64,000 nucleotides of DNA from Pelagibius marinus (GTDB lineage Bacteria > Pseudomonadota > Alphaproteobacteria > Kiloniellales > Kiloniellaceae): assembly GCF_014925385.1 (NCBI RefSeq), contig NZ_JACSDK010000014.1:1-64000 (forward strand), written 5' to 3'. Under the pieces are notes generated by a model, which worked only from the letters and a program-made list of their open reading frames with translations, was not told where the DNA came from and ran no database searches. Of the stretch, positions 1 through 64,000 are shown one piece after another; position 1 is the stretch's first letter; every line of letters starts with the position of its first letter. The translations under genes were made by a program, and so were the position numbers.

Positions 1-239
1 TCTTCCTCGGCACCCGGCTGACGCTGAACGACGTGGAGGACACCACGCTGCTGGCCGGCGTCATCCTGGACCTCGACCAGGAGGAGCGGGTCTTCTCGGT
101 CGAGTTCGAGCGCCGCCTCAACGACAGACTGAGCCTGGAGATCGAAGGCCAGATCTACGACAACATCGACGAGAACGACCTGCTGAACGGCTTCGCCCAC
201 GACTCCTTCATCGAGATCCGGCTGTCCTGGTATTTTTAG
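1..239 (+). CDS. C-terminal end of an exported beta-barrel protein (5' truncated)
   Basis: The window opens inside this gene. About 78 residues can be read in frame from base 3 to a TAG stop at 237-239. The segment alternates hydrophobic and acidic or polar residues, as transmembrane beta-strands do, and ends in IRLSWYF; a terminal aromatic residue is the usual recognition signal for outer-membrane barrel assembly. XrtA-type EPS loci commonly carry a beta-barrel protein next to the export genes, so an outer-membrane role fits the context. The family cannot be named from the tail alone. The gene converges on the minus-strand operon ending at 275, with only 35 bases between and no clear terminator. 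Confidence 0.6.
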   Translation, partial: FLGTRLTLNDVEDTTLLAGVILDLDQEERVFSVEFERRLNDRLSLEIEGQIYDNIDENDLLNGFAHDSFIEIRLSWYF

Positions 240-274
240 TGCTGGCCCGGTAATGTCTCCACCGGCAACGAGCT

Positions 275-1660
275 TCACCAAAGACGGTTCGAACAGCTGC
301 CCTGTGCCCTGGACTGAAGGGGGCCAATGTCCGGCGGACCCGCTTCGTAGGGCCGGCCGCAGAGGTCCAGCCCGCCATCTTGGATGGCCACTCCTCGGCC
401 GATGACGCTTTGGCGATTCTTCAGCCGCAGATCGCCGAGCTGGAGATTGAAGTAGACGTCGCGGCTGACGGTGTCGAACGGTGCCGCATCTGGCGGCGCC
501 AGGATGTTACCCTCCGAAGTAAAGGTGGCTCCCTCAACTGCGCGAAGGTCGCCATCCACGATATTGTTGCGAATGGTCGCCGACGTGCCGCGCCCTCGCA
601 GCAGGATGCCTCTTGTGGCTACAAGAGAGTTGTTATGGATCAGTGTATCAGCGCTCTTATTCAGATAGATGCCGGCATGGTTGGGACAATTCATGATGAC
701 GTTGTTTCTCGCTATCCCTCTCTTGTGCTCGACCTCGCAGCGCGCATCACGGCAAAAGCGACGGCCGGTGCCGCCGTCGCCGAAGGAGAAGCCGATACGA
801 TAGAGCCCGGAGTGACCGGCCTCGCAGCGTACGAGGTTCTGCTCGAAGATGTTGTCTTCCCCCGAACCTTTGAAGAAGGCACCGTAGCTCGTGTGGTTGC
901 CGCCGACCTTGGCAAAGTCGGCAATCAGGTTCTTCTGGACCCTCCAGCGGCTCACTGACACGAGATCCAGCAGAGAGACCGGTTTGTCGGTAATTCTCGG
1001 GCGGCTGTTGAGAAAGGCATTATGGCGGATGAGCCCGTCATCCGGAAAACGTCCTGCCTTGCCATTCACTTTGACGGCGGCATTGAAGTCGACAACCCAA
1101 TTGTTCTGTATGACGACGCCCACTGCGTCGCCGACGACGTGGAAGGCATGCTCGCAATGGCTGTCATCGTCGCAGCTGCTCTCGATGACCAAATTTTCGA
1201 ACGTCCAATAGGGGGCGATGATGTGGAATCCGTCGAGGAGCGCGAACCGCAGCCGGGCACCGCCTACGGCAGGGGCGCGCAGGACGATGCGTCGATCCGG
1301 AAGACCCGGTTGGTCGACCTTTATGCTGGCGCCCGAGAAATCATAGGTGCCCGGCTGGATTTGGATCTCAGTTCCGGGCGTGGCAGTCCGGACAGCGGCT
1401 CGCAGGTCACTCGTCGTCCGCACCAGCACGGTCTTCAATGCCGGCGGGCGAGGTTCGTCAAGGCCGGCGGTGCGGGGGCCGACGAGAGACCCCTGCCATG
1501 TCTCCGGCCCGGAAAGCGATACAATCTCCGCGGCCGGAAGGGGAGATGGCCGATAGTCCTGGGCCGCCGGCGGCGTGGCGGTCAAAGTGCTGCAGCTTGT
1601 GGCGAAAACCGCGAGGGCGAATAAAGGCGTCCGCCATGGGGATGCTCCCCAGTTGTCCAA
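275..1660 (-). CDS. Right-handed parallel beta-helix lipoprotein, polysaccharide-lyase-like
   Basis: About 461 residues from a TTG start at 1660. The N-terminus is a short hydrophobic stretch (LFALAVFATSC) with a cysteine in a weak lipobox, so an outer-membrane lipoprotein is likely. The body has the stacked-coil pattern of right-handed beta-helices: a start coil with IQIQPGTYDF, then repeated short N-rich turns (VIQNNWV, RNNVIMN, IHNNSLV, IRNNIVD). Chondroitinase B and PL6 alginate lyases have this fold, which suits a locus that makes GDP-mannuronate, but I cannot identify the catalytic residues. It follows the cupin gene by 37 bases and is last in the minus operon. The open frame reaches up to 2200, but that part overlaps the cupin gene and looks non-coding. 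The start is uncertain because no clear ribosome site precedes it. Confidence 0.75.
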   Translation of the reverse strand: MDNWGASPWRTPLFALAVFATSCSTLTATPPAAQDYRPSPLPAAEIVSLSGPETWQGSLVGPRTAGLDEPRPPALKTVLVRTTSDLRAAVRTATPGTEIQIQPGTYDFSGASIKVDQPGLPDRRIVLRAPAVGGARLRFALLDGFHIIAPYWTFENLVIESSCDDDSHCEHAFHVVGDAVGVVIQNNWVVDFNAAVKVNGKAGRFPDDGLIRHNAFLNSRPRITDKPVSLLDLVSVSRWRVQKNLIADFAKVGGNHTSYGAFFKGSGEDNIFEQNLVRCEAGHSGLYRIGFSFGDGGTGRRFCRDARCEVEHKRGIARNNVIMNCPNHAGIYLNKSADTLIHNNSLVATRGILLRGRGTSATIRNNIVDGDLRAVEGATFTSEGNILAPPDAAPFDTVSRDVYFNLQLGDLRLKNRQSVIGRGVAIQDGGLDLCGRPYEAGPPDIGPLQSRAQGSCSNRLW

Positions 1661-1697
1661 GCGAGGCGGCGTGTCAGCTTTTGCCGTGGGAACGCGG

Positions 1698-2081
1698 TCA
1701 GCGGGCGTAGTCGTCGTCCAGGCGTGTGATATCGCTTTCGTCCAGAGTTTCCCCGAGTTGAACCTCGACGAAGACCAGGGGTTCGGCGCCGGTGTTATGG
1801 ATACGGTGCTTCGCCCCACAGGGGATGGCGACGTGGTCGCCTGGCTGCAGCTTCGTACGGGTCTCGCCGACAGTGGCCTCACCGCGACCTGCGACGATAA
1901 TCCAATGCTCTGATCGGTGGCGGTGGAACTGCAGCGACAGTCGATGGCCGGTGCCCACTTCGACGCGCTTGGTAATGAATGCAGACCCGGCATCCACGAC
2001 GCGCCAACTGCCCCAGGGGCGATCTTCGTGATCGCCGATATCATAGCGAACTGCGCTCCTGCTTCTGGCCGTGGCGTCCAT
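1698..2081 (-). CDS. Stand-alone cupin: mannose-6-phosphate isomerase (AlgA/ManC type II) C-terminal domain
   Basis: 127 residues matching the C-terminal isomerase half of bifunctional AlgA/ManC: RPWGSW near the start, then RLSLQFHRHRSEHWIIVAG (the metal-binding His/Glu cupin motif) and a closing segment LGESLDESDI-like (LGETLDESDITRLDDDY). It should interconvert fructose-6-phosphate and mannose-6-phosphate to feed GDP-mannose synthesis. The nucleotidyltransferase half is encoded separately at 4532-5650, so a normally single protein is split, with two other genes between the halves. ATG at 2081 is preferred because AAAGGAG lies 8 bases upstream; an in-frame GTG at 2090 would overlap that ribosome site. 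Confidence 0.88.
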   Translation of the reverse strand: MDATARSRSAVRYDIGDHEDRPWGSWRVVDAGSAFITKRVEVGTGHRLSLQFHRHRSEHWIIVAGRGEATVGETRTKLQPGDHVAIPCGAKHRIHNTGAEPLVFVEVQLGETLDESDITRLDDDYAR

Positions 2082-2106
2082 TGTCCGCACTCCTTTCGGT
2101 CGTCAT

Positions 2107-2133
2107 GCAGGTCACTTTTGTTCAAGTGCCTGC
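2107..2133 (-). repeat. Hairpin/imperfect palindrome upstream of the cupin gene
   Basis: GCAGG and CCTGC, plus the inner CACTT and AAGTG, pair into a 10-bp stem with one bulged base and a 6-base loop. It sits about 10 bases upstream of the cupin ribosome site inside the 128-base gap after the second beta-helix gene. No T-run follows on the minus strand, so it is not a standard terminator. It could be an operator or an RNA processing/stability hairpin in the operon transcript. Confidence 0.45.
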
Positions 2134-2209
2134 AAACATGCTGAGCCGAAAGACGAGAGCAGGTCAAAGCTATTAAGCGGCATTTATCGTTGTGTCGCAT
2201 TCGTCGCGA

Positions 2210-3532
2210 CTAGAGTTGAGACGGAATGGGTAGCAGTGTCTGCCTGGGAACCTCGGAGCCGGCATAGGCACCGAGGTAGGTGTCGTCACGTGGATTACCT
2301 GCGAAGTCCATCTCGGCATCCGCATAAGCCGCAAGGAGGTGGCTGTCGGATGCAGGGGTTCGCAGCCGGCCGGGTTGTGGACGCAAGTCAAGTGCCCGCC
2401 AGTCGCCAAAGGGGGCCCGGAGGTGAGAGCCGGCTGCAGCATAGCCGACTGCGAAATTGTCCCATTGCTCCCCGCCGTCGATTGGCTGCTCCGAAAACAC
2501 CGCATTTCGTGTAACAATCTGACGAAAGTCGGGATCGCCGCCGCGAATGCGTATGCCGGTTCCTTTTGCAACAATCGTATTATGAAAGACCGCAATTTTC
2601 CGCGGGCGGTTGTGATGGGGCTGGATCCACAGGCCGTCGCCATGGTGGTTCACCAGCAGATTGTCGTGAAAGGCGACGTTGCCCTCTCCTTGGAATAAGG
2701 GCTCATTCACGAGATTCTGATAGAGCAGGTTGCCGTAGATTTCGTAGATATCTTCGATCCCGGCGCCCAGAGGCGGAAAGTGGCCGACCAGAAGGTTGGG
2801 GCGGGGACCTTGGAAGCCCGCCTGCGGTTGTCGGGCCTTGCTTATGATATTTTGACGAATGATTGTCGACCCTGCCTGTGTCGGCATGTCGGAGATTTCC
2901 GGCCGTTCGCCCTGATGCTTGATCTGCAGACCGTAGCCGATGGTATCGACGATCAAGTTCCGTTCAATCAGGCCGTGCACGAAGGGAGCGGCTCCATTGG
3001 AATTCCCGAGATAGAGCCCGGTACCGGCGTGACGGATAATGCAGTTCCGGATTACCCAACCCCAGGCAGGCGCTTTGGTGCTGATCGCGACGGTCTGCTG
3101 GTGATTTGCATGGTCAACGATTTCCAGGTTCTCGAGCGTGACGTGATGGGTGAGGGCATGGGCTTTCACACCGTCAACCCCCGGTGTGTTACCGCCATCC
3201 AACGTCAGGTTACGAAGTTCGAGGTGGGAGACATTGCGGAGCTCGACGGTGTTGTGGCCGCGCTGGGCAAGGAAGCGAGCCGATCGGTCCGCGGGCCCCT
3301 GGATGACGATGGGATTGCCCGGAGCGCCATGGAGATCACTCAGGATGAGACTGCGGCGATAGGTGCCGGTCGTGAGCAGCAAGCGGTCGCCGGCACGAAG
3401 GTCTGCGGCCCTGTCCAGGTAGGTGGATGGGGTGGCGGTCAGAGACTCGCCACGGCCGTGCCCTGGCCGGCTCCCGAAGCCGGCGAGTAGGGCGGCGGCG
3501 GCCGCGAGAGCCGAGCGGCGATTGATCTGCAT
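2210..3532 (-). CDS. Secreted right-handed parallel beta-helix protein
   Basis: 440 residues. The N-terminus MQINRRSALAAAAALLAG has a paired-arginine n-region and an alanine-rich core, so it is exported, perhaps by Tat. The rest is beta-helical with repeated coils: LRNVSHLELRNLTLDGG, HHVTLENLEIVDH, WVIRNCIIRHAGTG, LIERNLIVD, IAVFHNTIVAKG. This is the chondroitinase-B/PL6-like or pectate-lyase-like architecture and it resembles the protein encoded at 275-1660, so the two are probably paralogues that separated within the operon. A lyase or epimerase acting on the exported uronic-acid polymer is a reasonable inference; the substrate is not shown by the sequence. It lies 91 bases after the cis-prenyltransferase gene. 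Confidence 0.8.
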   Translation of the reverse strand: MQINRRSALAAAAALLAGFGSRPGHGRGESLTATPSTYLDRAADLRAGDRLLLTTGTYRRSLILSDLHGAPGNPIVIQGPADRSARFLAQRGHNTVELRNVSHLELRNLTLDGGNTPGVDGVKAHALTHHVTLENLEIVDHANHQQTVAISTKAPAWGWVIRNCIIRHAGTGLYLGNSNGAAPFVHGLIERNLIVDTIGYGLQIKHQGERPEISDMPTQAGSTIIRQNIISKARQPQAGFQGPRPNLLVGHFPPLGAGIEDIYEIYGNLLYQNLVNEPLFQGEGNVAFHDNLLVNHHGDGLWIQPHHNRPRKIAVFHNTIVAKGTGIRIRGGDPDFRQIVTRNAVFSEQPIDGGEQWDNFAVGYAAAGSHLRAPFGDWRALDLRPQPGRLRTPASDSHLLAAYADAEMDFAGNPRDDTYLGAYAGSEVPRQTLLPIPSQL

Positions 3533-3623
3533 GCTCTATCTCCTGCCTACGGTTGCGCCGCCGGATGGCAATCCGGCGGACGGCCCGCCCTGCGGCGGCA
3601 AAGGCGGAGGCGGCCCGGGCCGG

Positions 3624-4511
3624 TCAGAGACCGAAACGCCGGTGCCGGCGCTGATAGGCGCGCAAGGCCCGCAGGAAATCGATCTTGCGAAACTCGGGCC
3701 AGTCGATCTCCGTGAAATAAATCTCGCTGTAGGCACTTTGCCACAGCAGAAAGCCGGAAAGCCGGAGCTCGCCGCTGGTTCGTATGATGAGGTCCGCATC
3801 TGGCAGGTCCGGAACATAGAGATGCTGGGCGATGGTTTCGGTCGAGATCTCGTCAACTGCGGCATCGGGGTTTCGGGCCTCGTCAATCGTCTTCCGCAAG
3901 ATCGACCGCAGCGCGTCAACGAGTTCCTCGCGGCCGTCATAGGCGACGGCGATGGTCAGGACGAGGGTCCCGTGCTCCTTCGTCGCCTCCTCCGCAGCCT
4001 CGATAGCCGCGCGGGTGGAGGTCGGTAAAAGATCCAGGCGCCCCGCAGCGCGGACGCGTACCTGGTGCTGATGGATGAGGGGATCGACGGCAAGCTGCGA
4101 CAGCTTGTTCTGGATCGCCGCGAGGATTCCCGAGACTTCTCTAGCGGGACGTTGCAGGTTCTTGGTTGAACAGACCCAGAGCGTGATCGCCGGAATCTCC
4201 AAAGTCGTACACCAGCTTAGTAGCTCGTCCAGCTTGTCGGCGCCCAGGGCATAGAGGGCGCGAGGATCTTCGATGTTCCGGCGCCGACCAAAACGTCGAT
4301 TGCCGTCCAGAATGATGCCAATGTGTCGCGGCAGCTCGCCTTCGCGCAGCTGCTCCATGAGGCGATGCTCGTAAAGACGATAGAGGATCTGCTCGACCCA
4401 GTGCCGGGCACCGCCAAGTCTCCGCCTGGCGCGCCACCAGAAGGGACTGCGCAGCCACCGGACGTGTCGTACCCGCGAGTAGCTGCCTTCTGCCATATGC
4501 TGCTGCCTCAA
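3624..4511 (-). CDS. Cis-prenyltransferase (undecaprenyl-diphosphate-synthase family)
   Basis: 295 residues. HIGIILDGNRRFGRRR is the family's diphosphate-binding motif (usually MDGNGRWA), with the catalytic Asp kept. DLIIRTSGELRLSGFLLWQ and SEIYFTEIDWPEF are the other signatures. Members elongate farnesyl or geranyl diphosphate with Z-isoprene units to make polyprenyl carriers. The first 60 residues form a basic N-terminal extension not typical of housekeeping UppS. As it sits 20 bases after the GDP-mannose pyrophosphorylase in an EPS operon, it may supply a dedicated lipid carrier; a housekeeping copy would be expected elsewhere. The MDGN-to-LDGN change and the extension suggest a divergent paralogue, so its chain length is unknown. 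Confidence 0.9.
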   Translation of the reverse strand: MRQQHMAEGSYSRVRHVRWLRSPFWWRARRRLGGARHWVEQILYRLYEHRLMEQLREGELPRHIGIILDGNRRFGRRRNIEDPRALYALGADKLDELLSWCTTLEIPAITLWVCSTKNLQRPAREVSGILAAIQNKLSQLAVDPLIHQHQVRVRAAGRLDLLPTSTRAAIEAAEEATKEHGTLVLTIAVAYDGREELVDALRSILRKTIDEARNPDAAVDEISTETIAQHLYVPDLPDADLIIRTSGELRLSGFLLWQSAYSEIYFTEIDWPEFRKIDFLRALRAYQRRHRRFGL

Positions 4512-4531
4512 CTCCCCGCTGTTCCTCGACT

Positions 4532-5650
4532 TCAGCCCTTTGCCTCTCTCTCGGCTCCGCGGACGAGAGATGCATAGCGCGGGTCCTCTGCCAGATGCCT
4601 CACCATAAGTGAGAGGTCTTGCGACCGCTCACGTGGGCAGACAAGAAGAGCGTCCCTGGTGCCTACTACCGTGAGTCCGTCCAGGCCCAGGGCGGCAATC
4701 GGCATGGCGGCACTGCGCAAATAGCTGTTGTTGCAGTCAACTGCAACGACGTCGCCGATCAGTACATTGCCGTGGTCGTCCTTGCCCGTGACCCGGTAAA
4801 GGGCTTCCCAGGAGCCGACATCGGACCAACCGATATCAATGGGGACAACGACACCATAGCTCGTCCGCTCAGAAACAGCTACATCGAACGAGAGGCTCGG
4901 TTGACTACTGAACGCGTCCTCGTCGAGGCGGAGGAAATCCTCGTCAGCGATGCCCCTTTCAAGGCCCCCCCGACAAGCCAGAACGATGGACGCTTCGTAG
5001 CGTTCCATCTCGGCTAGCAGCCGCCTGGCCGACATCAGGTACATGCCGCTGTTCCACAGGTACTGGCCGCTTGACAGGTAGCCCTCGGCGGTGGACCGGT
5101 CTGGCTTCTCCACAAAGCGGGCGATGCGGAAGCTGCCGGGGAATTCGGCGAGGCTCTCGCCCTTCTGAATATAGCCATAGCCGGTTTCCAGGCGGACCGG
5201 CCGGGCGCCGAAGGTCACAATCCAGCCGCTTTCCGCTGCCGCGGTGGCGCAGTCGACGGCTTCCAGGAATCCTTTCTCGTCCTGGACAAGGTGATCCGAG
5301 GGCACAAGCATGAGCAGGGCATCCGGGTTCTCGCGGGCGATCAGGAGAGCCGCCGTGCAGGCTGCAGCCGCGGTATTGCGGGCCACCGGCTCCAGCACGA
5401 CGTGTTGGGGCGTGGCGGCTACCTGTTGCAGCTGCTCGGCGACGAGAAATCGGTGCGCCTTGTTGCACACGACCAGGGGAGCAGTGAAACGCTGCGGGTC
5501 GGCCAGTCGTGCGACGGTCATCTGCAACAGAGTCCGTTCTGCGGCCAGGGAAACAAAGGGCTTCGGATGCAGTGATCTGGATATCGGCCAGAGTCGGGTT
5601 CCGCTGCCGCCGGCGAGGACGATGGGATGAATCTGCTGTGATCTGGCCAT
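4532..5650 (-). CDS. manC: Mannose-1-phosphate guanylyltransferase (GDP-mannose pyrophosphorylase)
   Basis: 372 residues. It starts with IHPIVLAGGSGTRLWPISR, the nucleotide-binding signature of sugar nucleotidyltransferases. FVEKPD (near residue 160) and the WNSGMYL motif follow, typical of the ManC/AlgA N-terminal domain. It converts mannose-1-phosphate and GTP to GDP-mannose, the substrate of the AlgD encoded at 49519. Bifunctional ManC/AlgA proteins are about 480 residues; this one stops before the isomerase cupin, which is the separate gene at 1698-2081. The gene lies in the minus operon, 217 bases after the export lipoprotein and 20 bases before the prenyltransferase. Confidence 0.93.
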   Translation of the reverse strand: MARSQQIHPIVLAGGSGTRLWPISRSLHPKPFVSLAAERTLLQMTVARLADPQRFTAPLVVCNKAHRFLVAEQLQQVAATPQHVVLEPVARNTAAAACTAALLIARENPDALLMLVPSDHLVQDEKGFLEAVDCATAAAESGWIVTFGARPVRLETGYGYIQKGESLAEFPGSFRIARFVEKPDRSTAEGYLSSGQYLWNSGMYLMSARRLLAEMERYEASIVLACRGGLERGIADEDFLRLDEDAFSSQPSLSFDVAVSERTSYGVVVPIDIGWSDVGSWEALYRVTGKDDHGNVLIGDVVAVDCNNSYLRSAAMPIAALGLDGLTVVGTRDALLVCPRERSQDLSLMVRHLAEDPRYASLVRGAEREAKG

Positions 5651-5720
5651 GCTGGGTTCTCAGACCTCTTTCACCATGGCAAAAAGCGCATTCAACAAGC
5701 CGACTGTGGCCTGAGGCAAT

Positions 5721-5745
5721 TCATACCCGGCCAATCCGGATATGA
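5721..5745 (-). repeat. Intercistronic inverted repeat between export lipoprotein and manC
   Basis: TCATACCCGG, a 5-base CCAAT loop and CCGGATATGA pair at 9 of 10 positions, and an outer AGGC/GCCT pair (5714-5717 and 5746-5749) extends the stem. It lies in the 217-base gap between the export gene (ends 5868) and manC (starts 5650). It could be an operator for an internal promoter or an mRNA hairpin that sets relative expression. No gene of any length is evident in this gap. Confidence 0.35.
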
Positions 5746-5867
5746 GCCTGCTGCGATCGTCGCACCGGATCGTTCGAGGGATGTGCCCCTCTGCTGCTGC
5801 GAGATATGATCGAGAATACCAACGACGCCCTGCGGCCCAGCTGGCGTGCAGGCCGCAGGCACCGGCA

Positions 5868-6497
5868 TCAAAAGAATGTCTCCGGGATGATTAGGATGTC
5901 GCCCGGGAGCAAGGCCACATTGGCCGAGATGTCGCCGTCTTCGAGCAAGTCATCAAGCCGCACGCGGTATTCCGCCAGTTGGTCGCCCTGCGCACGCACC
6001 AGGGTCGTATTGTTGCCGTCGGCAAATTCCGTCAAGCCGCCTGTGGCGATGACGACGTCGAGCACGGTCATATTCGCGCGATAAAGAATGGCCTGCGGCG
6101 TGGCGGCTTCACCAACGACCCGAACCTGCTGGGGAAAGGTCCCGACGAACCCGCCGACCATGACCGTGACGAGAGGGTCTTGGATGTACACACCGAGCTT
6201 GGACTCGATCTCTCTGGAGAGTTCGCTGGGGTTTTTCCCTTCAACATAAAGATCCTCGATGAGGGGAACGGAGATTCGCCCGTCTGGCCGCACGGTGACT
6301 GAAGTGGTCAGTTCTGCGTTCCGCCAGACGAAGATCGTCAATCCGTCTCCGGCGCCGATCTGGTAAAGCGGCGGCAGTTCCGGAACTCCAGCCTCTGCTG
6401 GCGGTACGTCGGGCTTGCTTGAGCAGGCGACTAAGGCGGCTCCTATCAGGACGGTCCCGGCCAGAGCAGTGAAGAACTTCAGTCCGCCTCGAAACAT
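5868..6497 (-). CDS. XrtA-type polysaccharide export outer-membrane lipoprotein (Wza-like, short form)
   Basis: 209 residues. The signal peptide ends in a lipobox (LIGAALVAC, Cys followed by SSKP). A polysaccharide-export domain (YQIGAGDGLTIFVWRN through SVPLIEDLYVEGKNPSEL, about residues 45-115) follows, then one SLBB-type repeat (QVRVVGEAATPQAILYRANMTVLDVV) and GDILIIPETFF at the end. The short size is typical of the XrtA/PEP-CTERM export protein rather than full-length Wza. It should form the outer-membrane channel for the EPS together with the chain-length protein encoded at 12196. ATG at 6497 is chosen because AAGGAG lies 8 bases upstream; a longer in-frame start at 6590 would place the signal peptide internally. 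Confidence 0.9.
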   Translation of the reverse strand: MFRGGLKFFTALAGTVLIGAALVACSSKPDVPPAEAGVPELPPLYQIGAGDGLTIFVWRNAELTTSVTVRPDGRISVPLIEDLYVEGKNPSELSREIESKLGVYIQDPLVTVMVGGFVGTFPQQVRVVGEAATPQAILYRANMTVLDVVIATGGLTEFADGNNTTLVRAQGDQLAEYRVRLDDLLEDGDISANVALLPGDILIIPETFF

Positions 6498-6637
6498 CTG
6501 CAGAACTCCTTGTCGCCGCAACCCCCGTAGGCGCGGGCGCGGCCGAATGGAAGGGCTTCTGATGCTGGCGCGGCCGGCCGCATGAAGCACGCTGCGGAAA
6601 GGGTCCGGATCACAGCAGGCGTCCTCTCGGCGGGCCG

Positions 6638-6778
6638 CTATGGCAGCACGTACTCTATCAGCACCCAGTAACCGGAAAAAGACCCCAGCACCAATGTCGA
6701 GAGTGCCAGGAGCGAGCGGAAACGGCGCACCGAACGAGGAAACTTGCTAGTGGCCCGGTGAATCACATCGATTGACAT
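6638..6778 (-). CDS. 46-residue single-pass membrane microprotein
   Basis: A short frame reads MSIDVIHRATSKFPRSVRRF, then a roughly 22-residue hydrophobic segment (SLLALSTLVLGSFSGYWVL), ending IEYVLP before TAG. The ATG at 6778 has a GGGAGAGG ribosome site at a good distance. The basic residues before the hydrophobic span predict a cytoplasmic N-terminus. It is the first gene after the promoter and leader at 6801-6990 and lies 140 bases before the export lipoprotein on the same strand. I do not recognise a family. The ribosome site, charge pattern and position support a real gene that standard length cut-offs would miss. Confidence 0.6.
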   Translation of the reverse strand: MSIDVIHRATSKFPRSVRRFRSLLALSTLVLGSFSGYWVLIEYVLP

Positions 6779-6954
6779 CGTAACCTCTCCCATCTGGCTT
6801 CTTGCCGAAGCCTTCTTTTTGGCAAGAGACCGATACTACCCGGGGAGCTCTTTTTCCCCGGGGTTGCGGGACGTAGAAAGTAAACCCAGCTTGAAGAAAC
6901 GCCTTCGCAGGTGCTGGCATCAAGGGACTGGTTGTGCCGTTTACCTGCTCCCTG
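6779..6954 (-). promoter_or_regulatory. Long structured 5' leader of the minus-strand EPS operon
   Basis: Between the promoter and the microprotein start there are three inverted repeats. One is GCAGGT/ACCTGC (6907-6912 with 6943-6948), enclosing GGCA/TGCC (6916-6919 with 6935-6938). The second is CCCGGGGA/TCCCCGGG (6839-6846 with 6855-6862). The third is CTTGCC/GGCAAG (6801-6806 with 6821-6826). A leader of about 176 bases with three stems suggests RNA-level control or an operator array. I do not recognise it as a known riboswitch. The remaining bases up to galE at 7081 hold the divergent promoters and no other gene. Confidence 0.45.
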
Positions 6955-6960
6955 GCTAAA

Positions 6961-6990
6961 ATGCTATTTCTCGCCTGGCAACCTTGTCAA
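6961..6990 (-). promoter_or_regulatory. Sigma-70-type promoter for the minus-strand EPS operon
   Basis: On the minus strand TTGACA (6985-6990, a perfect -35) is followed after 18 bases by TAGCAT (6961-6966), a 4-of-6 match to the -10 consensus. Transcription would begin near 6954 and read the structured leader, the microprotein, the export lipoprotein and the rest of the operon to 275. It is the best sigma-70 match I found in the window. Confidence 0.5.
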
Positions 6991-7080
6991 CGCGCACACC
7001 CGATCAAGGATCGCCGCCGGAATCTCATGTGAAGAGCGGGGCGATCATGATTTATCAATGATGATTCGACGGGGGTCACT

Positions 7081-8091
7081 ATGAAAACAGGCAGCGTTCT
7101 CATTACCGGCGGGGCGGGCTACATCGGGAGCCACGCGGTGTTGGCGTGCCGGGAGGCAGGCCATTCGATTGTGGTTCTCGACAATCTTTCCAAGGGTAAC
7201 CGGGAGGTGTTGCCGAACGACGTCCCCTTCTACCAGGGGGACGCCGGTGACCCGACGATAATAGCTCGGATTATCAAAGGTCATTCCGTAACGGCGGTGA
7301 TGCATTTTGCCGGCGAAATAGTGGTGCCCGAATCTGTGGAAGCGCCGCTCTCCTACTACCTGAGCAATACATGCAAGAGTCGCGCTCTGCTGCAATCGTG
7401 CGTCGACCATGGAATCACCTCCTTCGTCTTCTCCTCGACTGCCGCGGTCTACGGGGAGCCGGACGTGAACCCGGTGGGGGAGGGGGCCCCAACCCGCCCG
7501 GAAAATCCCTATGGCAGATCAAAGTTGATGGTGGAGTGGATGCTGCGGGATGCTGCGCGCGCGCATGGTTTACGGTACGTGATCCTGCGCTACTTCAACG
7601 TGGCCGGAGCGGACTGCGCCGGTCGTGCCGGCCAGTCGGCGCCCGGCGCCACCCATCTAATCAAAGTGGCTTGCGAGGTGGCGGTAGGAAAGCGGCCGGA
7701 GATGGAGATCTTCGGCACTGACTATGATACCCGCGACGGCACCTGCGTGCGCGACTTCGTCCACGTCAGCGACCTAGCGAATGCGCACGTGCTCGCTCTA
7801 GAGCATCTGTGGCGCGGGGGCGAGAACCTCACACTGAACTGCGCATACGGGCATGGACACTCCGTGCGCGAGGTTCTCGACGCGATCCAGCACATAGCCG
7901 GAAGACCTCTTGCGATCCGCAATGCGCCGAGACGGGCGGGCGATGTGGGTAGCTTGATCGCCGAGGCATCGCGCCTGCGCGACGTTCTCGGCTGGGTTCC
8001 CGAGTACGACAGCCTCGACGTTATTCTGCGGACGGCGCTTCACTGGGAGCAGCGGGTGACTGCCTGGAAGGTGAAAGGGGACGCGACGTAG
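7081..8091 (+). CDS. galE: UDP-glucose 4-epimerase
   Basis: 336 residues of an extended short-chain dehydrogenase. SVLITGGAGYIGSHAVL carries the NAD-binding GxxGxxG, FSSTAAVYG holds the catalytic Ser/Thr, and NPYGRSK gives the YxxxK pair. The middle and C-terminus (GDGTCVRDFVHVSDLA, ENLTLNCAYGHGHSVREV) match GalE closely. It interconverts UDP-glucose and UDP-galactose in the cytoplasm, supplying a hexose donor for the EPS. It is the first plus-strand gene of the core cluster, divergent from the export operon across about 300 bases. Confidence 0.94.
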   Translation: MKTGSVLITGGAGYIGSHAVLACREAGHSIVVLDNLSKGNREVLPNDVPFYQGDAGDPTIIARIIKGHSVTAVMHFAGEIVVPESVEAPLSYYLSNTCKSRALLQSCVDHGITSFVFSSTAAVYGEPDVNPVGEGAPTRPENPYGRSKLMVEWMLRDAARAHGLRYVILRYFNVAGADCAGRAGQSAPGATHLIKVACEVAVGKRPEMEIFGTDYDTRDGTCVRDFVHVSDLANAHVLALEHLWRGGENLTLNCAYGHGHSVREVLDAIQHIAGRPLAIRNAPRRAGDVGSLIAEASRLRDVLGWVPEYDSLDVILRTALHWEQRVTAWKVKGDAT

Positions 8092-8266
8092 CCCAGCCCC
8101 TACTGAACCGTAGTCTTGCCTAACCTGTCCTGTAAGATGTTCCGTGAAGTCGGCCCTAGGGAGGTGGCCGGATTCTTATGATATTTCGATAAGGTGCGGC
8201 CCACGGTGGGTTTGGTTGTGGTGCTGCCGCCAGACATATCTGTAGACGCCATCTCGGCGAGGGCCG

Positions 8267-9658
8267 ATGTTCCTCAGGCTGCCGCAAAAATACATTACAC
8301 AACCGTTCATCTTCCTGATGATCGGTGAAGCGGCCGCGTTCTGCTCGGCATTTTATCTGGCCGCACTCCTTCAGAAAGGGGGGCTGGCCGGGCTGGGTGG
8401 CCTGCCTCGCTACCACCTTTGGGACGCGGTGACTTTTACATTGGCATGCACCGGGTCCCTGTTCGCAATGGGGCTCTATCATGCGCGCAACTCGACCCGT
8501 TTTCGCGACGTTTTCATTCGCACCATCCTCGGATTTGGCCTCGCATTCCTGGTGCTGTCGGTCGTGTTCTACCTCTGGCCGTCGCTCGCCGTCTGGCGAG
8601 GCCTCATCTTCATTGGCCTGCTCCTCTCGCTGATGGCGGCATTTCTGCTGCGTTACGCCTTTCTATGCCTGGTGGATACGAACCTTATTGCCAGACGCGT
8701 CCTGGTTCTGGGTACCGGCGAGCTGGCCGCAGAGATCGAAGAATTAGAGAATTCCGCCGAGAGCTGCGGATTGAAATGCGTCGGCTTTCTCGACATCGAG
8801 GGCAACCACGTCAAGGTGTCGGCGTCGCGCGTCGTCAAACCCTTCAAGCCGCTTCCGCAGCTTTGTCTGGAGCGGCGGGTGAGCGAGATCGTGGTTGCGG
8901 TCGAGGAGAGACGGGGGATGACACCAATCGACGAGCTGATGGACTGCAAGCTGTCGGGCATACCGATTTATGATTTTCTGACGTTCATGGAGCGCGAGAC
9001 GGGGCGCTGCGATCTGAATACGCTGCGGCCCAGCTGGTTTGTTTTCGCCGAGGGCTTCAGTGGAGGGAGCGTGCAGAGAAGCGTTAAGCGTATACTCGAT
9101 GTCTTGCTGAGTGTCGCTCTGCTGATCGTGACACTGCCGCTTGCCGGCGCCACCGCTCTGGCAATCCGCGTGGAGAGCCCCGGCCCGGTGTTCTATCGGC
9201 AGACTAGGGTCGGGCTGAATAACAAACTCTTCGAAATCATCAAGTTTCGCAGCATGGCCGTTGATGCGGAGCCGGACGGCAATGCGGTCTGGGCGGCGCA
9301 GAATGACCCCAGGATCACCGACGTCGGGCGCCTCATACGCAAATTCCGCATCGACGAGCTGCCGCAAATCATAAATGTGATCAAGGGAGAGATGAGTTTT
9401 GTGGGTCCGCGCCCGGAGCGCCCCGAGTTTGTCGCCCAACTGGAGCAGCACATCCGGTACTACAGAGAGCGCCACCGTGTGAAACCGGGTATAACCGGCT
9501 GGGCGCAGCTGCATTACATCTACAGTGATTCGGTCGAGGGTGGCTTGGCCAAGTTGCAGTACGATCTCTATTACCTGCGGAACTACAGCCTGCTTCTGGA
9601 TCTTTTCATCGTCATCCAGACAGTACGTGTCATTCTCTGGCCCGCCGGGGCGCGGTAG
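8267..9658 (+). CDS. Initiating undecaprenyl-phosphate sugar phosphotransferase (XrtA-associated, EpsB-like)
   Basis: 463 residues. About four transmembrane helices fill the first 130 residues, followed by a Rossmann-like CoA-binding domain (RRVLVLGTGELAAEIEEL, near 145) and a further transmembrane span near 275. The C-terminal bacterial sugar transferase domain has KFRSMAVDAE, DELPQIINVIKGEMSFVGPRP and PGITGWAQLHY. This architecture transfers a sugar-1-phosphate to the polyprenyl carrier and so starts EPS repeat assembly at the inner membrane. The ATG at 8267 has a GAGGG site just upstream. A TTATGATA element lies at 8176-8183 in the 175-base region before it. Confidence 0.92.
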   Translation: MFLRLPQKYITQPFIFLMIGEAAAFCSAFYLAALLQKGGLAGLGGLPRYHLWDAVTFTLACTGSLFAMGLYHARNSTRFRDVFIRTILGFGLAFLVLSVVFYLWPSLAVWRGLIFIGLLLSLMAAFLLRYAFLCLVDTNLIARRVLVLGTGELAAEIEELENSAESCGLKCVGFLDIEGNHVKVSASRVVKPFKPLPQLCLERRVSEIVVAVEERRGMTPIDELMDCKLSGIPIYDFLTFMERETGRCDLNTLRPSWFVFAEGFSGGSVQRSVKRILDVLLSVALLIVTLPLAGATALAIRVESPGPVFYRQTRVGLNNKLFEIIKFRSMAVDAEPDGNAVWAAQNDPRITDVGRLIRKFRIDELPQIINVIKGEMSFVGPRPERPEFVAQLEQHIRYYRERHRVKPGITGWAQLHYIYSDSVEGGLAKLQYDLYYLRNYSLLLDLFIVIQTVRVILWPAGAR

Positions 9659-9664
9659 GTTCGC

Positions 9665-10825
9665 TTGACTGCGGTACCGGCCGGCAGCGTCGCCATCTCG
9701 CCTGATCGCCGCCAGGCGAATGCGCGACATCTTCTGCATGTCTTTGCAAGCTTTGGACATGGCGGGGTGCCGATCCGCATGTGTGATGTCATCAACGGCC
9801 TGACCGGCAGCTTCCGCCACACTGTAGTAGCGCTCGATGGCTGTTTTGCCGCTGCCGAGAGGCTGGCGTCGCATGCCGTTGTAGATCTCCGGCCCCTCAC
9901 CCTGCCGAGGTACAATCTGCTGCGTGGCATGGCGTCGGTGCGGACTTTGGTGCGCGAGGCGGAGCCGGACCTGCTGTTGACTTACAATTGGGGCGCCATC
10001 GAGGTTGCGCTGGCAAACCGCCTGTTCGGCGTTTGCGATCATATCCATTTCGAAAGTGGGTTTGGTGTCGAGGAGGGAAATGGTCAGTTGTGGCGGCGCA
10101 ACCTTTTTCGCCGTGTTGCGCTAGGCCGCGTCCGGAAGCTGGTGGTTCCTTCCGCCACGCTGATGGAGATTGCCGCTTCGGCCTGGTCGGTGCCGCCGTC
10201 CAAGCTGATTCGCATTCCGAACGGGGTCGATCATCTCAGGTATAGTGGTGAGGCGGGCGTACGTAGGCCCTTGGCGGCCGTCGGCGCCGGTCCTGAGACC
10301 GTCGTTATCGGTACCGTTGCACCCCTGCGGCCGGAAAAGAACCTGGGCCGGCTCTTGCGGGCCTTTGCGCGCTTGCCTGGAAGCCCCTACTGCAGGCTGG
10401 TGATTGCAGGCGACGGCGCGGAGCGTGAGGCGCTGGGCCGCGCGGCCGAGCGGCTGGGAATCGCCCGGCGCACGACTTTTCTCGGACATGTGGAGGATGT
10501 TCCCGCGGTACTGCGCGGCCTGGATGTTTTCGCCCTTTCGTCGGACACGGAGCAGATGCCCAATAGCCTTCTGCAAGCGATGGCGGCAGCCCGGCCGATC
10601 GCCGCAGTGGATGTCGGCGACGTGCGCCGCATCGTGGCGCCCGAGAACCGGCCCTTGGTTGTCCCACGCGACGATGAAGAGGCGCTTGCCGGCGCGCTCG
10701 CGGCTCTCGCTTGCGATGCGCGACGCCGGCAGGCGCTCGGCTACCGGAATCAGGAACGCGCCAAGGTGGCATACAGCCTCGATGCCATGGTCGTAGCCTA
10801 TGATGCCCTCCTGGGCGCAGCGTGA
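9665..10825 (+). CDS. GT4 glycosyltransferase, XrtA/EpsH-associated type
   Basis: 386 residues of GT-B fold from a TTG start 6 bases after the preceding stop. The N-terminal domain shows HVFASFGHGGVPIRMCDV, the glycine-rich acceptor loop of this family. The donor domain contains GTVAPLRPEKNLGRLLRAFARL and ends in the nucleotide-sugar site EQMPNSLLQAMAAARPI. The second Glu of the usual E-x7-E motif is Gln here, which may matter for donor binding. It probably adds the second sugar to the lipid-linked primer. It is translationally close to both neighbours, so it belongs to the core operon starting at 8267. Confidence 0.87.
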   Translation: MTAVPAGSVAISPDRRQANARHLLHVFASFGHGGVPIRMCDVINGLTGSFRHTVVALDGCFAAAERLASHAVVDLRPLTLPRYNLLRGMASVRTLVREAEPDLLLTYNWGAIEVALANRLFGVCDHIHFESGFGVEEGNGQLWRRNLFRRVALGRVRKLVVPSATLMEIAASAWSVPPSKLIRIPNGVDHLRYSGEAGVRRPLAAVGAGPETVVIGTVAPLRPEKNLGRLLRAFARLPGSPYCRLVIAGDGAEREALGRAAERLGIARRTTFLGHVEDVPAVLRGLDVFALSSDTEQMPNSLLQAMAAARPIAAVDVGDVRRIVAPENRPLVVPRDDEEALAGALAALACDARRRQALGYRNQERAKVAYSLDAMVVAYDALLGAA

Positions 10826-10834
10826 GGCAAGGCG

Positions 10835-12046
10835 GTGACGAGCCCGAGCGGCGGCGGCAACCTGCGCATCCTGACTTTCACGACTCTCTACCCGAACACG
10901 GAGAGGCCGCAGTACAGCGTCTTTGTGGAAAACCGTCTGCGGCAGCTTGTCGCTTCCGGCGAAGTATCGGCACGAGTGCTGGCGCCCGTGCCATACTTTC
11001 CCTTCCGCTCGCGTCGCTTCGGCACCTACGCGTCCTTTGCCAGGACACCACTGCATGAAGCCCGATTTGGCTTAGAGATCGACCATCCGCGCTATCTGGC
11101 CATTCCGAAGGTCGGAATGAGCATGGCGCCCTACCTGCTTTATGATTGCGCGCGTCGCGCCTTGGGGCGCCTACAGAAAGAAGGGAGACGCTTCGACCTG
11201 ATCGATGCCCACTATCTCTATCCCGACGGTGTCGCCGCGGTTATGCTGGGCCGGACTGCAGGGTTGCCGGTGACGGTGACCGCGCGTGGGACCGACGTGA
11301 ACCTGCTGCCGGACTTCTTTCTGCCCCGGCGCCTCATTCGGCAAGCCGCCCGGCGCGCAGACGGGGTGATTGCCGTAAGCAGCGCACTGGCGGAACGCCT
11401 CGCAAGGCTGGGTGTGGACCGATCACGCATCACGGTCCTGCGCAACGGCATCGACCCCACCGTCTTTCGCCCGAGGACGCCGTACAGGCGGGCCGGACAG
11501 CCACCGCCCCGGCCGCTTGTCGTCTCGGTCGGGAACCTGGTGCCGTTGAAGGGGCACGACTTGGCCATCTCGGCGCTCGCGGAGATCCCCGGGCTGACGC
11601 TCTGGATCGTTGGCACCGGCCCCGAGCGGGGGCGGCTGGAGCTGCTGGCGCGGGATCTGACTGTCGCCGACCGCGTCAGCTTCCTGGGCAGCGTGCCCCA
11701 CAAGCGCATGCCGGAAGTCTACAGTGCCGCCGACCTGCTGCTGTTGGCCTCGGAGCGCGAGGGCTGGCCCAATGTGCTGCTGGAGGCGATGGCTTGCGGT
11801 ACCCGCGTGGTGACAACCAGGGTTTCCGATGTGGCCGAGATCGTTAATTCGCCGATAGCCGGCATCTGCCTCTCCGAGCGGCGTGCGGACTGCCTTGCCC
11901 GAGCGATCCGTCGGCTTCTGGCCGCGCCGGTACCTTGCGCGCAGACGCGTGCACACGCGCTGAATTTCACCTGGGATGCCACAACGGCGGGTCAGATCGC
12001 GCTGTTCAGAGAGATACTTAACCGGCGCCACTCAGATGGTTGTTAG
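10835..12046 (+). CDS. GT4 glycosyltransferase
   Basis: 403 residues with a GTG start. The N-terminus RILTFTTLYPNTERPQYSVFVENR is typical of a GT4 subfamily found in EPS loci. VTARGTDVNLLP and VSSALAERLARLGVDRSRITVLRNGID mark the inter-domain region. The donor site EREGWPNVLLEAMACGTRVV keeps both Glu of the E-x7-E motif. It transfers a sugar from a nucleotide donor to the growing lipid-linked EPS repeat in the cytoplasm; the sugar cannot be told from sequence. It lies 9 bases after the preceding glycosyltransferase. Confidence 0.88.
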   Translation: MTSPSGGGNLRILTFTTLYPNTERPQYSVFVENRLRQLVASGEVSARVLAPVPYFPFRSRRFGTYASFARTPLHEARFGLEIDHPRYLAIPKVGMSMAPYLLYDCARRALGRLQKEGRRFDLIDAHYLYPDGVAAVMLGRTAGLPVTVTARGTDVNLLPDFFLPRRLIRQAARRADGVIAVSSALAERLARLGVDRSRITVLRNGIDPTVFRPRTPYRRAGQPPPRPLVVSVGNLVPLKGHDLAISALAEIPGLTLWIVGTGPERGRLELLARDLTVADRVSFLGSVPHKRMPEVYSAADLLLLASEREGWPNVLLEAMACGTRVVTTRVSDVAEIVNSPIAGICLSERRADCLARAIRRLLAAPVPCAQTRAHALNFTWDATTAGQIALFREILNRRHSDGC

Positions 12047-12195
12047 ACGCCGGGATCGCACTCGTCTTACACTATCGGCAACGAGGCCACGGCGGATCTC
12101 GGCTCGTCAAATGATAATGCTTCAGGCGCTATCATATCAAAAGTCGACAGTAGATTGATAGGTGTCGGAAGCGAAAGCGATCGGAGCGAGACGGG

Positions 12196-13854
12196 GTGAT
12201 AGAGTTCTACAAGCTCTTCTTTCATTACCTCAATGCGCTGTGGAAGCGCCGGTATGTCGCGCTGCTCACTACCTGGGTAATAGCCATCGCCGGGTGGATG
12301 GTCGTCGCCTCCCTGCCTAGCATCTACCAGTCCTCAAGCCGCATCTATGTCGACACCTCCAGCGTGCTGCAGCCTTTGCTGCGCGGCATTGCCGTACAGA
12401 TCGACCTGCGCACGCAGGTGCAGCTAATAAAGCAGACGCTGCTCAGCCGGCCCAATCTCATCAAGGTAGCGCACGAGACAGACTATGATCTGTCGGTCAG
12501 CAGCGACGCCCAAATGCAGGCCGTCATTAACAAGTTGGTACGGGACACCTCCATTTCCTCCGATCGCCAGAACATCTTCACGATTTCGTTCCGGGACAGC
12601 GACCGGCATCGTGCCCACAAAGTCGTCGAAGCGCTTCTGGCTCTGTTCGTGGAGAGCAATCTCGGGCAAAGCCGGCAGGACCTGGATACTGCAGAGGAAT
12701 TCATCGATCGTCAGATCGCCGACTACGAGGCCCGGCTGGTCGAGGCGGAGAATCGACTCACCCGCTTCAAGCAGGAGAATATTGACGTCGTCCTCGGGGA
12801 AGGCAGCTACCTCTCGCGCGCAAGGGCGGCTAACGACCTAAAGCAACAGTATGAACAGTCGCTGGAGGTAGCCATTGCGCAGCGCAACCACCTGCGCAGT
12901 GAACTGAAGAGCATTCCCGAAACATTGCCCTCCGAACTACTTAATACTGGCCCACCGGATGATACGGAGCGCCGAATTGTGGCGATCGAGGCCCAGTTGC
13001 GCGAACTGCGCTCTCGCTATACGGAGAAGCATCCTGACGTGGTATCGCTGCGCCGGCAACTGGCTGCACTACTCGTAAAGCAGGAAGAGACACAGAATGC
13101 GCTTGCAGAGGCGGCGAAGCGCGACGACGGCGGCGGCGTTGCCGAAACGGTGGCTTTTGGAACACCCAACCCCGTATACGGCCAGATACAGTTGCGGCTG
13201 ATCGAGATTGAGACGCAGGTGGAAGACCTCAGACGGCGTGCCGCCTCGGCGCGCAAGGAGGCAGATGCGCTGGCCACCAAGGCGGAGGACGTTCCCCAGG
13301 TAGAGGCGGAATACCAAAGATTGAATCGGGATTACGGAATCGTCAAGGCGCGTTTCGACGAGTTGCTGTCCAGGCGTGAATCGGCCCGAATGTCGCGCAG
13401 CCGCGATGCCATAGGCCAGCAGGTGCAGTATCGTCTGATTGACCCGCCTGTCGTGGCCTCCAAACCGATCGGCCCGAACCGACCGCTATACCTCAGCGCT
13501 GTTCTGGCAGTCGCTCTTTGCGCGGGATTGGGGGTGGCGCTTGTTCTGGCGCTCCTGGACACAAGCTTCGAGTCGGCTGCGGAGCTTCGCGACTTTACCG
13601 GCCTGCGGGTTCTGGGCGCCATCTCAGACACCAAGCGGCCTGTCGTGACAGTGGGGTCCAGCGCGGCCATCCTCCTTTCGGGTGTTGCCGCTCTCGTCGG
13701 AACGTTCGGCATCCTGCTTGTCATCGAGCAGCAGTACGGCTTGAGCACGATCGTCGCCGGCAAACCGGGAGTCGACACGATCGAGAGCGGAACGAGCTTC
13801 GTGATTAATAAGTTCAGGGATATCTCCGATTTGCTGGCAGCCCATCTGAATTGA
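12196..13854 (+). CDS. XrtA-type polysaccharide chain-length determinant (Wzz/BcsE-like co-polymerase)
   Basis: 552 residues. A first transmembrane helix near residues 20-40 is followed by a periplasmic Wzz domain with YVDTSSVLQPLLRG, a long coiled-coil region (about 165-400) and IDPPVVASKPIGPNR just before a second membrane span near 440; another hydrophobic stretch follows near 495. No kinase domain is attached: the kinase is the next gene, the split arrangement normal for XrtA loci. The protein should set chain length and bridge polymerisation to the outer-membrane exporter encoded at 5868. The GTG start follows a 149-base gap that contains AATGATAAT and TATCATA elements. Confidence 0.92.
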   Translation: MIEFYKLFFHYLNALWKRRYVALLTTWVIAIAGWMVVASLPSIYQSSSRIYVDTSSVLQPLLRGIAVQIDLRTQVQLIKQTLLSRPNLIKVAHETDYDLSVSSDAQMQAVINKLVRDTSISSDRQNIFTISFRDSDRHRAHKVVEALLALFVESNLGQSRQDLDTAEEFIDRQIADYEARLVEAENRLTRFKQENIDVVLGEGSYLSRARAANDLKQQYEQSLEVAIAQRNHLRSELKSIPETLPSELLNTGPPDDTERRIVAIEAQLRELRSRYTEKHPDVVSLRRQLAALLVKQEETQNALAEAAKRDDGGGVAETVAFGTPNPVYGQIQLRLIEIETQVEDLRRRAASARKEADALATKAEDVPQVEAEYQRLNRDYGIVKARFDELLSRRESARMSRSRDAIGQQVQYRLIDPPVVASKPIGPNRPLYLSAVLAVALCAGLGVALVLALLDTSFESAAELRDFTGLRVLGAISDTKRPVVTVGSSAAILLSGVAALVGTFGILLVIEQQYGLSTIVAGKPGVDTIESGTSFVINKFRDISDLLAAHLN

Positions 13855-13870
13855 TAGGGAGCAAGGTGAC

Positions 13871-14863
13871 GTGGCGGACGAGACTCGGGGAAGCAATGGC
13901 AAGCGCGATCTGGAAGCGCGGTCGGCCTCACTCATCGAGCGGGCGGCCGCGAAGCTGGCCGCCGAGGGCGCCAGTGGTCAACGCAAGAAGGCGGCGCCGG
14001 GCGCCGACCTCTCACCAAAAGCGGCCCTGCAGATTGACGACGCTGCAAAGAAGCAGGCAGCGGAGGGAGAGCAGGGGCGCCGCCGGCGTCGGTCGAAGTT
14101 GGTCACGATCGCCACAGAAGGCCTCGCCAAGCGCGGGATTTTGACGCCGGGCGTCGAGCGAAGCCGCACTGTGGAGGAGTTCAGACTTATCAAACGCTTG
14201 GTGTTGAGCCAGCGCTGGGAGATTCAAGGGAGGCCTGGCAACACCATCATAGTCACCAGCGCCCTGCCGACCGAGGGAAAGACGACAACGGCTATCAATC
14301 TGGCAATGTCGATTACCGCCGAGGAGGATCTGCGCGCGGTCCTGGTCGATGCGGACTTCATCAAACCGGACGCCCTGCGCCAGCTCGGCATAAGTGCCAG
14401 GAAGGGACTCGTCGACGTACTGCGGGACCCCAGTATGGACATTGGTGAGGTAATGCTGAGAACGAACATAGAAAAACTGTCGCTCATTCCCGCCGGCCAA
14501 CTGGATAACCGCTGCACGGAACTTCTGGCCAGCGCCCGTATGGACGCCATCATCAAGGAACTTTCCAACCGCTATGAAGATCGGATTCTGATTTTCGACT
14601 CCCCGCCGATCTTGGCGACAACCGAATCAGTGGTGCTGACCGCCCACATGGGCCAGGTGGTCTTCGTCGTTCAGGCCGGCCGTACCAAGAGGGAATCGGT
14701 GAGCAGTGCGCTGGAGTTGATTGGCGAGCGTCCAAACCTCGGTCTCATCCTCAATCGCACTACGGGTGGCTTCGGCAAAACGGGCTTCGGCTCCTACTAT
14801 GACGCCTACTACTACTACGGCTATGGCGCTAAGAAGGAGCTGGACGGTCAATCCGCAGCGTAA
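13871..14863 (+). CDS. XrtA-associated tyrosine autokinase (BY-kinase)
   Basis: 330 residues. A basic, alanine-rich N-terminus (about 1-95) precedes a BY-kinase domain: SALPTEGKTTTAINL is Walker A, VLVDADF Walker A' and ILIFDSPP Walker B. The tail carries a tyrosine cluster (SYYDAYYYYGYGAKK), the autophosphorylation site by which such kinases cycle oligomer state with the Wzz partner. It acts at the inner membrane with the chain-length protein encoded 16 bases upstream. The GTG start has AAGGTGAC directly in front. Confidence 0.93.
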   Translation: MADETRGSNGKRDLEARSASLIERAAAKLAAEGASGQRKKAAPGADLSPKAALQIDDAAKKQAAEGEQGRRRRRSKLVTIATEGLAKRGILTPGVERSRTVEEFRLIKRLVLSQRWEIQGRPGNTIIVTSALPTEGKTTTAINLAMSITAEEDLRAVLVDADFIKPDALRQLGISARKGLVDVLRDPSMDIGEVMLRTNIEKLSLIPAGQLDNRCTELLASARMDAIIKELSNRYEDRILIFDSPPILATTESVVLTAHMGQVVFVVQAGRTKRESVSSALELIGERPNLGLILNRTTGGFGKTGFGSYYDAYYYYGYGAKKELDGQSAA

Positions 14864-14930
14864 ATGGCGGTGCCAGGCGGGCTGCTGGGCGGAACTCGGA
14901 ACCGCCGTATCTATTCCTGATGGACGGGCC

Positions 14931-15836
14931 ATGAGGCGACCGAACTTCTTCATTGTGGGAGCCGCCAAGTCGGGCACCACTTCAATGCAGATGTACCTGG
15001 GGCAGCATCCCGAAATTGCGATGCCCCAGAAAAGAGAGCCGATTTTCTTTGGGCGCGATTTGACTTCCCACACGAAGAGGACCGTGGCCATCGAGGACTA
15101 TCTCGGGATCTTTTCCGGGTGCGGCCCGGAGAAGATCGTGGGCGAGAAGACCGTATGGTATCTCTATTCCAAGACCGCTGCCGACGAGATCAGCGAGTTT
15201 GACAGAAACGCTAAGATTCTGATCATGCTAAGAAATCCGGTCGAAATGGTGCATTCTCTGCATCGCCAATTTCTCTCGACCGGGAACGAGGACACCCGGT
15301 CGTTCGACAAGGCGCTTGGCCTGGAGGAGGAGCGGGCCGCCGGCAGAGGCGTGCCGAGGGCCGCGCATTTCCCTGAGGGCCTTCTGTACAGCCAGGTCCC
15401 ACTCTATTGCGATCAGGTCGCGCGCTACTTTCGGGCATTCGGCAAGGAGCAGGTCCAGGTCATTATCTTCGACGAGTTTTCGAGCAACACCGCGGAAGCC
15501 TATTTCAGGACGCTTGCCTTCCTGGGAGTCCGTGAGACTTATGTGCCACGGTTCGTGACATACAACAAGAAGAGGAAGCCGCGCCTGAAGGGGCTGGACC
15601 GTATCGGTAAGAGCCCGTCGTCTCCGCTCAGGCTACTGCCGGCCTCGCTTCGGTGGCGGCTCCATCAGATCAATCGAGTCGAAGAGAAGGCGCCACCGAT
15701 GTCGCCAATAACGCGGGCGAGTTTGCAGCAGCTGTTTCGCCCCGATGTCGAGCGCCTCAGTGAACTGCTGGACCGCGATCTTACGCATTGGTGTCGACAG
15801 GATGTGTCCGGGCAGAGCGCGGCTACGACCTCGTAG
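14931..15836 (+). CDS. Sulfotransferase (1 of 6)
   Basis: 301 residues. FFIVGAAKSGTTSMQMYL is the 5'-phosphosulfate loop that binds PAPS, and MLRNPVEMVHSLHRQFL is the 3'-phosphate motif; FFGRD and GEKTVWYLY fit the carbohydrate (heparan-type) sulfotransferase family. It would transfer sulfate from PAPS to a hydroxyl or amine of the EPS repeat in the cytoplasm. ATG at 14931 places the PAPS loop at the usual distance from the N-terminus; an open frame extends further upstream but overlaps the kinase gene. It closes the core plus-strand cluster with the methyltransferase that follows. Confidence 0.88.
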   Translation: MRRPNFFIVGAAKSGTTSMQMYLGQHPEIAMPQKREPIFFGRDLTSHTKRTVAIEDYLGIFSGCGPEKIVGEKTVWYLYSKTAADEISEFDRNAKILIMLRNPVEMVHSLHRQFLSTGNEDTRSFDKALGLEEERAAGRGVPRAAHFPEGLLYSQVPLYCDQVARYFRAFGKEQVQVIIFDEFSSNTAEAYFRTLAFLGVRETYVPRFVTYNKKRKPRLKGLDRIGKSPSSPLRLLPASLRWRLHQINRVEEKAPPMSPITRASLQQLFRPDVERLSELLDRDLTHWCRQDVSGQSAATTS

Positions 15837-15895
15837 AAGGAACGCTAAAACGGCAAGGCGCGCGGCGAGTCGAACACGCAGGGAGGGTCTAGCCG

Positions 15896-16708
15896 GTGCA
15901 AACTTATTTTCTTGCCGCGATCGTGGTTCTGCTGGGCCTGTCGATCAGCCTGAATCTCTACCTGCTCCGAAAGGTCCAGTGGGTATTTCGCATGGCCGAT
16001 CGTCTGAAGCACACGGTGGATCGCCGCTTTCGCCAACAGATGCGCCAAATCCAGTGCCTGCAAGCGCTGCAGCAAGATCTCTCCTTTGCCAGGAGCCTGC
16101 CGCCGGCTGGGGGCAAGGCGGCCAGCCCGGATTTTCTGAAGCTGCTGGCAGATCACATCTTGCGGGAAAAGCCGGAAGTCGTCGTCGAGTGCGGCAGCGG
16201 GCTGTCTACCATAGTCATATCGCGTTGCCTGCAGCTGAACGGTAAGGGGCATCTCTTCAGCCTGGAGCATATGGAGGAGTTTGCCGAACAGACGCGCAAA
16301 GAGCTGGATCGGCAGGGCCTGAGCCAGTGGGGAAGCGTGCTGGATGCACCGCTGGAGCCCTGCCAGGTCGATGGCCGAGCCTTCAACTGGTACAGGTCGC
16401 ACGAGCTTCCGGACCTGGTGATCGATCTCGTTATTGTCGACGGCCCGCCGGCGCGGACGGGCACCAGTCCGCGCTATCCAGCCGGGCCGGTGCTGTTTCC
16501 CCGATTGTCTTTCCGTGGGGCGGTCTTCATCGATGATGCGGGCAGACCGGAAGAACTGGCAGTCATTGCCGAGTGGCGCCGGAATTTCCCCAGCCTGAAC
16601 TTTCGCACCGACCTGGACGAGTTCGAGAAGGGCGTCTGTACCGTCAGAATTGCCGACTCTTCCGGAAGCCAAACCGCTGCGCGGGCGGCGGCAGGTGCCG
16701 GCAGCTGA
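15896..16708 (+). CDS. Membrane-anchored class I SAM methyltransferase-like protein
   Basis: 270 residues. An N-terminal transmembrane helix (AAIVVLLGLSISLNLYLL) and a basic linker precede a Rossmann domain with VVVECGSGLSTIVISR as the SAM-binding motif I, FSLEHMEEF as motif II and LVIDLVIVDGPPAR as motif IV. It probably O-methylates a sugar or modifies an EPS-linked substrate at the inner membrane. The GTG start has GGGAGGG 8 bases upstream. It converges on the glycosyltransferase gene that ends at 16715. Confidence 0.75.
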   Translation: MQTYFLAAIVVLLGLSISLNLYLLRKVQWVFRMADRLKHTVDRRFRQQMRQIQCLQALQQDLSFARSLPPAGGKAASPDFLKLLADHILREKPEVVVECGSGLSTIVISRCLQLNGKGHLFSLEHMEEFAEQTRKELDRQGLSQWGSVLDAPLEPCQVDGRAFNWYRSHELPDLVIDLVIVDGPPARTGTSPRYPAGPVLFPRLSFRGAVFIDDAGRPEELAVIAEWRRNFPSLNFRTDLDEFEKGVCTVRIADSSGSQTAARAAAGAGS

Positions 16709-16714
16709 CCGGCG

Positions 16715-17914
16715 TCATTGAGCCGCCTGTGCAGAATCCCCGCCGATTACTTCTCGGAGCCAATCCTCAAGTTGATCAGTGCGTCGGTTCCAGTCGCCGA
16801 AGCGTGCGAGTGAGCGGCGCGCCTCAGGAGTACCGCGCCCGCCGGTGGTCAAAGCGTCCTCGATGGCCGCGGACCATTCCTCGCACGTGGATGCAATATG
16901 TACCATTTCGGAATAGGGAGACATGGTTTCCGCGTTCCAACTTATGACCGGCTTTCCGGATGCGAGGTACTCGTAGAGCTTTGTCGGAAAACCCACGCAG
17001 GACGCGTTGAATGGCAGACTCAGGATATCGCAGCCATGGAGGTAGGCGGGGATTTCACGCCTGTTTTTGACGCCGAGAAAATGCACGTTGTCGAGGCTGT
17101 TTACCCGGTCCCACTCCGCCTTGACCTTCGGCTGGGCATCAAAGCTGAAAGTATTGCCGATGCCTGTCGCGCCGACGAAGACCCAATGCAGTTCAGGGCG
17201 TCGCGCAGCGAGGTCGGCGATAAGCGGAAAGTCCAGCTTGAGATTCACGCGTCCTGTGTAACCGATTCGAGGGCGGGGAATGGCGGCCAGGTCTGCCGGG
17301 CAGGCGGCACCGGCCCCCGCAGTGACCGCCGCGAAGTCGACGCCATGCGGCAATATGCGCGCACCGCCGGGGCCTATCCCCGGCAGGTTTCGCGACATGT
17401 TTTCCGCTGTTGCAATGATCAGGTCGGCGCGCTGTACCAACTTTTCGTGACGGCGCTTCAGGTGGTCCGCCCAAGCGTCCGAGTTCCAGGCGTCGTGGAT
17501 GTGATACACGACGTAGTCGGCCTCAAGCAGCTCGACGTAAGGCCAGAAGCGTGGATGCCACAGATATGCGAGGCGGCCGCTCTTGCCGGTTCCGGCCCGC
17601 AGCAAGTGGCGGGCATGGCGACCTGTAGCGAACGTGTTCCATGCCCCTTCACGCCACAGCGGCAGACACCGTCCTGGCTGATCGACGATCACCGCCTCGC
17701 TTCCGCCGGTTTCCACGCGCTCGCAGTTGTGCACGAATCCGCCCCTGCGCCACTTGTCGGTGTGGCGCTCCCAGAGAGATTGCGGACCTGTGCTGTAGAC
17801 CACGGCCCATCCGCGCCTGGCGAGGCGGGTGAAGAGATGCTGGCGCGCCATCCACCACGGTGTGTGCCATTCGTTTGAAGCGAAGGCGAAAATCTGGGGC
17901 GGCTCATGCTGCAT
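16715..17914 (-). CDS. Glycosyltransferase, GT-B fold
   Basis: 399 residues. The N-terminus FAFASNEWHTPWWMARQHLF is typical of a glycosyltransferase group related to TuaH-like enzymes. YHIHDAWN, ATAENMSRNLP and GRVNLKLDFPLIADLA lie between the two lobes, and FPTKLYEYLASGKPVISW is the donor-binding segment. It presumably adds one sugar of the repeat. Its start lies one base from the stop of the flippase gene, so the two are translationally linked in a minus operon with wecB. Confidence 0.85.
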   Translation of the reverse strand: MQHEPPQIFAFASNEWHTPWWMARQHLFTRLARRGWAVVYSTGPQSLWERHTDKWRRGGFVHNCERVETGGSEAVIVDQPGRCLPLWREGAWNTFATGRHARHLLRAGTGKSGRLAYLWHPRFWPYVELLEADYVVYHIHDAWNSDAWADHLKRRHEKLVQRADLIIATAENMSRNLPGIGPGGARILPHGVDFAAVTAGAGAACPADLAAIPRPRIGYTGRVNLKLDFPLIADLAARRPELHWVFVGATGIGNTFSFDAQPKVKAEWDRVNSLDNVHFLGVKNRREIPAYLHGCDILSLPFNASCVGFPTKLYEYLASGKPVISWNAETMSPYSEMVHIASTCEEWSAAIEDALTTGGRGTPEARRSLARFGDWNRRTDQLEDWLREVIGGDSAQAAQ

Positions 17915-17915
17915 T

Positions 17916-19463
17916 TCAGATGCCCTTGCCCGCAGCGCGGGCGATGACCGGGGCTTTACGCCGGCGCATCGTGTCCCGCAGGTAGCCGATCAGGTAGCTT
18001 TCCGAGCTTTCGGCCGGCCGGCGGCAGCACCACCAGAGCAGAAGATCTGCTGCGATGTACACGACGACGCCGGCGCCGACTGATGCAGAAAGCAGGATGA
18101 GAGCGACCATGGCGCCGTCGCCCTGAACCGGTGGAGCGGCCTTCAGGGCGAGGAGAGTAGCAACCATGAGCAGGCAGGCCGAGAGCGCTCGCCAGCTTGC
18201 CCGCAAAAGTTCCGAAAAGGAAAGGGCGAGCAGCCTGTGCATGTAGTAGAGGCTGCAGAAGAGGACCGCCACCTGGGCAACGGCATGAGCGATTGCCGCG
18301 CCGATGATGCCATATTCGACGAGGCCGAAGTAGAGGCCCGGAAGGAACACCAGAGCGCGCCCGGCGGAGGCGTAAGCACCAAGGCGAGGACGGTTCATGG
18401 CGAGGTAGACCGGCCGGACGTGGCTGCTGAGCGACCGGAGGCCGCTACTGATGACCAGGATCTCGATCAGCGGGACCGCCCCGATCCAATTCGGTCCCAG
18501 CAGCAAGGGAACGTAGTATTCGGCGGTAAGCCCTATACCGACCGCCGTAGGTAGTGACACAAGAACCAGCAGACCGTAAGCGTCGATAAAGGCTCTGCGA
18601 AGCGCTGCGACGTCGTGAGCGATCTGGGCATAGCCGGGAAAGAGAACCTGCTTGACGGGGGCGATGAGTTCCGCGGCGGCCATATTGGCGATCTGGCCCG
18701 CAATGGAAAAGGCGCCCACTGCCGCGGCGTCGAGGAATTTCCCGACGAAAAAATGCCCGGCTTTGCGGTTTATGAAGGCAGCGATGCCGGTCAGGACGAT
18801 CCACTTGGAGAAGTTCATGATTTCTCGCCATGCGGCGAGCGATAGTCGCGGCCGATAGTTGTGCATGGCGTAACTCATGACAACCCGCATTGACCTGCCG
18901 CAAAGGGTGCCCACGACCAGCGCCCAATAGTTCCGCCAAATGAAAGCGAGGGCTATGGTTACGATCACGCCGGCGATGCGTGGCACAATCCGGAAAACGA
19001 ACTCCTTGTTGAGGGTAAGTTCCTTCCTGAACGCCACCGTTCCTATGTTGTTGAGGCTTTGCAGGAGCGGCACGACGGCAAGTACGAGGATGACGTTCTC
19101 AAGGCGCGGGTTCTCGAGGAAGGCAGCCAGCGGCTGCGCTGCGAGCAAGATACCGGCACAGGCCACAGAGCCGCGCAGCAGCCCGAGAGTCCAGGCCGTA
19201 TCATAGTGGCGGCGGTCGGCTTCTTGATTCTGAATTAATGCCAGCTCAAGGCCGAACTCGCTGAAAACGGAAACCGCCGCCATTAATGCCGTAGCGAGGG
19301 CAACAAGGCCGAAATCGGCCGGCATCAGAAGACGCGCCAGCACGATAGTGCTGAGAAAGCCGACACAGCGGTCGGCAAAGCGCAACCCTATCATCCAGGT
19401 CGCACCGCGGACCATGCGTCGGTTGAGGCTGCCGCCTCGCTCTTGAAGCGTCTCAGCTTCCAT
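17916..19463 (-). CDS. Lipid-linked oligosaccharide flippase (Wzx/MOP superfamily)
   Basis: 515 residues, almost entirely hydrophobic with about 12-14 transmembrane helices. The start GATWMIGLRFADRCVGFLSTIVLARLLMPADFGL and the later FRKELTLNKEF match the polysaccharide-transporter branch of the MOP family (WzxC-like). It should move the polyprenyl-linked repeat across the inner membrane, which implies Wzx/Wzy-type polymerisation with the ligase/polymerase-like protein encoded at 27813. It is followed by the glycosyltransferase and preceded by wecB, 18 bases away, on the same strand. Confidence 0.92.
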   Translation of the reverse strand: MEAETLQERGGSLNRRMVRGATWMIGLRFADRCVGFLSTIVLARLLMPADFGLVALATALMAAVSVFSEFGLELALIQNQEADRRHYDTAWTLGLLRGSVACAGILLAAQPLAAFLENPRLENVILVLAVVPLLQSLNNIGTVAFRKELTLNKEFVFRIVPRIAGVIVTIALAFIWRNYWALVVGTLCGRSMRVVMSYAMHNYRPRLSLAAWREIMNFSKWIVLTGIAAFINRKAGHFFVGKFLDAAAVGAFSIAGQIANMAAAELIAPVKQVLFPGYAQIAHDVAALRRAFIDAYGLLVLVSLPTAVGIGLTAEYYVPLLLGPNWIGAVPLIEILVISSGLRSLSSHVRPVYLAMNRPRLGAYASAGRALVFLPGLYFGLVEYGIIGAAIAHAVAQVAVLFCSLYYMHRLLALSFSELLRASWRALSACLLMVATLLALKAAPPVQGDGAMVALILLSASVGAGVVVYIAADLLLWWCCRRPAESSESYLIGYLRDTMRRRKAPVIARAAGKGI

Positions 19464-19481
19464 GTCCCGACCTATGCCCGG

Positions 19482-20603
19482 TCATGCGCAGGTCCTGGTG
19501 AGATCGCGCCCCGAATGACGGAAAAGACTTTCCGCCACCCGTGCCGCCGTCTTGCCGTCCCACAGCGCCGGGTGCCGTGTCGTTCGCAGTCCGCCGGTTA
19601 GCGCTTGATCGACCATCTCAGCCAGGGTATCCGGCCGGACCAGTCTGTTGGTGCCCTGGGTTATCGTGATCGGCCGCTCCGTATTGGGGCGCAGCGTCAG
19701 GCAGGGAATGTTAAGGTAGGTGGTTTCTTCCTGGATCCCGCCGGAGTCGGTGATCGCCAGTCGGGCGCCGCAGGCCAGGTTCATAAACTCGTTGTATCGC
19801 AACGGCTCCGACAAGCGGATGCCATCCTGTCGCGCCAGCGCGGCATCGAGTCCGAAGTCGTGTAAGCGTGCCCGCGTGCGTGGGTGGACAGCGAAGACGA
19901 GAGGCAGTCGGTGAGACGTTGCAATCAGCACATCGATGATCTGTGCCAGGCTCGACCGGTCGTCCACATTGGAAGGGCGGTGCAGGGTGACGATTCCGTA
20001 GCGACCGCGCTCGACACCAAACCTTTCCGCCACGCAAAGCGAATCGATTTGCGGGCGCTGCAGCTCAAAAGCGTCGATCATGATGTTGCCGACCAGCTCG
20101 ATGCGCTCGCCGGAGATGCCTTCAGCCTTCAGGTTATCATTGCCATCGCTTGAGGGCGTCCACAAAAGGTCGGCGAGACGGTCGGTGACGATGCGGTTGA
20201 TCTCCTCCGGCATGGTGCGGTCGCCGCTGCGCAGGCCGGCCTCCAGATGGGCCAGAGCAATACACAGTTTTGCGGCGACCAGCGCGCAGGCGAGGGTTGA
20301 GTTGACGTCGCCGACGACGACTGTCCAATCGGGACGGTGCCGCAGGCAGATTTCCTCGTAAGCAACCATGACGGCGCCAGTCTGCTCGGCGTGGCTGCCG
20401 CTTCCCACGCCCAGGTGATAGTCCGGCGGCGGCAGGCCGAGGTCCGAGAAGAAGGTATCGGACATATTGGCATCATAGTGCTGGCCGGTATGGACCAACT
20501 CGGCCCGGCACCAATCCTGACGCTTGAGGACGTGGTACAGCGGGGCGACTTTCATGAAGTTGGGTCGGGCCGCCACAATGAGGTGGATGTTCTGTCGTAT
20601 CAT
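19482..20603 (-). CDS. wecB: UDP-N-acetylglucosamine 2-epimerase (non-hydrolysing)
   Basis: 373 residues. VAARPNFMKVAPL, VHTGQHYDANMSD, VVVGDVNSTLA, HLEAGLRSGDRTMPEEINR and TDSGGIQEET are all signatures of bacterial WecB/MnaA. It converts UDP-GlcNAc to UDP-ManNAc in the cytoplasm, so an N-acetylated amino sugar is probably part of the EPS, giving a substrate for the two polysaccharide deacetylases in the window. No UDP-ManNAc dehydrogenase (WecC) accompanies it. Its ATG at 20603 is embedded in an AT-rich TATCATT element. Confidence 0.95.
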   Translation of the reverse strand: MIRQNIHLIVAARPNFMKVAPLYHVLKRQDWCRAELVHTGQHYDANMSDTFFSDLGLPPPDYHLGVGSGSHAEQTGAVMVAYEEICLRHRPDWTVVVGDVNSTLACALVAAKLCIALAHLEAGLRSGDRTMPEEINRIVTDRLADLLWTPSSDGNDNLKAEGISGERIELVGNIMIDAFELQRPQIDSLCVAERFGVERGRYGIVTLHRPSNVDDRSSLAQIIDVLIATSHRLPLVFAVHPRTRARLHDFGLDAALARQDGIRLSEPLRYNEFMNLACGARLAITDSGGIQEETTYLNIPCLTLRPNTERPITITQGTNRLVRPDTLAEMVDQALTGGLRTTRHPALWDGKTAARVAESLFRHSGRDLTRTCA

Positions 20604-20732
20604 TGCGGCCCAACATCCCTTAATTGCGCCCGATCTATCTGACGGTTATCGGTACTGGCAATTGAATAACCTGCCATGTTGCCTTGGGCGATCAACCCTA
20701 TTTCTGCAGCAGCGTCGGCCGGTTGACACCGC

Positions 20733-21287
20733 TCATTCGCCGCCTGTGGGGAACTCGACGAGATAGTACCGGAAGTACTTGGCGGCACCGACAGCCTGCC
20801 AGCGGGTGATGGCGCCGATGGTCCGGTAGTACACCGGCGCGAAGCCGACCTTGCCGGATTTCGACATGTTGCAGGCATCGCTGTCGGAGCGCGACCAGTC
20901 CGCGTGCCATAGGCGGAACATTGTCGGTTCCGAAGGCTCGAAGAGGCGCCCGTCCTCCCACTGCAGCAGCCGGGCCGCACACCAGTAGCGCAAGCCGATC
21001 CAGACACTCACCCTGCGTTTGGTCAGCCCGAACGCTTCCAGCAGGAACTTGTGGTCCTCCCAGCTGTCAACCACCGCGAGGCGGCCTCGCACGCCCTTGT
21101 ACGCCTTAATGCTGGCGCGTTCTCGAGCCGCCATCCAGTGACCCGGATAGACGTTGTCCTTGAACAACTGAAAGTAGCTTTTGGAGGCTGGATTATAGAT
21201 CGGGGTTTGCGGCAGCGGCAGTTCTGCGGCCAGCAGCGGCGCGCTGTAGAGGGTGCAGACGAGGAAGATCGCGACAGCGCGGATCAT
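20733..21287 (-). CDS. Secreted C-type-lectin-like domain protein
   Basis: 184 residues. A signal peptide (IRAVAIFLVCTLYSAPLLAA) precedes one domain. GRLAVVDSWEDHKFLLEAFGL, VWIGLRYWC and LLQWEDGRLFEP follow the order seen in C-type lectin folds: the alanine/serine-aspartate helix, the WIGL core and the W-x-DG loop. Sugar binding in the periplasm or at the surface is a plausible inference, but the calcium-site EPN/QPD triplet is not evident. The ATG at 21287 is preferred over a longer frame because it places the signal peptide at the N-terminus; no strong ribosome site is seen. It is divergent from the heparinase gene. Confidence 0.6.
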   Translation of the reverse strand: MIRAVAIFLVCTLYSAPLLAAELPLPQTPIYNPASKSYFQLFKDNVYPGHWMAARERASIKAYKGVRGRLAVVDSWEDHKFLLEAFGLTKRRVSVWIGLRYWCAARLLQWEDGRLFEPSEPTMFRLWHADWSRSDSDACNMSKSGKVGFAPVYYRTIGAITRWQAVGAAKYFRYYLVEFPTGGE

Positions 21288-21439
21288 AACCCAATGATAA
21301 GCCCGTGGCTTCCCTTCCATGGTTTGACAAAAATAATCAACCCGCCGCCCGCCGGGTGCCATGAGCTGAGCTTCGCACGTTGCACTGTTCATGGGGAAGC
21401 AGTTCACTCGGAGTTGATGCCCTAGGCTTCTGTGAGACA

Positions 21440-23803
21440 ATGGTGTACGCCCAGCAATACCTAAGCGGCCTCAAGCGGTCTGTGATGCGGCTCTGGCCGA
21501 GCCGTTCGCCCCTCTGGCCGGCCGATGGCCGGCCTCTAGGGTCACTGACCGCTTGGCAGGGCGCGGCACCCAACAACGTCGGGGACCCGGCCCTCTGTAT
21601 TGAGTTCTTCCGCACGCGCCTAGCTGCGGCCGGTTTTCTCAGCCTGGCGGAGGCGAGGCGAGCCGCGGCGGTCTATCGGTGCGACAAGAAGTCTTGGCGG
21701 CGGGAATTGCTCGCGGAAACTCTCCGGTTTTGCAATGAGGGCCTGCCCGTCTATGCCTTGCAGGCAGGTCCGCTTGCCGGCGGTCTGGATTGGCCCGCGC
21801 TGTCGAGACTCCCGTGCAGTGACCGGCTGTACCGACTGCGGCCGCACCGCTTCGGCTTCCTCCCGCGTCTGGCATTGGCGGCCTGCCTGGGAGCGGACGT
21901 CCTTCCCGCGCTGCAGGCCACCCTGGCGGGGTGGATCCGCCAGGGTCAGATGGCGGAACGGACCGGAGACGCCTATTTCTCAAACCTGGTGGTCGTCTAT
22001 CGGCTGCTCGCCCTCACCTGGGCGGCACCGTTTCTCGCCGCGAAGGCCGAGGACGGCGACGAGACGGCTGCCCAAATCTGCCTGCAGCTTTTTCACGTCC
22101 TTGCGGCCGACTGCCGCCATCTGGCCCCCCGGCTGGGCGAGGCGGCCCCCAATAATCATCGCCTGGCCGACAGTTTTGCCGCATGGCTGTTGTCAGTCTG
22201 CTATCCGGAACTCGTCCCCGGGCCGGAGACGCCGGAGACGCCGGATACGCTGGAGCAGGCCTGGCATGCCGAGCTGGCCCGGCAGTTTCAGGAGGATGGC
22301 ACTAACTTCGAGCAGTCGCTGCACTATCACGAGTTGGGCTGCGAGTTGGCGCTTGCCTATCTCGTCATCGCTTTGCGGCGTGGAAAGCCGCCGCCGGCCC
22401 CGGTACTAAAGATGATCGCCCGTATGCTGAGGTTCCAGGCGGCGCTGGCGGATCGCAACGGAAACGGTTTCGCCTTGGGCGACACAACCGACGACCCGCT
22501 TCTGCCGCTGGATGCGGGCAGTAGCTGGGCCCGTGGCGCGTGGCGCATCCTCTATCGCGAGCTGTTCGACCGCAGCTTCCAAGAGACCGCCGAAACAGCG
22601 GCAGGGGCGGAACGTGCCCACTGGCTGCTGGTTGCGCTACGCGGCATCGAACTCCCACTGCCGGTGACGGGCTTGCAGACGCTAGGCCAGCAAGAGATCT
22701 TCTCGAGCGGAGGCTACGTGGCTTTCCGGGATGAGGAGAGGGACGACTACCTGCTGTTTCGTAGCGGTCCGCGACCGGACACTCCCGTCTTTCCCGGGCA
22801 CGCCATGTCCGACCTGCTGACGGTGTATTGGAATGTGGAAGGCAAGGCGGTGCTCGAGCCCGCAGGCACGTACTCCTATGCGGCCGCGAGCTTGATGCCT
22901 GATGGCGGCCCGTTCGCTCCACGCCACTATTTCCGCAGTCCTGCCGGCCACAACGGGCCCGTGCTTGGCGGGCATGATCCGCTGGGTCGGCCCAAGGGAC
23001 GGTTCCGAGACCATGACAGCGGTGCCCGGGCGGTCACGAGGTGGCGCTCCCTCGAGGGTGTCCTGGGGTGGGCAGAGGCTCGGTTGCAGGAAGCAGGCCC
23101 GTTGAATGGATGGCGGCGCGGCATCCTGCGCATTCCCGGCCGCTACACCCTGGTCTATGATTTGCCGCCATCCCTGCCCGACGACGCGGACCTGGCCTGC
23201 CACTGGCAGTTCGCTCCGCAAGCGGCGGTCAGCCTTCCCTCGAGCCGGCGGGCAGCCGTGCGGCTGGATGGCCGTACAGCCTATTTCTGTGCCTCGCAGG
23301 GGATCGCCTCCATGAACTGCATTGCAGGACAGAAAGAGCCGCCTGCGGGCTGGGTGTCGCGCCGCTATGGCCAGATCGAGGCGGCACCGCAGCTGATCTG
23401 CCGGCTGCAGCCAGGAGCGGCCGCGGTTGCCTTCGCGGTTGGCCTCTGCGGCGGCGAAGGCCCGCCCCATTTGGAAGTGCCAGCGGCCGGCGATACGGGG
23501 ATCTCGATCGTCGTGCGCCAGGAAGAAAGGTGCGCGATCGCCGTCTTCGGGCGCCTGTCAACTGTGCTGCAGAATCCTTTCCTCGACATCGAGTTCGACG
23601 GCGAGGGCCTGTGGCTTGAGCTTGCCGGCGACAGCGTCCTTCAGCTGCGCGCCCTGGGGCTGCGGAGGCTCACCTCAAGCAGCCTCGGGCTCGCGTTGGG
23701 GGCCGCCGATCCGGAGGCGACGCCTCCCGCATGGCTCCGCCTGGTCCATCGCGCCGACAGGGGCGGCCTCTGTGGCCACTGGGTGGCCTCGGGCCGCGGT
23801 TGA
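21440..23803 (+). CDS. Heparinase II/III-family polysaccharide lyase-like protein
   Basis: About 787 residues. The N-terminal alpha/alpha toroid (around 90-400) contains NNHRLADSFAAWLLSVC, FEQSLHYHELGCELALAYL and RNGNGFALGDTTDD. The C-terminal beta-sandwich (around 430-780) contains SGPRPDTPVFPGHAMSDLLT, GTYSYA and FRDHDSG, the layout of heparinase II/III and PL15/PL17 alginate lyases. No signal peptide is obvious, and EPS-locus members of this family are often cytoplasmic or modify polymer en route. It could cleave or edit a uronic-acid polymer. ATG at 21440 is chosen because YAQQYLSGLKRSVMRLWP resembles the usual family start; an ATG at 21380 is also in frame. Confidence 0.85.
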   Translation: MVYAQQYLSGLKRSVMRLWPSRSPLWPADGRPLGSLTAWQGAAPNNVGDPALCIEFFRTRLAAAGFLSLAEARRAAAVYRCDKKSWRRELLAETLRFCNEGLPVYALQAGPLAGGLDWPALSRLPCSDRLYRLRPHRFGFLPRLALAACLGADVLPALQATLAGWIRQGQMAERTGDAYFSNLVVVYRLLALTWAAPFLAAKAEDGDETAAQICLQLFHVLAADCRHLAPRLGEAAPNNHRLADSFAAWLLSVCYPELVPGPETPETPDTLEQAWHAELARQFQEDGTNFEQSLHYHELGCELALAYLVIALRRGKPPPAPVLKMIARMLRFQAALADRNGNGFALGDTTDDPLLPLDAGSSWARGAWRILYRELFDRSFQETAETAAGAERAHWLLVALRGIELPLPVTGLQTLGQQEIFSSGGYVAFRDEERDDYLLFRSGPRPDTPVFPGHAMSDLLTVYWNVEGKAVLEPAGTYSYAAASLMPDGGPFAPRHYFRSPAGHNGPVLGGHDPLGRPKGRFRDHDSGARAVTRWRSLEGVLGWAEARLQEAGPLNGWRRGILRIPGRYTLVYDLPPSLPDDADLACHWQFAPQAAVSLPSSRRAAVRLDGRTAYFCASQGIASMNCIAGQKEPPAGWVSRRYGQIEAAPQLICRLQPGAAAVAFAVGLCGGEGPPHLEVPAAGDTGISIVVRQEERCAIAVFGRLSTVLQNPFLDIEFDGEGLWLELAGDSVLQLRALGLRRLTSSSLGLALGAADPEATPPAWLRLVHRADRGGLCGHWVASGRG

Positions 23804-23844
23804 CGCCCCGGGATGACAGCAATGCGCGGCAGGTGGGATGCAGC

Positions 23845-24939
23845 ATGAAAACTTCTACGGCGCAGACTGGGCAGCTCATGGATACCAAGAGCGAAAAGGG
23901 AAAGGCGCCGGTTTCAAGCGCCGCCTTGCCCCAAGTTGCCACCGCGCCGACATTCCTGTTCGGGATGGAGCGTAGCGGCACCACACTGCTGTCGATGTTG
24001 ATCGGTGCCCATCCGAGGGTGGCTGTTCCTCTGGCCACGACCGGCATGTGGCTTGAGTTCGCCGAGCGGCTGCAAGGCCGCTTCAATGATCTGGCCACCA
24101 GAGACGATGTCATCCGCCTCGTCGACGCGATCCTGGCGCACGAGCGAGTCAAGCTGTGGGACGCAGAGCTCGATCGTCAGGTTCTGCTGGCCGACTTGCC
24201 TTTGGGTGACTTCGGTGCGATCGTCGCGCGTTTCCACGAGGCCTATGCCCGGGCGAAGGGAAAACCTTATTGGGCCAACGTGGACATCGCGACCCTGGAC
24301 AACATGGATGTAGTCAACGCCTGGTTCGAGGACGCTCGCTTCCTTCACATAATCCGCGACGGACGTGATGTCGCGTTGTCGCACCAGACTATGCCCTACG
24401 GTGCCGGGAACATTGCCGAGTGCGCTCGCGCCTGGGTCCATCGCACGGCGACCAATACGAAAATGGGGCATATTCTCGGGCCGTCACGCTACATGACTGT
24501 CCGCTTTGAGGATCTGGTGCTTGACACCCAGACGACTCTTGCTCGTATCTGCGCCTTCATCGGTGTCAGCTATGAAGAGCAGATGCTGCGCTATGCCGAA
24601 ATGGTGGAGGACAAGATTCCAAGAGGTCGGCGCTGGCTCTGGCCGGCCATATCGTGCCCGCCCCAACAGTCGAAGGTAGGCCGGTGGCGCCGGCAGATGA
24701 CCCGCAGCCAGCGCATCGTCTTCGAGGGTGTTGCGAATCGGGCGCTTAAGGACTGGGGCTACGAAGCCTATGACGAGGTCCCCCGATCCGCCGCCGCCTA
24801 CCTGCTCGATCTTTGGTACTACCTGATCCAGGGCGGGCGCCTTCGCCGGCTGCGCCGCAGGCTCGGGTTCAAACGTGAATCGCTGCTTGAGCGCCAGGCA
24901 CGCAAGTTGGGAGAGCGCACCTCGTGGCCCACAACCTGA
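23845..24939 (+). CDS. Sulfotransferase (2 of 6)
   Basis: 364 residues. FLFGMERSGTTLLSMLIGAHP is the PAPS 5'-phosphosulfate loop, and FLHIIRDGRDVALSHQTMPYG the 3'-phosphate motif. RFEDLVLDTQTTLARICAFIGV and KVGRWRRQMTRSQRIVFEGV are typical of the Sulfotransfer_3-type family found in EPS loci. The ATG at 23845 has AGGTGGG upstream; the frame extends further but overlaps the heparinase gene end. It overlaps the following methyltransferase by 16 bases, so these accessory genes are translated as a unit. Confidence 0.88.
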   Translation: MKTSTAQTGQLMDTKSEKGKAPVSSAALPQVATAPTFLFGMERSGTTLLSMLIGAHPRVAVPLATTGMWLEFAERLQGRFNDLATRDDVIRLVDAILAHERVKLWDAELDRQVLLADLPLGDFGAIVARFHEAYARAKGKPYWANVDIATLDNMDVVNAWFEDARFLHIIRDGRDVALSHQTMPYGAGNIAECARAWVHRTATNTKMGHILGPSRYMTVRFEDLVLDTQTTLARICAFIGVSYEEQMLRYAEMVEDKIPRGRRWLWPAISCPPQQSKVGRWRRQMTRSQRIVFEGVANRALKDWGYEAYDEVPRSAAAYLLDLWYYLIQGGRLRRLRRRLGFKRESLLERQARKLGERTSWPTT

Positions 24940-25655
24940 TCGAAGGGCAGAGAAGAAGCTTTGACAGCCTCGTCGAACGGGGCGTTTACGACGCGGACTT
25001 TGATCATGCCCCGGCGGCAAAAACCTTTGTCGCCAACGTGCTCGGGGAGGTCCGGCAGCAGTTACCGTGGAAGAAGCCGCTCACGGTGCTCGACTGCGGC
25101 TGTGGAACGGGCGCCTGGCTCACCTTTCTGCACGCGCAGCTTTCGCTCGTCGGCTTCAACCCGCTGCGCCTCTGCGGGTTTGACCTGTCTTACCGCATGG
25201 TCGAGGTGGCACGGGAGAAGCTGCAAGGGCTGGCGCTGCCCGACGACCTGCGGACCGGAAATGTCCTGGACCGGCAGAGCTATGCCTTCGAGGGACTCTC
25301 CGTGGGATTCGACCTGATCTTTACCTATGACGTGATACAGCAGCTGCCGCGCTCCCGGCAGGCGGAAGCCTGCGAGATGATGATTGCGGCCCTCGCACCG
25401 CAGGGCATGGCCCTGATCTTCGACAATGACAGCGCAACCCGCTTCGGCCGCCGCATGGCGTTGCGCAAGTTTCTCACACGCTATTGCGGCCTGCGGCTCG
25501 TTCCCCGCTATTATTGCAATGCCAGCTATCCGCCGCTGGAGCGATTCCGGCGGCAGTTTGATCGCACGCCGCCGATGCGGGCACGGATCATGGCGCGTGC
25601 GGATGGAAGCAAGCGGGCGATGATCGTGGATTGTCGGGGAGACGCCGGCCAATGA
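24924..25655 (+). CDS. Class I SAM-dependent methyltransferase
   Basis: 243 residues. LTVLDCGCGTGAWLTFL is motif I (SAM-binding glycine loop), LCGFDLSYRMVEVAREKL motif II, and FDLIFTYDVIQQLPRSRQ motif IV. It resembles small-molecule and sugar O-methyltransferases. Placed between two sulfotransferases and overlapping both (16 bases upstream, an ATGA overlap downstream), it is likely to decorate the same sugar or a neighbouring one. GTG is the start codon. Confidence 0.85.
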   Translation: MAHNLIEGQRRSFDSLVERGVYDADFDHAPAAKTFVANVLGEVRQQLPWKKPLTVLDCGCGTGAWLTFLHAQLSLVGFNPLRLCGFDLSYRMVEVAREKLQGLALPDDLRTGNVLDRQSYAFEGLSVGFDLIFTYDVIQQLPRSRQAEACEMMIAALAPQGMALIFDNDSATRFGRRMALRKFLTRYCGLRLVPRYYCNASYPPLERFRRQFDRTPPMRARIMARADGSKRAMIVDCRGDAGQ

Positions 25656-26590
25656 GCGCCGCCGCAAGCCAGGGAGCAGGTGCAGCCTTGAGCGCCGAAG
25701 AACAAAAGCCGCCAATCTTCCTGCTCGGCGCGCAGCGTTCCGGCACGACCATGCTGCGACTGATGCTCAACAATCATCATAACCTGGCCATTCCGCACGA
25801 GACCGCCTTCATCACGATCTACTTCCAGCGGCTGGGCGATTACGGGGATCTCGGCAGCAAGGACAACGCTCGCAGGCTGCTTGACGACGTCGCGCGCCAT
25901 CCGCTGGTCCGGCGTGGCAACCTGATCGCCGACCCGGAGGCGGTTCTGGCCAGGGAGATCGGCGACTACAAGGACTTCGTCGACGCGATTTACCGGTGCT
26001 ATGCCGCGGCCCGGGGCAAGGTGCGTTGGGGCGACAAGACGCCCTTTTACACCCCGGATATAGATATCATTCGCCGCATCTTTCCCCATTCGAAGATCGT
26101 GCATCTCGTCCGGGACGGCCGCGATGTCGTCCTTTCGCAAAGATCAATCGAGTGGATGTCCGGAAACCTTCCGAAGCTGGTGCTTGACTGGCAATGGAAG
26201 ACGACGATTGCGCACAAGGTCGGAGCTGTGTTGGGCGATGATTTCCTTGAGGTTCGCTATGAGGATCTCGTGCGTCGGCCGGAAGAGGTGCTCCGCGAAA
26301 TCTGCACGTTTATTGATGAAGACTACGACCCGTCGATGCTGAACTACTGGGCCGATGCTGAGAGTGTGGTGCCGCGTGAAAGCCTCAAGTGGCACCGCAA
26401 CTCTGTTCAGCCGCCGGACCCAGGCAAGCTGCAAAAGTGGAAGAAGCAACTGTCCAAGTCGGAGCGCATTGTGTTCGAACAGCTGGCCGGAGAAACGCTC
26501 GATCTCTTTGGCTACGAACGCGAGCATATGTCGCCGACGATAGCCAGCCGGGCGCTGAAGGTTTACCATACCCTGTTGAAACGCAAGTGA
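25652..26590 (+). CDS. Sulfotransferase (3 of 6)
   Basis: 312 residues. FLLGAQRSGTTMLRLMLNNH is the PAPS loop, VHLVRDGRDVVLSQRSIEWM the 3'-phosphate site, and RYEDLVRRPEEVLREICTFI follows, close in layout to the protein encoded at 23845. GDKTPFYTPDIDII is characteristic of the family. ATG at 25652 overlaps the methyltransferase stop (ATGA), supporting this start over an upstream TTG. It should sulfate the EPS repeat with PAPS as donor; no PAPS synthesis gene lies in the window. Confidence 0.88.
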   Translation: MSAAASQGAGAALSAEEQKPPIFLLGAQRSGTTMLRLMLNNHHNLAIPHETAFITIYFQRLGDYGDLGSKDNARRLLDDVARHPLVRRGNLIADPEAVLAREIGDYKDFVDAIYRCYAAARGKVRWGDKTPFYTPDIDIIRRIFPHSKIVHLVRDGRDVVLSQRSIEWMSGNLPKLVLDWQWKTTIAHKVGAVLGDDFLEVRYEDLVRRPEEVLREICTFIDEDYDPSMLNYWADAESVVPRESLKWHRNSVQPPDPGKLQKWKKQLSKSERIVFEQLAGETLDLFGYEREHMSPTIASRALKVYHTLLKRK

Positions 26591-26620
26591 TGGCACAGGG
26601 CGGAAGGGATCGGTAAAGCG

Positions 26621-27787
26621 GTGCTGAAGGCTCTGCATAATGCTCTCTCCCGTCGGCGCCTGCCCAGGGAAGCGCGCGCGGAGTGCGATCGCGACCGCCG
26701 GGGCTTGCCGGCCGAGGACCCGGGAAGCGCGGCGGTAATCGATGCCGGCCTTGCCTGGTTGGCCCGCGCCCAGGATTGCTCATTGAGCGCCGACGGCGGT
26801 GTGGCGCGGGACTTCAGTCTGATCTCGGGCTGGTCGACCTCCTATCCCGAAACCACGGGCTACATCGTCCCGACATTCCTTGCGCAGTTGGACGAAGCGG
26901 GCGCCAACGACCACCGGGAGCGTGCCCGCCGAATGCTGGACTGGTTGTCCGCAATCCAGCTGGAAGGCGGCGGCATTCAGGGCGGCAAGATCGACGCACC
27001 GGTCAAGCGGCCGGTGACTTTCAACACCGGGCAGGTTCTGCTCGGCTTCTGTGCCGGCGTACGGGCCTTTGACCGATATCACGACAATATGCATGCAGCA
27101 GCCCGCTTCCTTCGCGATACACTCGATGAGGACGGCTGCTGGCGCAGTCACCCGACTCCCTACGCTGCCGCCGGCCAGAAGGCCTATGAAACGCATGTCT
27201 CTTGGGCCCTTTTCGAGGCAGAGCGCCTGGCGCCGGGAGAGGGGTACGGCATAGCGGGGCTGCGGCAGGTGGACTGGGCGCTTGGCAAACAAACCGAGAA
27301 CGGCTGGGTGGCCGACTGCTGCCTCAACCGGCCGTCCCGACCGTTGACCCACACCCTGGGCTACTACCTTCGTGGCGTTGTCGAGGCGCATCGGCTATCG
27401 GGTGAGCGGCGCTTTCTTGCGGCAGCATGCAAGACCGGGGAAGGGCTGATCAGCGCGCAACGAGCCGACGGCTCCCTTGCCGGAAGATTGAATGGCGATT
27501 GGACCGCAGCCGCAGACTGGGCCTGCCTGACCGGCATCTCTCAGATCGCCGAGAGCTGGTTTTATCTCTTTGAGGCCACCGGCGACCCCCTCTATCTCGA
27601 GGCGGGTCAGCGGGCCAATGCTTTCGTGCGTCGTACCGTTCGTACTGAGGGCCCGCAGAATATCCGCGGCGGCGTCAAGGGTTCGTTTCCCGTGGAGGGT
27701 GCCTATGGTCGCTTCGAGTATCTGAGCTGGGCGGCGAAGTTCACTATCGACGCCAACCGGAGGGAAGTGGACTTGTTGGGATCGTAG
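26621..27787 (+). CDS. Predicted alpha/alpha-toroid protein, unknown function
   Basis: 388 residues. Helix pairs recur with short aromatic and glycine-rich turns (GWSTSYPETTGYIVPTFL, LSAIQLEGGGIQGG, FNTGQVLLGFCAG, DEDGCWRSHPT, YETHVSWALFEAERL, ADWACLTGISQIAESWFYL). This is the signature of an (alpha/alpha)6 toroid as in unsaturated glucuronyl hydrolases, mannuronate lyases and C5-epimerase C-terminal domains. There is no signal peptide. Downstream of a heparinase and sulfotransferases, it could act on a uronic-acid oligosaccharide, for example as an epimerase-like or hydrolase-like enzyme. I cannot assign a catalytic residue with confidence. GTG start, 30 bases after the sulfotransferase. Confidence 0.6.
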   Translation: MLKALHNALSRRRLPREARAECDRDRRGLPAEDPGSAAVIDAGLAWLARAQDCSLSADGGVARDFSLISGWSTSYPETTGYIVPTFLAQLDEAGANDHRERARRMLDWLSAIQLEGGGIQGGKIDAPVKRPVTFNTGQVLLGFCAGVRAFDRYHDNMHAAARFLRDTLDEDGCWRSHPTPYAAAGQKAYETHVSWALFEAERLAPGEGYGIAGLRQVDWALGKQTENGWVADCCLNRPSRPLTHTLGYYLRGVVEAHRLSGERRFLAAACKTGEGLISAQRADGSLAGRLNGDWTAAADWACLTGISQIAESWFYLFEATGDPLYLEAGQRANAFVRRTVRTEGPQNIRGGVKGSFPVEGAYGRFEYLSWAAKFTIDANRREVDLLGS

Positions 27788-27812
27788 AGGGCCGCATGAC
27801 GGACAACTGGCC

Positions 27813-29147
27813 CTAAGAGCCTGCTGCATGGCCGTCCAAAGCGTGCGGCCTCGTCCCCTGCCGGGGACCGGCGGGAAGCGGACGGCCGGCGGAGCCTTCT
27901 TTTGCCAGCTCTATCAGCACAATTTGCCCAGCCAGGAACACTATCGCGATGAGATGGAAATAGAGGTCGAAGAACGCGAGGTTTTGGAAGGCGCCGGCAA
28001 TGGCAAACCCGACAAGGGAGACATGAACCATGCGGGCGAGATCGCAGGCCCAATGCAATTCCGGCCGGTTCCTTGTCTGAGCGATGACCCGGCTGCCGCT
28101 TCGCCACGCTGCCCAAAGCACCGAGAGATAGATAAGCAGGCCGACGTAGCCGAGTTCGCCGAGAATCTCGAAATATACGCTGTGATAGTTTCGCCCGCGT
28201 CCTTTGCGAGCGTCGGGTACATATTTCAGATAAATGGCGTCGTTGTAAGACGCACGGAATCCGCCGCCGGTCAGCGGACGGTCCCTGGCGACCTTTATGG
28301 CGAATTGCCAGACTTCCAGCCGTGAGAGCGCGGAGCTGTCTTGCTGGTAGGTCTCGATCGTCTTCATGCGGTCAATCCAATGCTGCGGCACATAGAAGAC
28401 GCCAGCAGTCATGAACCCGGCGACTAGCAGCGAAATGATGAAACGCTGGCGCGACTTGATGATTAAGAAGCCGGCCATTGCGACGCCGCCGAGAAAGGCG
28501 CCCCGGGACTGGCTTCCGACAATGGAAAGCGCGAAGAGAATCATGAGGCCGTAGAGCCCCATACGGATCAGCTTCGATTCCGTTTGTAGTTGCAGGTAAC
28601 GCACCAGCGGCAAGCACATGATCAATGCCATCGCCAGGGCGTTGTTGTCGGCGATGAAGCTCCCCGGCGGCCCCCAGACGCGCGACGCGCCTCCGCCGAG
28701 GGCCGTGAAAAGACCGCCTTTCGCACCATAGAATCCCAGAGACAGAACGATGATCCAGATCAACGCGTGCAGTCGTTCGCGATTCCTCATGAGTGCCATG
28801 GTTGCGAAGGTCATCAGAAGAATCTTGATGGACTGGGTCCACTTCTGGAATGCGAGGTCCGGGACCATGGCAAAGAGGTTGGCGAAGGACATCCAGAAGA
28901 CGAACGCCAGGAGGAGAACCGATACCGGATTCAAGGGGAGTTTCTTGGATTCTTTGGAAAGGGCCCAGGCAATCAGCGTGGCGATACCCACGACCATTGC
29001 GACCGGGAACTCATAGGCAAGGCCCCAGGTGAGGCGATGGGGGTTCATATAGGAGATCCAGCACCAAGCGAGGATGCCAACGTGGGGCCGCAGAAAGACC
29101 ATCGGTACCACCGAGAAGATCAGAAGGAGGATCAAGAGGTCGCGCAT
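27813..29147 (-). CDS. O-antigen ligase/polymerase-like membrane protein (exosortase A-associated)
   Basis: 444 residues with about 10-12 transmembrane helices and a periplasmic loop near residues 255-330 holding SRLEVWQFAIKVARDRPLTGGGFRASYND and RNYHSVYFEILGELGYVG. This matches the Wzy/WaaL core and the putative O-glycosylation ligase found with exosortase A. The N-terminus LRPHVGILAWCWISYMNPHRLTWGL is diagnostic of that group. It could polymerise the repeat, or transfer glycan to PEP-CTERM proteins as proposed for the family. Divergent from the transglutaminase-like gene across about 305 bases. Confidence 0.9.
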   Translation of the reverse strand: MRDLLILLLIFSVVPMVFLRPHVGILAWCWISYMNPHRLTWGLAYEFPVAMVVGIATLIAWALSKESKKLPLNPVSVLLLAFVFWMSFANLFAMVPDLAFQKWTQSIKILLMTFATMALMRNRERLHALIWIIVLSLGFYGAKGGLFTALGGGASRVWGPPGSFIADNNALAMALIMCLPLVRYLQLQTESKLIRMGLYGLMILFALSIVGSQSRGAFLGGVAMAGFLIIKSRQRFIISLLVAGFMTAGVFYVPQHWIDRMKTIETYQQDSSALSRLEVWQFAIKVARDRPLTGGGFRASYNDAIYLKYVPDARKGRGRNYHSVYFEILGELGYVGLLIYLSVLWAAWRSGSRVIAQTRNRPELHWACDLARMVHVSLVGFAIAGAFQNLAFFDLYFHLIAIVFLAGQIVLIELAKEGSAGRPLPAGPRQGTRPHALDGHAAGS

Positions 29148-29452
29148 GGGCGATGGCTCTTCCGCATGTTGGAGTGCAGCCTGTAAGCGTTGGGGTCGGG
29201 GCTTGCAGCCGTTGACCGCGGCGCGCTCCCGCCAGCTTAACTGCTGGAGCTGCAGCGGTGTGACCCGCTTTGTCGATTGCTGAGGGCGTCGGCGAGCCGG
29301 TCGGCGTCGCCGGGCAGCCGTGCGATGCGTTATGATAATTTATGATAGTCCGCAAGCGGCCTAGTGGCCGAAGGAACGCGCCGGGTCTATCGTCACCAGC
29401 CAGGGCGGGCTTGCACCGCATTCGCAAACCTTTCTGGGCAAGCAGCGGAGAA
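29148..29452. other. Divergent intergenic region with tandem TTATGATA elements
   Basis: This 305-base stretch separates the ligase gene (minus) from the transglutaminase-like gene (plus). It holds no convincing gene. At 29330-29347 two TATGATA copies lie ten bases apart, one helical turn, suggesting either a -10 region or a regulator site. Related AT-rich elements occur at other promoters of the locus. Confidence 0.4.
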
Positions 29453-30490
29453 ATGACCGCTATCGCGCGAATAGCCGTTCCTATCGTGCTGGTGACGCTC
29501 CTGCTGGTGCTGAGCCTCGATGTTGGGCGCCTGGTGCTGGCACCGACGCGTGAAGCCTCGATCGATGCGGTGCGGATCCGCAACGCCATGGTGGCCGAAC
29601 TAGGCAGCCCGGCTCAGACCACGTGGCGCCCGGACCGCATTCCTACCGATTTCCAGTGGGAGAGCCTTCCCGTGCCGGATTACTTTGCCGCGATCGTCGA
29701 CCGGCTCCGGCCAAGCGGTGGTCAGTCGGAGCCGCCCCTGGCGACCGCGGTGCGGCTGGCTCGGCATCTGCGTGAGACCTCGCGAAGGGGACCGCCAATC
29801 CAGGCGAACACTCGCGAAACCTACGAGAAGATAGTTGGTGGACTGGGCGGCTACTGTTCCGACTACACCCAGAGCTTTAATGCGCTTGCGCTCGCCGCCG
29901 GTCTCGACGTGCGAGAGTGGGGCTTCGCCTGGGAGAATATGGCCAATGGTCATGCCCTTAACGAAGTATGGGAGCCACTGCTGCAGAAGTGGGTCCTCAT
30001 CGACAGCTTCATCTCCTTCTACGTGGTTGACCGGAACAACGGTGTTCCGCTGTCGGTTCTGGAGTTCCGTGACGCGCTGCTCGATGCATCCCGTGCGAAT
30101 GAGATCGAGGTGGTGAAGATAGTGCCGGAGCGCTTCGGATTCCGGTCGGTCGACGAGGCGCTGGCGTGGTACCGGCGCGGCATGCCGCGGCTGTTCCTCG
30201 TGCTCGGCAACAATGTATATTCCTACGATGCCGATCCCGTCGTCCGAGCAACCGAAGCCCTTCCCCGCTCGGTCGAGATGACCGCGGCAATACTCCTCGG
30301 CAGGCATCCGCGTTTTCTTTTCGTGCCGCGGCCGACCGATGTCGAAGTGAAGGAACAGGTCAGAGAAATGGGTTGGAGCCTGGCCTGGGTGCTGGGGAAA
30401 CTGGCGGCTATCGTGACGCTGGCCATCGCCCTGCTGGTGATTCTGTGGCGTCTGCTGAGAGCCCGGTTCCGCAAGGCGGCGGCCGTCTGA
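29453..30490 (+). CDS. Membrane-anchored transglutaminase-like (papain-fold) protein
   Basis: 345 residues. A transmembrane helix at residues 5-25, a periplasmic transglutaminase-like core and a second transmembrane helix near 320-340. GGYCSDYTQSFNALALAAGL supplies the catalytic Cys, NGHALNEVW the His and KWVLIDSFISFY the Asp, so the triad is intact. Family members are cysteine proteases or amide-forming/cleaving enzymes. In this locus it might process a secreted protein or an amide-linked decoration of the glycan. ATG at 29453 (with GGAGAA directly upstream) is preferred over an in-frame start at 29342 because it puts the membrane helix at the N-terminus. Confidence 0.75.
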   Translation: MTAIARIAVPIVLVTLLLVLSLDVGRLVLAPTREASIDAVRIRNAMVAELGSPAQTTWRPDRIPTDFQWESLPVPDYFAAIVDRLRPSGGQSEPPLATAVRLARHLRETSRRGPPIQANTRETYEKIVGGLGGYCSDYTQSFNALALAAGLDVREWGFAWENMANGHALNEVWEPLLQKWVLIDSFISFYVVDRNNGVPLSVLEFRDALLDASRANEIEVVKIVPERFGFRSVDEALAWYRRGMPRLFLVLGNNVYSYDADPVVRATEALPRSVEMTAAILLGRHPRFLFVPRPTDVEVKEQVREMGWSLAWVLGKLAAIVTLAIALLVILWRLLRARFRKAAAV

Positions 30491-30504
30491 CCGGATCGGG
30501 CATG

Positions 30505-32223
30505 CTATTCCTGTGCATTGTAGCGTTGGAACAGGTACTCCATCGTGGCGACTCGGTTGAAGGCGTCGGGGTCGTGCAGACGTGAGGGGTGGAAAAAGCG
30601 CCGCATGTAGGGCATTTCCGTGTCCATGAAGCGAGCGAGGTGCTGCTGGCCAAGATAGGGGGGGAATGCCATCCGCCGCGCGAAGCGCAGGCGATAGGAG
30701 CGGCGTCGGAGCGAGGGTGGTCGGAACAGCGTCAGCCAGTTCCGGGCACGATGGCGCAGCGGTGGCGGATCGCAGAAGCGATAGCCGTAGCCGCTCGGAT
30801 AGGCGGCCAGCTCTGGGGCGAGGCGCTCGATGACCTTTGATTCCAGATAGCCGTAGTTCTTGAATGAGAGCGGAATATCCTCCGTACCGGCGATGACTTG
30901 CGCCTGCATGAAAGGGAAGACCATGCGGCCGAAGCGCAGGTTGAGGTTCACGTCGCGGCCGGTCCAATAGCGGCCGCGCACGAGCGGATAGAGTCGCTCC
31001 ACCTGGGCCCGCGAGACGCAGTGCTCCTGGCTGTGCAGTTCCTCCTGGAAGGTGCGTACCAGGGCGTCCACGTAAGCGGCGGCACGGAACCGCTCAGTAC
31101 AGGCGCCCGGCGCATAGGCGGAAAAAAAGCTGTCGGCCACGGCTTTCAGCGCCGTCTCGCCGTCCGGTATATAGAAGAAATTGCGGTAGATCTCACCTAG
31201 AGATCCGTTGAGCGGTACAGCACCGTCGACGTGTCTGGACATTCGGTCCACCGCGTCAGCGCCGTCGTCGAAGATGCCGTCTACCTTCCAGGCATCGAAC
31301 CGAATGAAATCGCGCTTCTGACGGCTCAGCGAGGAAGCGGTGTCGGAGTCAACCAGGCGGCTCTTGTCGATGACGTTCAGCACCAGACCCTCGCCGATTG
31401 CGATCTGCCTGGCGATCTCTACATCGGAGTCGTGCTCCTGGCCGTAGACGAAGAGCCTGGGCCGGAGACCCGCGGCCTTGAGCCCGGCGAGCATGAGGCG
31501 CGAATCGTATCCGCTGGAGAAGGAAACGTGCAGACGGCCATCGAAACCTTTCGCAAGGTCTGCGAAGAGAGCGCGGAGGCGCTGGCTGTGCGTATCGACC
31601 AGTTCCGCGAACGACATGGCGGTCTCGCGAGGCGGTGTGGGAGGAGCGGAACCGCGTCCAACCGTCATCCGCTCGCCAAACACAACGTCGGCACCTGCAG
31701 GAAGGCGCCGAATTTCGCTGATGAAGGTCCTGCCGCCGAAAGTGGCGCCGTTCCACGCGTACTGATAGACGCCCGTCGTGTCGATGGAAAGCCTGGGCGC
31801 CAGTTCCAGCAGTGCCCAGAACGAACTGGAAGCAATTTCCCCCTCACGGTTCACGTACACCTGGAAGAATCCCATGGCATCGGTGAGAAGCCGAATGCCC
31901 TTGTCCTTGCAGAGTAGAAGGGCGAACTGGCCAATGACTCTCTCCTGGTCGACGACGTTCTGTGCCAGGTCTGCGCAATAGAGCCGCAGGGCTTCGTCGC
32001 CGATAGTGCCGCGGTAGAGGAGCTGGCCGGTGAGGCAGGCGAAACCGCCGTCGGGGGTGTCCACGCAGAGCCCGCCTTCGCCGTCAAGCTTGCGGTATTG
32101 GAAGAGCGTGTGGCCGCCGATCTCGACCCTCCTGGCCAAGGCTAATCCCGCAGCACGGTGGGCTGCGTCAAGAGCCTGCCATCTGGCTGACGAGTCATTG
32201 CCTGCAATGAAGAATGCACCCAT
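30505..32223 (-). CDS. Asparagine-synthetase-like protein lacking the N-terminal Cys
   Basis: 572 residues. An N-terminal Ntn-amidohydrolase-like domain (about 1-200) precedes an AsnB-type ATP pyrophosphatase domain with HVSFSSGYDSRLMLAGLKAAG in place of the usual SGGLDS loop. The protein begins MGAFF, not MCG, so it lacks the Cys2 nucleophile that releases ammonia from glutamine. It may use free ammonia or another amine to form an amide on an adenylated carboxylate, for example a uronic acid. It lies 40 bases after the ATP-grasp gene on the same strand and converges on the transglutaminase-like gene. Distinct from the intact amidotransferase encoded at 52103. Confidence 0.72.
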   Translation of the reverse strand: MGAFFIAGNDSSARWQALDAAHRAAGLALARRVEIGGHTLFQYRKLDGEGGLCVDTPDGGFACLTGQLLYRGTIGDEALRLYCADLAQNVVDQERVIGQFALLLCKDKGIRLLTDAMGFFQVYVNREGEIASSSFWALLELAPRLSIDTTGVYQYAWNGATFGGRTFISEIRRLPAGADVVFGERMTVGRGSAPPTPPRETAMSFAELVDTHSQRLRALFADLAKGFDGRLHVSFSSGYDSRLMLAGLKAAGLRPRLFVYGQEHDSDVEIARQIAIGEGLVLNVIDKSRLVDSDTASSLSRQKRDFIRFDAWKVDGIFDDGADAVDRMSRHVDGAVPLNGSLGEIYRNFFYIPDGETALKAVADSFFSAYAPGACTERFRAAAYVDALVRTFQEELHSQEHCVSRAQVERLYPLVRGRYWTGRDVNLNLRFGRMVFPFMQAQVIAGTEDIPLSFKNYGYLESKVIERLAPELAAYPSGYGYRFCDPPPLRHRARNWLTLFRPPSLRRRSYRLRFARRMAFPPYLGQQHLARFMDTEMPYMRRFFHPSRLHDPDAFNRVATMEYLFQRYNAQE

Positions 32224-32263
32224 GCCTGTCTTTGCGCCCTCTGCAGCGGGAGTGTAACTATTG

Positions 32264-33490
32264 CTAGTCCTTGAGTTTTTGCGGCCGGCGCAGCCAGCCG
32301 AGGGCCACCTCGGCCACGCGGTGCCAGTAGACCCCTCTGTCGCCCGGGAAGGCGTAGTCCGAGGCAATGGTTGGATTGCACAGCCGCAGCAGGAAGGCCG
32401 CCGTTTCCCGCAGGCGGAGGCCGGCGTCGAAACGCGGCGACCGCAGAATTTCGAGCATGCGCGTCAGCTCCCCCGGCCAGAGATCGCCGCAGGTAACCCG
32501 TCGGGCGCAGGTGGGCGGCGGCAGCGGCCGTCCTTCGAACCATGCCATCTGGAGGCGGGGAAAGTCGATGCCGGCGAGCAGGTCGAGATGTAGCGACTGC
32601 CAGTAACGCGGATTGAGCTCTATGAAATCGAAACTGCCGTCGTTGTCACGGATCCGGTATTCAAGCATCGCAGCCCCCTGCCAGCCGAGGTAACGCAGGC
32701 GCTGCACCGCATCTTTCACCAAGTGGTGATTCTGCCAAGTGCGCCGCAGGCTCATAGTGCCGCAGCGCGTCGGGTCCGGGTGAACGTCGACGAAGCAATT
32801 GGAGGCAAGGGCCGTCCCTCCCGCGTCCATCAGCAGCGTAACGCCAGCTTGGCGGCCGGTCACGCCGCCTTGCAGCAAGACCTTGCGATAGGTTCGCAGC
32901 GCCCGGAGCGTGGCGTCCACGGCTTCCTGGGCCTGCAACGGTCCGCAAAGCATATCGTCTGCTCCCGGAGCGGCATGGCGGGCATCTGCCTTCAGGTAGA
33001 GGGGCTCACCCAAGTGCGCGGCATCGTCTTGTGACAGCCGGGCGGCTGCGCGGTCGATGACGAGCGTGGGAGGGTGGTGCTTGAGCAGGCCCAGGCTGGG
33101 TGGTGCTTGGCAGAAAGCCTCGAAAACCTCCACCTTGCTCAGCGCCCGATAGACGACCTGCCGGTCCCGGGCGATCGGCAGCAAGTGCCGGAATTCGTCG
33201 AAACAGGGTTCGATGGCGAGCAAAAGGGCGCCACCGGGAACAATGGCACCGATACCCTGGCTAGCGACATAACCGCGCAGCCAGCCGGTATAGTCAGGGC
33301 TGCCGTAAGGGGGGCAGATCTCCTTCACGGCGCAGAATCGCGAGGCGAAGCCGATTGCATCTGCTCGCGGGGAAGCGGCGTGAACCGGATAGCCGGCCCG
33401 CCCGAGCGAGCGGATAGCGGCCAACATGCCGAGCGCATGGGCCTCCGGAACCAGGACCGGCATGGCTTCGGCCCTAGGCGGGACGGCCAT
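32264..33490 (-). CDS. ATP-grasp carboxylate-amine ligase-like protein (module A)
   Basis: 408 residues. The N-terminal pre-ATP-grasp domain has ALGMLAAIRSLGRAGYPVHAAS. The ATP-binding lobes follow with LYLKAD (nucleotide Lys) and FIELNPRYWQSLHLDLLAG (metal-binding Glu and Asn). Such enzymes form amide or ester bonds through acyl phosphates. The NPRYWQSL segment is shared with the protein encoded at 45960 (NCRYWYSL), so the two are paralogues. It is co-directional with the AsnB-like gene and divergent from a polysaccharide deacetylase. The ATG at 33490 has GAAAGG upstream. The substrate is unknown. Confidence 0.78.
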   Translation of the reverse strand: MAVPPRAEAMPVLVPEAHALGMLAAIRSLGRAGYPVHAASPRADAIGFASRFCAVKEICPPYGSPDYTGWLRGYVASQGIGAIVPGGALLLAIEPCFDEFRHLLPIARDRQVVYRALSKVEVFEAFCQAPPSLGLLKHHPPTLVIDRAAARLSQDDAAHLGEPLYLKADARHAAPGADDMLCGPLQAQEAVDATLRALRTYRKVLLQGGVTGRQAGVTLLMDAGGTALASNCFVDVHPDPTRCGTMSLRRTWQNHHLVKDAVQRLRYLGWQGAAMLEYRIRDNDGSFDFIELNPRYWQSLHLDLLAGIDFPRLQMAWFEGRPLPPPTCARRVTCGDLWPGELTRMLEILRSPRFDAGLRLRETAAFLLRLCNPTIASDYAFPGDRGVYWHRVAEVALGWLRRPQKLKD

Positions 33491-33683
33491 GGCACCTTTC
33501 TCCCACGTGATGCGAGCAAGGATAGATATACTTTGGCCACAAGCGCGGCAGCTCGGGTACTCCTGACATCCGATATATGATTGCCCGGTCTGGCATGCGT
33601 CGGCAATCGTAAGCGGGGGATGATTGGCTCATGGGCTATTGCGAAGAGAGATGCCGGGCGTCTCGGACGGCCGGTTGCGGGCG

Positions 33684-34715
33684 ATGAAGAAGCCGCTGCT
33701 TCGGATAATTCTGCGCCTCGCCAAGTTGACCGGCCTGTTTTTACTGGCACGGCGCCTTACAGCAGGGGATCTCCGCATCCTTTGCTATCATGGCGCTGCG
33801 CTGCGGGACGAGAATCACTTTAGTCCCGGCCTCTTCATGAGCAAGGAGACCTTTGCGGGGCGCATGGATTTCCTCGCTCGCCAGGGTTATCCGGTGATAG
33901 GCCTGGATGCCGCCATAGCCGGGCTGCCGTCCGGCGACTGGCCGAAGGGGGCGACGGTCATCACCATCGATGATGGCTGGTTCGGGACCTACCGCGAAAT
34001 GGCGCCGGTGCTGCGGAAGAGGGGTTTCCCGGCCACGCTCTACATCGCCAGCTACTATCTCGAGAAAGAGACCCAGGTCTTCAATGTTGCTGTCAACTAC
34101 GTACTATGGCGAGCAGGACGCCAGACTCTGGATCTCGCAGAGGTGTCCGATGAACTGGGCGGCCGCTACGACATCGCCGATGCCCGCCTGCGCGAGGAAC
34201 TTCGCCGCCGGCTGGGCGACTTCGCGGATAGCCTCGGCAGTGCAGAAGCGCGCCAGGAACTGTTCCGCCGTCTTTGCGAGACCCTTGGCATCGATGCCTG
34301 CTGGATAGAGCAGGAGCGGCTCTGCGCCTTCATGCGCATTGAGGAGGCCCGTGAACTCCAGGCCAGTGGCGTCGATATCCAGTTGCACAGCCACCGCCAC
34401 CGTTTTCCGACACAGAGCTATGAAGCCGTTGAGGCCGAGATCGCGGATAACCGGCGAGCCCTGGCGCCGGTCGGGAATCCGGCCCTGCGGCATTTCTGCT
34501 ATCCCAGCGGCGACTACGACGAGCGCCAGATCTCGTGGCTGCCACGGCTTGGCATCGTCAGCGCGACGACCATCAAGGCCGGCTTCACGCGCAGGGGAGA
34601 CTCGCCCTACGAGCTGCCCCGTTTCCTCGACAGCGAGCGTGTTTCGCTGCTCGAGTTTGAGGCCGAACTGAGCGGCTTCTTTGAGCTGATCCGCCGCTGC
34701 GGCTATGCCATCTGA
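33684..34715 (+). CDS. Polysaccharide deacetylase (module A)
   Basis: 343 residues. A hydrophobic N-terminus (RIILRLAKLTGLFLLARRL) precedes a NodB-homology domain: ILCYHG, VITIDDGW (catalytic and metal Asp), LHSHRHRF (metal His pair) and HFCYPSGDYDE. It would remove N- or O-acetyl groups from the EPS; WecB-derived ManNAc is a plausible target. ATG at 33684 gives the basic-then-hydrophobic start, although upstream in-frame starts exist. The 193-base upstream region contains ATATATGATTGCC and a GATTGCC/GGCAATC inverted repeat. Confidence 0.88.
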   Translation: MKKPLLRIILRLAKLTGLFLLARRLTAGDLRILCYHGAALRDENHFSPGLFMSKETFAGRMDFLARQGYPVIGLDAAIAGLPSGDWPKGATVITIDDGWFGTYREMAPVLRKRGFPATLYIASYYLEKETQVFNVAVNYVLWRAGRQTLDLAEVSDELGGRYDIADARLREELRRRLGDFADSLGSAEARQELFRRLCETLGIDACWIEQERLCAFMRIEEARELQASGVDIQLHSHRHRFPTQSYEAVEAEIADNRRALAPVGNPALRHFCYPSGDYDERQISWLPRLGIVSATTIKAGFTRRGDSPYELPRFLDSERVSLLEFEAELSGFFELIRRCGYAI

Positions 34716-34934
34716 GGGGGGGAGAGCGTTTCGGGCACGGATGACCGAAGCTTCTCGGGTAGCCGCTGGAGTGGTCCGGCGCGAAGCGCCGGCCTCGCTC
34801 TCGCTTTGAAACTTGATGGCTACCGCCGGGCCAGAGAACTAGAATTGACCCCGCATAACTGCAAGAAGGTCGAATTACGAATGATGATTCATTGCTGCGG
34901 ATGATTTGATTGTCGTCCGTGGCGGGATGGCGGC

Positions 34935-35984
34935 ATGGCTGGATATTTCAAAGACACGGTCAAGTTGATCTGGGAGCATGGAGGAGATGTAAAGAGAGCC
35001 TCCGGGAAGGGCTATCTGGCGCAAATGCTGCAGATCTTGCTCTACAGGCTAAAGGGGTATGGCGCCAAGGATTATTATGTCTTCTTCCTGTACAGAGGCC
35101 TTTCCAAACCAATTATCAATTCCGTCAAGTATGCAACCTGGGTCCGCCGGCTGAACAAGAAGCATCCCGGCGTGTTTCCTTTTGATAAGTGGGTCTTCGG
35201 CAATCTCTGTGAAAACTTCAATCTGCCGAGCCCGAAATGCTACGGGGTCTTTCACCCGGTCTGGGGAGTTCAGGGCAACGGACGCAGCCTGAGATCAGAG
35301 GCCGAGCTGCACGCATTCCTCGCCGAAAAGGGCGGAAGCCTGGTTTTCAAGCCCGCTGCGGGTGCGCACGGCGCGGACGTCGTACTCATCGACAGCTATG
35401 ACCAGGAGCGAAAATGGGTCCATCGCGCCAGTGGTGAAGCAGCCAGCCTCCATGATTTCTTCGAGTGGCTCTGCGCGAGGGATATCAGGTGGCTGATTCA
35501 GGACCGCATCGTCCAACACCCGGACCTGGCGCGCCTCAATGGGAGCTCGGTGAATTGCCTGCGCATTATTACCTACCTGGATGATGAGGGCGTGGCCAAG
35601 GTCGTCAGTGCGCTTCTCAAGGTCGGCCGGGCCAACAGCGAAATCGACAATGCGACTGGCGGCGGCATGATTGCCGCCGTCGACCTGGAAACAGGGCGGA
35701 CGGGCACTTTCGTCGAAATCTTCAATGAGCATCGCTTTACCCATCATCCGGACAGTGGCGAGCAGATTGCGGATTTCCCGGTTCCCTATCTGACCGAGGC
35801 CCTGGAGCTGACGAAGACCGTCCACCGGCTCTTGCCCTATCCCCGCCATCTCGGTTGGGACGTTGCCATCTCGCCGGACGGTCCGCTGCTGATTGAACCG
35901 AACAGCTACATGGCCCATCATCTTATCCAGGAAGCGGGAGCCAGGATCTTTGATCCGGACTTCGTCGCAAAGCAGTCCCGATAG
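34935..35984 (+). CDS. Sugar-transfer-associated ATP-grasp protein (module A)
   Basis: 349 residues. The ATP-grasp core shows SLVFKPAAGAHGADVVLI (nucleotide-binding Lys and glycine loop), SSVNCLRIITYL, NATGGGMIAAVDLETG and LGWDVAISPDGPLLIEPNSY (metal-binding Asp, Glu and Asn). These mark the ATP-grasp group often found in capsule and EPS clusters beside glycosyltransferases. It probably couples a carboxylate to an amine or hydroxyl on the polymer. It is followed by a glycosyltransferase and a sulfotransferase on the same strand. The 219-base gap before it carries an AT-rich stretch (34875-34911) and no gene. Confidence 0.8.
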   Translation: MAGYFKDTVKLIWEHGGDVKRASGKGYLAQMLQILLYRLKGYGAKDYYVFFLYRGLSKPIINSVKYATWVRRLNKKHPGVFPFDKWVFGNLCENFNLPSPKCYGVFHPVWGVQGNGRSLRSEAELHAFLAEKGGSLVFKPAAGAHGADVVLIDSYDQERKWVHRASGEAASLHDFFEWLCARDIRWLIQDRIVQHPDLARLNGSSVNCLRIITYLDDEGVAKVVSALLKVGRANSEIDNATGGGMIAAVDLETGRTGTFVEIFNEHRFTHHPDSGEQIADFPVPYLTEALELTKTVHRLLPYPRHLGWDVAISPDGPLLIEPNSYMAHHLIQEAGARIFDPDFVAKQSR

Positions 35985-36080
35985 CGATTGCTGCTCGCCA
36001 CGACAGCCGCATCGGGCTGTTTCGGAACGCGCCAAGCTCGCGGGGGCCAGCCAGATCAATCGACATCGACGGAGGTCGAT

Positions 36081-37433
36081 TTGAAGGTTCTGTTCGTTTG
36101 CTGGTATTTCCCTCCAGCCAATACGATCGCCGCCGTGCGGCTGGGAAAGCTGGCGAAGTACCTGCAAAAGACCGGCAACGAGGTCCGCGTGCTGACCGCC
36201 AGAGATCTGCCGTATGCCGCGACGCTCCCCCTTGAGATTCCCGACGAGCAGGTCGTTCGCAGCGACTGGTGGGACATCAATGCCATTCCCGGGACTATCA
36301 AGCGCAGGTTGATGGCACCGTTTCGGGGGCGGCCGTCGGACGGCTCGGCAGCGAGAGCACCGGACCGGCGCTTGCGGCAGGTAGAGCGGAAGGAGCCGAG
36401 ACCGCCGGAAAAAAGGGAAAGCAAGTACGGCGGGAAGCTCTCCGCCATGTATCAGCGCGCCGTGAACATTCCCGACGGGCAAATCGGTTGGGTGCCATTG
36501 GCGCGCCGCGCCGGCCGCCGGTTACTGGAGAGCTGGAGGCCGGACGTGATCTTTGCGAGTGGTCCGCCATTCTCGGCGCTGCTGGTCGGGCAAGGCCTGA
36601 GCAGAACCACGGGCATCCCGCTGGTCGAGGAGCTGCGGGACCGCTGGTCCGACGATCCCTATTATCCACCCGGCCCTCTGCGGCATCGCTTCGAAAGCTG
36701 GCTGGAAGGCAGGGTGCTGGGACAGGCGAGCGCTTTGACGACTGTATCCGGTCCCTGGGCGGAGGCGTATCGCGCAAAGTACGGCAAGCCGGTCGAGGTG
36801 ATTTACAACGGCTATGATCCGGCGGACGCCCCCGCGGAAGCGCTGGAAGGCTGGCCCGATCCGAAAGTGCTGAGAATCCTGCATACGGGAGGCATCTATC
36901 GGGGCAGAAGGGACCCGAGCCCGCTGTTCCGGGCGATTGCCCGCTCCGACGACCTGCGCGAGAAGGTGCGGGTCGTCTTCTATGGTTTATCCACTCAGTA
37001 TATGCCCGCCATGGCCAGGGAGCACGGTATCGAGGACTGTGTGGAAGTGTACCAAAGGGTCGACCATGACGAAGCGCTGAGGCAGCAATACAGCTCCGAC
37101 ATCTTGCTGTTGCTGCAGCACGACAGCCCATCGGAGCAGGGCAACGTGCCGGGAAAGTTCTTCGAATATCTCGGTGCCCGCCGCCCGATCCTCGTGCTGG
37201 GCTATCGTGAGGGCGTTCCCGGAGCGATCGTGAAAGAGCGCGCGGCAGGTGTGGTCACCACAGACCCGGACGAGATCGCCGCGCAGCTCAGGCGGTGGTC
37301 TGCCGAGAAGGAAGCGCTGGGCAGGCTTCCAAATCTGCCCCCCAGCGTCAGTGCCGGCTTTACACATGAAGAGCAGGCTTTGAAATTGGAGTCCTTCTTG
37401 CGGGAAGTTGTTGTGGGAGGTCAGGCGGGATGA
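36081..37433 (+). CDS. GT4-like glycosyltransferase
   Basis: 450 residues from a TTG start that has GGAGG 5 bases upstream, which decides against the longer frame beginning at 35988. VLFVCWYFPPANTIAAVR is the GT-B N-terminal loop; HTGGIYRGRRDPSPLFRAI opens the donor domain and VPGKFFEYLGARRPILVLG is its nucleotide-sugar site. A basic/proline insertion near residues 75-115 is unusual. It belongs to the group of EPS enzymes that recognise long lipid-linked acceptors; its donor is not evident. It lies 96 bases after the ATP-grasp gene. Confidence 0.85.
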   Translation: MKVLFVCWYFPPANTIAAVRLGKLAKYLQKTGNEVRVLTARDLPYAATLPLEIPDEQVVRSDWWDINAIPGTIKRRLMAPFRGRPSDGSAARAPDRRLRQVERKEPRPPEKRESKYGGKLSAMYQRAVNIPDGQIGWVPLARRAGRRLLESWRPDVIFASGPPFSALLVGQGLSRTTGIPLVEELRDRWSDDPYYPPGPLRHRFESWLEGRVLGQASALTTVSGPWAEAYRAKYGKPVEVIYNGYDPADAPAEALEGWPDPKVLRILHTGGIYRGRRDPSPLFRAIARSDDLREKVRVVFYGLSTQYMPAMAREHGIEDCVEVYQRVDHDEALRQQYSSDILLLLQHDSPSEQGNVPGKFFEYLGARRPILVLGYREGVPGAIVKERAAGVVTTDPDEIAAQLRRWSAEKEALGRLPNLPPSVSAGFTHEEQALKLESFLREVVVGGQAG

Positions 37434-37484
37434 GCGCCACATGATTGCTCTGGATCAGGTGCCGAGCCGTTTGCGGAGCAGCGG

Positions 37485-38453
37485 GTGAGCCCTATGTCGA
37501 TCAAGGAAGCCGTAAAACGTCCCCTGGAGCGTGCGATGACCGGACTCGAGCGGAAGCTGGTCGCGCGGGATCGGGAGCCGTCCTTTCGGCCGATCTTCAT
37601 CGTTGCGCCGGCGCGCTCTGGCTCGACGCTGCTGTACCAGGCAATGACGCGCTATTTCGATCTATGCTACTTCTCCAATGCGATGACACGGTTTCCGGAG
37701 AGCCCGGTTTGCCAGGCGATCCTGCTATCGCCCTTTGGCGGCTGCGACCCGCCGGACACCTTTCTCAGCAACCGGGGGCATGTCGAAGGGGGCAGGGGGC
37801 CGAGCGACGGCACCAAGATCTGGGCCCAGTGGTTTCGCAATGAGCCTCAGCGCATTCCGAACGGGGTTCTGACGCCGCGGCAGAGGCGGGAGGTCCGCAC
37901 TGTGATAAGCCGTTTCCAGGACGCATTCGCGGCCCCATTCATCAACAAGACGCAGAGAAACTGCGGACGCATCCTGGCGCTGGCTGAGATTTTTCCCGAG
38001 GCTGTATTCGTCTGCATGCACCGGGACCCTTTCGAAATGGTCAGATCACGCTGGCAGATCTTCCAGTCCCGCGATGATGAAGACAGGCTGTGGCAGTCGT
38101 ATCGGCCTCACAACGCCCACGAGATCGTCACCGACGATCCCCTCGAGCATTTATGCCAACAGGTTGTGTTTACCGAAGCGGAGATCGAGAGCGACAGGCG
38201 GATGCTGGGGCGGCAGGCGTTCTTTGATGTGCACTATGAGGATTTTTGCCGGCAACCGGCCGCGAACCTCGAGGCCTTCGCCGGCTTCTATAGCGAAGGG
38301 TTCCAGGGACCGGCGCTCAAGCGGCGTCACGGGATCCCGGCGAGCTTTGCGGCGGGCGAAACTAGAAACCTGCCGGCTGGGGAGGCTGAGGCCATAAGGA
38401 GCCATCTCAGGCGGCTTGCGGAAGCACGTCCGGCGGTGGATGTGGATGCCTAG
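37485..38453 (+). CDS. Sulfotransferase (4 of 6, module A)
   Basis: 322 residues. FIVAPARSGSTLLYQAMTRY is the PAPS loop (Ser replacing the second Thr), FINKTQRNCGRILALAEIF and VFVCMHRDPFEMVRSRWQIF give the acceptor and 3'-phosphate regions, and VHYEDFCRQPAANLEAF follows. This is a Sulfotransfer_3-like protein, more divergent from the others. GTG at 37485 and ATG at 37494 are both possible starts. It follows the glycosyltransferase by 51 bases and converges on the GNAT-like gene. Confidence 0.85.
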   Translation: MSPMSIKEAVKRPLERAMTGLERKLVARDREPSFRPIFIVAPARSGSTLLYQAMTRYFDLCYFSNAMTRFPESPVCQAILLSPFGGCDPPDTFLSNRGHVEGGRGPSDGTKIWAQWFRNEPQRIPNGVLTPRQRREVRTVISRFQDAFAAPFINKTQRNCGRILALAEIFPEAVFVCMHRDPFEMVRSRWQIFQSRDDEDRLWQSYRPHNAHEIVTDDPLEHLCQQVVFTEAEIESDRRMLGRQAFFDVHYEDFCRQPAANLEAFAGFYSEGFQGPALKRRHGIPASFAAGETRNLPAGEAEAIRSHLRRLAEARPAVDVDA

Positions 38454-38466
38454 ACGGAGCGGGAAT

Positions 38467-39678
38467 TCAATTTCCGGCATGCTGCGGGCTGTGCCCCTGC
38501 TTCAGGTCTTTGAGCTTACTGCGGAGCGGCCGTGACATCTCTCCGAACCAGTCCTTCCACTCGAAAAGCCGATGCTCCGCGAGGCCGCGCCATCCGCCGG
38601 GAGTCCGCAGGTTGAAGGCAATGATTCCGCAGCGCGTACGCTCTTCCGACGCCCAGATCTTCTTGAAGCTTTCCCGGTCCCGGCCGAAGTCGAACTCGTC
38701 CACCGGGCGGTCCTCGTTCAGCAGATGCTGAACCATGCGCAGCTTACCGATGGCTCCCACCGAAACCTTTGCAAACGCGGGATCGTAGGCGGTCCGGTAG
38801 AAGAGTGCCCGCTGACCGGCGAGAAATACCAGTTGGGTCGCGGCCGGTCGACCGTCCAGGTAGACGATTCCAAGGCGCAGGGTGCCGGCCTGCGCGGCAG
38901 CCCGGATACACGCGGGCAGGAAGCCCGGATGGTAATCCGGCTCCTTCCAGCTCGCTTCCAGCACGGCATTATAGTCTTTTAGGGCCTGGTCGAGCCCGGC
39001 TTCGGAGGTGAAGAGGTCCCACTTGAAGCTGTTTCTCTGCCTGAGCTTGCGTTCCTTGCGCTCGTAATTCTTGATCTGCTTGCGTGCCGATGCAGGCCGC
39101 TTGGTCAGGTAGGCGTCGTAATCCTGTCCTCGCGTCGGTTCGAAAATACCGAGAAAATGTGGGTAGCCGCGGACCGCAAAACCGGCGCGGCGGAGCGCAG
39201 CCATCAGGACGTCATAGCTGTGCGCTTCGGCGTCCATCGCTGCGAACTCAATGACTTCCCATTGCGGACGCTCGCCGCGCAAGTGTGCGGCCAGGCTATC
39301 AAAAATTCCTTCGTAGCCCGGATCTTCGTCGCGCACGAGCGGCGCGAAAAGATAGGTCTGGTACCCCGTCAGCCCGGAGAGGGTTCGCTTTCCGAGGTGC
39401 CGGTTGCGGAGCAACGAACCACGGCGCGCGGCCGGCGTCTGGGCCACGAACAGCCCGCGGGCCTGCACCTCAGAGTGCGTGGATTCAACGCCATAGAGCC
39501 GAAGTGTCGCTCCTTCCTGCAGAGCGGTGCGCGCAAATGCAAGAAACCAAGCCCTGCTGAAAGAAAAATTGATCTTGGCCATATCATCCAGGAGGTGAGC
39601 ATAGCAGCCGGGCAGTTCCTCGAAGCTACGGTAGGTCCGCACACGGAATGGCGCCTGTTGCCCGCCTGTACCCTGCAT
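38467..39678 (-). CDS. GNAT/FemAB-fold acyltransferase-like protein (CelD/BcsL type, module A)
   Basis: About 403 residues with the tandem acyl-transfer fold of the CelD/FemAB group. YLTKRPASARKQIKNYERK is the basic helix typical of that group, and YLDGRPAATQLVFLAGQRALFYRTAYDPAFA the second-domain core. FDFGRDRESFKKIWA also fits. These proteins transfer acyl or aminoacyl groups and are regular members of XrtA loci. ATG at 39678 is used; a TTG two codons upstream (39684) has GGGAGG at better spacing and may be the true start. No signal peptide. Converges on the sulfotransferase at 14 bases. Confidence 0.78.
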   Translation of the reverse strand: MQGTGGQQAPFRVRTYRSFEELPGCYAHLLDDMAKINFSFSRAWFLAFARTALQEGATLRLYGVESTHSEVQARGLFVAQTPAARRGSLLRNRHLGKRTLSGLTGYQTYLFAPLVRDEDPGYEGIFDSLAAHLRGERPQWEVIEFAAMDAEAHSYDVLMAALRRAGFAVRGYPHFLGIFEPTRGQDYDAYLTKRPASARKQIKNYERKERKLRQRNSFKWDLFTSEAGLDQALKDYNAVLEASWKEPDYHPGFLPACIRAAAQAGTLRLGIVYLDGRPAATQLVFLAGQRALFYRTAYDPAFAKVSVGAIGKLRMVQHLLNEDRPVDEFDFGRDRESFKKIWASEERTRCGIIAFNLRTPGGWRGLAEHRLFEWKDWFGEMSRPLRSKLKDLKQGHSPQHAGN

Positions 39679-40041
39679 CTTCAATGCGAACCTCCCGGTT
39701 TCGTCATTCGGCACCATGATGCCGGCCCGCAGAACGGAGGACGAGGGCAGCCGCGGAGGGGAGCGCGGCGGGCCTTGTTGCTGCAAAGTCTTTTTGTACT
39801 CAGGTCGGCCAGCAAAATGCCCGGTTGAATGCCGCCCGTCGCCGATCCCGACCTCCTATCGATGTTGGTGCCTTGCATCCGGAAAACGTTCCGAGAGAAA
39901 TTGCAAGGCATGCGGTTGCAAGCTCTCACCTTACTTGTTTTCCTCGTAGCAATCGGCTCAGCTTGGCATGTCCCGATTGTGAATGTCGACCGAAGCCGAG
40001 GTGCTCCAAGGCTACGATAGACGGCAGGGAAGGAGCCTCTT
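39679..40041. other. Divergent intergenic region with one possible 36-residue frame
   Basis: 363 bases between the GNAT-like gene (minus) and the propeller/lyase-like gene (plus). One short plus frame at 39910-40020 would encode a hydrophobic peptide (MRLQALTLLVFLVAIGSAW, then a basic tail); its ribosome site is weak, so I do not call it a gene. TTGCAA occurs at 39901 and again 14 bases further on, flanking a GGCATGC palindrome. No clear terminator or promoter was found. Confidence 0.3.
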
Positions 40042-42741
40042 GTGCCCCGCGCCTCAGGTAGCAGGATGATGAGCTTTGGCCGCTGGGCTTTGCATTCGGC
40101 AAGCATTGCTCTGCCCATTATCATAATTATCGGCACGGCATCGGCGCAGGACGGCGCACCTCTGGCGGGGGGCCTGCCGCCGGCACCAACCTACACTCCC
40201 GGCACGGCAATCACCCCTGAAAGCGAGGCGAAAGGGGCAGTCGCGAAGAGGGCCAAAAGCAAGGCCTGGCGGGGCGAGATCGAGCGGAACGAGGCCGGGC
40301 ACGGCAGGCAAGCGGTGCAGGACGCGGGACCGGTGGCCGCGATGGAATCCCGAGAATCTCTTCTCCTTGACAAGATTTCACCGGTACAGACCGATCTCCC
40401 GGTTTGGCAGAACCTGGTCCCGCTGCTTCCGGGGCCGGGTGACTTCGCGGTCATTCCGGGCAGCGAACTGCGGCCGCGTCTCGTGCGGAAGGATGAATTT
40501 TCCTTCTGCGACGAGCTCAAATGCCACCGCTCCGGTGCGGTGCTGTCTGCCTGGAACGGCGCGGCATTCGACGGAACAAAGGGTGAGCTGCGCCTGCACG
40601 GTGGCGGCCACGCGGACTATGGCGGCAACGAGGTCTATGCCTTCGATTTCTCCAGCTTGACCTGGATGCGAGAAACTGATCCGCAACCGCTCACCGGACC
40701 GATGCTGAGCGACAGCGACGGGGACGGTGTCGCTGATGCCTGCCCGGCGCCCGCCGAGGGGCCGCCGGCGACCCATACCTATCAAGGTTTCGTGTACGTC
40801 CCCAAGATCGATCGCTATTGGCTGTTCGGCACGGTCGAATACTGCGCCTCGGGGACCGGGGGGCAGTCCGCCTGGGAATATGACGCCCACCGCCGAAGCT
40901 GGACGCCGATGCCCGAGCTCGATCGCTATGCCAAGTTCTCCCGCGCAGTGATCGATCCGGCCACCGGCAATGTTATTGTCCATGTCGGCCGGAAGAACGG
41001 CTGGCATGAGATCGATCCCCGGTCGCGGACCCTCGTGCGGTCGTTCAGGCGGGACCCCTTCGGCAGCTACATAGATGGGACGGCCGTCTTCGACCACGTG
41101 AGACGGGTCATCTACGCGGTGGTCGAGGCTCGCACCAGGGATCGCCTCGTCGCCTACCAGTTGCCGGACCCGTCATCCGGCGCCCAGTCCGAGAAGATCA
41201 GCGGGCGTGTCGTGGCTGAGTGGGAGAAGCAGGGCAAGAAGGCCTGGGGCATGGCCCAGCACGCTTCCGGCCTGCTGGTCCTTTGGGACGGCAATACGCG
41301 CATCGTGACGGTCAACCCGCAGACCGGGCAAGCCTGGGAGATGCAGACCGGCGGCGATGCCTACCGCGCCCACAGGGGAGGGGGCAAACCTGGAAGGGTC
41401 TATTCAAAGTGGGCCTATATCCCTGAACTGGATACGTTTTTCGGCATCACAAATGCCGACATGGGTATGGTGCTCTACCGGCTCGGTGGCAACGCAACTC
41501 CGGATCCCGGCCAGCTGACCTCCTCGGCGGCCCATCTGCGCAAGGGCGCCGCCGCGCCGGCCACGGACAGGCGGCCGAAAGAGCCGGCCGCTCGTGCCTT
41601 GCCTGCCCCCGGAGCAGCGGCGATGCCTGCGGCCAGCGGCACGGTCAACGCCAAGCCCACGCCTGTTTCGGAGCCGCACAAAGACGATGGCTGGGCGGTT
41701 CCGCTTGAGATTGAAGCCTCCGCGAGCTGGGAGAGCGTCTGCAGCACGGCCGTGCTCTGTGATCCGCTGGGAAGTGGAGAGGTGCTCTACCGCGGGCGGG
41801 TAGTCGAGGCGGGCCCGCCCCAAAGACGTGGTGGCTGGCGACGGGTCAGCCAGAGATCCAAGCTGCCGGATGCCGAAGTGCCTTCCGCCGATCCCGTGAC
41901 CGGTGGCTTGCGTTTTACCTTCCCCTCCCGATCAGGTTCCGGCGCCGCCGGGAACTTCGCCACCAATTTCAGCCCGGACTATTCCTTCCAGATAGGACCC
42001 GCGGACGCCGGTGCTCCGGCACAGGAAGTCTTTATCCAGTTCCAGGTCCGCTATTCTTGTACCTTCATATGGACGGATTGCGATCCGTCGAGTGCGGGTT
42101 ATCGAAAGCAGCGACGCTGTTTTCTGAGCAAGCGCGGCGAGGGCCGGTGCACTGCATCGAAGATCGCCCTGATCTCGACGGGAGATCAGGAAGGGTTCAC
42201 GGCGGATGCCTGTACCCGGATTCAGATCGCGCTCAATCACGGGACAGATCACAGTCTCCACGGATTTCACCGCTGCCCTCGCGCCCAGGGTTTCGGGCAG
42301 CGTCTGGGCCGTGTCGGCGGACGCCGCCAGGGCGACTCGCAGCCGAACGGACTCTACTACTGCCCGCGCATCCGCAATGACGGCAGTCAAAAGACATGGA
42401 ACAATAGCCCCGATACGTGCTTTCGGCTGATCGACGATCGATGGATAACGATTCAGGTCCGCTTGCGCTTCGGGCCATGGCAGTCGAACCGGGAGAAAGG
42501 CGCGACGAAGCTGAGTCACGTCAGTATCTGGGCCGGTATCGAAGGTCAGGACGCTGGACGCCAGCGGCTGGTAATAGACAACGATTTCTATGCGGTGGAT
42601 CCGAAAGGCAGGGACTTGATCGGGAAGATCTGGCTGATGCCGCATCTATACAACAAGACGCCTAAGGAGGATCATCCGCCCTTTTTCGTATGGTACCGCA
42701 ATCTCGTGGTCGCCGAGACCCTGGTTCCCAATCCAGTGTGA
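40042..42741 (+). CDS. Large secreted protein: kelch-like propeller plus Cys-rich lyase-like domain
   Basis: 899 residues with a GTG start and AAGGAG 6 bases upstream. A signal peptide ends near residue 36 (IIIIIGTASAQ). Residues about 115-490 look like a beta-propeller with repeats such as RLHGGGHADYGGNEVYAFD and YDAHRRSWTPMPELDRYAK. An alanine/proline-rich linker (about 495-550) leads to a C-terminal domain with many cysteines (at least 11) and FIQFQVRYSC, RWITIQVRLRFGPW and FVWYRNLVVAETL, reminiscent of concanavalin-like polysaccharide lyases. It may bind and cleave the exported EPS. The combination is unfamiliar to me, and the catalytic residues are not identified. Confidence 0.7.
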   Translation: MPRASGSRMMSFGRWALHSASIALPIIIIIGTASAQDGAPLAGGLPPAPTYTPGTAITPESEAKGAVAKRAKSKAWRGEIERNEAGHGRQAVQDAGPVAAMESRESLLLDKISPVQTDLPVWQNLVPLLPGPGDFAVIPGSELRPRLVRKDEFSFCDELKCHRSGAVLSAWNGAAFDGTKGELRLHGGGHADYGGNEVYAFDFSSLTWMRETDPQPLTGPMLSDSDGDGVADACPAPAEGPPATHTYQGFVYVPKIDRYWLFGTVEYCASGTGGQSAWEYDAHRRSWTPMPELDRYAKFSRAVIDPATGNVIVHVGRKNGWHEIDPRSRTLVRSFRRDPFGSYIDGTAVFDHVRRVIYAVVEARTRDRLVAYQLPDPSSGAQSEKISGRVVAEWEKQGKKAWGMAQHASGLLVLWDGNTRIVTVNPQTGQAWEMQTGGDAYRAHRGGGKPGRVYSKWAYIPELDTFFGITNADMGMVLYRLGGNATPDPGQLTSSAAHLRKGAAAPATDRRPKEPAARALPAPGAAAMPAASGTVNAKPTPVSEPHKDDGWAVPLEIEASASWESVCSTAVLCDPLGSGEVLYRGRVVEAGPPQRRGGWRRVSQRSKLPDAEVPSADPVTGGLRFTFPSRSGSGAAGNFATNFSPDYSFQIGPADAGAPAQEVFIQFQVRYSCTFIWTDCDPSSAGYRKQRRCFLSKRGEGRCTASKIALISTGDQEGFTADACTRIQIALNHGTDHSLHGFHRCPRAQGFGQRLGRVGGRRQGDSQPNGLYYCPRIRNDGSQKTWNNSPDTCFRLIDDRWITIQVRLRFGPWQSNREKGATKLSHVSIWAGIEGQDAGRQRLVIDNDFYAVDPKGRDLIGKIWLMPHLYNKTPKEDHPPFFVWYRNLVVAETLVPNPV

Positions 42742-42842
42742 AGCCTTGCCATTTTCTCCTCGGTGATCGCTACAATGAGTGGCGGTAGATGCAGCGACAC
42801 TACAGAAAGCAGGATGTAGCTTCTTGAGCCAAGGATAAGGGG

Positions 42843-43799
42843 ATGGCGGAAGAACCGCTGGAAACGAGATCCTCGCACATGGACAGGCCGATTCTTTTTG
42901 TTTTCGGCGCTGCCCGGAGCGGCACGACGATCCTGAACAATCTTCTTTACCGCCATTTCTCCTATGGAATGGGCCCGGAGGGCACCTTCGTTGCGCAGTG
43001 GGCGCGCCGCCTGCCGGCCTACGGAGACCTGCGCGACGATGCCAATCTCGAAAGACTGGCGCGAGACGTCTCGCAATGTCGCATGCTGGAGATCGCGCGC
43101 CACAAGTACCGCCGAAATCCTTTTGATGTCACTCCCGAGCTCATCCTCAGCCGGATGCAAGAGCGCAGCTATGCCGGGGTCGTCTATTCCGTTTTCCAGT
43201 GCATGGCGGAGCTGCAGGGATGTTCACGGGTAGGCAACAAGAACCCGGACTACGGCCGTCACTTTCCGCTGCTGCACCAGCTCTTTCCGATGCAGGCGAA
43301 ATATCTCTCCATCGTGCGCGACGGCCGGGACGTGGCCCTTTCGATCGTCAAGACGCGCTGGGGCCCGAGTTCCTGCTACGCGGCTGCAAAAGCCTGGATG
43401 CGGGCCCTGACGGATCTCGGACGGATGGAGGAGAAGCTAGGCCCGGACCGCCTGCACGTGCTCAAGTATGAGGACCTGCTCCGGCAACCCTGGGAGACCC
43501 TTGAAGGGATGCGCCAATTCCTCCGTATCCCCCCGGCGGAGGCACAGGTAGCTGCGGCTGCCGCAGAAATCGCCGACGGCAAGAAATCGGCCAACTTCGA
43601 CAAGTGGCGGCGCCAGATGTCCGCCGACGATCTACGTGTCTTCGAAGGGCTGGCCGGCGACCGGCTGCAGAGATACGGCTATGAACTCTCGGGAAATGGA
43701 GGGAGCGTTCGCTGGCGGGACTATCTGCGGTATGAGTCCAGGGAGTACATGCGACTGGCGATGGTGAACGCGAGGCACAGCGTATCGAGGTTGAGCTGA
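42843..43799 (+). CDS. Sulfotransferase (5 of 6, module B)
   Basis: 318 residues. FVFGAARSGTTILNNLLYRH is the PAPS loop and YLSIVRDGRDVALSIVKTRW the 3'-phosphate motif; GNKNPDYGRHFPLL and KYEDLLRQPWETLEGMRQF follow the pattern of the proteins encoded at 23845 and 25652. It has AAGGGG directly before its ATG. The deacetylase gene starts one base after its stop, so sulfation and deacetylation are probably co-expressed. Confidence 0.88.
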   Translation: MAEEPLETRSSHMDRPILFVFGAARSGTTILNNLLYRHFSYGMGPEGTFVAQWARRLPAYGDLRDDANLERLARDVSQCRMLEIARHKYRRNPFDVTPELILSRMQERSYAGVVYSVFQCMAELQGCSRVGNKNPDYGRHFPLLHQLFPMQAKYLSIVRDGRDVALSIVKTRWGPSSCYAAAKAWMRALTDLGRMEEKLGPDRLHVLKYEDLLRQPWETLEGMRQFLRIPPAEAQVAAAAAEIADGKKSANFDKWRRQMSADDLRVFEGLAGDRLQRYGYELSGNGGSVRWRDYLRYESREYMRLAMVNARHSVSRLS

Positions 43800-43800
43800 T

Positions 43801-44865
43801 GTGCGCGGCGCTGCCTCGAATATCGCAGACATCGATCGCGCGGTGGCGCCCGGGGACTTGTGGCAGTCCATGAGAACCAAGGTGGCCATCACGGTTGATA
43901 CGGAACCGTCTGTAGCCGGCGCCTTCGCCGACCCGGCGCGCTACAAGCCTCTCCTGCACGAACCGGTGTGGGGCGCGGTGAACGGCAGGAGTGAAGCGCT
44001 CGGCTTCGTTGTCGACACGCTGTTGGCTCACGGCCTCACTGCATCCTTCTTTGTTGAGACCGTGCATCTGTCTTGCTTTCCCGAAGACGCTATGGGCGGC
44101 TACGTCAGGTGGCTGCGGGAAAAAGGACAGGACATCCAGTTGCATCTCCATCCGGTGTGGAGCCGCTTCGAGGGAGCGCGCTACGCGAGTGTGAACGACC
44201 GCTGCAGGGAGTTGCCCGAGGATCGCCTGGTGGAGCTGATCGCCGCCGGTAGTGAGCGCATCGAGAAGTGGTGCGGAAGGCCACCTCTGTGTCTTCGCAC
44301 CGGAAATTTTTCCGTGTCGACCAGCGTCTACCGAGCGATGCGCCGCGCGGGCCTGAAACTGGGGTCGAATGTTTGCCTGGCGGTCGCCCCGCCCAAGGAG
44401 GCGGCGCTTCGCTTCAGCGGCGGTGTCCACCGTGTTGCGGGAGTCACCGAGCTGGCTGTCACCTGCTTTCGCGACCGCGGGCCCGTCGGACGCGGACGGT
44501 ACAGGCCGCTGCAGGTCTCGGCATGCAGCTTCGATGAGTTGCGCGACCTTCTGATTTCGGTGAATAGGGCGGGCGGCACGGTCGCGGTCGTTGTCACGCA
44601 TCCCTTCGAGTTCGTGAAATGGTCTGGCCCGGATTTTTCTCGGCTGCGGGCCAACACGGTCGTGCAGCGGCGGTTTGCGCAGCTATGCCACTTTCTGACG
44701 CAAGCCGCCGATCGCTTCGAGGTCGTGCCCATGGGCCGCATCGCCGAGGCCGGTATCGAGCCGGAAGAAGCGGTGTCCTTGCACGGGAGGGCTTTATCCT
44801 CGACCCTGCGCGCGGTGGAGAATTTCGTGAACGACCGCTTCCCGCCGCTGACCTGGATGGGATAG
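43801..44865 (+). CDS. Polysaccharide deacetylase-like protein (module B)
   Basis: 354 residues. KVAITVDTEPS supplies the first Asp of a NodB-like domain, TASFFVETVHL the following strand, and DIQLHLHPVW the metal-binding His pair; VVVTHPFEF near the C-terminus completes the barrel. It is more divergent than the protein encoded at 33684. The start is uncertain: GTG at 43801 is coupled to the previous stop, while ATG at 43870 (MRTKVAITVDTE) matches where relatives usually begin. Part of an operon with the sulfotransferase before it and the GNAT-like gene 8 bases after. Confidence 0.75.
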   Translation: MRGAASNIADIDRAVAPGDLWQSMRTKVAITVDTEPSVAGAFADPARYKPLLHEPVWGAVNGRSEALGFVVDTLLAHGLTASFFVETVHLSCFPEDAMGGYVRWLREKGQDIQLHLHPVWSRFEGARYASVNDRCRELPEDRLVELIAAGSERIEKWCGRPPLCLRTGNFSVSTSVYRAMRRAGLKLGSNVCLAVAPPKEAALRFSGGVHRVAGVTELAVTCFRDRGPVGRGRYRPLQVSACSFDELRDLLISVNRAGGTVAVVVTHPFEFVKWSGPDFSRLRANTVVQRRFAQLCHFLTQAADRFEVVPMGRIAEAGIEPEEAVSLHGRALSSTLRAVENFVNDRFPPLTWMG

Positions 44866-44873
44866 GCGGAACG

Positions 44874-45905
44874 ATGCAGAATCAAACCGCTCTTGGCGCA
44901 CAATGCGCAGCACCGCGCCGGGCCACGGCGGATGCCGGCCACGAGCCGTCGCGGCGTGAGGTTGAGCTCAAGTTCTGGTTCGGGCCTTTCAGGTTGTGGA
45001 CTGCTGTGTTCGACATGCAAGTGGAGCACTGGTCCGGCGATCCCCTGGGGCAGACGGTGCCGGATCCGGCAGCGCTGCCGGAAGGCGTGGACGGACTCTA
45101 CAGGCCGTCCCAGATTGTTCGGGGTGAGGAGCCGGATTTGCGGTTCTCGAGCACGACGGTCCGCTATATCGAGAGCCGGTTCCGTCGGAGGTTCATCGAC
45201 CTGACCACCGGCTTTGACAACTACATGAGCAAGTTCTCCGGTAAGACCCGTTCAACATTCCGCAGAAAATTCAGAAAGTTCCGAGAGGCGTCCGCCGGAA
45301 CGATCGACTGGCGTGTCTATCGCAGTGCCCGCGAAATGGAAGAGTTCCACCTCACGGCACGGCAGGTCTCCAGGCGGACCTATCAGGAGAAGCTGTTCGA
45401 CGCCGGACTTCCCGATGACGCAGACTTCGTCGCCGGCATGCTTGCGCGCGCCGAGTCAGGGCAGGTGCGCGGATTCATTCTCTTTCTCGGCGGAGAGCCG
45501 ATCAGCTATCTGTATCTCCCGATTGTCGACGGGCGCGTAATTTACGGCCGCCTTGGCTTCGATCCCGCCTACGCAGTTCTGTCTCCCGGCACCATCCTGC
45601 AGCTGCTCGCCTTGGAATCCCTGTTCGCCGAGCAATGCCACCGGATCTTCGACTTCACCGAGGGCGAGGGGGAACACAAGCGGTTGTTTGCTACTCAGGA
45701 AGTCCTCTGCGGAAACGTCTACTACCTGCGAGCGACAACGCGGCACCGGACGCTGGTGCGGCTCCATTGCGGGACGCGCCGCCTGGCCGACCTTGTTGAT
45801 CGCCAACTCTCGCGCGTTAAACTGAAGACGCATTTGAAGCACATCTTGCGTGGCCAGTATCGCGCTCCGCAGGAACGTGGCCGGAAGTCTTTGCCAAAGC
45901 GCTAG
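44874..45905 (+). CDS. GNAT/FemAB-fold acyltransferase-like protein (CelD/BcsL type, module B)
   Basis: 343 residues. YMSKFSGKTRSTFRRKFRKF is the basic helix typical of FemAB/CelD proteins, and GFILFLGGEPISYLYLPIVDGR with GRLGFDPAYAVLSPGTILQL is the acyl-CoA-fold core. IFDFTEGEGEHKRLFAT is the equivalent of the FDFGRDRESFKK segment in the protein encoded at 38467, so the two are distant paralogues. ATG at 44874 has GGCGGA upstream. Its acyl donor and acceptor are unknown; an acetyl or aminoacyl group on the EPS sugar is plausible. Confidence 0.8.
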   Translation: MQNQTALGAQCAAPRRATADAGHEPSRREVELKFWFGPFRLWTAVFDMQVEHWSGDPLGQTVPDPAALPEGVDGLYRPSQIVRGEEPDLRFSSTTVRYIESRFRRRFIDLTTGFDNYMSKFSGKTRSTFRRKFRKFREASAGTIDWRVYRSAREMEEFHLTARQVSRRTYQEKLFDAGLPDDADFVAGMLARAESGQVRGFILFLGGEPISYLYLPIVDGRVIYGRLGFDPAYAVLSPGTILQLLALESLFAEQCHRIFDFTEGEGEHKRLFATQEVLCGNVYYLRATTRHRTLVRLHCGTRRLADLVDRQLSRVKLKTHLKHILRGQYRAPQERGRKSLPKR

Positions 45906-45959
45906 CGCCCGCTTCGAGCCGGCTAAGGAGCGTTCAGACGGCGGGAGGCCGCGCTGGGG

Positions 45960-47027
45960 TCAATGCCTCAGGTGGGATGCCAGATGTGGGAGCGGATCGC
46001 TTACCGCCTGGTAGAAGCCGCGCCAGTTGGCCCGGTCCAGTCGGGCCAGGTGCCAGGGCCGCCGGGCCATGGCAACAACGGTTCCCGGCTGGAAGTAGGC
46101 GCCAGGCCGAGTTGGGGAGAAGGGAATCCGGCGGCCCTGCGCCAAGTCCACGGCGAGGGCCGGGAAGTTGCCGCCGTGCCACAGGGATACCGGCAGGCTG
46201 TACCAGTACCGGCAGTTGAATTCGAGGGCGTATAACCGGCCGCTTTCGCTTTCTTGAACAAAGTCAATATGGCCGGGGCCGCCGTAGCCGAAGAGAGCGA
46301 CGATGCGCCGGCCGATTTCCAAGATCGCCGGGTGGTCTTCGAAAATCCGGGCGCCGTCCTCCGCGTGGCGCTGGATGTCGTAGCAAAGGATCTCGCCGTT
46401 GAGGGCAAGCAAGGACAGTCCAATGGTTGATCCGACGATGAAGCGCTGCAGCTTCAACGGCAGGGCCGTGTAGGGGCCGGGCTTCATGAGGTACTGCCGG
46501 AGGGTGGGATAGTCATGGAAGCGCCGGATCCCGTGGCCGGACTCTCCGTTTAGTGGCTTCACCAGCAGCGGATAGCCCACGGCGGCGGTTCCGGCTTCCG
46601 TCAGACTGCTCAGGTTCTCCACCTGCGCGGAGGGAGGCACAGGCAGACCATGGCGCAGCAGGTGCGTGTAGAACGACCACTTGTCGTGACAGACCTGCAG
46701 GAGGCCGCCCGTCGAGGGCGCGAAGGCCGGCGCCGTGATGTCGCCGGCGATGTCATGGAGAAGCGCATGCGATGCAATGTCGTCACCCAGCACCGCGGCG
46801 ACCGGGTAGGCCTGGGACAAGGCATTGATGCGCTCCACCAGGCGGCGGCGGTGCCGATCCGAGTTTGCCGCACCGATGGCGTGGAAGCCTTTGCAATAGC
46901 GGGAGTACTTCAGGTAGCTGGCAGGGTTCGCGGCGATGACTTCAACCCTCTTACCGGCATAGCTGAGGCAATAAAGAACCTTCAAGCCGATGGCCGGGTT
47001 ACGGGAGTAAAGAATGACAATTTCCAT
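45960..47027 (-). CDS. ATP-grasp carboxylate-amine ligase-like protein (module B)
   Basis: 355 residues. MEIVILYSRNPAIGLKVLYC opens a pre-ATP-grasp domain; YPLLVKPLNGESGHGIRRF is the nucleotide-binding loop and ALEFNCRYWYSLPVSLWHGG the metal-binding Glu/Asn segment. That segment and the following GRRIPF match the protein encoded at 32264 (ELNPRYWQSL and GRPLP), identifying a paralogue. It is divergent from the second sugar-transfer ATP-grasp gene, with about 120 bases between. The ATG overlaps an ATATATCATTGCC element. The substrate is unknown. Confidence 0.8.
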   Translation of the reverse strand: MEIVILYSRNPAIGLKVLYCLSYAGKRVEVIAANPASYLKYSRYCKGFHAIGAANSDRHRRRLVERINALSQAYPVAAVLGDDIASHALLHDIAGDITAPAFAPSTGGLLQVCHDKWSFYTHLLRHGLPVPPSAQVENLSSLTEAGTAAVGYPLLVKPLNGESGHGIRRFHDYPTLRQYLMKPGPYTALPLKLQRFIVGSTIGLSLLALNGEILCYDIQRHAEDGARIFEDHPAILEIGRRIVALFGYGGPGHIDFVQESESGRLYALEFNCRYWYSLPVSLWHGGNFPALAVDLAQGRRIPFSPTRPGAYFQPGTVVAMARRPWHLARLDRANWRGFYQAVSDPLPHLASHLRH

Positions 47028-47149
47028 ATATCATTGCCGCTCCGGTTGGCCACTCCACCACCCGCCGCCTATGCTAGCACCCGCGATCCGATGTCACCGC
47101 GGAAAGTGCAGGACGCTTGTGGTTGGCTGGAAATTCTGGGGGGCGGTGG

Positions 47150-48463
47150 ATGTCCATAGATCGTCGTCTCGCAGCGCTCATCAAGCTGAACCTGGCCGAG
47201 TACCTGTATGTGACACGCACGACAGAGGCCACGCGGTTCGGCAAGGCGCTGGATGCCTTTCTGGCATTTCTCAAGAAATGCGAGACAAGCGCGTACAACC
47301 TGCCCTGGTTCTATAGCGATTGCCCCGACTCGGTGCGAAGATTGCACGACCTGGCTTTCCGTGCGCAACGGAATGCGGCTTCATCCAGGCTGCTGCCGGT
47401 TCTGCGCACGATCTTGTGGCCTGGCGTCGGCCTGTCGTTGTGCATGCTATTCCTGGCGCGGAATGGGGCATGCGTCCGCAGGCATTTCGCCGTGTCGGTC
47501 GTTCGACAGATGTTCGGCAGCCTCCACGCCTTGTATCGCTACAACGTCGCGCCATCGGACTATTTTTCCCTGCACTTGTTCAATTGTCCCTCCACGCGGG
47601 CGGTCCCCCTCTACTTCTGCCAGCGTGAGAAGGACGCGATCCTCAGAGCGACGCAGCCCGGAAGCAAGGAGGTACGCATCGCGAACAACAAGGTGCGGTT
47701 TTTCCGGCACTGCCAGAGCGCCGGCCTGCCGACTCCTGAAATCGTGGCCTCCTTCTCCAACGACGGAGCCCCCGCGGCATGGTTCGGCGATCACAAGGAA
47801 CTTCCCGGGGTGGATCTTTTTAGGAAGCCCCCGGACCGGTTCGGCGGCAGTGGGGCGGAGCTTTGGCGGTACCGCAGCCGCACCGACAGTTGGAGCAGCA
47901 ATGGCCGAACGCTCGCGCGGAGCGAGTTCCTGGTGGACTGTGGAAAGCGGCACTGCATCCTGCAGCCGGCTCTCCGGAACCATGCAGATCTTCAAGCGCT
48001 GGCGGGCGAAGGACTGGCAACCTTTCGCGTCGTCACTGTGTTGTCCGCTGAAACAGGGCCGGCTGTTATCGGTGCTCTGCTCAAGATACCCATGGGCGGT
48101 GCGGTGATAGACGCGTACTGGGCCGGCGGCCTGGTTTCCGGTGTCGATATGGAGCGGGGAACATTGAAGGCGGCGGTGGCTAGGGATCTCTGCAAGGGAA
48201 GATTTCAGCGGCACCCAGTTAATCAGGAGATCATCGCGGGGAGGCCAATTCCCCACTGGAGTGACGTCCTCGCCGTGGCAGTTCTTGCGCAGTCGTCTCT
48301 TCCCGGCCTCACGTCGATCGGCTGGGATATCGCGGTGACCGACGAGGGAGCGTCGATTGTCGAAGGTAATGTCGGGTGGAACTTCGAGATGTTTCAGGTC
48401 GGTCTGGGGTGTGGCCTGGGAGATACCGGGTTCCTGCGCTGGGCGGGGGAAATGCTGGGCTAG
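47150..48463 (+). CDS. Sugar-transfer-associated ATP-grasp protein (module B)
   Basis: 437 residues. The first 180 residues are helical and less conserved. The ATP-grasp core has VDLFRKPPDRFGGSGAELW, GLATFRVVTVLS, VIDAYWAGGLVSGVDMERG and SIGWDIAVTDEGASIVEGN, in the same order as the protein encoded at 34935 (FKPAAGAHGAD, NCLRIITYL, GGGMIAAVDLETG, LGWDVAISPDGPLLIEPN). ATG at 47150 is preferred, with GGGGGGCGG just upstream, over a GTG at 47117. It converges on a sulfotransferase gene. Confidence 0.8.
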   Translation: MSIDRRLAALIKLNLAEYLYVTRTTEATRFGKALDAFLAFLKKCETSAYNLPWFYSDCPDSVRRLHDLAFRAQRNAASSRLLPVLRTILWPGVGLSLCMLFLARNGACVRRHFAVSVVRQMFGSLHALYRYNVAPSDYFSLHLFNCPSTRAVPLYFCQREKDAILRATQPGSKEVRIANNKVRFFRHCQSAGLPTPEIVASFSNDGAPAAWFGDHKELPGVDLFRKPPDRFGGSGAELWRYRSRTDSWSSNGRTLARSEFLVDCGKRHCILQPALRNHADLQALAGEGLATFRVVTVLSAETGPAVIGALLKIPMGGAVIDAYWAGGLVSGVDMERGTLKAAVARDLCKGRFQRHPVNQEIIAGRPIPHWSDVLAVAVLAQSSLPGLTSIGWDIAVTDEGASIVEGNVGWNFEMFQVGLGCGLGDTGFLRWAGEMLG

Positions 48464-48534
48464 CGGCTTGCCGCAGGGGGGCGGTCCCTTTCATAACCGG
48501 CGAAGACTATGATAATTGCCGCCGCCACCGCTGG

Positions 48535-49317
48535 TCAGCCCGAGACGGGCAGCTTCGCCTTGACGGTTCTTGCGATCGTGTCCGCCAGAAGTGCGGGGTG
48601 GGAGACCTTCCGAACATAGTGGTCCAAGAGCGCCCGCCGCTTGCCGATGAGGCGGGCGCAGCGTTTGATCCTGGCCGGTTCCCGGACCTCGAGATAGTCG
48701 GCCAGACGGGCCACTTCCTGCGTCGGATCGCCGATCAGGGCTTCATAAGCAATCTGGCATACCGGTATGCCGAGGTGATCCGCGGTCCATGCGGAATTGA
48801 CGTCGTAGGCTTCCGTCATTTCCAGGGACCGGCTGAAGTCGTTTCCGCAGTATTCCCTCACCTCTCTGTGCTTCATCACGCTCGCAGCGGCTGCCTCCAG
48901 GCGCCGTGTTACGCGTATCACTTTCAATCCGTCCCGCTTGAGGCGGCCGACCTGGACCCAGGACCATAAGGTGGTGCTGAAGCGGGGATCTTTCATTCCG
49001 AACGACGCGGCGTTCTCCACCCATGGGATGCTTGTGCTTGCGAGAATTTTCCAGTCACCATTCTCGAAGAGCTTGTCCGGGGTTCCGGGATTGGCCTGGG
49101 TTCCCCCCGCGGAAGCGATAAATCTTGTGTTTGCGGAAACGATTTCACGGCGCTGAAAATAGCCAAGCGGATTGAAGCGGTCCGGTGGGGGAGAGGCCTC
49201 TGCGGCAGGACCGAAGTATACGTCGAGACCGGCCAGGATCGCGCTAACCAGAGAGGTGCCGGAGCGGAATGGTCCCATTACGATAACGGCGGTCGAGTTC
49301 TGGCCGGTTGAAGCCAA
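48535..49317 (-). CDS. Sulfotransferase family protein (6 of 6, module B)
   Basis: 260 residues. VIVMGPFRSGTSLVSAILAG is a P-loop-like PAPS site, FGMKDPRFSTTLWSW and VIRVTRRLEAAAASVMKHRE correspond to the acceptor and 3'-phosphate regions, and IAYEALIGDPTQEVARLADYL follows. It belongs to a shorter, divergent branch of the sulfotransferase family. The start is TTG at 49317, supported by GGAGG 6 bases upstream. It is divergent from algD. Confidence 0.8.
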   Translation of the reverse strand: MASTGQNSTAVIVMGPFRSGTSLVSAILAGLDVYFGPAAEASPPPDRFNPLGYFQRREIVSANTRFIASAGGTQANPGTPDKLFENGDWKILASTSIPWVENAASFGMKDPRFSTTLWSWVQVGRLKRDGLKVIRVTRRLEAAAASVMKHREVREYCGNDFSRSLEMTEAYDVNSAWTADHLGIPVCQIAYEALIGDPTQEVARLADYLEVREPARIKRCARLIGKRRALLDHYVRKVSHPALLADTIARTVKAKLPVSG

Positions 49318-49518
49318 AATTCACCTCCAGCATGCTGTGAAGGAGCACCAATTCTTGCAGAGCAGAGAGCGGGGGGCTAGGTGCGGCAGCGCCGTCCGGC
49401 TAGGAAGCGGCATTTGGCGGCAACCCGTAATGGCGATGGGGCGGAGCGAGTTGGTTTGCAGGTGTCGTGGCAGTTGTGAGACCCATTGACCGCAGAAGAG
49501 AGGCCGCAAGTCGACACA

Positions 49519-50835
49519 ATGAATGTCTCAATTTTTGGCCTCGGCTATGTCGGTGCCGTGTCCGGCGCCTGCTTTGCCCATTTTGGTCACAAGGTTATCG
49601 GCGTCGATATCAATCTTTCGAAGATTGAAATGATCAACGCCGGCTTCTCGCCGGTTGTGGAGCAGGGTCTGGCCGAGCTCATATCAAAAGGCCATGCGGC
49701 GGGCATGATCTCGGCCACCGAGGATGTCTCTGCGGCGGTCATGGGGAGCGAAATCTCCCTGATCTCGGTAGGGACACCGAGCGACACCAACGGAAGCCAG
49801 TCGCTGACCGCGGTTGAGTCTGTGGTGGAAGCAATCGGCCGCGAGATTAGGCGGAAGCAGGAGCCGCACTGCGTGGTGATACGCTCCACCGTGGCGCCAG
49901 GAACCACTGACGGGCGCATCGCCCGCCTGCTGCAGGAGGCGGCTGGCCGCGAGATAGGCGAAGAGCTGACTCTCTGCTCCAATCCGGAATTCCTGCGGGA
50001 AGGGTCGGCTATCAAGGATTTCTTCCACCCTCCCTTCACTGTGGTCGGGGGGGTGGGAACGGAAGGCTGCCAGGCGCTGGCGACGCTCTACGCCGGTCTC
50101 GATGCGCCATTCATTGCGACGACGGCGCGAGTGGCAGAGTCGCTGAAATACGCCTGCAACTGCTTTCACGCCGTGAAGATTGCCTTCGCCAATGAACTGG
50201 GCGTGCTGATGAAAACACTCGGGATCGATTCCCGCGAGGCAATGCGAATCTTCTGCGAAGACCGGCTTCTCAACATCTCTTCCGCCTACCTGCGCCCTGG
50301 GTTCGCCTTCGGCGGCTCCTGCCTGCCCAAGGAACTGCGCACCATCGCGGATATGGCGAGGGCCGCGAACCTGCCGCTGCCGATGTTGACCAGCGTGCTC
50401 GAAAGCAACCAGCAGCACGTCGAGCGGGCCCTGGAGATGATACAGCGGCGTGGGCGGCGCAAGGTGGCGCTCTTTGGGCTCGCGTTCAAGCCCGGGACCG
50501 ACGATCTGCGGGAGTCGCCGCTTGTGACCCTGGCGGAACGGTTGATTGGAAAGGGCTTTGACCTCGCCATCTTTGACCGCTCGGTGGATCTCGGACGGCT
50601 CACAGGCACCAACCTCGAATACATCAGGTGCGAGATCCCGCACCTCGATCGTCTGGTGAGCAACTCTATCGATGGAACCCTGAATGGCGCCGGAACCATT
50701 GTAATCGGCCACGCCCCGAGAGATGTCGTGCCGAAAATCGCCGCGGCAGCGGTTGGCCGGAGCGTCATTGATCTGCAGGGTGTGGCGGCTCTGCAGAACC
50801 GTCCAGGCATCGACTATGAAGGAATCTGCTGGTAG
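49519..50835 (+). CDS. algD: GDP-mannose 6-dehydrogenase
   Basis: 438 residues. The start MNVSIFGLGYVGAVSGACFA carries the NAD-binding glycine loop; CSNPEFLREGSAIKDF, FAFGGSCLPKEL (catalytic Cys) and FKPGTDDLRESPLVTLAE follow, and the last residues EGICW are the same as the end of Pseudomonas AlgD as I recall it. It oxidises GDP-mannose to GDP-mannuronate in two steps, so the EPS very probably contains mannuronic acid. With ManC (4532) and the cupin (1698) it gives a complete route from fructose-6-phosphate except for phosphomannomutase. It heads the plus operon running to 55251. Confidence 0.94.
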   Translation: MNVSIFGLGYVGAVSGACFAHFGHKVIGVDINLSKIEMINAGFSPVVEQGLAELISKGHAAGMISATEDVSAAVMGSEISLISVGTPSDTNGSQSLTAVESVVEAIGREIRRKQEPHCVVIRSTVAPGTTDGRIARLLQEAAGREIGEELTLCSNPEFLREGSAIKDFFHPPFTVVGGVGTEGCQALATLYAGLDAPFIATTARVAESLKYACNCFHAVKIAFANELGVLMKTLGIDSREAMRIFCEDRLLNISSAYLRPGFAFGGSCLPKELRTIADMARAANLPLPMLTSVLESNQQHVERALEMIQRRGRRKVALFGLAFKPGTDDLRESPLVTLAERLIGKGFDLAIFDRSVDLGRLTGTNLEYIRCEIPHLDRLVSNSIDGTLNGAGTIVIGHAPRDVVPKIAAAAVGRSVIDLQGVAALQNRPGIDYEGICW

Positions 50836-50877
50836 GGCAATGGCGGTGGCGCTTGACAGCCGGGGAGGCGAACGGCG

Positions 50878-52095
50878 GTGAGAATCCTTCACCTTCTGGA
50901 CCATTCTCTGCCGCTGCAGAGCGGTTATAGCTTCCGCACCATCGGAATTCTGGCGGCCCAGCGAAAGCGGGGCTGGGAAACGGTCCAGATGACGACTCCC
51001 AAGCAAAACAGCTTCAACGGGCCGGTCGACAGGGTCGATGGCTGGACCTTCAACCGCACGCGGCCGCCGGCTGCCGTTTCGCAGCGGTTGCCGCTGCTGC
51101 GCGAACTCGCCCAGATGCACAGGACCCTCCGTCGCCTCGATGAGGTCATCGAGGAAACCCGCCCGGACATCGTTCAGGCTCATTCGCCGGTGCTGAACGG
51201 CATCCCCGCGCTTCAGGCGGCACGGCGTCACCGCCTTCCGATGGTCTATGAGGTGCGCTCCCTCTGGGAGGACGCCGCAGTGGACTGGGGCACGGCCCGC
51301 CAAGGCGACCTGCGCTACCGTACCACACGCAACCTGGAAACCTTTGTCCTGCGACGGGCCGATGCCGTCACCACCATCTGCGAGGGTCTTAGGCGGGACA
51401 TTCTCAGCCGCGGCCTGCCGTCGGGACGGGTGATGGTGGTGCCGAACGCCGTAGATGCGGAGAGGTTTTCCATGCGACGGCGGGTAGATGAAGCCTTGCG
51501 GCTCGCTCTGAGGCTCGACGGCTGTGTCGTTCTCGGCTTCATCGGTTCCTTCTATGCATACGAGGGGCTGGATCTCTTGATGGAAGGCGCCGCGCGGTTG
51601 TTTCGTGATCGGCAGGACGTCAAGCTGTTGATGGTCGGCGGCGGGCCCGAGAAGGAGCGCCTGGTCGAGCAGGCAGGCCGCCTGGGTATAGCGGACCGGG
51701 TGGTCTTCACCGGCCGAGTGCCTCACGAGGAGGTGCAGCGCTATTACGACCTCGTTACCCTTTTCGTCTACCCCCGTCACCGTATGAGGCTGACGGACCT
51801 GGTCACCCCCTTGAAGCCGTTAGAGGCGATGGCGCAAGGTTCTATTGTGGTGGCCTCGGATGTTGGCGGCCACAGGGAACTTCTGGTGGACGGCGAGAGA
51901 GGTTACCTCTTCAAGCCGGACGACGCCGGCGCCCTGGCGTGCAAACTGGCGGAGGTCATCGACCGGCAGGAGGACTGGCCGGCCATGCGGGCAGCCGGGC
52001 GGCGCTACGTGGTGGCCGAGCGCACCTGGGATGCCGTGGTGGAGCATTACGCGCCGATCTACGATCGTCTGGTGAACGGGAAAAACGGAGCCTGA
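50878..52095 (+). CDS. Glycosyltransferase, exosortase A-associated type
   Basis: 405 residues. ILHLLDHSLPLQSGYSFRT is the diagnostic N-terminus of the exosortase-A-associated GT4 group. MVYEVRSLWEDAAVDWGT lies before the inter-domain hinge, FIGSFYAYEGLDLLMEG opens the donor lobe and VTPLKPLEAMAQGSIVVAS is the donor site. It acts in the cytoplasm on the lipid-linked repeat. The GTG start has GGGGAGG about 9 bases upstream. The next gene, the amidotransferase, begins 7 bases after its stop. Confidence 0.9.
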   Translation: MRILHLLDHSLPLQSGYSFRTIGILAAQRKRGWETVQMTTPKQNSFNGPVDRVDGWTFNRTRPPAAVSQRLPLLRELAQMHRTLRRLDEVIEETRPDIVQAHSPVLNGIPALQAARRHRLPMVYEVRSLWEDAAVDWGTARQGDLRYRTTRNLETFVLRRADAVTTICEGLRRDILSRGLPSGRVMVVPNAVDAERFSMRRRVDEALRLALRLDGCVVLGFIGSFYAYEGLDLLMEGAARLFRDRQDVKLLMVGGGPEKERLVEQAGRLGIADRVVFTGRVPHEEVQRYYDLVTLFVYPRHRMRLTDLVTPLKPLEAMAQGSIVVASDVGGHRELLVDGERGYLFKPDDAGALACKLAEVIDRQEDWPAMRAAGRRYVVAERTWDAVVEHYAPIYDRLVNGKNGA

Positions 52096-52102
52096 AGGCG
52101 AC

Positions 52103-54043
52103 ATGTGCGGCATATACGGCATGGTGGCGCTGCGGGCGCCTGCGGACTGCAGTCCATTTCTTCTCGATCCCATGGCGAAGGTCACCGTCCACCGTGGGCC
52201 GGACGACGAGGGCCGCTACTGGGATCGCGGCTTTGCGATGGGTATGCGGCGGCTGTCGATCATCGATCTCAGGACTGGTCACCAGCCGATCGCCAACGGC
52301 GACGAAACCATCTGGACCGTCTGCAACGGTGAAATCTACAATTTCCGGGAAATCCGCCGCGAACTGGAGGCCGCCGGGGTGCGCTTCCGTTGCGGCAGCG
52401 ATACGGAGGTGCTGGTTCATCTCATTCAGCATCATGACACCGCCTTCGTGACCCGCTTGGAGGGCATGTTCGCCTTTGCCATCTGGGACACGCGGCGCCG
52501 GCGCCTGGTTCTCGGTCGCGATCGTCTCGGCATCAAGCCGCTCTACTACATCGAGCACGAGGGCCGGCTCATCTTCGCATCCGAGATCAAGGCGCTGCTG
52601 ACCGTTCCCGGCGTCAGCCGCACCGTGGATGAAGGAGCGCTGCAGGACTATCTCTCCTTGGGCTACAGCGGCAACCACCAGAGTCTATTCCAGGGCATCC
52701 GCAAGCTGCCTCCGGCCAGTCTTCTGATCTGCGAGAACGGCGGCTATCGTATCGAGAGGTACTGGCAGAGTCCGGCGGAGGCCGACGGCTCCCTCAGTGA
52801 AGCGGACTGGGCTGAGGCGCTTTCCTCCGCCATCGAGGCCGCGGTCGCTTCCGAGATGGTCAGCGACGTTCCGCTGGGCGCATTCCTCAGTGGGGGCATC
52901 GATTCCAGCGCCATCGTCGGGTTTATGGCTCGCCACAGCGAGAGGCCGGTCAAGTCCTACTCGATTGGCTTCAAAGGGGACGCGGCCAGCGAGGTCTACA
53001 ACGAGCTGCCCTATGCCCGCCTGACGGCGGAGCGGTACGCCACCGACCACCACGAAGTCATCGTGCGTCCGGAGGTCGCCCGCTTGCTGCCGATGCTGGC
53101 CTGGCATCTCGACGAGCCGATTGCCGACTCCGCCGCGGTCACGACCTACTTGGTGAGCGAGTTCGCACGGCGGGACGTCAAGGTGATCCTCTCCGGTGTC
53201 GGCGGCGACGAGCTGTTCGGTGGATACAACCGTTATCTCGGCGACTACTACGCTGATTACTACCGACGTCTTCCTGCCTGGATGCGTGACACCCTGATCG
53301 CGCCTCTGGTGCAGTCCATGCCAAGCGATCGGCACGGCCGGCTGTCGGGGATCGCCCGCTATGCCCGCACCTTCGTCGCATCGAGCAGCCTGCCATTCGA
53401 GGAGCGCTATCGCAGCTACGTGCAGGTTTTTGGGCCCGATAGCCTGGAACGGCTTCTTAAGAACGGGCGCGCGGGCGGAATAGACAGCTTGGCCGAAGCA
53501 TTCTCGGTAGCGACTTCGGGCGACGGGCTAAACCGGCTAATGCGGGTAGACCTCATGACCCAGATGCCGAACGACCTGCTGATGCTGACGGATAAAATGA
53601 CCATGGCGAGCTCTCTGGAGTGCCGAGTGCCGCTTCTAAACCACCATCTGGTGGAACTGGCGGCGCGGGTGCCGGCGGCGTTGCGCATCGACGGGCGCAA
53701 TCTCAAGAGCTTGATGAAGCGAGCGCTAGGCGACGTGCTGCCGCTCGAGATCCTTGAGCGCAAGAAGCGCGGTTTCGGGGCGCCTTTCGGTGCGTGGCTG
53801 AAGCGCGATCTCCAGCCGATGATGAATCACATCCTGTCGAAGCAATCGGTGGAAAGGCGGGGGCTTCTGTCCTGGCCGGTGGTTGAGGAAACCATCGCTC
53901 TCCACATGGCCAATCGAGAAGACCACACGGACCACCTGCTGGCGCTTCTGAACCTGGAGATCTGGGCGCAGATCTATCTCGATGGCCGGACCGCCAGCGA
54001 CATTGCGGACGAGCTGAGCGGGGAGGTCGCGGTCGCCGGATGA
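52103..54043 (+). CDS. XrtA-associated amidotransferase (asparagine synthetase B family)
   Basis: 646 residues. MCGIYGMV gives the catalytic Cys2 of the class II glutaminase domain, with RLSIIDLRTGHQPI and NGEIYNFREIR as further signatures (about 1-215). The synthetase domain has FLSGGIDSSAIVGF (PP-loop) and SGVGGDELFGGYNRY. In this clade the product is thought to be an amidated sugar acid or similar EPS component rather than free asparagine. The intact Cys2 and PP-loop contrast with the protein encoded at 30505. It shares an ATGA overlap with the next glycosyltransferase. Confidence 0.92.
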   Translation: MCGIYGMVALRAPADCSPFLLDPMAKVTVHRGPDDEGRYWDRGFAMGMRRLSIIDLRTGHQPIANGDETIWTVCNGEIYNFREIRRELEAAGVRFRCGSDTEVLVHLIQHHDTAFVTRLEGMFAFAIWDTRRRRLVLGRDRLGIKPLYYIEHEGRLIFASEIKALLTVPGVSRTVDEGALQDYLSLGYSGNHQSLFQGIRKLPPASLLICENGGYRIERYWQSPAEADGSLSEADWAEALSSAIEAAVASEMVSDVPLGAFLSGGIDSSAIVGFMARHSERPVKSYSIGFKGDAASEVYNELPYARLTAERYATDHHEVIVRPEVARLLPMLAWHLDEPIADSAAVTTYLVSEFARRDVKVILSGVGGDELFGGYNRYLGDYYADYYRRLPAWMRDTLIAPLVQSMPSDRHGRLSGIARYARTFVASSSLPFEERYRSYVQVFGPDSLERLLKNGRAGGIDSLAEAFSVATSGDGLNRLMRVDLMTQMPNDLLMLTDKMTMASSLECRVPLLNHHLVELAARVPAALRIDGRNLKSLMKRALGDVLPLEILERKKRGFGAPFGAWLKRDLQPMMNHILSKQSVERRGLLSWPVVEETIALHMANREDHTDHLLALLNLEIWAQIYLDGRTASDIADELSGEVAVAG

Positions 54044-55251
54044 GGATCCTCTATCTCTGCCACCGTTTCCCCTTTCCACCGGCCCGCGGTGGGAAGATCC
54101 GTCCTTTCAACATGATCCGGCATTTGAGCCGGAAGCACGAAGTCGTCGTCGCTTCTCTGGCGCGCTCGCCGGAGGAGGCGGCGGCAGGGCAAGGGATCGC
54201 CCCGCACTGCGCCGACTATGTCATGGGTGAGGTGAGGGCACCGGCCGCCTGGGCGCGGATGATCGCGCGCCTTCCGACACCGTATCCGTCCTCGATGGGA
54301 TATTTCTATTCTCCGGCGCTCGCCCGCAGCATCCAAGAGCGTTTGAGGCGGGAAGCGTTCGATCTTATCTTCGTGCATTGCTCTTCCGTTGCACCCTATG
54401 TTCGCCAGGTTACGGGCATTCCGAAGATTCTCGACTTCGGCGACATCGATTCCGAGAAGTGGCTGGTGTACCGGCAATTCAAGCCATTTCCCTTGTCGTT
54501 GGGTTACTGGCTGGAGGGCAGAAAGCTGGCAGCGGCGGAAAAGGCGCTAACTCATCAGTTCGATTTCTGCACCTGTACCACCAGGGCAGAGCTGGAGGCG
54601 CTGCGCAGGCTGCAGGTAACGACGCCGTGCGATTGGTTTCCCAACGGCGTCGACCAGAGCTATTTCGCGCCGTCGACGAAGTCTTACGACCCGGATGCCA
54701 TCTCTTTCGTCGGGCGCATGGACTATTTCCCGAACCAGCAGGCTATGCTGTTCTTTTGCGACGAGGTATTTCCGGCGATCCGGCGGCAAAGGCCGTCAGC
54801 AACCTTGACGATCATCGGCGCTGAGCCCTCCGCCGGAATCAGGCGGCTGGGTGAACGCGAAGGCGTCACTGTGACCGGTACTGTGCCTGACGTGCGCGAG
54901 CCGGTTCGGCGCTCGGCTGTGAACGTGGCGCCGTTGGCAATCGCGCGCGGTACGCAAAACAAGATTCTTGAATGCATGGCCATGGGGGTACCGGTGGTGA
55001 CCAGCCCGGAGGCCGCCGGCGGGGTGGATGCGGTCCCGGAAGAGCATCTGCTGGTCGCCCAGTCGCCGCAGGATTACGCTGACAAGCTGCTCTGGTTGAT
55101 GGAGGACGCCGCTGCCCGGCAGGCTTTCGCCGTTGCCGGCCGGGCCCGCGTGGAGTCGCACCACAGTTGGGCGGTATCCCTGGCCAAGCTGGATAGTATC
55201 ATTGGAGCCTGTCTGGAACGCCACAGCGCTGGAAAGCGGTGCAGCGCCTAG
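54040..55251 (+). CDS. Glycosyltransferase, PEP-CTERM/EpsH1-associated type
   Basis: 403 residues. ILYLCHRFPFPPARGGKIRPF is the diagnostic start of this XrtA-associated GT4 group; FGDIDSEKWLVYRQF and FVGRMDYFPNQQAMLFFC lie on either side of the hinge, and GTQNKILECMAMGVPVVTS is the donor site. Start ATG overlaps the stop of the amidotransferase by 4 bases, so the two are translationally coupled. It is the last gene of the algD operon and converges on prsR with only 17 bases between. Confidence 0.92.
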   Translation: MRILYLCHRFPFPPARGGKIRPFNMIRHLSRKHEVVVASLARSPEEAAAGQGIAPHCADYVMGEVRAPAAWARMIARLPTPYPSSMGYFYSPALARSIQERLRREAFDLIFVHCSSVAPYVRQVTGIPKILDFGDIDSEKWLVYRQFKPFPLSLGYWLEGRKLAAAEKALTHQFDFCTCTTRAELEALRRLQVTTPCDWFPNGVDQSYFAPSTKSYDPDAISFVGRMDYFPNQQAMLFFCDEVFPAIRRQRPSATLTIIGAEPSAGIRRLGEREGVTVTGTVPDVREPVRRSAVNVAPLAIARGTQNKILECMAMGVPVVTSPEAAGGVDAVPEEHLLVAQSPQDYADKLLWLMEDAAARQAFAVAGRARVESHHSWAVSLAKLDSIIGACLERHSAGKRCSA

Positions 55252-55268
55252 CGGCCCTTCAGCGACCC

Positions 55269-56630
55269 TCAAGGCTCGATGGCGTGCTGTTTGAGGAGTT
55301 GGTAGAGCGTCGGCCGGCTGGTGTCGAGCACCCGGGCCGCTTCCGAAATGTTGCCGTTGGCAATGGCGAGAGCCTGGCGCAGGGCCTTGCTTTCGGCGAG
55401 GAAGCGAGCCTGCTTCAGCGTCAGCGGGCCTTCCGCCGTCTCCGACGTGCCGCCAAGGCGCAGATCGTTTGCCGGGATCACCGGGCCTGCAGCTGAGGCC
55501 ACTGCCCGCTTGATGCAGTTCTGCAGTTCGCGGACATTGCCGGGCCAGGAGTGCGCGAGAATGGCCGCCAAAGCTGACCGGCTGAGGCTGTACGGTCTGC
55601 GGCCGAGTTCCTGCGCATAGTCGCGGGCGAGCTTGTTGGCAATCAGAGCGGCGTCCTCCGGGCGGTCGCGCAGCGGCGGAATCTCGACGACACCTTCGCT
55701 CACGCGATAGTAAAGATCCTGACGAAAAGAACCTTCCTGGATCATTGCCTGAAGATCCTGGTTGGTTGCCGACACAACGCGAATATCAACGGGTATCTGC
55801 CGGTGGCCACCGACGCGCTCTATGGTGCGTTCCTGCAGGAAGCGCAGCAGCTTAGCCTGCAGCGGTGGTGGCATATCGCCGATCTCGTCGAGAAACAACG
55901 TGCCCTTGTTGGCGCATTCGACCTTGCCAGTAGTGGTCTTGAACGCGCCTGTAAAGGCGCCTTTCTCGTGTCCAAAAAATTCGCTCTCCAGCAGAGTTTC
56001 GGGAATTGCCGCGCAGTTCACCGCGACGAACGGACCCTTGGCGCGCGGGCTGAACTCATGGAGGGCCCGGGCCAGCAGCTCCTTGCCGGTGCCGCTTTCG
56101 CCGACGACAAGGACTGAGACGTTCGTGGCCGCGAGGGCAGCGATGTCGCTGCAGACTTCCAGCATGGCGGGATTGGAGGTCAATACACCGGGCAGCGGTG
56201 TGCCGCCTTGGTGCCGTGCCAGCCTGCGGTTCTCCTGCTCCAGTTCATAGAGGCGCTGAGCGCGACCGACGATCAGCCGTATCTCATCCACGGAGAGCGG
56301 CTTTTGGTAGAAATCATAGGCACCAAGGGCTACCGCCTTCAGTGCGAACTCCCGCTCGGTCTGACCGCTCATCATTATGACCTTGCTATCGGGCGAGGCC
56401 CGCAGCACGGCCTGCAGGGTTGCCAACCCCTCGCTGGGACCGTCAGCGTCCGGCGGAAGGCCCAGGTCGAGCAGAACGACCGACGGCTTTTCCTGGTCTA
56501 GCACCGCCTCCGCCGTTGGCCGATCCTCCGCCTTCAGCACTTCGAAGTCGTCGAATGCCCAGGCCAGCTGGCGCTGCAGGCCTTGGTCGTCTTCCACCAA
56601 CAGGAGCTTGGGACGTTTGTGCTCAGCCAT
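55269..56630 (-). CDS. prsR: PEP-CTERM-type sigma-54 response regulator
   Basis: About 453 residues. An N-terminal receiver domain (VEDDQGLQRQL, phospho-acceptor Asp in VVLLDLGLP, Lys in FYQKPLS) is followed by a sigma-54-interacting AAA+ domain with GESGTGKE (Walker A), GAFTGA (sigma-54 contact), TLFLDEIGDM (Walker B) and a Fis-type helix-turn-helix (ISEAARVLDTSRPTLYQLLK). It should activate sigma-54 promoters such as the one at 63324-63338. The start may be ATG 56630 or an in-frame TTG at 56639; both overlap or abut the end of prsK, so the two are coupled. Confidence 0.94.
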   Translation of the reverse strand: MAEHKRPKLLLVEDDQGLQRQLAWAFDDFEVLKAEDRPTAEAVLDQEKPSVVLLDLGLPPDADGPSEGLATLQAVLRASPDSKVIMMSGQTEREFALKAVALGAYDFYQKPLSVDEIRLIVGRAQRLYELEQENRRLARHQGGTPLPGVLTSNPAMLEVCSDIAALAATNVSVLVVGESGTGKELLARALHEFSPRAKGPFVAVNCAAIPETLLESEFFGHEKGAFTGAFKTTTGKVECANKGTLFLDEIGDMPPPLQAKLLRFLQERTIERVGGHRQIPVDIRVVSATNQDLQAMIQEGSFRQDLYYRVSEGVVEIPPLRDRPEDAALIANKLARDYAQELGRRPYSLSRSALAAILAHSWPGNVRELQNCIKRAVASAAGPVIPANDLRLGGTSETAEGPLTLKQARFLAESKALRQALAIANGNISEAARVLDTSRPTLYQLLKQHAIEP

Positions 56631-56635
56631 TCCGT

Positions 56636-58696
56636 TCAATCAGCACAGTTTTGAATCTCTTGCAACACGGGCAGGGTGACTCGCATGGTAGTGCCGGCGC
56701 CGACACTGCTGATGGCTTCCAGGTCGCCGCCCAGTTCTCGGGCATAGGTGCGACACTGGAAGGCGCCGATTCCCATGCCACCGCGCTTGGTGGAGCTGAA
56801 GGGCCGGAACAGTTCGTTGCGGATGAACGCCAGATCCATGCCGCTGCCGGAGTCCCGCACTTCGATGACCGCGGTGTTTCTGCTCTGGCTCAGGCCGACA
56901 ACGATCCCGCGGTTGCCGGAGCATTCGATGGCATTCTGGAACAGGTGGCGCAGGATGGCATCCACCCGCCGAACATCCGCCCTGACCTGGAGGTCTGCGA
57001 GGTCGGGCGGGCAGTTGAAGGAAACGCCTGCGCTTGCGAGGGACTTCTCACCGATGATTGCCCTGATCAGGGGGCACACGGCCACACCTTCCAGGCTGGC
57101 GGTATCCGGTTCCTCCTTTAGGCGCGCCATGAGGTGGTTCATCCGCTCCACCGCGGACTTGACCGTCGCCAGCATGTCCTGTTGAAACTCCGGCCGGTCA
57201 CCGAATTTCTCAAAATTCTGCACGATTAGTGAGAGCTGGCTGACCAGATTCTTGATGTCGTGCGTGACGAAGGCGTAACGCTGGTTGAACTTCTCGAACT
57301 CGCGAGTCTCGGCCAGAGCGCGGGCCGCGCGCTGCTCGGACAGGTAACCTGCAGCCTCGCGGCTCGCCATGGTCACCAGCTCGATATCCTCCCGGTCGAG
57401 GCGCCTGGACACACGAGGCGCGGCCAGCAGCACGAGGCCCATGAGCCTGTCGTGATGAAACAGCGGCAGCAGGAAGCGGGCAGTGTCGATCTCGGTGATG
57501 GCCGGCGGCAGCCGTGGCCTATCCCGGTCATGGGCAAATTCGTCGAGATGCCTGAGATCCAGAACTTCCTCGTGGTCGTGGAAGGTGGAGATCACCTGGA
57601 TGGCGTCACTGCCGGCCATGCTGGAAGCCGGAAGGTTCCAGGTCGCTGCGAGCGCCAAGCCGGAGCCTTCGACCATCCAGAGGGCACCAGCCGGGCTGTC
57701 CAGCAGGTCGGCCAGGGCCTTGACCACGCGCAGGTCGAGGGGGTCTTCCTGGTCGCTGGCGGAAATCCTCTGCAGGAGGCGGCGCCACTCCTGCCGGTAG
57801 TCGAATTTTTGCTTTTGCAGGTGCTCCGCCAGGAAGCGTCGGATGTAGGAGCGTAGCGTCCCCGACAGCAGGGAAGCGCAAAGCAGCAGGATCGCGGCGA
57901 ATACGAAGATGATCTGGGCGGCTTGGCTCCAGCTGCCGCCGTAGTCGCGGATATAGTAGGCCGCCAGCGCCATCAGGCCGAGGTAGGCGCCGGTCACCAC
58001 TATCACAGTCGAGCCGAAGACCATCTGGGAGGAGAGGGCCAGGGAAAGATGCCGGGCCTCGGCGCGGAAGATGTTAATGACGAAGAGAGGGACGAGAGAC
58101 AGCATGACGAAGCCGCGGACGCCCAGGAATGCCTCATCGATCGAGCGGTAGAGCAGCGCGTCGGCGAAAAAGAAGACGTCATAGGCAAACATGCCGCCGA
58201 CTGCGAGACAGAGATACTTCACGCCCCAGCGATCACCGCGCCGGAAGCTGCGAAAGACGGTCTCGGTAAGCGAAAGCCCGCCGGCCGAGATGACTAACCC
58301 GAGGCCGATTGTCAGCGTTGTAGGCGGCTGTTCCGAGAAGGCGTGCAGGAGGTCGATGACGACGGTCGCGGCTGTCAACCCGGCAATGACCAGCCACCCC
58401 AGGCGAATGCGGCGGGGATGGTTGTTCCGCATCTCCGCGCTGAGGGCGATCAGCATCCAGAGGAACAGGACCCAAGCCAGGGAGGCGAGGTGGTGCAACA
58501 GGCTTACCAGGGAAGACAGTTCGGGCGGCAGGGGGTAGAGCAGCGCTGCGCCGGCCCAGGCGGCAGTGATCAAGGTGGCCAGGACGAACGCATGCCCCGG
58601 CCACGCCCAGCGTCCCCAGAGAACGTAAATCAGGGCGAGCGCCAGGTAGCCCCCAACGGTAGCGATGTAGCCGAGCTGATCGAATGCTGTTGTCAC
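56636..58696 (-). CDS. prsK: PEP-CTERM-type membrane histidine kinase
   Basis: 686 residues. Nine or so transmembrane helices fill roughly the first 280 residues, a GAF-like domain spans about 310-460, and the kinase core follows: FVTHDIKNLVSQLSL is the H-box with the phosphorylated His near residue 480, LFQNAIECSG the N-box, DSGSGMD the G1-box and GGMGIGAF the G2-box. It is the partner of PrsR, encoded directly downstream with overlapping ends. The signal is unknown. GTG start without a clear ribosome site. Confidence 0.93.
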   Translation of the reverse strand: MTTAFDQLGYIATVGGYLALALIYVLWGRWAWPGHAFVLATLITAAWAGAALLYPLPPELSSLVSLLHHLASLAWVLFLWMLIALSAEMRNNHPRRIRLGWLVIAGLTAATVVIDLLHAFSEQPPTTLTIGLGLVISAGGLSLTETVFRSFRRGDRWGVKYLCLAVGGMFAYDVFFFADALLYRSIDEAFLGVRGFVMLSLVPLFVINIFRAEARHLSLALSSQMVFGSTVIVVTGAYLGLMALAAYYIRDYGGSWSQAAQIIFVFAAILLLCASLLSGTLRSYIRRFLAEHLQKQKFDYRQEWRRLLQRISASDQEDPLDLRVVKALADLLDSPAGALWMVEGSGLALAATWNLPASSMAGSDAIQVISTFHDHEEVLDLRHLDEFAHDRDRPRLPPAITEIDTARFLLPLFHHDRLMGLVLLAAPRVSRRLDREDIELVTMASREAAGYLSEQRAARALAETREFEKFNQRYAFVTHDIKNLVSQLSLIVQNFEKFGDRPEFQQDMLATVKSAVERMNHLMARLKEEPDTASLEGVAVCPLIRAIIGEKSLASAGVSFNCPPDLADLQVRADVRRVDAILRHLFQNAIECSGNRGIVVGLSQSRNTAVIEVRDSGSGMDLAFIRNELFRPFSSTKRGGMGIGAFQCRTYARELGGDLEAISSVGAGTTMRVTLPVLQEIQNCAD

Positions 58697-59133
58697 TTTG
58701 TTTCAGCGCCCCGGAACCTGATCGGACGACGCACAACCGGATAACGGTGACCCGGCCGCTAGCCTATGCGGCCTCGAGAGCGCCACGCCTTCTCACGGGC
58801 CGCTGCTCTGCCGCTTCAGACAGTCAATATCGCCCGGCTTCGGTTTCAGGCAAAGCCGATGGCGTGGCTCTCGCGCCTTATGAAATGGAGTTGTCGATTA
58901 TCATAAAGAGCGCAGCGACAGAATGGCGGCCTGTATCGGCAGGTTGATCGAATATCTCACCTGAATCGGACTTGCTACCCCTTGGGCGTCCCTGAAAGAT
59001 GTCTGTTGCGGCCCTGCTCTGCAATCCAAGGGGCCTTGGCGCCCAACTGAAGGCCGCCTGGGTCGGACAATGCAACGGCTGTTGGTCCGGAGGGCATCCT
59101 GTGGCCGCACCCGAGCGGGAAGGAGGAAAGTCC
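58697..59133. other. Divergent prsK/prsT regulatory region
   Basis: 437 bases with no convincing gene. At 58897-58906 is ATTATCATAA, an AT-rich element like those at other promoters here. At 59059-59073, TGGGTCGGACAATGC fits the sigma-54 layout (GG, ten bases, GC) with about 9 of 11 consensus positions at best and would place a start near 59085, 50 bases before prsT. This second site is weak, so PrsR control of prsT is only a possibility. Confidence 0.35.
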
Positions 59134-62010
59134 GTGCCTAGGATCAGTCCGCCGCTTACGAGCGCGCTATCATTCCGCCGTCTTTCACAGCGACCGCTTT
59201 CACAGGGATTTAGGCTGCTCGGCGTGACGCTTCTGCTCGGCAGCTTCCTGCTATTCGGGGCAGCTGCCTTTGATCAAGCGGCTGCGCAGAGCGAAAGCTA
59301 TCGGAGGGCGCAGCAGTATCTGGAATCCGGGGATACCGCCGCCGCGCTTATCGAAATCAAGAACGCCCTTCAGGCTGACTCGAACAGCGCGCCGGCGCGG
59401 ATACTGCTGGGCGAGATCTACCTTAAAATCGGGGACCCGCAAGCAGCGGAGACCGCGTTCTTGCGGGCCCGCGAGCTTGGCGCCGATGACGAGAGGCTTG
59501 ATCTCATGATTGCTTATGCCCGCCTGGGGCAGGGCGCCTTCAGCGAGGTCTTGTCGGAGGCTACCGGTCAGGCAGGGGGCTCTACGCCGGTGCAGAGAGA
59601 CCTCATCGTGGCAAGGGGCGACGCCTTGCTCGCTCTTCAAAAAGTCGGTGAGGCGGAAGAAGCCTATGACTCGGTCCTCGCGTTGGCGCCGCACGCCCTG
59701 GCGTACCGTGGCAAGGCCGCCATTGCACTCGCCCGTCAGCAGCCGGAGAAGAGCCGCAAATTGCTGGATCGGGCGCTTGCGCTGGAACCGGAGAACGCCG
59801 ATATCATAACGGCAGACGCCGAGATGTATTTCCGCGATGGAAAGTACGACATCGCCCGTCAGCGTTTCGAGCGGGCTGTCGAACTCAACCCGATCCTGCT
59901 GCTCCCGCGCCTCGGCGTGATCCGGGCCGCACTTGCCGAAGGGGACGTCAAGGGCGCCCTGGCGAAGATGACGAAACTCAAGGCGGCCCAGCCGAACAGC
60001 GGCCTGGTGCTGTTTCAGGACAGTGTCGTTCAACTGGCGGCAAAGAACTTCGAAGCGGCCAAGCGTTCCGCCGATGAGGTCCTGGCCATCAACCGCTATC
60101 ACACGATGGCGCTCAATGTTGCCGGCATCAGTGCTTACTCGCTCGGCCTCTACGAGCAGGCCGCCGCCCGCCTGACCCAGTATCTGCAGACAGTGCCGGA
60201 AGACCGGCAGGCACGCATAGTCCTCTCGGCGACCTTCTTGGAATTGAAGGATGTTCCGGCGGCCAAGGCGACGTTGCGGCCTCTGCTCACTGAGCAGCCG
60301 CGGGACGCCAAAGTGCTTGCCATGATGGGAACCGCCGAGGCCTTGGCCGGCAACACTGATGCAGCTATCCAATATCTGGACGAAGCCGTGGCTGCGTCTC
60401 CCGAGGACGCCGTGCTGCGATCGCAGCTCGGCTTGGTCAGACTCGGTGCCGGCCGGACCTCACAGATGGTCGCCGGCACGCCGCCAGCCGCGGGGTCCGA
60501 GGGCCCCACCGGCACCCAGGCAAGCGGCACCGAGCCCAATGAGGTCGCCCTTATCCTGGGGTTGCTGAGAGCCGGCGAATTCGACCTGGCCCTGGAGAAC
60601 GCGCAGCGCCTGCTGGAAAACGAACCGGATAGCCCCCGATTGCTGGTCCTCACCGGCCTCGCGCACCTCGGACGTTCGGAGAAGGAACTGGCGGAGAAGG
60701 CCTTTTCGCGCGCCGTGGATTTGGATCCAGCTTCGACCGATGCCACGCTGAACCTGGCGCGGCTGAAGGCGCAGGACGGTGATCTGGAGACGGCCGAGAC
60801 ACTTTTGCAGGGCCTCGTTGCACGACAACCCGATAACTACCTGGCGATGCTGGACCTCTCCTCCCTGGCCGGGCAATCCGGAAATGTCAGAGCACAAGCG
60901 GACTGGCTGGAGAGGGCCGTCGCGGCCCAGCCGACGTTGCCGACCCCGCGACTCAGGCTCGCGCTGCTCTATTTGCACAATCAGGCCGCCCTGAAGGCCC
61001 TGGAAGCGGCAGAGCCCGGTTTGGCCCAGAACCCCGACAGCAGGGAGTTTCTCGGCGTTGTCGGTCAAGCGCAGCTGCAGGCCGGCCAGACCGATGAGGC
61101 GATCTCGACGTTTGGGCGACTTGTAGAGCTCGCTCCCGAGGCGGTGGAGGCACACTACCTGCTGGCCAGGGCTTACGGCCTGGCCGGAAAGCACGCGGAG
61201 ATGAAGTCCCAGCTCAATCGTGCTCTGGAGATCGACCCCAAGCATTTGCCGTCGCAGGTTGCGCTCGTGCGTTTCCTGGTGCTTGACGGCGAGCTGGAGC
61301 AGGCCCGAAGGGAAATGGCGGAGCTCAAGGCGGCACACCCTGACAATCCCGAGGTGCTGGCACAGGAAGGCTGGATGGATCTTCGGCAGGGCGATGCCGG
61401 CGCGGCGGCGAGGCTGCTGCAAGCGGCCCTCGATCGTTCGGGATTGCAGGCAAGCCGGGACCTTGTCGAAAACCTTGCGCAGGCGCACTGGCGGGCGCGC
61501 AACTGGGATGCGAGCGTCGCGGTGCGGGAAGACTGGTTGGACAGGAATCCCAAAGACGTTCCGATGCTGCTAGCCGTGGCGCAGTCCTACGCTCAGCTGG
61601 GCCGTGTCGATGACGCGACTACCGCTTTCCGGGCGGTGCACAGCCTGCATCCCGGCAGCGTCCTTGCCTTGAACAATCTGGCCTGGCTCCTTCAGAAGGC
61701 GGCCCCGGATGAGGCACTCGAATATGCCGAAGAAGCCAACAGGCTGGCGCCGGGAACGCCTTGGGTCATGGATACCCTGGGGTGGCTGCTGCTGGAGCGC
61801 GGCGACACGCTCAGAGCGAAGGGTCTCTTCGCAGATGCGGCTGCGAAGGCGCCGGAGAATCCTCAGTATCGCTACCACCTTGCCCAGGCGCTCGGACGGT
61901 CAGGCCAGAAGGATGAGGCGAGGCAGATCCTGGAGGCGCTTCTTCTGGACGAGAGGCTGGCGTCCGACCATGACAAGATTCGTGGCATGCTTCAGCAGGT
62001 CGGCGACTGA
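59134..62010 (+). CDS. prsT: XrtA/PEP-CTERM-system TPR-repeat protein
   Basis: About 958 residues. A signal peptide (LLGVTLLLGSFLLFGAAAF, cut near AAAQ) precedes a solenoid of some 20 tetratricopeptide-like repeats, such as AQQYLESGDTAAALIEIKNAL and LARLKAQDGDLETAETLLQGL. The family often carries a lipid anchor, but I see no lipobox Cys here, so this one may be periplasmic or free. GTG at 59134 is chosen: AAGGAGG lies 7 bases upstream, while a frame start at 58999 would put a non-coding-looking stretch before the signal peptide. It likely acts in assembly or localisation of the EPS/PEP-CTERM system. Confidence 0.92.
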   Translation: MPRISPPLTSALSFRRLSQRPLSQGFRLLGVTLLLGSFLLFGAAAFDQAAAQSESYRRAQQYLESGDTAAALIEIKNALQADSNSAPARILLGEIYLKIGDPQAAETAFLRARELGADDERLDLMIAYARLGQGAFSEVLSEATGQAGGSTPVQRDLIVARGDALLALQKVGEAEEAYDSVLALAPHALAYRGKAAIALARQQPEKSRKLLDRALALEPENADIITADAEMYFRDGKYDIARQRFERAVELNPILLLPRLGVIRAALAEGDVKGALAKMTKLKAAQPNSGLVLFQDSVVQLAAKNFEAAKRSADEVLAINRYHTMALNVAGISAYSLGLYEQAAARLTQYLQTVPEDRQARIVLSATFLELKDVPAAKATLRPLLTEQPRDAKVLAMMGTAEALAGNTDAAIQYLDEAVAASPEDAVLRSQLGLVRLGAGRTSQMVAGTPPAAGSEGPTGTQASGTEPNEVALILGLLRAGEFDLALENAQRLLENEPDSPRLLVLTGLAHLGRSEKELAEKAFSRAVDLDPASTDATLNLARLKAQDGDLETAETLLQGLVARQPDNYLAMLDLSSLAGQSGNVRAQADWLERAVAAQPTLPTPRLRLALLYLHNQAALKALEAAEPGLAQNPDSREFLGVVGQAQLQAGQTDEAISTFGRLVELAPEAVEAHYLLARAYGLAGKHAEMKSQLNRALEIDPKHLPSQVALVRFLVLDGELEQARREMAELKAAHPDNPEVLAQEGWMDLRQGDAGAAARLLQAALDRSGLQASRDLVENLAQAHWRARNWDASVAVREDWLDRNPKDVPMLLAVAQSYAQLGRVDDATTAFRAVHSLHPGSVLALNNLAWLLQKAAPDEALEYAEEANRLAPGTPWVMDTLGWLLLERGDTLRAKGLFADAAAKAPENPQYRYHLAQALGRSGQKDEARQILEALLLDERLASDHDKIRGMLQQVGD

Positions 62011-62166
62011 AGCCTCAGGAGAGTAAGCCGCCCCTTTTTCGGGGCCCGGGTCTGTTGCCGGCCTCTGTAGTGGCACAGTCAGCGGCCGGGAGTCAGAGCC
62101 CCTCTCTGCTGCAGTCCGTGGTGGCCGGCCGCTTTGGCCATAGGACTCATACCATTTCGGCAAAGA

Positions 62167-62195
62167 GAAAGAGCACCGGAAACCGGTGCTCTTTC
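62167..62195 (+). terminator. Strong intrinsic terminator between prsT and the PEP-CTERM gene
   Basis: GAAAGAGCACCGG and its exact complement CCGGTGCTCTTTC form a 13-bp stem with an AAA loop, followed on the plus strand by TTTTAT. It sits between convergent genes, so it would end prsT transcripts and, as the stem is symmetric, perhaps those of the PEP-CTERM gene as well, although the minus-strand T-run is shorter. Confidence 0.85.
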
Positions 62196-62235
62196 TTTTA
62201 TGAAACCAGGAGATCGGTTCTGCGAAGCAGGCCCC

Positions 62236-63219
62236 TTACGCCTGCGGGGACTGCCGGCGGATGGCAATGCCGATGGCGCCAAGTGCCAGGAAGCCGACAC
62301 CGAACATCAGGAGGGATGCCGGTTCCGGAACCTGCAGCACGAAGTCAATGCTGCCGTCATGGTCCGAGTCCACCGTGAACAGCGCGTCTCCCTCCTCACA
62401 GGTACCGGCCAGGAAGCAGGCGCTCGGAGTGGTGATCACGTTGTCGGTGTTCTGGTCGATAAAGACCGCGATCTCGACCAGGCTGCCGAGCAGATCGTTG
62501 AAATCCAGATCGCCGTCGACAAAGAACCAGAAGTCCGCCAGGGCGAAGGTCACTTCGCCGATCAGCGTTGAGGTGCCGCGCAGGAAGTCGCCGGTGGCGG
62601 CATCGAAGACGTTGGTGCCTTCGCCGCCGACGATCAACACGGAGAGGACCAGGGTGCCGTCGTTGAAGGTCGCGTCGACGTCGTCGGTTTCAGCGATGGT
62701 CGCCCCATAGTCGAAATTCGTGCGGCCGGCGCCATTCACGCCGAAGTCGACGTAGAAATTGAAGGTCGTATTGCCGACCGCGTCGTAGGTGATATTGCCG
62801 ATCAGCTCGCCGGCATCCTCAGGGTTGGGCGAAAGCGCTGTCGAGGTGCCGGTCAGGCCGGTCCACTCCGCCGTCAACTGGTAGCCGCCGAGGCTATTCA
62901 GGCCTTCGGTGTCGCCACCGCCGCCGGGAATGAAGCCCGTGACGTTCAGGTGGCCACTGTCCGAGAAGGCGTCGCCGTCGCTCAGCATGCTGTCCCCGTC
63001 GCTGTCGAACTGGGTGGTCGTCGTGTTGGCGAAGACGCCGAGCTGGTCGAAGGATTCCGTTATCTGATCGGGATCGATTATCCCGTCCAGGTCAGTATGG
63101 CCATCAACGCCGCCGCCGGCGCTGAAATCCATATAGACGGCGTCGGCATGAGCAACTCCCGCCAGCCCGAAGACCATGGCGCCCACGAACAGCGGAGCGA
63201 AAAGTGTTTTCTTGTTCAT
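62236..63219 (-). CDS. PEP-CTERM sorting-signal surface protein
   Basis: 327 residues. A signal peptide (LFAPLFVGAMVFGLAGVAHA) leads into a beta-rich domain with Asp-rich loops (DLDGIIDPDQ, FDSDGDSMLSDGD, VDSDHDGSIDF) that look like calcium sites. The C-terminus VPEPASLLMFGVGFLALGAIG followed by RRQ is a textbook PEP-CTERM tail: VPEP, a hydrophobic span and a basic end, cut by an XrtA-type exosortase. The ATG at 63219 has AGGAG 8 bases upstream. The sigma-54 site at 63324-63338 lies about 105 bases in front, so PrsR control is likely. It is the only PEP-CTERM protein in the window. Confidence 0.93.
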   Translation of the reverse strand: MNKKTLFAPLFVGAMVFGLAGVAHADAVYMDFSAGGGVDGHTDLDGIIDPDQITESFDQLGVFANTTTTQFDSDGDSMLSDGDAFSDSGHLNVTGFIPGGGGDTEGLNSLGGYQLTAEWTGLTGTSTALSPNPEDAGELIGNITYDAVGNTTFNFYVDFGVNGAGRTNFDYGATIAETDDVDATFNDGTLVLSVLIVGGEGTNVFDAATGDFLRGTSTLIGEVTFALADFWFFVDGDLDFNDLLGSLVEIAVFIDQNTDNVITTPSACFLAGTCEEGDALFTVDSDHDGSIDFVLQVPEPASLLMFGVGFLALGAIGIAIRRQSPQA

Positions 63220-63611
63220 GCTTCCGATCTCCTTTGGTCTGCTGCAGCGGCAAGAGGCGGCGCTACAGACCTATCCTCACTATCCCTGGCATCGCCCACG
63301 GCGGTGCCTGGTTCCTATAGGAAGCAAAGCGCGTGCCAATCTGACATTGACCGTCAAGGCATTGATATATTGGGGAGAAATAAGAAGGCGCCGAAACCCG
63401 GCGAACGCCGGCGCAGAAACTGTAAAAATGTCTTACGACGACCCGGGGGGCGTTTGGGGGCTGTGTCTTGCCGGAAAGGGGCGGCGGCTCTTCAAAAAGC
63501 TGGGGGGGATCCTATCCTATTGTTCCATAATCGAAAATGGCTGACTGGTCGGGAAGGGGTGGGGCAGTAAAGTTCTTTGACACGTCACCGGCGCCTTGTC
63601 GCCGGGCCGTG
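63220..63611. other. Regulatory region upstream of the PEP-CTERM gene
   Basis: 392 bases with no supported gene. It contains the sigma-54 promoter, a TTGACCGTCAA palindrome at 63347-63357 and GTAAAAATGTCTTAC at 63422-63436, a GTAA/TTAC inverted repeat about 110 bases upstream of the predicted transcription start, the usual distance for an NtrC-type enhancer site. The ThiF-family gene ends at 63612. Confidence 0.5.
63324..63338 (-). promoter_or_regulatory. Sigma-54 (-24/-12) promoter
   Basis: On the minus strand TGGCACGCGCTTTGC matches TGGCACG-N4-TTGC at every consensus position, with GG and GC ten bases apart. It faces the PEP-CTERM gene and sits 105 bases before its ATG. Since prsK and prsR are in the same locus and PrsR has the sigma-54 contact motif GAFTGA, this is the likely PrsR target. 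Confidence 0.88.
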
Positions 63612-64000
63612 TCACCTGCCGTGCAGCAGCCGCTTGATCTGCTTCTCGACCGCCCTGAGTTTCAGACGCTGCAACGGGTTGTCGTTGCCGAGGAAAAGGC
63701 GTCGGCAGACGAAGCGGCCCTGATGGACGTCAAACTGATGGTAGTAGGGGGCGGGGCGAATGCGACCGCGGCGTAAGAGGATCTTGACTGCCTCCGCGCC
63801 GACGACGCCGGCACAGAGTTGTACCGCGGCGGCGGAGGAGGGGCCGCGCCGTTCCACGAGGTTCAGCCGACTCGGATCGACAAGGTAGTTTCGGTGCAGC
63901 CCCTTCGGGGCCAGCCCAAGCAGAAACCGCGCGTACTGGCGCTCCTCCGGCAGGCCTTCCATACGGAAGTACTGTTCGAATGTCATGCCGCCGGGCAGGA
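63612..64000 (-). CDS. ThiF/MoeB/HesA-family protein, C-terminal part (5' truncated by window end)
   Basis: About 129 residues are visible in frame, ending at 63612. RGPSSAAAVQLCAGVVGAEAVKILLRRGRIRPAPYYHQF is the C-terminal segment of E1-like adenylyltransferases. The reading frame stays open to the window edge, and the residues before the first internal Met (LPGG) are coding-like, so the true start lies outside. Its substrate is unknown. It precedes the PEP-CTERM gene on the same strand with about 390 bases between, so it is not likely to be part of that operon. Confidence 0.65.
   Translation of the reverse strand, partial: LPGGMTFEQYFRMEGLPEERQYARFLLGLAPKGLHRNYLVDPSRLNLVERRGPSSAAAVQLCAGVVGAEAVKILLRRGRIRPAPYYHQFDVHQGRFVCRRLFLGNDNPLQRLKLRAVEKQIKRLLHGR

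Follow-up and report, generated by a model that had tools for sequence, protein, structure and literature searches.

The window, a stretch of 64,000 nucleotides from Pelagibius marinus, contains those genes of an XrtA/PEP-CTERM exopolysaccharide (EPS) locus that would decorate the polymer (Table 1). The XrtA-specific models TIGR03097, TIGR04063 and TIGR03087 score above cut-off in the window; TIGR03108 is the best model for the XrtA amidotransferase, yet stays under its cut-off (531.9 versus 816.9). An exosortase gene (PF09721, 196.7 bits) was found on the same contig, 15 kb beyond the window (G000:C14:79143-80933). All genes named in a preliminary description of this DNA are open frames with coding-like third-position GC, most of them backed by Pfam, and the motifs quoted there for the ATP-grasp pairs are present in the sequence. 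Its strand assignments needed correction: the GNAT gene at 38467 and the sulfotransferase gene at 48535, given without a minus strand, both lie on the minus strand, and the ATP-grasp genes said to lie opposite plus-strand genes do not overlap them and are divergent neighbours.

The transglutaminase-like protein has a homologue in the XrtA locus of genome G046 (52% over 311 aa). The glycosyltransferase at 35988 has matches of 41-48% in eight other XrtA loci, where it is conserved, and counterparts of the kelch-like protein occur in seven. In genome G434, a transglutaminase gene (PF01841) likewise precedes a deacetylase and an ATP-grasp gene.

Table 1. Genes of the decorating region and its flanks, with the evidence for each assignment.
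Feature	Coordinates	Strand	Evidence
XrtA-associated O-glycosylation ligase	27813..29147	-	TIGR03097, 506.9 bits (cut-off 188.1)
Transglutaminase-like protein	29342..30490	+	PF01841, 25 bits (cut-off 23)
Asparagine-synthetase-like (AsnB-like) ligase	30505..32223	-	hhalign versus XrtA amidotransferases, probability 92.8
ATP-grasp A, COG3919-like	32264..33490	-	Family profile comparison; ExNxR motif
NodB/CE4 deacetylase A	33624..34715 (start perhaps 33684)	+	Polysacc_deac_1 (PF01522), 62.6 bits (cut-off 23.1)
Sugar-transfer-associated ATP-grasp A (ATPgrasp_ST)	34935..35984	+	PF14397, 165.4 bits (curated cut-off 31.4)
Glycosyltransferase	35988..37433	+	PF13439
Sulfotransferase A	37485..38453	+	Sulfotransfer_3 (PF13469), 67.8 bits
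FemAB-like GNAT A	38467..39786	-	Acetyltransf_6 (PF13480), 89 bits (cut-off 22)
Kelch-like protein	40042..42741	+	Weak Kelch_4 match only
Sulfotransferase B1	42843..43799	+	PF13469, 87.3 bits
CE4-like deacetylase B	43801..44865	+	Predicted structure; PF01522, 14.5 bits (below cut-off 23.1)
FemAB-like GNAT B	44874..45905 (alternative start 44619)	+	PF13480, 70.2 bits (cut-off 22)
ATP-grasp B, COG3919-like	45960..47027	-	ATP-grasp_3 and CPSase_L_D2 above cut-off
Sugar-transfer-associated ATP-grasp B (ATPgrasp_ST)	47117..48463	+	PF14397, 119 bits (curated cut-off 31.4)
Sulfotransferase B2	48535..49317	-	PF13469, 36.3 bits
Nucleotide-sugar dehydrogenase	49486..50835	+	TIGR03026, 357.5 bits (cut-off 189.8)
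XrtA-system glycosyltransferase, amidotransferase, glycosyltransferase	50878..55251	+	TIGR04063 and TIGR03087 above cut-off

Relationship between the two gene sets

The preliminary description had read the region as one five-part module present twice. In an all-against-all BLASTP comparison, the two ATPgrasp_ST proteins shared 31% over 138 aa (80 bits), ATP-grasps A and B 29% over 76 aa (39 bits), and the two FemAB-like GNATs 26% over 231 aa (53 bits); sulfotransferases A and B1 matched at E 0.016, and deacetylases A and B gave no significant match (E 0.38). ATP-grasp A has nine better matches than ATP-grasp B, from 8 loci in 7 genomes and including a biotin carboxylase, and ATP-grasp B has seven better matches than ATP-grasp A; each member of this pair is thus closer to proteins of other genomes than to its supposed paralogue. 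The same was found for the ATPgrasp_ST pair on bit scores and in a tree, where the two separate on long branches. For both pairs, this is the outcome that the preliminary description had named as refuting its reading. FemAB-like A has matches of 35-36% (216-222 bits) in four XrtA loci of the same family, and sulfotransferase B1 groups with genes at 25631 (122 bits) and 23731 (80 bits), both outside the modules and far above sulfotransferase A. Gene order differs between the sets, and all five families together were not found at any outside locus. True duplication of a module, with a divergence too old for the pairs to look related, would fit the presence of the same five families on both sides and the alignment of the ATP-grasp A and B family profiles across 309 columns (E 6e-29); against the pair similarities, the tree and the gene order, we rejected it as very improbable. 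On these comparisons, sets A and B were evidently assembled independently of each other.

Identity of the encoded enzymes

ATP-grasps A and B, which we take to be COG3919-like, differ in their Pfam support: A is under every cut-off, and both miss that of ATPgrasp_Ter (PF15632; 17.2 and 23.4 versus 29.1 bits). Their family profiles match the solved enzyme 2pn1 (E 1.3e-19 and 9.3e-15), CPSase and Ddl, which places both in the ATP-grasp superfamily as predicted kin of ligases. The predicted model of ATP-grasp A was too poor to use (pLDDT 39). A PDB sequence search with FemAB-like A gave nothing useful.

The structural model of deacetylase B (pLDDT 84) has ArnD (8t0j) as its best Foldseek match (E 1.4e-9, TM 0.46/0.58), followed by CE4 enzymes; its predicted fold is that of CE4, resembling the CE4/NodB deacetylases. 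The canonical CE4 metal motif is HSxxH. The deacetylase B family carries HxHP in its place; both His, the Pro and the Trp of HxHPxW are invariant across 7 sequences. A second deacetylase-like family, which adjoins ATP-grasp genes in G051, G397 and Vibrio, is weakly identified as a deacetylase family from its sequences: of 8 members, 2 matched PF01522 when E values up to 0.1 were allowed (best 2e-4), a PDB sequence search returned no match, and only profile comparison joins it to the B-type family (E 2e-8). The Asp of the first motif, present in G397 and others, is replaced by His in the G051 and Vibrio members, which may therefore not deacetylate.

The AsnB-like gene, whose start we set at 32223 instead of 32367, likely follows that of ATP-grasp A in one operon, as its second gene. 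The SxGxDS loop occurs in 11 of 12 family members, and none of the 12 has the glutaminase nucleophile Cys within its first 6 residues. Against Asn_synthase (PF00733), the protein gave no match up to E 5, and a G060 relative reached 20.9 bits versus a cut-off of 21; a PDB sequence search gave nothing useful and no match to beta-lactam synthetase or lasso cyclase, and a plasmid search gave no match. The family occurs in 3 of 4 outside genomes with a B-type deacetylase versus 7 of 384 (hypergeometric 1.5e-5). The AsnB-like and B-type deacetylase genes are widely separated in G098 and G072, and G071 has them on separate contigs; in G059 and G060, the AsnB-like gene is within 50 bases of a deacetylase-like gene.

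Small units that recur in other genomes

Of 10 loci with the B-type deacetylase, 6 (the window, L154, L156, L159, L161 and L162) have a FemAB-like gene directly downstream of it, and at one further locus (L155, genome G434) an ATP-grasp gene fills this slot. At L154, a FemAB protein of 54% identity is encoded 9 bases behind a deacetylase of 56% identity.

For A/B-type ATP-grasps, 21 outside loci were considered, the last seven of them further plasmid records. Left out were G175 (a biotin carboxylase by eye), G183 and G067 (flank <5 kb), and plasmid matches H3, H6, H7, H8, H11, H28 and H31 with 4 further records; H4 is the same place as H33 and H32 the same as H9, each counted once. Two other sets of matches were used without H17 to H20 and H25, respectively. 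A deacetylase-like gene directly adjoins the ATP-grasp at 4 of these loci and lies within 8 kb at 7; another 11 have no deacetylase and no PF13480 gene nearby. The direct neighbours include G051 (divergent, like set A) as well as G397:C11 and Vibrio alfacsensis, where the two genes overlap by 4 bases. According to its annotation, the archaeon Natribaculum has overlapping deacetylase, PHP-domain and ATP-grasp genes. In the relative G051, FemAB, deacetylase-like, ATP-grasp and sulfotransferase genes all lie inside 6.2 kb. For the second deacetylase-like family, 12 loci were considered, and at 7 of them (88040 on the window's own contig, G061, G269, L156, L157, Sphingomonas and Photobacterium) no amide-forming enzyme directly adjoins; in Photobacterium GJ3, an XrtA locus retains genes of the FemAB-like and deacetylase-like kinds and has no ATP-grasp. 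Co-occurrence of the families was seen for small deacetylase/FemAB and deacetylase/ATP-grasp units and not for a five-part unit.

That the ATPgrasp_ST proteins anchor a conserved module was rejected. Among the matches listed, deacetylase, FemAB or sulfotransferase genes were within 20 kb in 0 of 29 strong places from 57 related genomes, a count made by eye on contigs of which many are short. A pattern scan of genome contigs for named relatives of ATPgrasp_ST A found none. The XrtA locus of G003, a genome of the same genus, shows none of these ATP-grasps; this was dropped as evidence because the O-ligase ends the 51.9 kb contig and the place may be cut off.

Proposed function

Overall, deacetylase or deacetylase-like genes adjoin amide-forming enzymes above rough chance rates. 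The amide decoration proposed in the preliminary description retains this partial support, detached from the notion of one duplicated module. We tentatively favour, at just short of an even chance, two independent amide-exchange decorations (de-acylation followed by re-acylation) plus sulfation on the XrtA exopolysaccharide, a chemistry read from gene content. In set B, deacetylase B would act on an N-acylated sugar and free its amine, which the FemAB-like enzyme encoded directly downstream would re-acylate. In set A, deacetylase A would free the amine and the divergent ATP-grasp A would couple a carboxylic acid to it via an acyl-phosphate step; the AsnB-like protein, which has no glutaminase, would form another amide through adenylation, with no use of glutamine. 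The ATPgrasp_ST pair and ATP-grasp B may instead link amines or amino acids to uronic acid carboxylates, the uronic acids possibly supplied by the nucleotide-sugar dehydrogenase. The sulfotransferases would place sulfate on the same polymer.

In another reading, which seems to us possible but rather unlikely, every ATP-grasp here would amidate the carboxylates of uronic acids, using amino acids or amines, and the deacetylases would belong to a separate pathway, being near only as fellow EPS genes. The nucleotide-sugar dehydrogenase gene comes directly after set B, and in Shinella an ATPgrasp_ST gene stands behind those for an ACP, an AMP-binding ligase and a PLP enzyme, two genes from a nucleotide-sugar dehydrogenase, an arrangement that counts for the favoured reading as well. 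Furthermore, a published locus description gives a WbpS-type amidotransferase a uronamide-forming role (PMC3684757). However, the deacetylase/ATP-grasp pairs of G397:C11 and G434:C14 are surrounded by unrelated genes, so a shared EPS locus does not explain them. Less probable still is that the ATP-grasps make a small molecule independent of the polymer, such as a peptide or an amine-acid conjugate, from which the LMW phosphatase partners remove phosphate. ATP-grasp relatives are indeed fused to or adjoin LMW phosphatase domains, the family profiles match amino-acid ligases and Ddl, and several haloarchaeal relatives have no partner from these families annotated nearby, but the ATP-grasps sit inside XrtA EPS loci in the window, G051, G059, G061 and Vibrio.

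Amide exchange might also extend beyond this locus. It is conceivable, though we consider it doubtful, that in deacetylase cassettes ATP-grasps, often fused to LMW phosphatase, take the place of FemAB in re-acylation or supplement it. This would be an undescribed EPS amide-exchange system, found as small cassettes in Alphaproteobacteria, Gammaproteobacteria and perhaps haloarchaea, and the window would add to it, on one polymer, two ATPgrasp_ST enzymes and an AsnB-like ligase that has no glutaminase. XrtA loci occur in floc- and biofilm-forming bacteria, and to our knowledge their polymers are chemically little known. If the reading proposed for this locus is true, the polymer would bear sulfate together with acids or amines that enzymes ligate to it, in a pattern determined by swappable cassettes of two or three genes, and the ATPgrasp_ST, COG3919-like and glutaminase-less AsnB-like families would gain a testable substrate class.

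Comparison with known systems

Beta-lactam synthetase and lasso cyclase are AsnB-like amide formers without glutaminase. The protein at 30505 resembles them in its SxGxDS-type loop and lack of an N-terminal cysteine; unlike them, its family is found in EPS loci. ATPgrasp_ST and ATPgrasp_Ter are families on which an amidoligase survey by Iyer and colleagues (2009) reportedly bears; the proteins at 34935 and 47117 are members of the former, and the latter is among the nearest models for ATP-grasps A and B.

The absence of any described pathway, claimed earlier, is too strong for the deacetylase/FemAB combination, since both HfsH/HfsK and nodB/femA are published. In the Caulobacter holdfast, the deacetylase HfsH and the FemAB-like N-acyltransferase HfsK may belong to one pathway (PMC5362036). 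A deacetylase and a FemAB-like GNAT act there on one polysaccharide, an adhesive, as is proposed for the polymer of the window; the same text, in its available part, mentions neither ATP-grasp nor sulfotransferase (PMC5362036). Deacetylase A scores far under the HfsH model NF050820 (22.3 bits versus a cut-off of 400), and at E 0.001 no NCBIfam model matches deacetylase B. In the Rubrivivax psc1 PEP-CTERM EPS locus, nodB and femA are listed as neighbouring genes (PMC3684757). No paper on a pairing of ATP-grasp and deacetylase was found in the literature searched; the FemAB version has precedents and the ATP-grasp version looks undescribed. The XrtA core pair presumably consists of the NodB-family deacetylase TIGR03006 and the FemAB-related protein TIGR03019. 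Such a pair is also present in this genome (C14:80867-82794; PF01522, PF13480). The core genes are adjacent, like those of set B; sets A and B are additional to them and bring in ATP-grasps.

Gene content of the exopolysaccharide locus

The window, which takes up bases 1-64000 of a 371-kb contig (genome size 5.44 Mb), is an XrtA/PEP-CTERM exopolysaccharide locus. All the genes named in the preliminary description are present. GNAT A and sulfotransferase B2, whose strand had been left unstated, are on the minus strand, and an asparagine-synthetase-like (AsnB-like) gene inside the range described had gone unnamed. Since its homologues begin at a residue corresponding to 32223, this gene trails ATP-grasp A (3', same strand) by 40 bases. 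Given the heparinase II/III-like protein and further sulfotransferases encoded upstream, of which those at 23731 and 25631 were checked against PF13469, the polymer could be similar to a glycosaminoglycan that is sulfated and contains uronic acid. The toroid-like uncharacterised protein is 56% identical to its counterparts in the XrtA loci of two other genomes, G061 and G057, and the C-type lectin-domain protein has homologues in 9 of the 14 XrtA loci read elsewhere in the order.

Features of the locus and of compared loci (L numbers, stretches of relatives' DNA; G numbers, other genomes)
Feature	Position	Strand	Model or remark
C-type lectin-domain protein	20733-21440		PF00059
Heparinase II/III-like protein and further sulfotransferases	21380-23803, 14721-15836, 23731-24939, 25631-26590		PF07940 (heparinase)
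Toroid-like protein	26621-27787		weak SQHop_cyclase_C
XrtA O-ligase	27813		TIGR03097
AsnB-like protein	30505-32223	-	
ATP-grasp A	32264-33490	-	COG3919-like
Deacetylase A	33624-34715	+	PF01522
ATPgrasp_ST A	34935-35984	+	PF14397
Sulfotransferase A	37485-38453	+	PF13469
FemAB-like GNAT A	38467-39786	-	PF13480
Sulfotransferase B1	42843	+	PF13469
Deacetylase B	43801	+	
FemAB-like GNAT B	44874	+	PF13480
ATP-grasp B	45960	-	COG3919-like
ATPgrasp_ST B	47117	+	PF14397
Sulfotransferase B2	48535	-	PF13469
Glycosyltransferase	50878		TIGR04063
Amidotransferase	52103		TIGR03108 nearest model, score under cut-off
Glycosyltransferase	54040		TIGR03087
Apparent acyl-ligase and PLP-decarboxylase genes	contig 70183-73076		XrtA core
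Exosortase, then FemAB-like protein and deacetylase	contig 79143-82794, past the window		PF09721 (exosortase)
Toroid-like homologues	L132 8676-9884 (G061); L105 2971-4152 (G057)		56% identical
FemAB; deacetylase-like; ATP-grasp; sulfotransferase (G051)	14828; 17051; 18143; 20054	; -; +; +	
ATP-grasp-phosphatase fusions	L145 5951-7678; L132 6623-8602; L106 18143-20044 (G051); L169 8956-10734		PF01451; L106 by motif only
Separate phosphatase (G434)	L148 9892-10482		
Split ATP-grasp A homologue (G059:C103)	L093-L094 joined, 28349-29517		two frames
Natribaculum plasmid genes	L186 4498-7161		
Haloprofundus plasmid genes	L184 44-7203		
Shinella plasmid genes	L180 4481-10513		
Rhizobium plasmid genes	L179 6257-8666		

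Relationship between sets A and B

A five-part module present twice had been proposed, a reading that was not borne out. When all window pairs were compared by BLASTP, ATPgrasp_ST A and B scored 80 bits, the two GNATs 53 bits and the carboligase-type ATP-grasps 39 bits, and the deacetylases gave no significant match. ATPgrasp_ST A reached 109 and 115 bits against G003 and G011 proteins, above its score with B, and ATPgrasp_ST B 115 bits against one G046 protein; ATP-grasp A was matched better by nine other sequences, from 8 loci in 7 genomes, than by ATP-grasp B, though one of the nine, a G175 protein, resembles a biotin carboxylase. The two ATPgrasp_ST proteins fell into separate groups in a tree of 23 proteins that carried a long-branch warning, and sulfotransferase B1 grouped with those at 25631 and 23731, outside both sets. 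The low pair scores, the split tree, the better outside matches and the B1 grouping lead to the conclusion that the two sets were assembled independently.

Among the 14 XrtA loci read elsewhere in the order, two hold a homologue of ATP-grasp A (G059, where it is divided between two frames, and G051, where the match is weak) and six give a best match to FemAB-like A, some of these stretches being short or stopping at a contig edge; ATP-grasps are thus variable components of XrtA loci. The split G059 homologue, the closest to ATP-grasp A, reflects either gene decay or a misassembly.

Deacetylases and their partners

Deacetylase A belongs clearly to PF01522, and deacetylase B is assigned as a deacetylase from its predicted fold, to which ArnD comes closest among solved structures, and its conserved TVDxE, HxHP and THP motifs. 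The B type occurs at ten distinct loci (the window, L154, L155 of G434, L156, L157, L158, L159, G071, G098 and G072). At six of them (window, L154, L156, L159, G098, G072) a FemAB-like gene, called outside the window by BLAST against the window's protein, follows immediately 3' on the same strand; in L154 both proteins are more than 50% identical to those of the window and their genes are 9 bases apart. The slot is occupied by an ATP-grasp in G434 and a DegT-type aminotransferase in L157, and no FemAB-like gene fills it in L158 or G071. The chance of FemAB at 5 of the 9 outside loci is 4e-12 to 4e-10 at an assumed rate of 0.2-0.5%, ignoring clustering of exopolysaccharide genes.

A second deacetylase-like family, met next to ATP-grasps, is linked with the B family through a profile-profile alignment (E 2e-8), and its identification is weaker than that of A or B: with E values allowed up to 0.1, PF01522 matched two of eight members (the better at 2e-4), its profile had no match in the PDB, and the first-motif Asp is replaced by His in the G051, Vibrio and Photobacterium members. 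An amide former adjoins at 5 of its 12 loci (G059, G060, G051, G397:C11, Vibrio) and at seven none does.

The AsnB-like family is present in 8 of 385 genomes of the class, that of the window counted. In G059 and G060 its gene lies less than 50 bases from one for a deacetylase-like protein, and in L156 (Magnetococcales), where an O-ligase homologue is also found, it is divergent from a B-type deacetylase. With the window's own genome excluded, the family occurs in 3/4 genomes with a B-type deacetylase versus 7/384; the two genes are not neighbours in G098, G072 and G071. Because cysteine is missing from the first six residues in all 12 members compared, glutamine is an improbable ammonia source, as judged from sequence.

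Neighbours of the ATP-grasps

The carboligase-type ATP-grasps are kin to carboxylate ligases. Neighbours were counted at 21 loci outside the window, each with a flank of 5 kb or more covered on at least one side; for Xanthobacter and seven further plasmid records the count draws on annotation tables only. A deacetylase or deacetylase-like gene adjoins the ATP-grasp at four (G051, G397:C11, G434, Vibrio alfacsensis) and lies within 8 kb at seven, adding G059, Natribaculum (one gene between) and Haloprofundus (5 kb). A PF13480 gene is within 5 kb at five (G051, G061, Vibrio, Natronorubrum, Chelatococcus), so that one or other partner is near at 10/21. Neither was found at eleven (G305, G196, G138, G397:C39, two Halocatena, Xanthobacter, Halorussus halophilus, Halorussus vallis, Phenylobacterium, Halobaculum). 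The ATP-grasp of G397:C39 has an ATPgrasp_ST and a small GNAT next to it. Adjacency is thus recurrent, and the chance of 4/21 is 1e-7 to 5e-5 if 0.2-1% per locus is assumed and clustering of exopolysaccharide genes is ignored. Such clustering cannot explain the pairing in G397:C11 and G434, which, by eye, are not in exopolysaccharide loci.

A sulfotransferase adjoins at two loci (G051, G397:C11), the two proteins being 60% identical over 252 aa. The closest approach to the module is G051, where FemAB, deacetylase-like, ATP-grasp and sulfotransferase genes follow in that order, with an XrtA-type ligase 2.4 kb ahead of FemAB.

In four relatives of ATP-grasp A the protein also carries a fused phosphotyrosine phosphatase domain of the low-molecular-weight type; in G434 the phosphatase is a separate neighbour gene, and the motif was not found in the 64-kb window. 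ATP-grasps of this type lie near polysaccharide deacetylases on two haloarchaeal plasmids: that of Natribaculum carries overlapping deacetylase, PHP-domain and ATP-grasp genes, and the Haloprofundus plasmid has a nucleotide-sugar dehydrogenase and a DegT aminotransferase with its pair.

The five-family co-occurrence proposed earlier did not extend to ATPgrasp_ST: at its 29 strong places in 57 relatives, no PF13480, PF01522 or PF13469 gene lay within 20 kb among the matches listed, as checked by eye on contigs of which many were short. Four of the five plasmid records with a match to ATPgrasp_ST A were inspected. A polysaccharide deacetylase lies 7.6-7.9 kb away on the Rhizobium and Shinella plasmids, and none was near on those of Lichenicola and Ensifer (the latter unannotated and compared by BLAST only). 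The genes for acyl-carrier protein (ACP), an AMP-binding ligase and a type III PLP enzyme that precede ATPgrasp_ST in Shinella echo what, by eye, seem to be acyl-ligase and PLP-decarboxylase genes in the XrtA core; in Rhizobium the PLP enzyme is the only one of these neighbours annotated.

Proposed decoration and comparison with known systems

The putative deacetylase would expose an amine for re-acylation by a FemAB transferase or an ATP-grasp ligase, and sulfate would go onto the same polymer. ATPgrasp_ST may act on uronic acids with amines, as suggested by its Shinella place behind the ACP, AMP-binding and PLP enzyme genes, near a nucleotide-sugar dehydrogenase. Two cases count against tight coupling: an XrtA stretch of Photobacterium GJ3 has FemAB-like and deacetylase-like genes without an ATP-grasp, and in Sphingomonas no amide former adjoins a deacetylase of an XrtA locus.

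The sugar-transfer ATP-grasp was reportedly named in a 2009 amidoligase survey. Judged from the listing, literature searches gave no on-topic description for ATP-grasp with polysaccharide deacetylase, and aminolipid work only for ATP-grasp with exosortase; nothing came up for ATP-grasp combined with exopolysaccharide and either sulfotransferase or FemAB, or for ATP-grasp with capsular polysaccharide and amide. The claim that no pathway of this kind is described goes too far: the deacetylase and ATP-grasp pairing appears undescribed in the literature searched, but deacetylase with FemAB-like protein has precedents. Polysaccharide deacetylase is among the families linked to EpsH in Haft 2006 (PMC1569441). 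Two further reports supply precedents for exopolysaccharide decoration by a deacetylase together with a FemAB-like protein: HfsH and HfsK (PMC5362036) and, in Rubrivivax, the adjoining nodB/femA genes with WbpS-type amidotransferases (PMC3684757).
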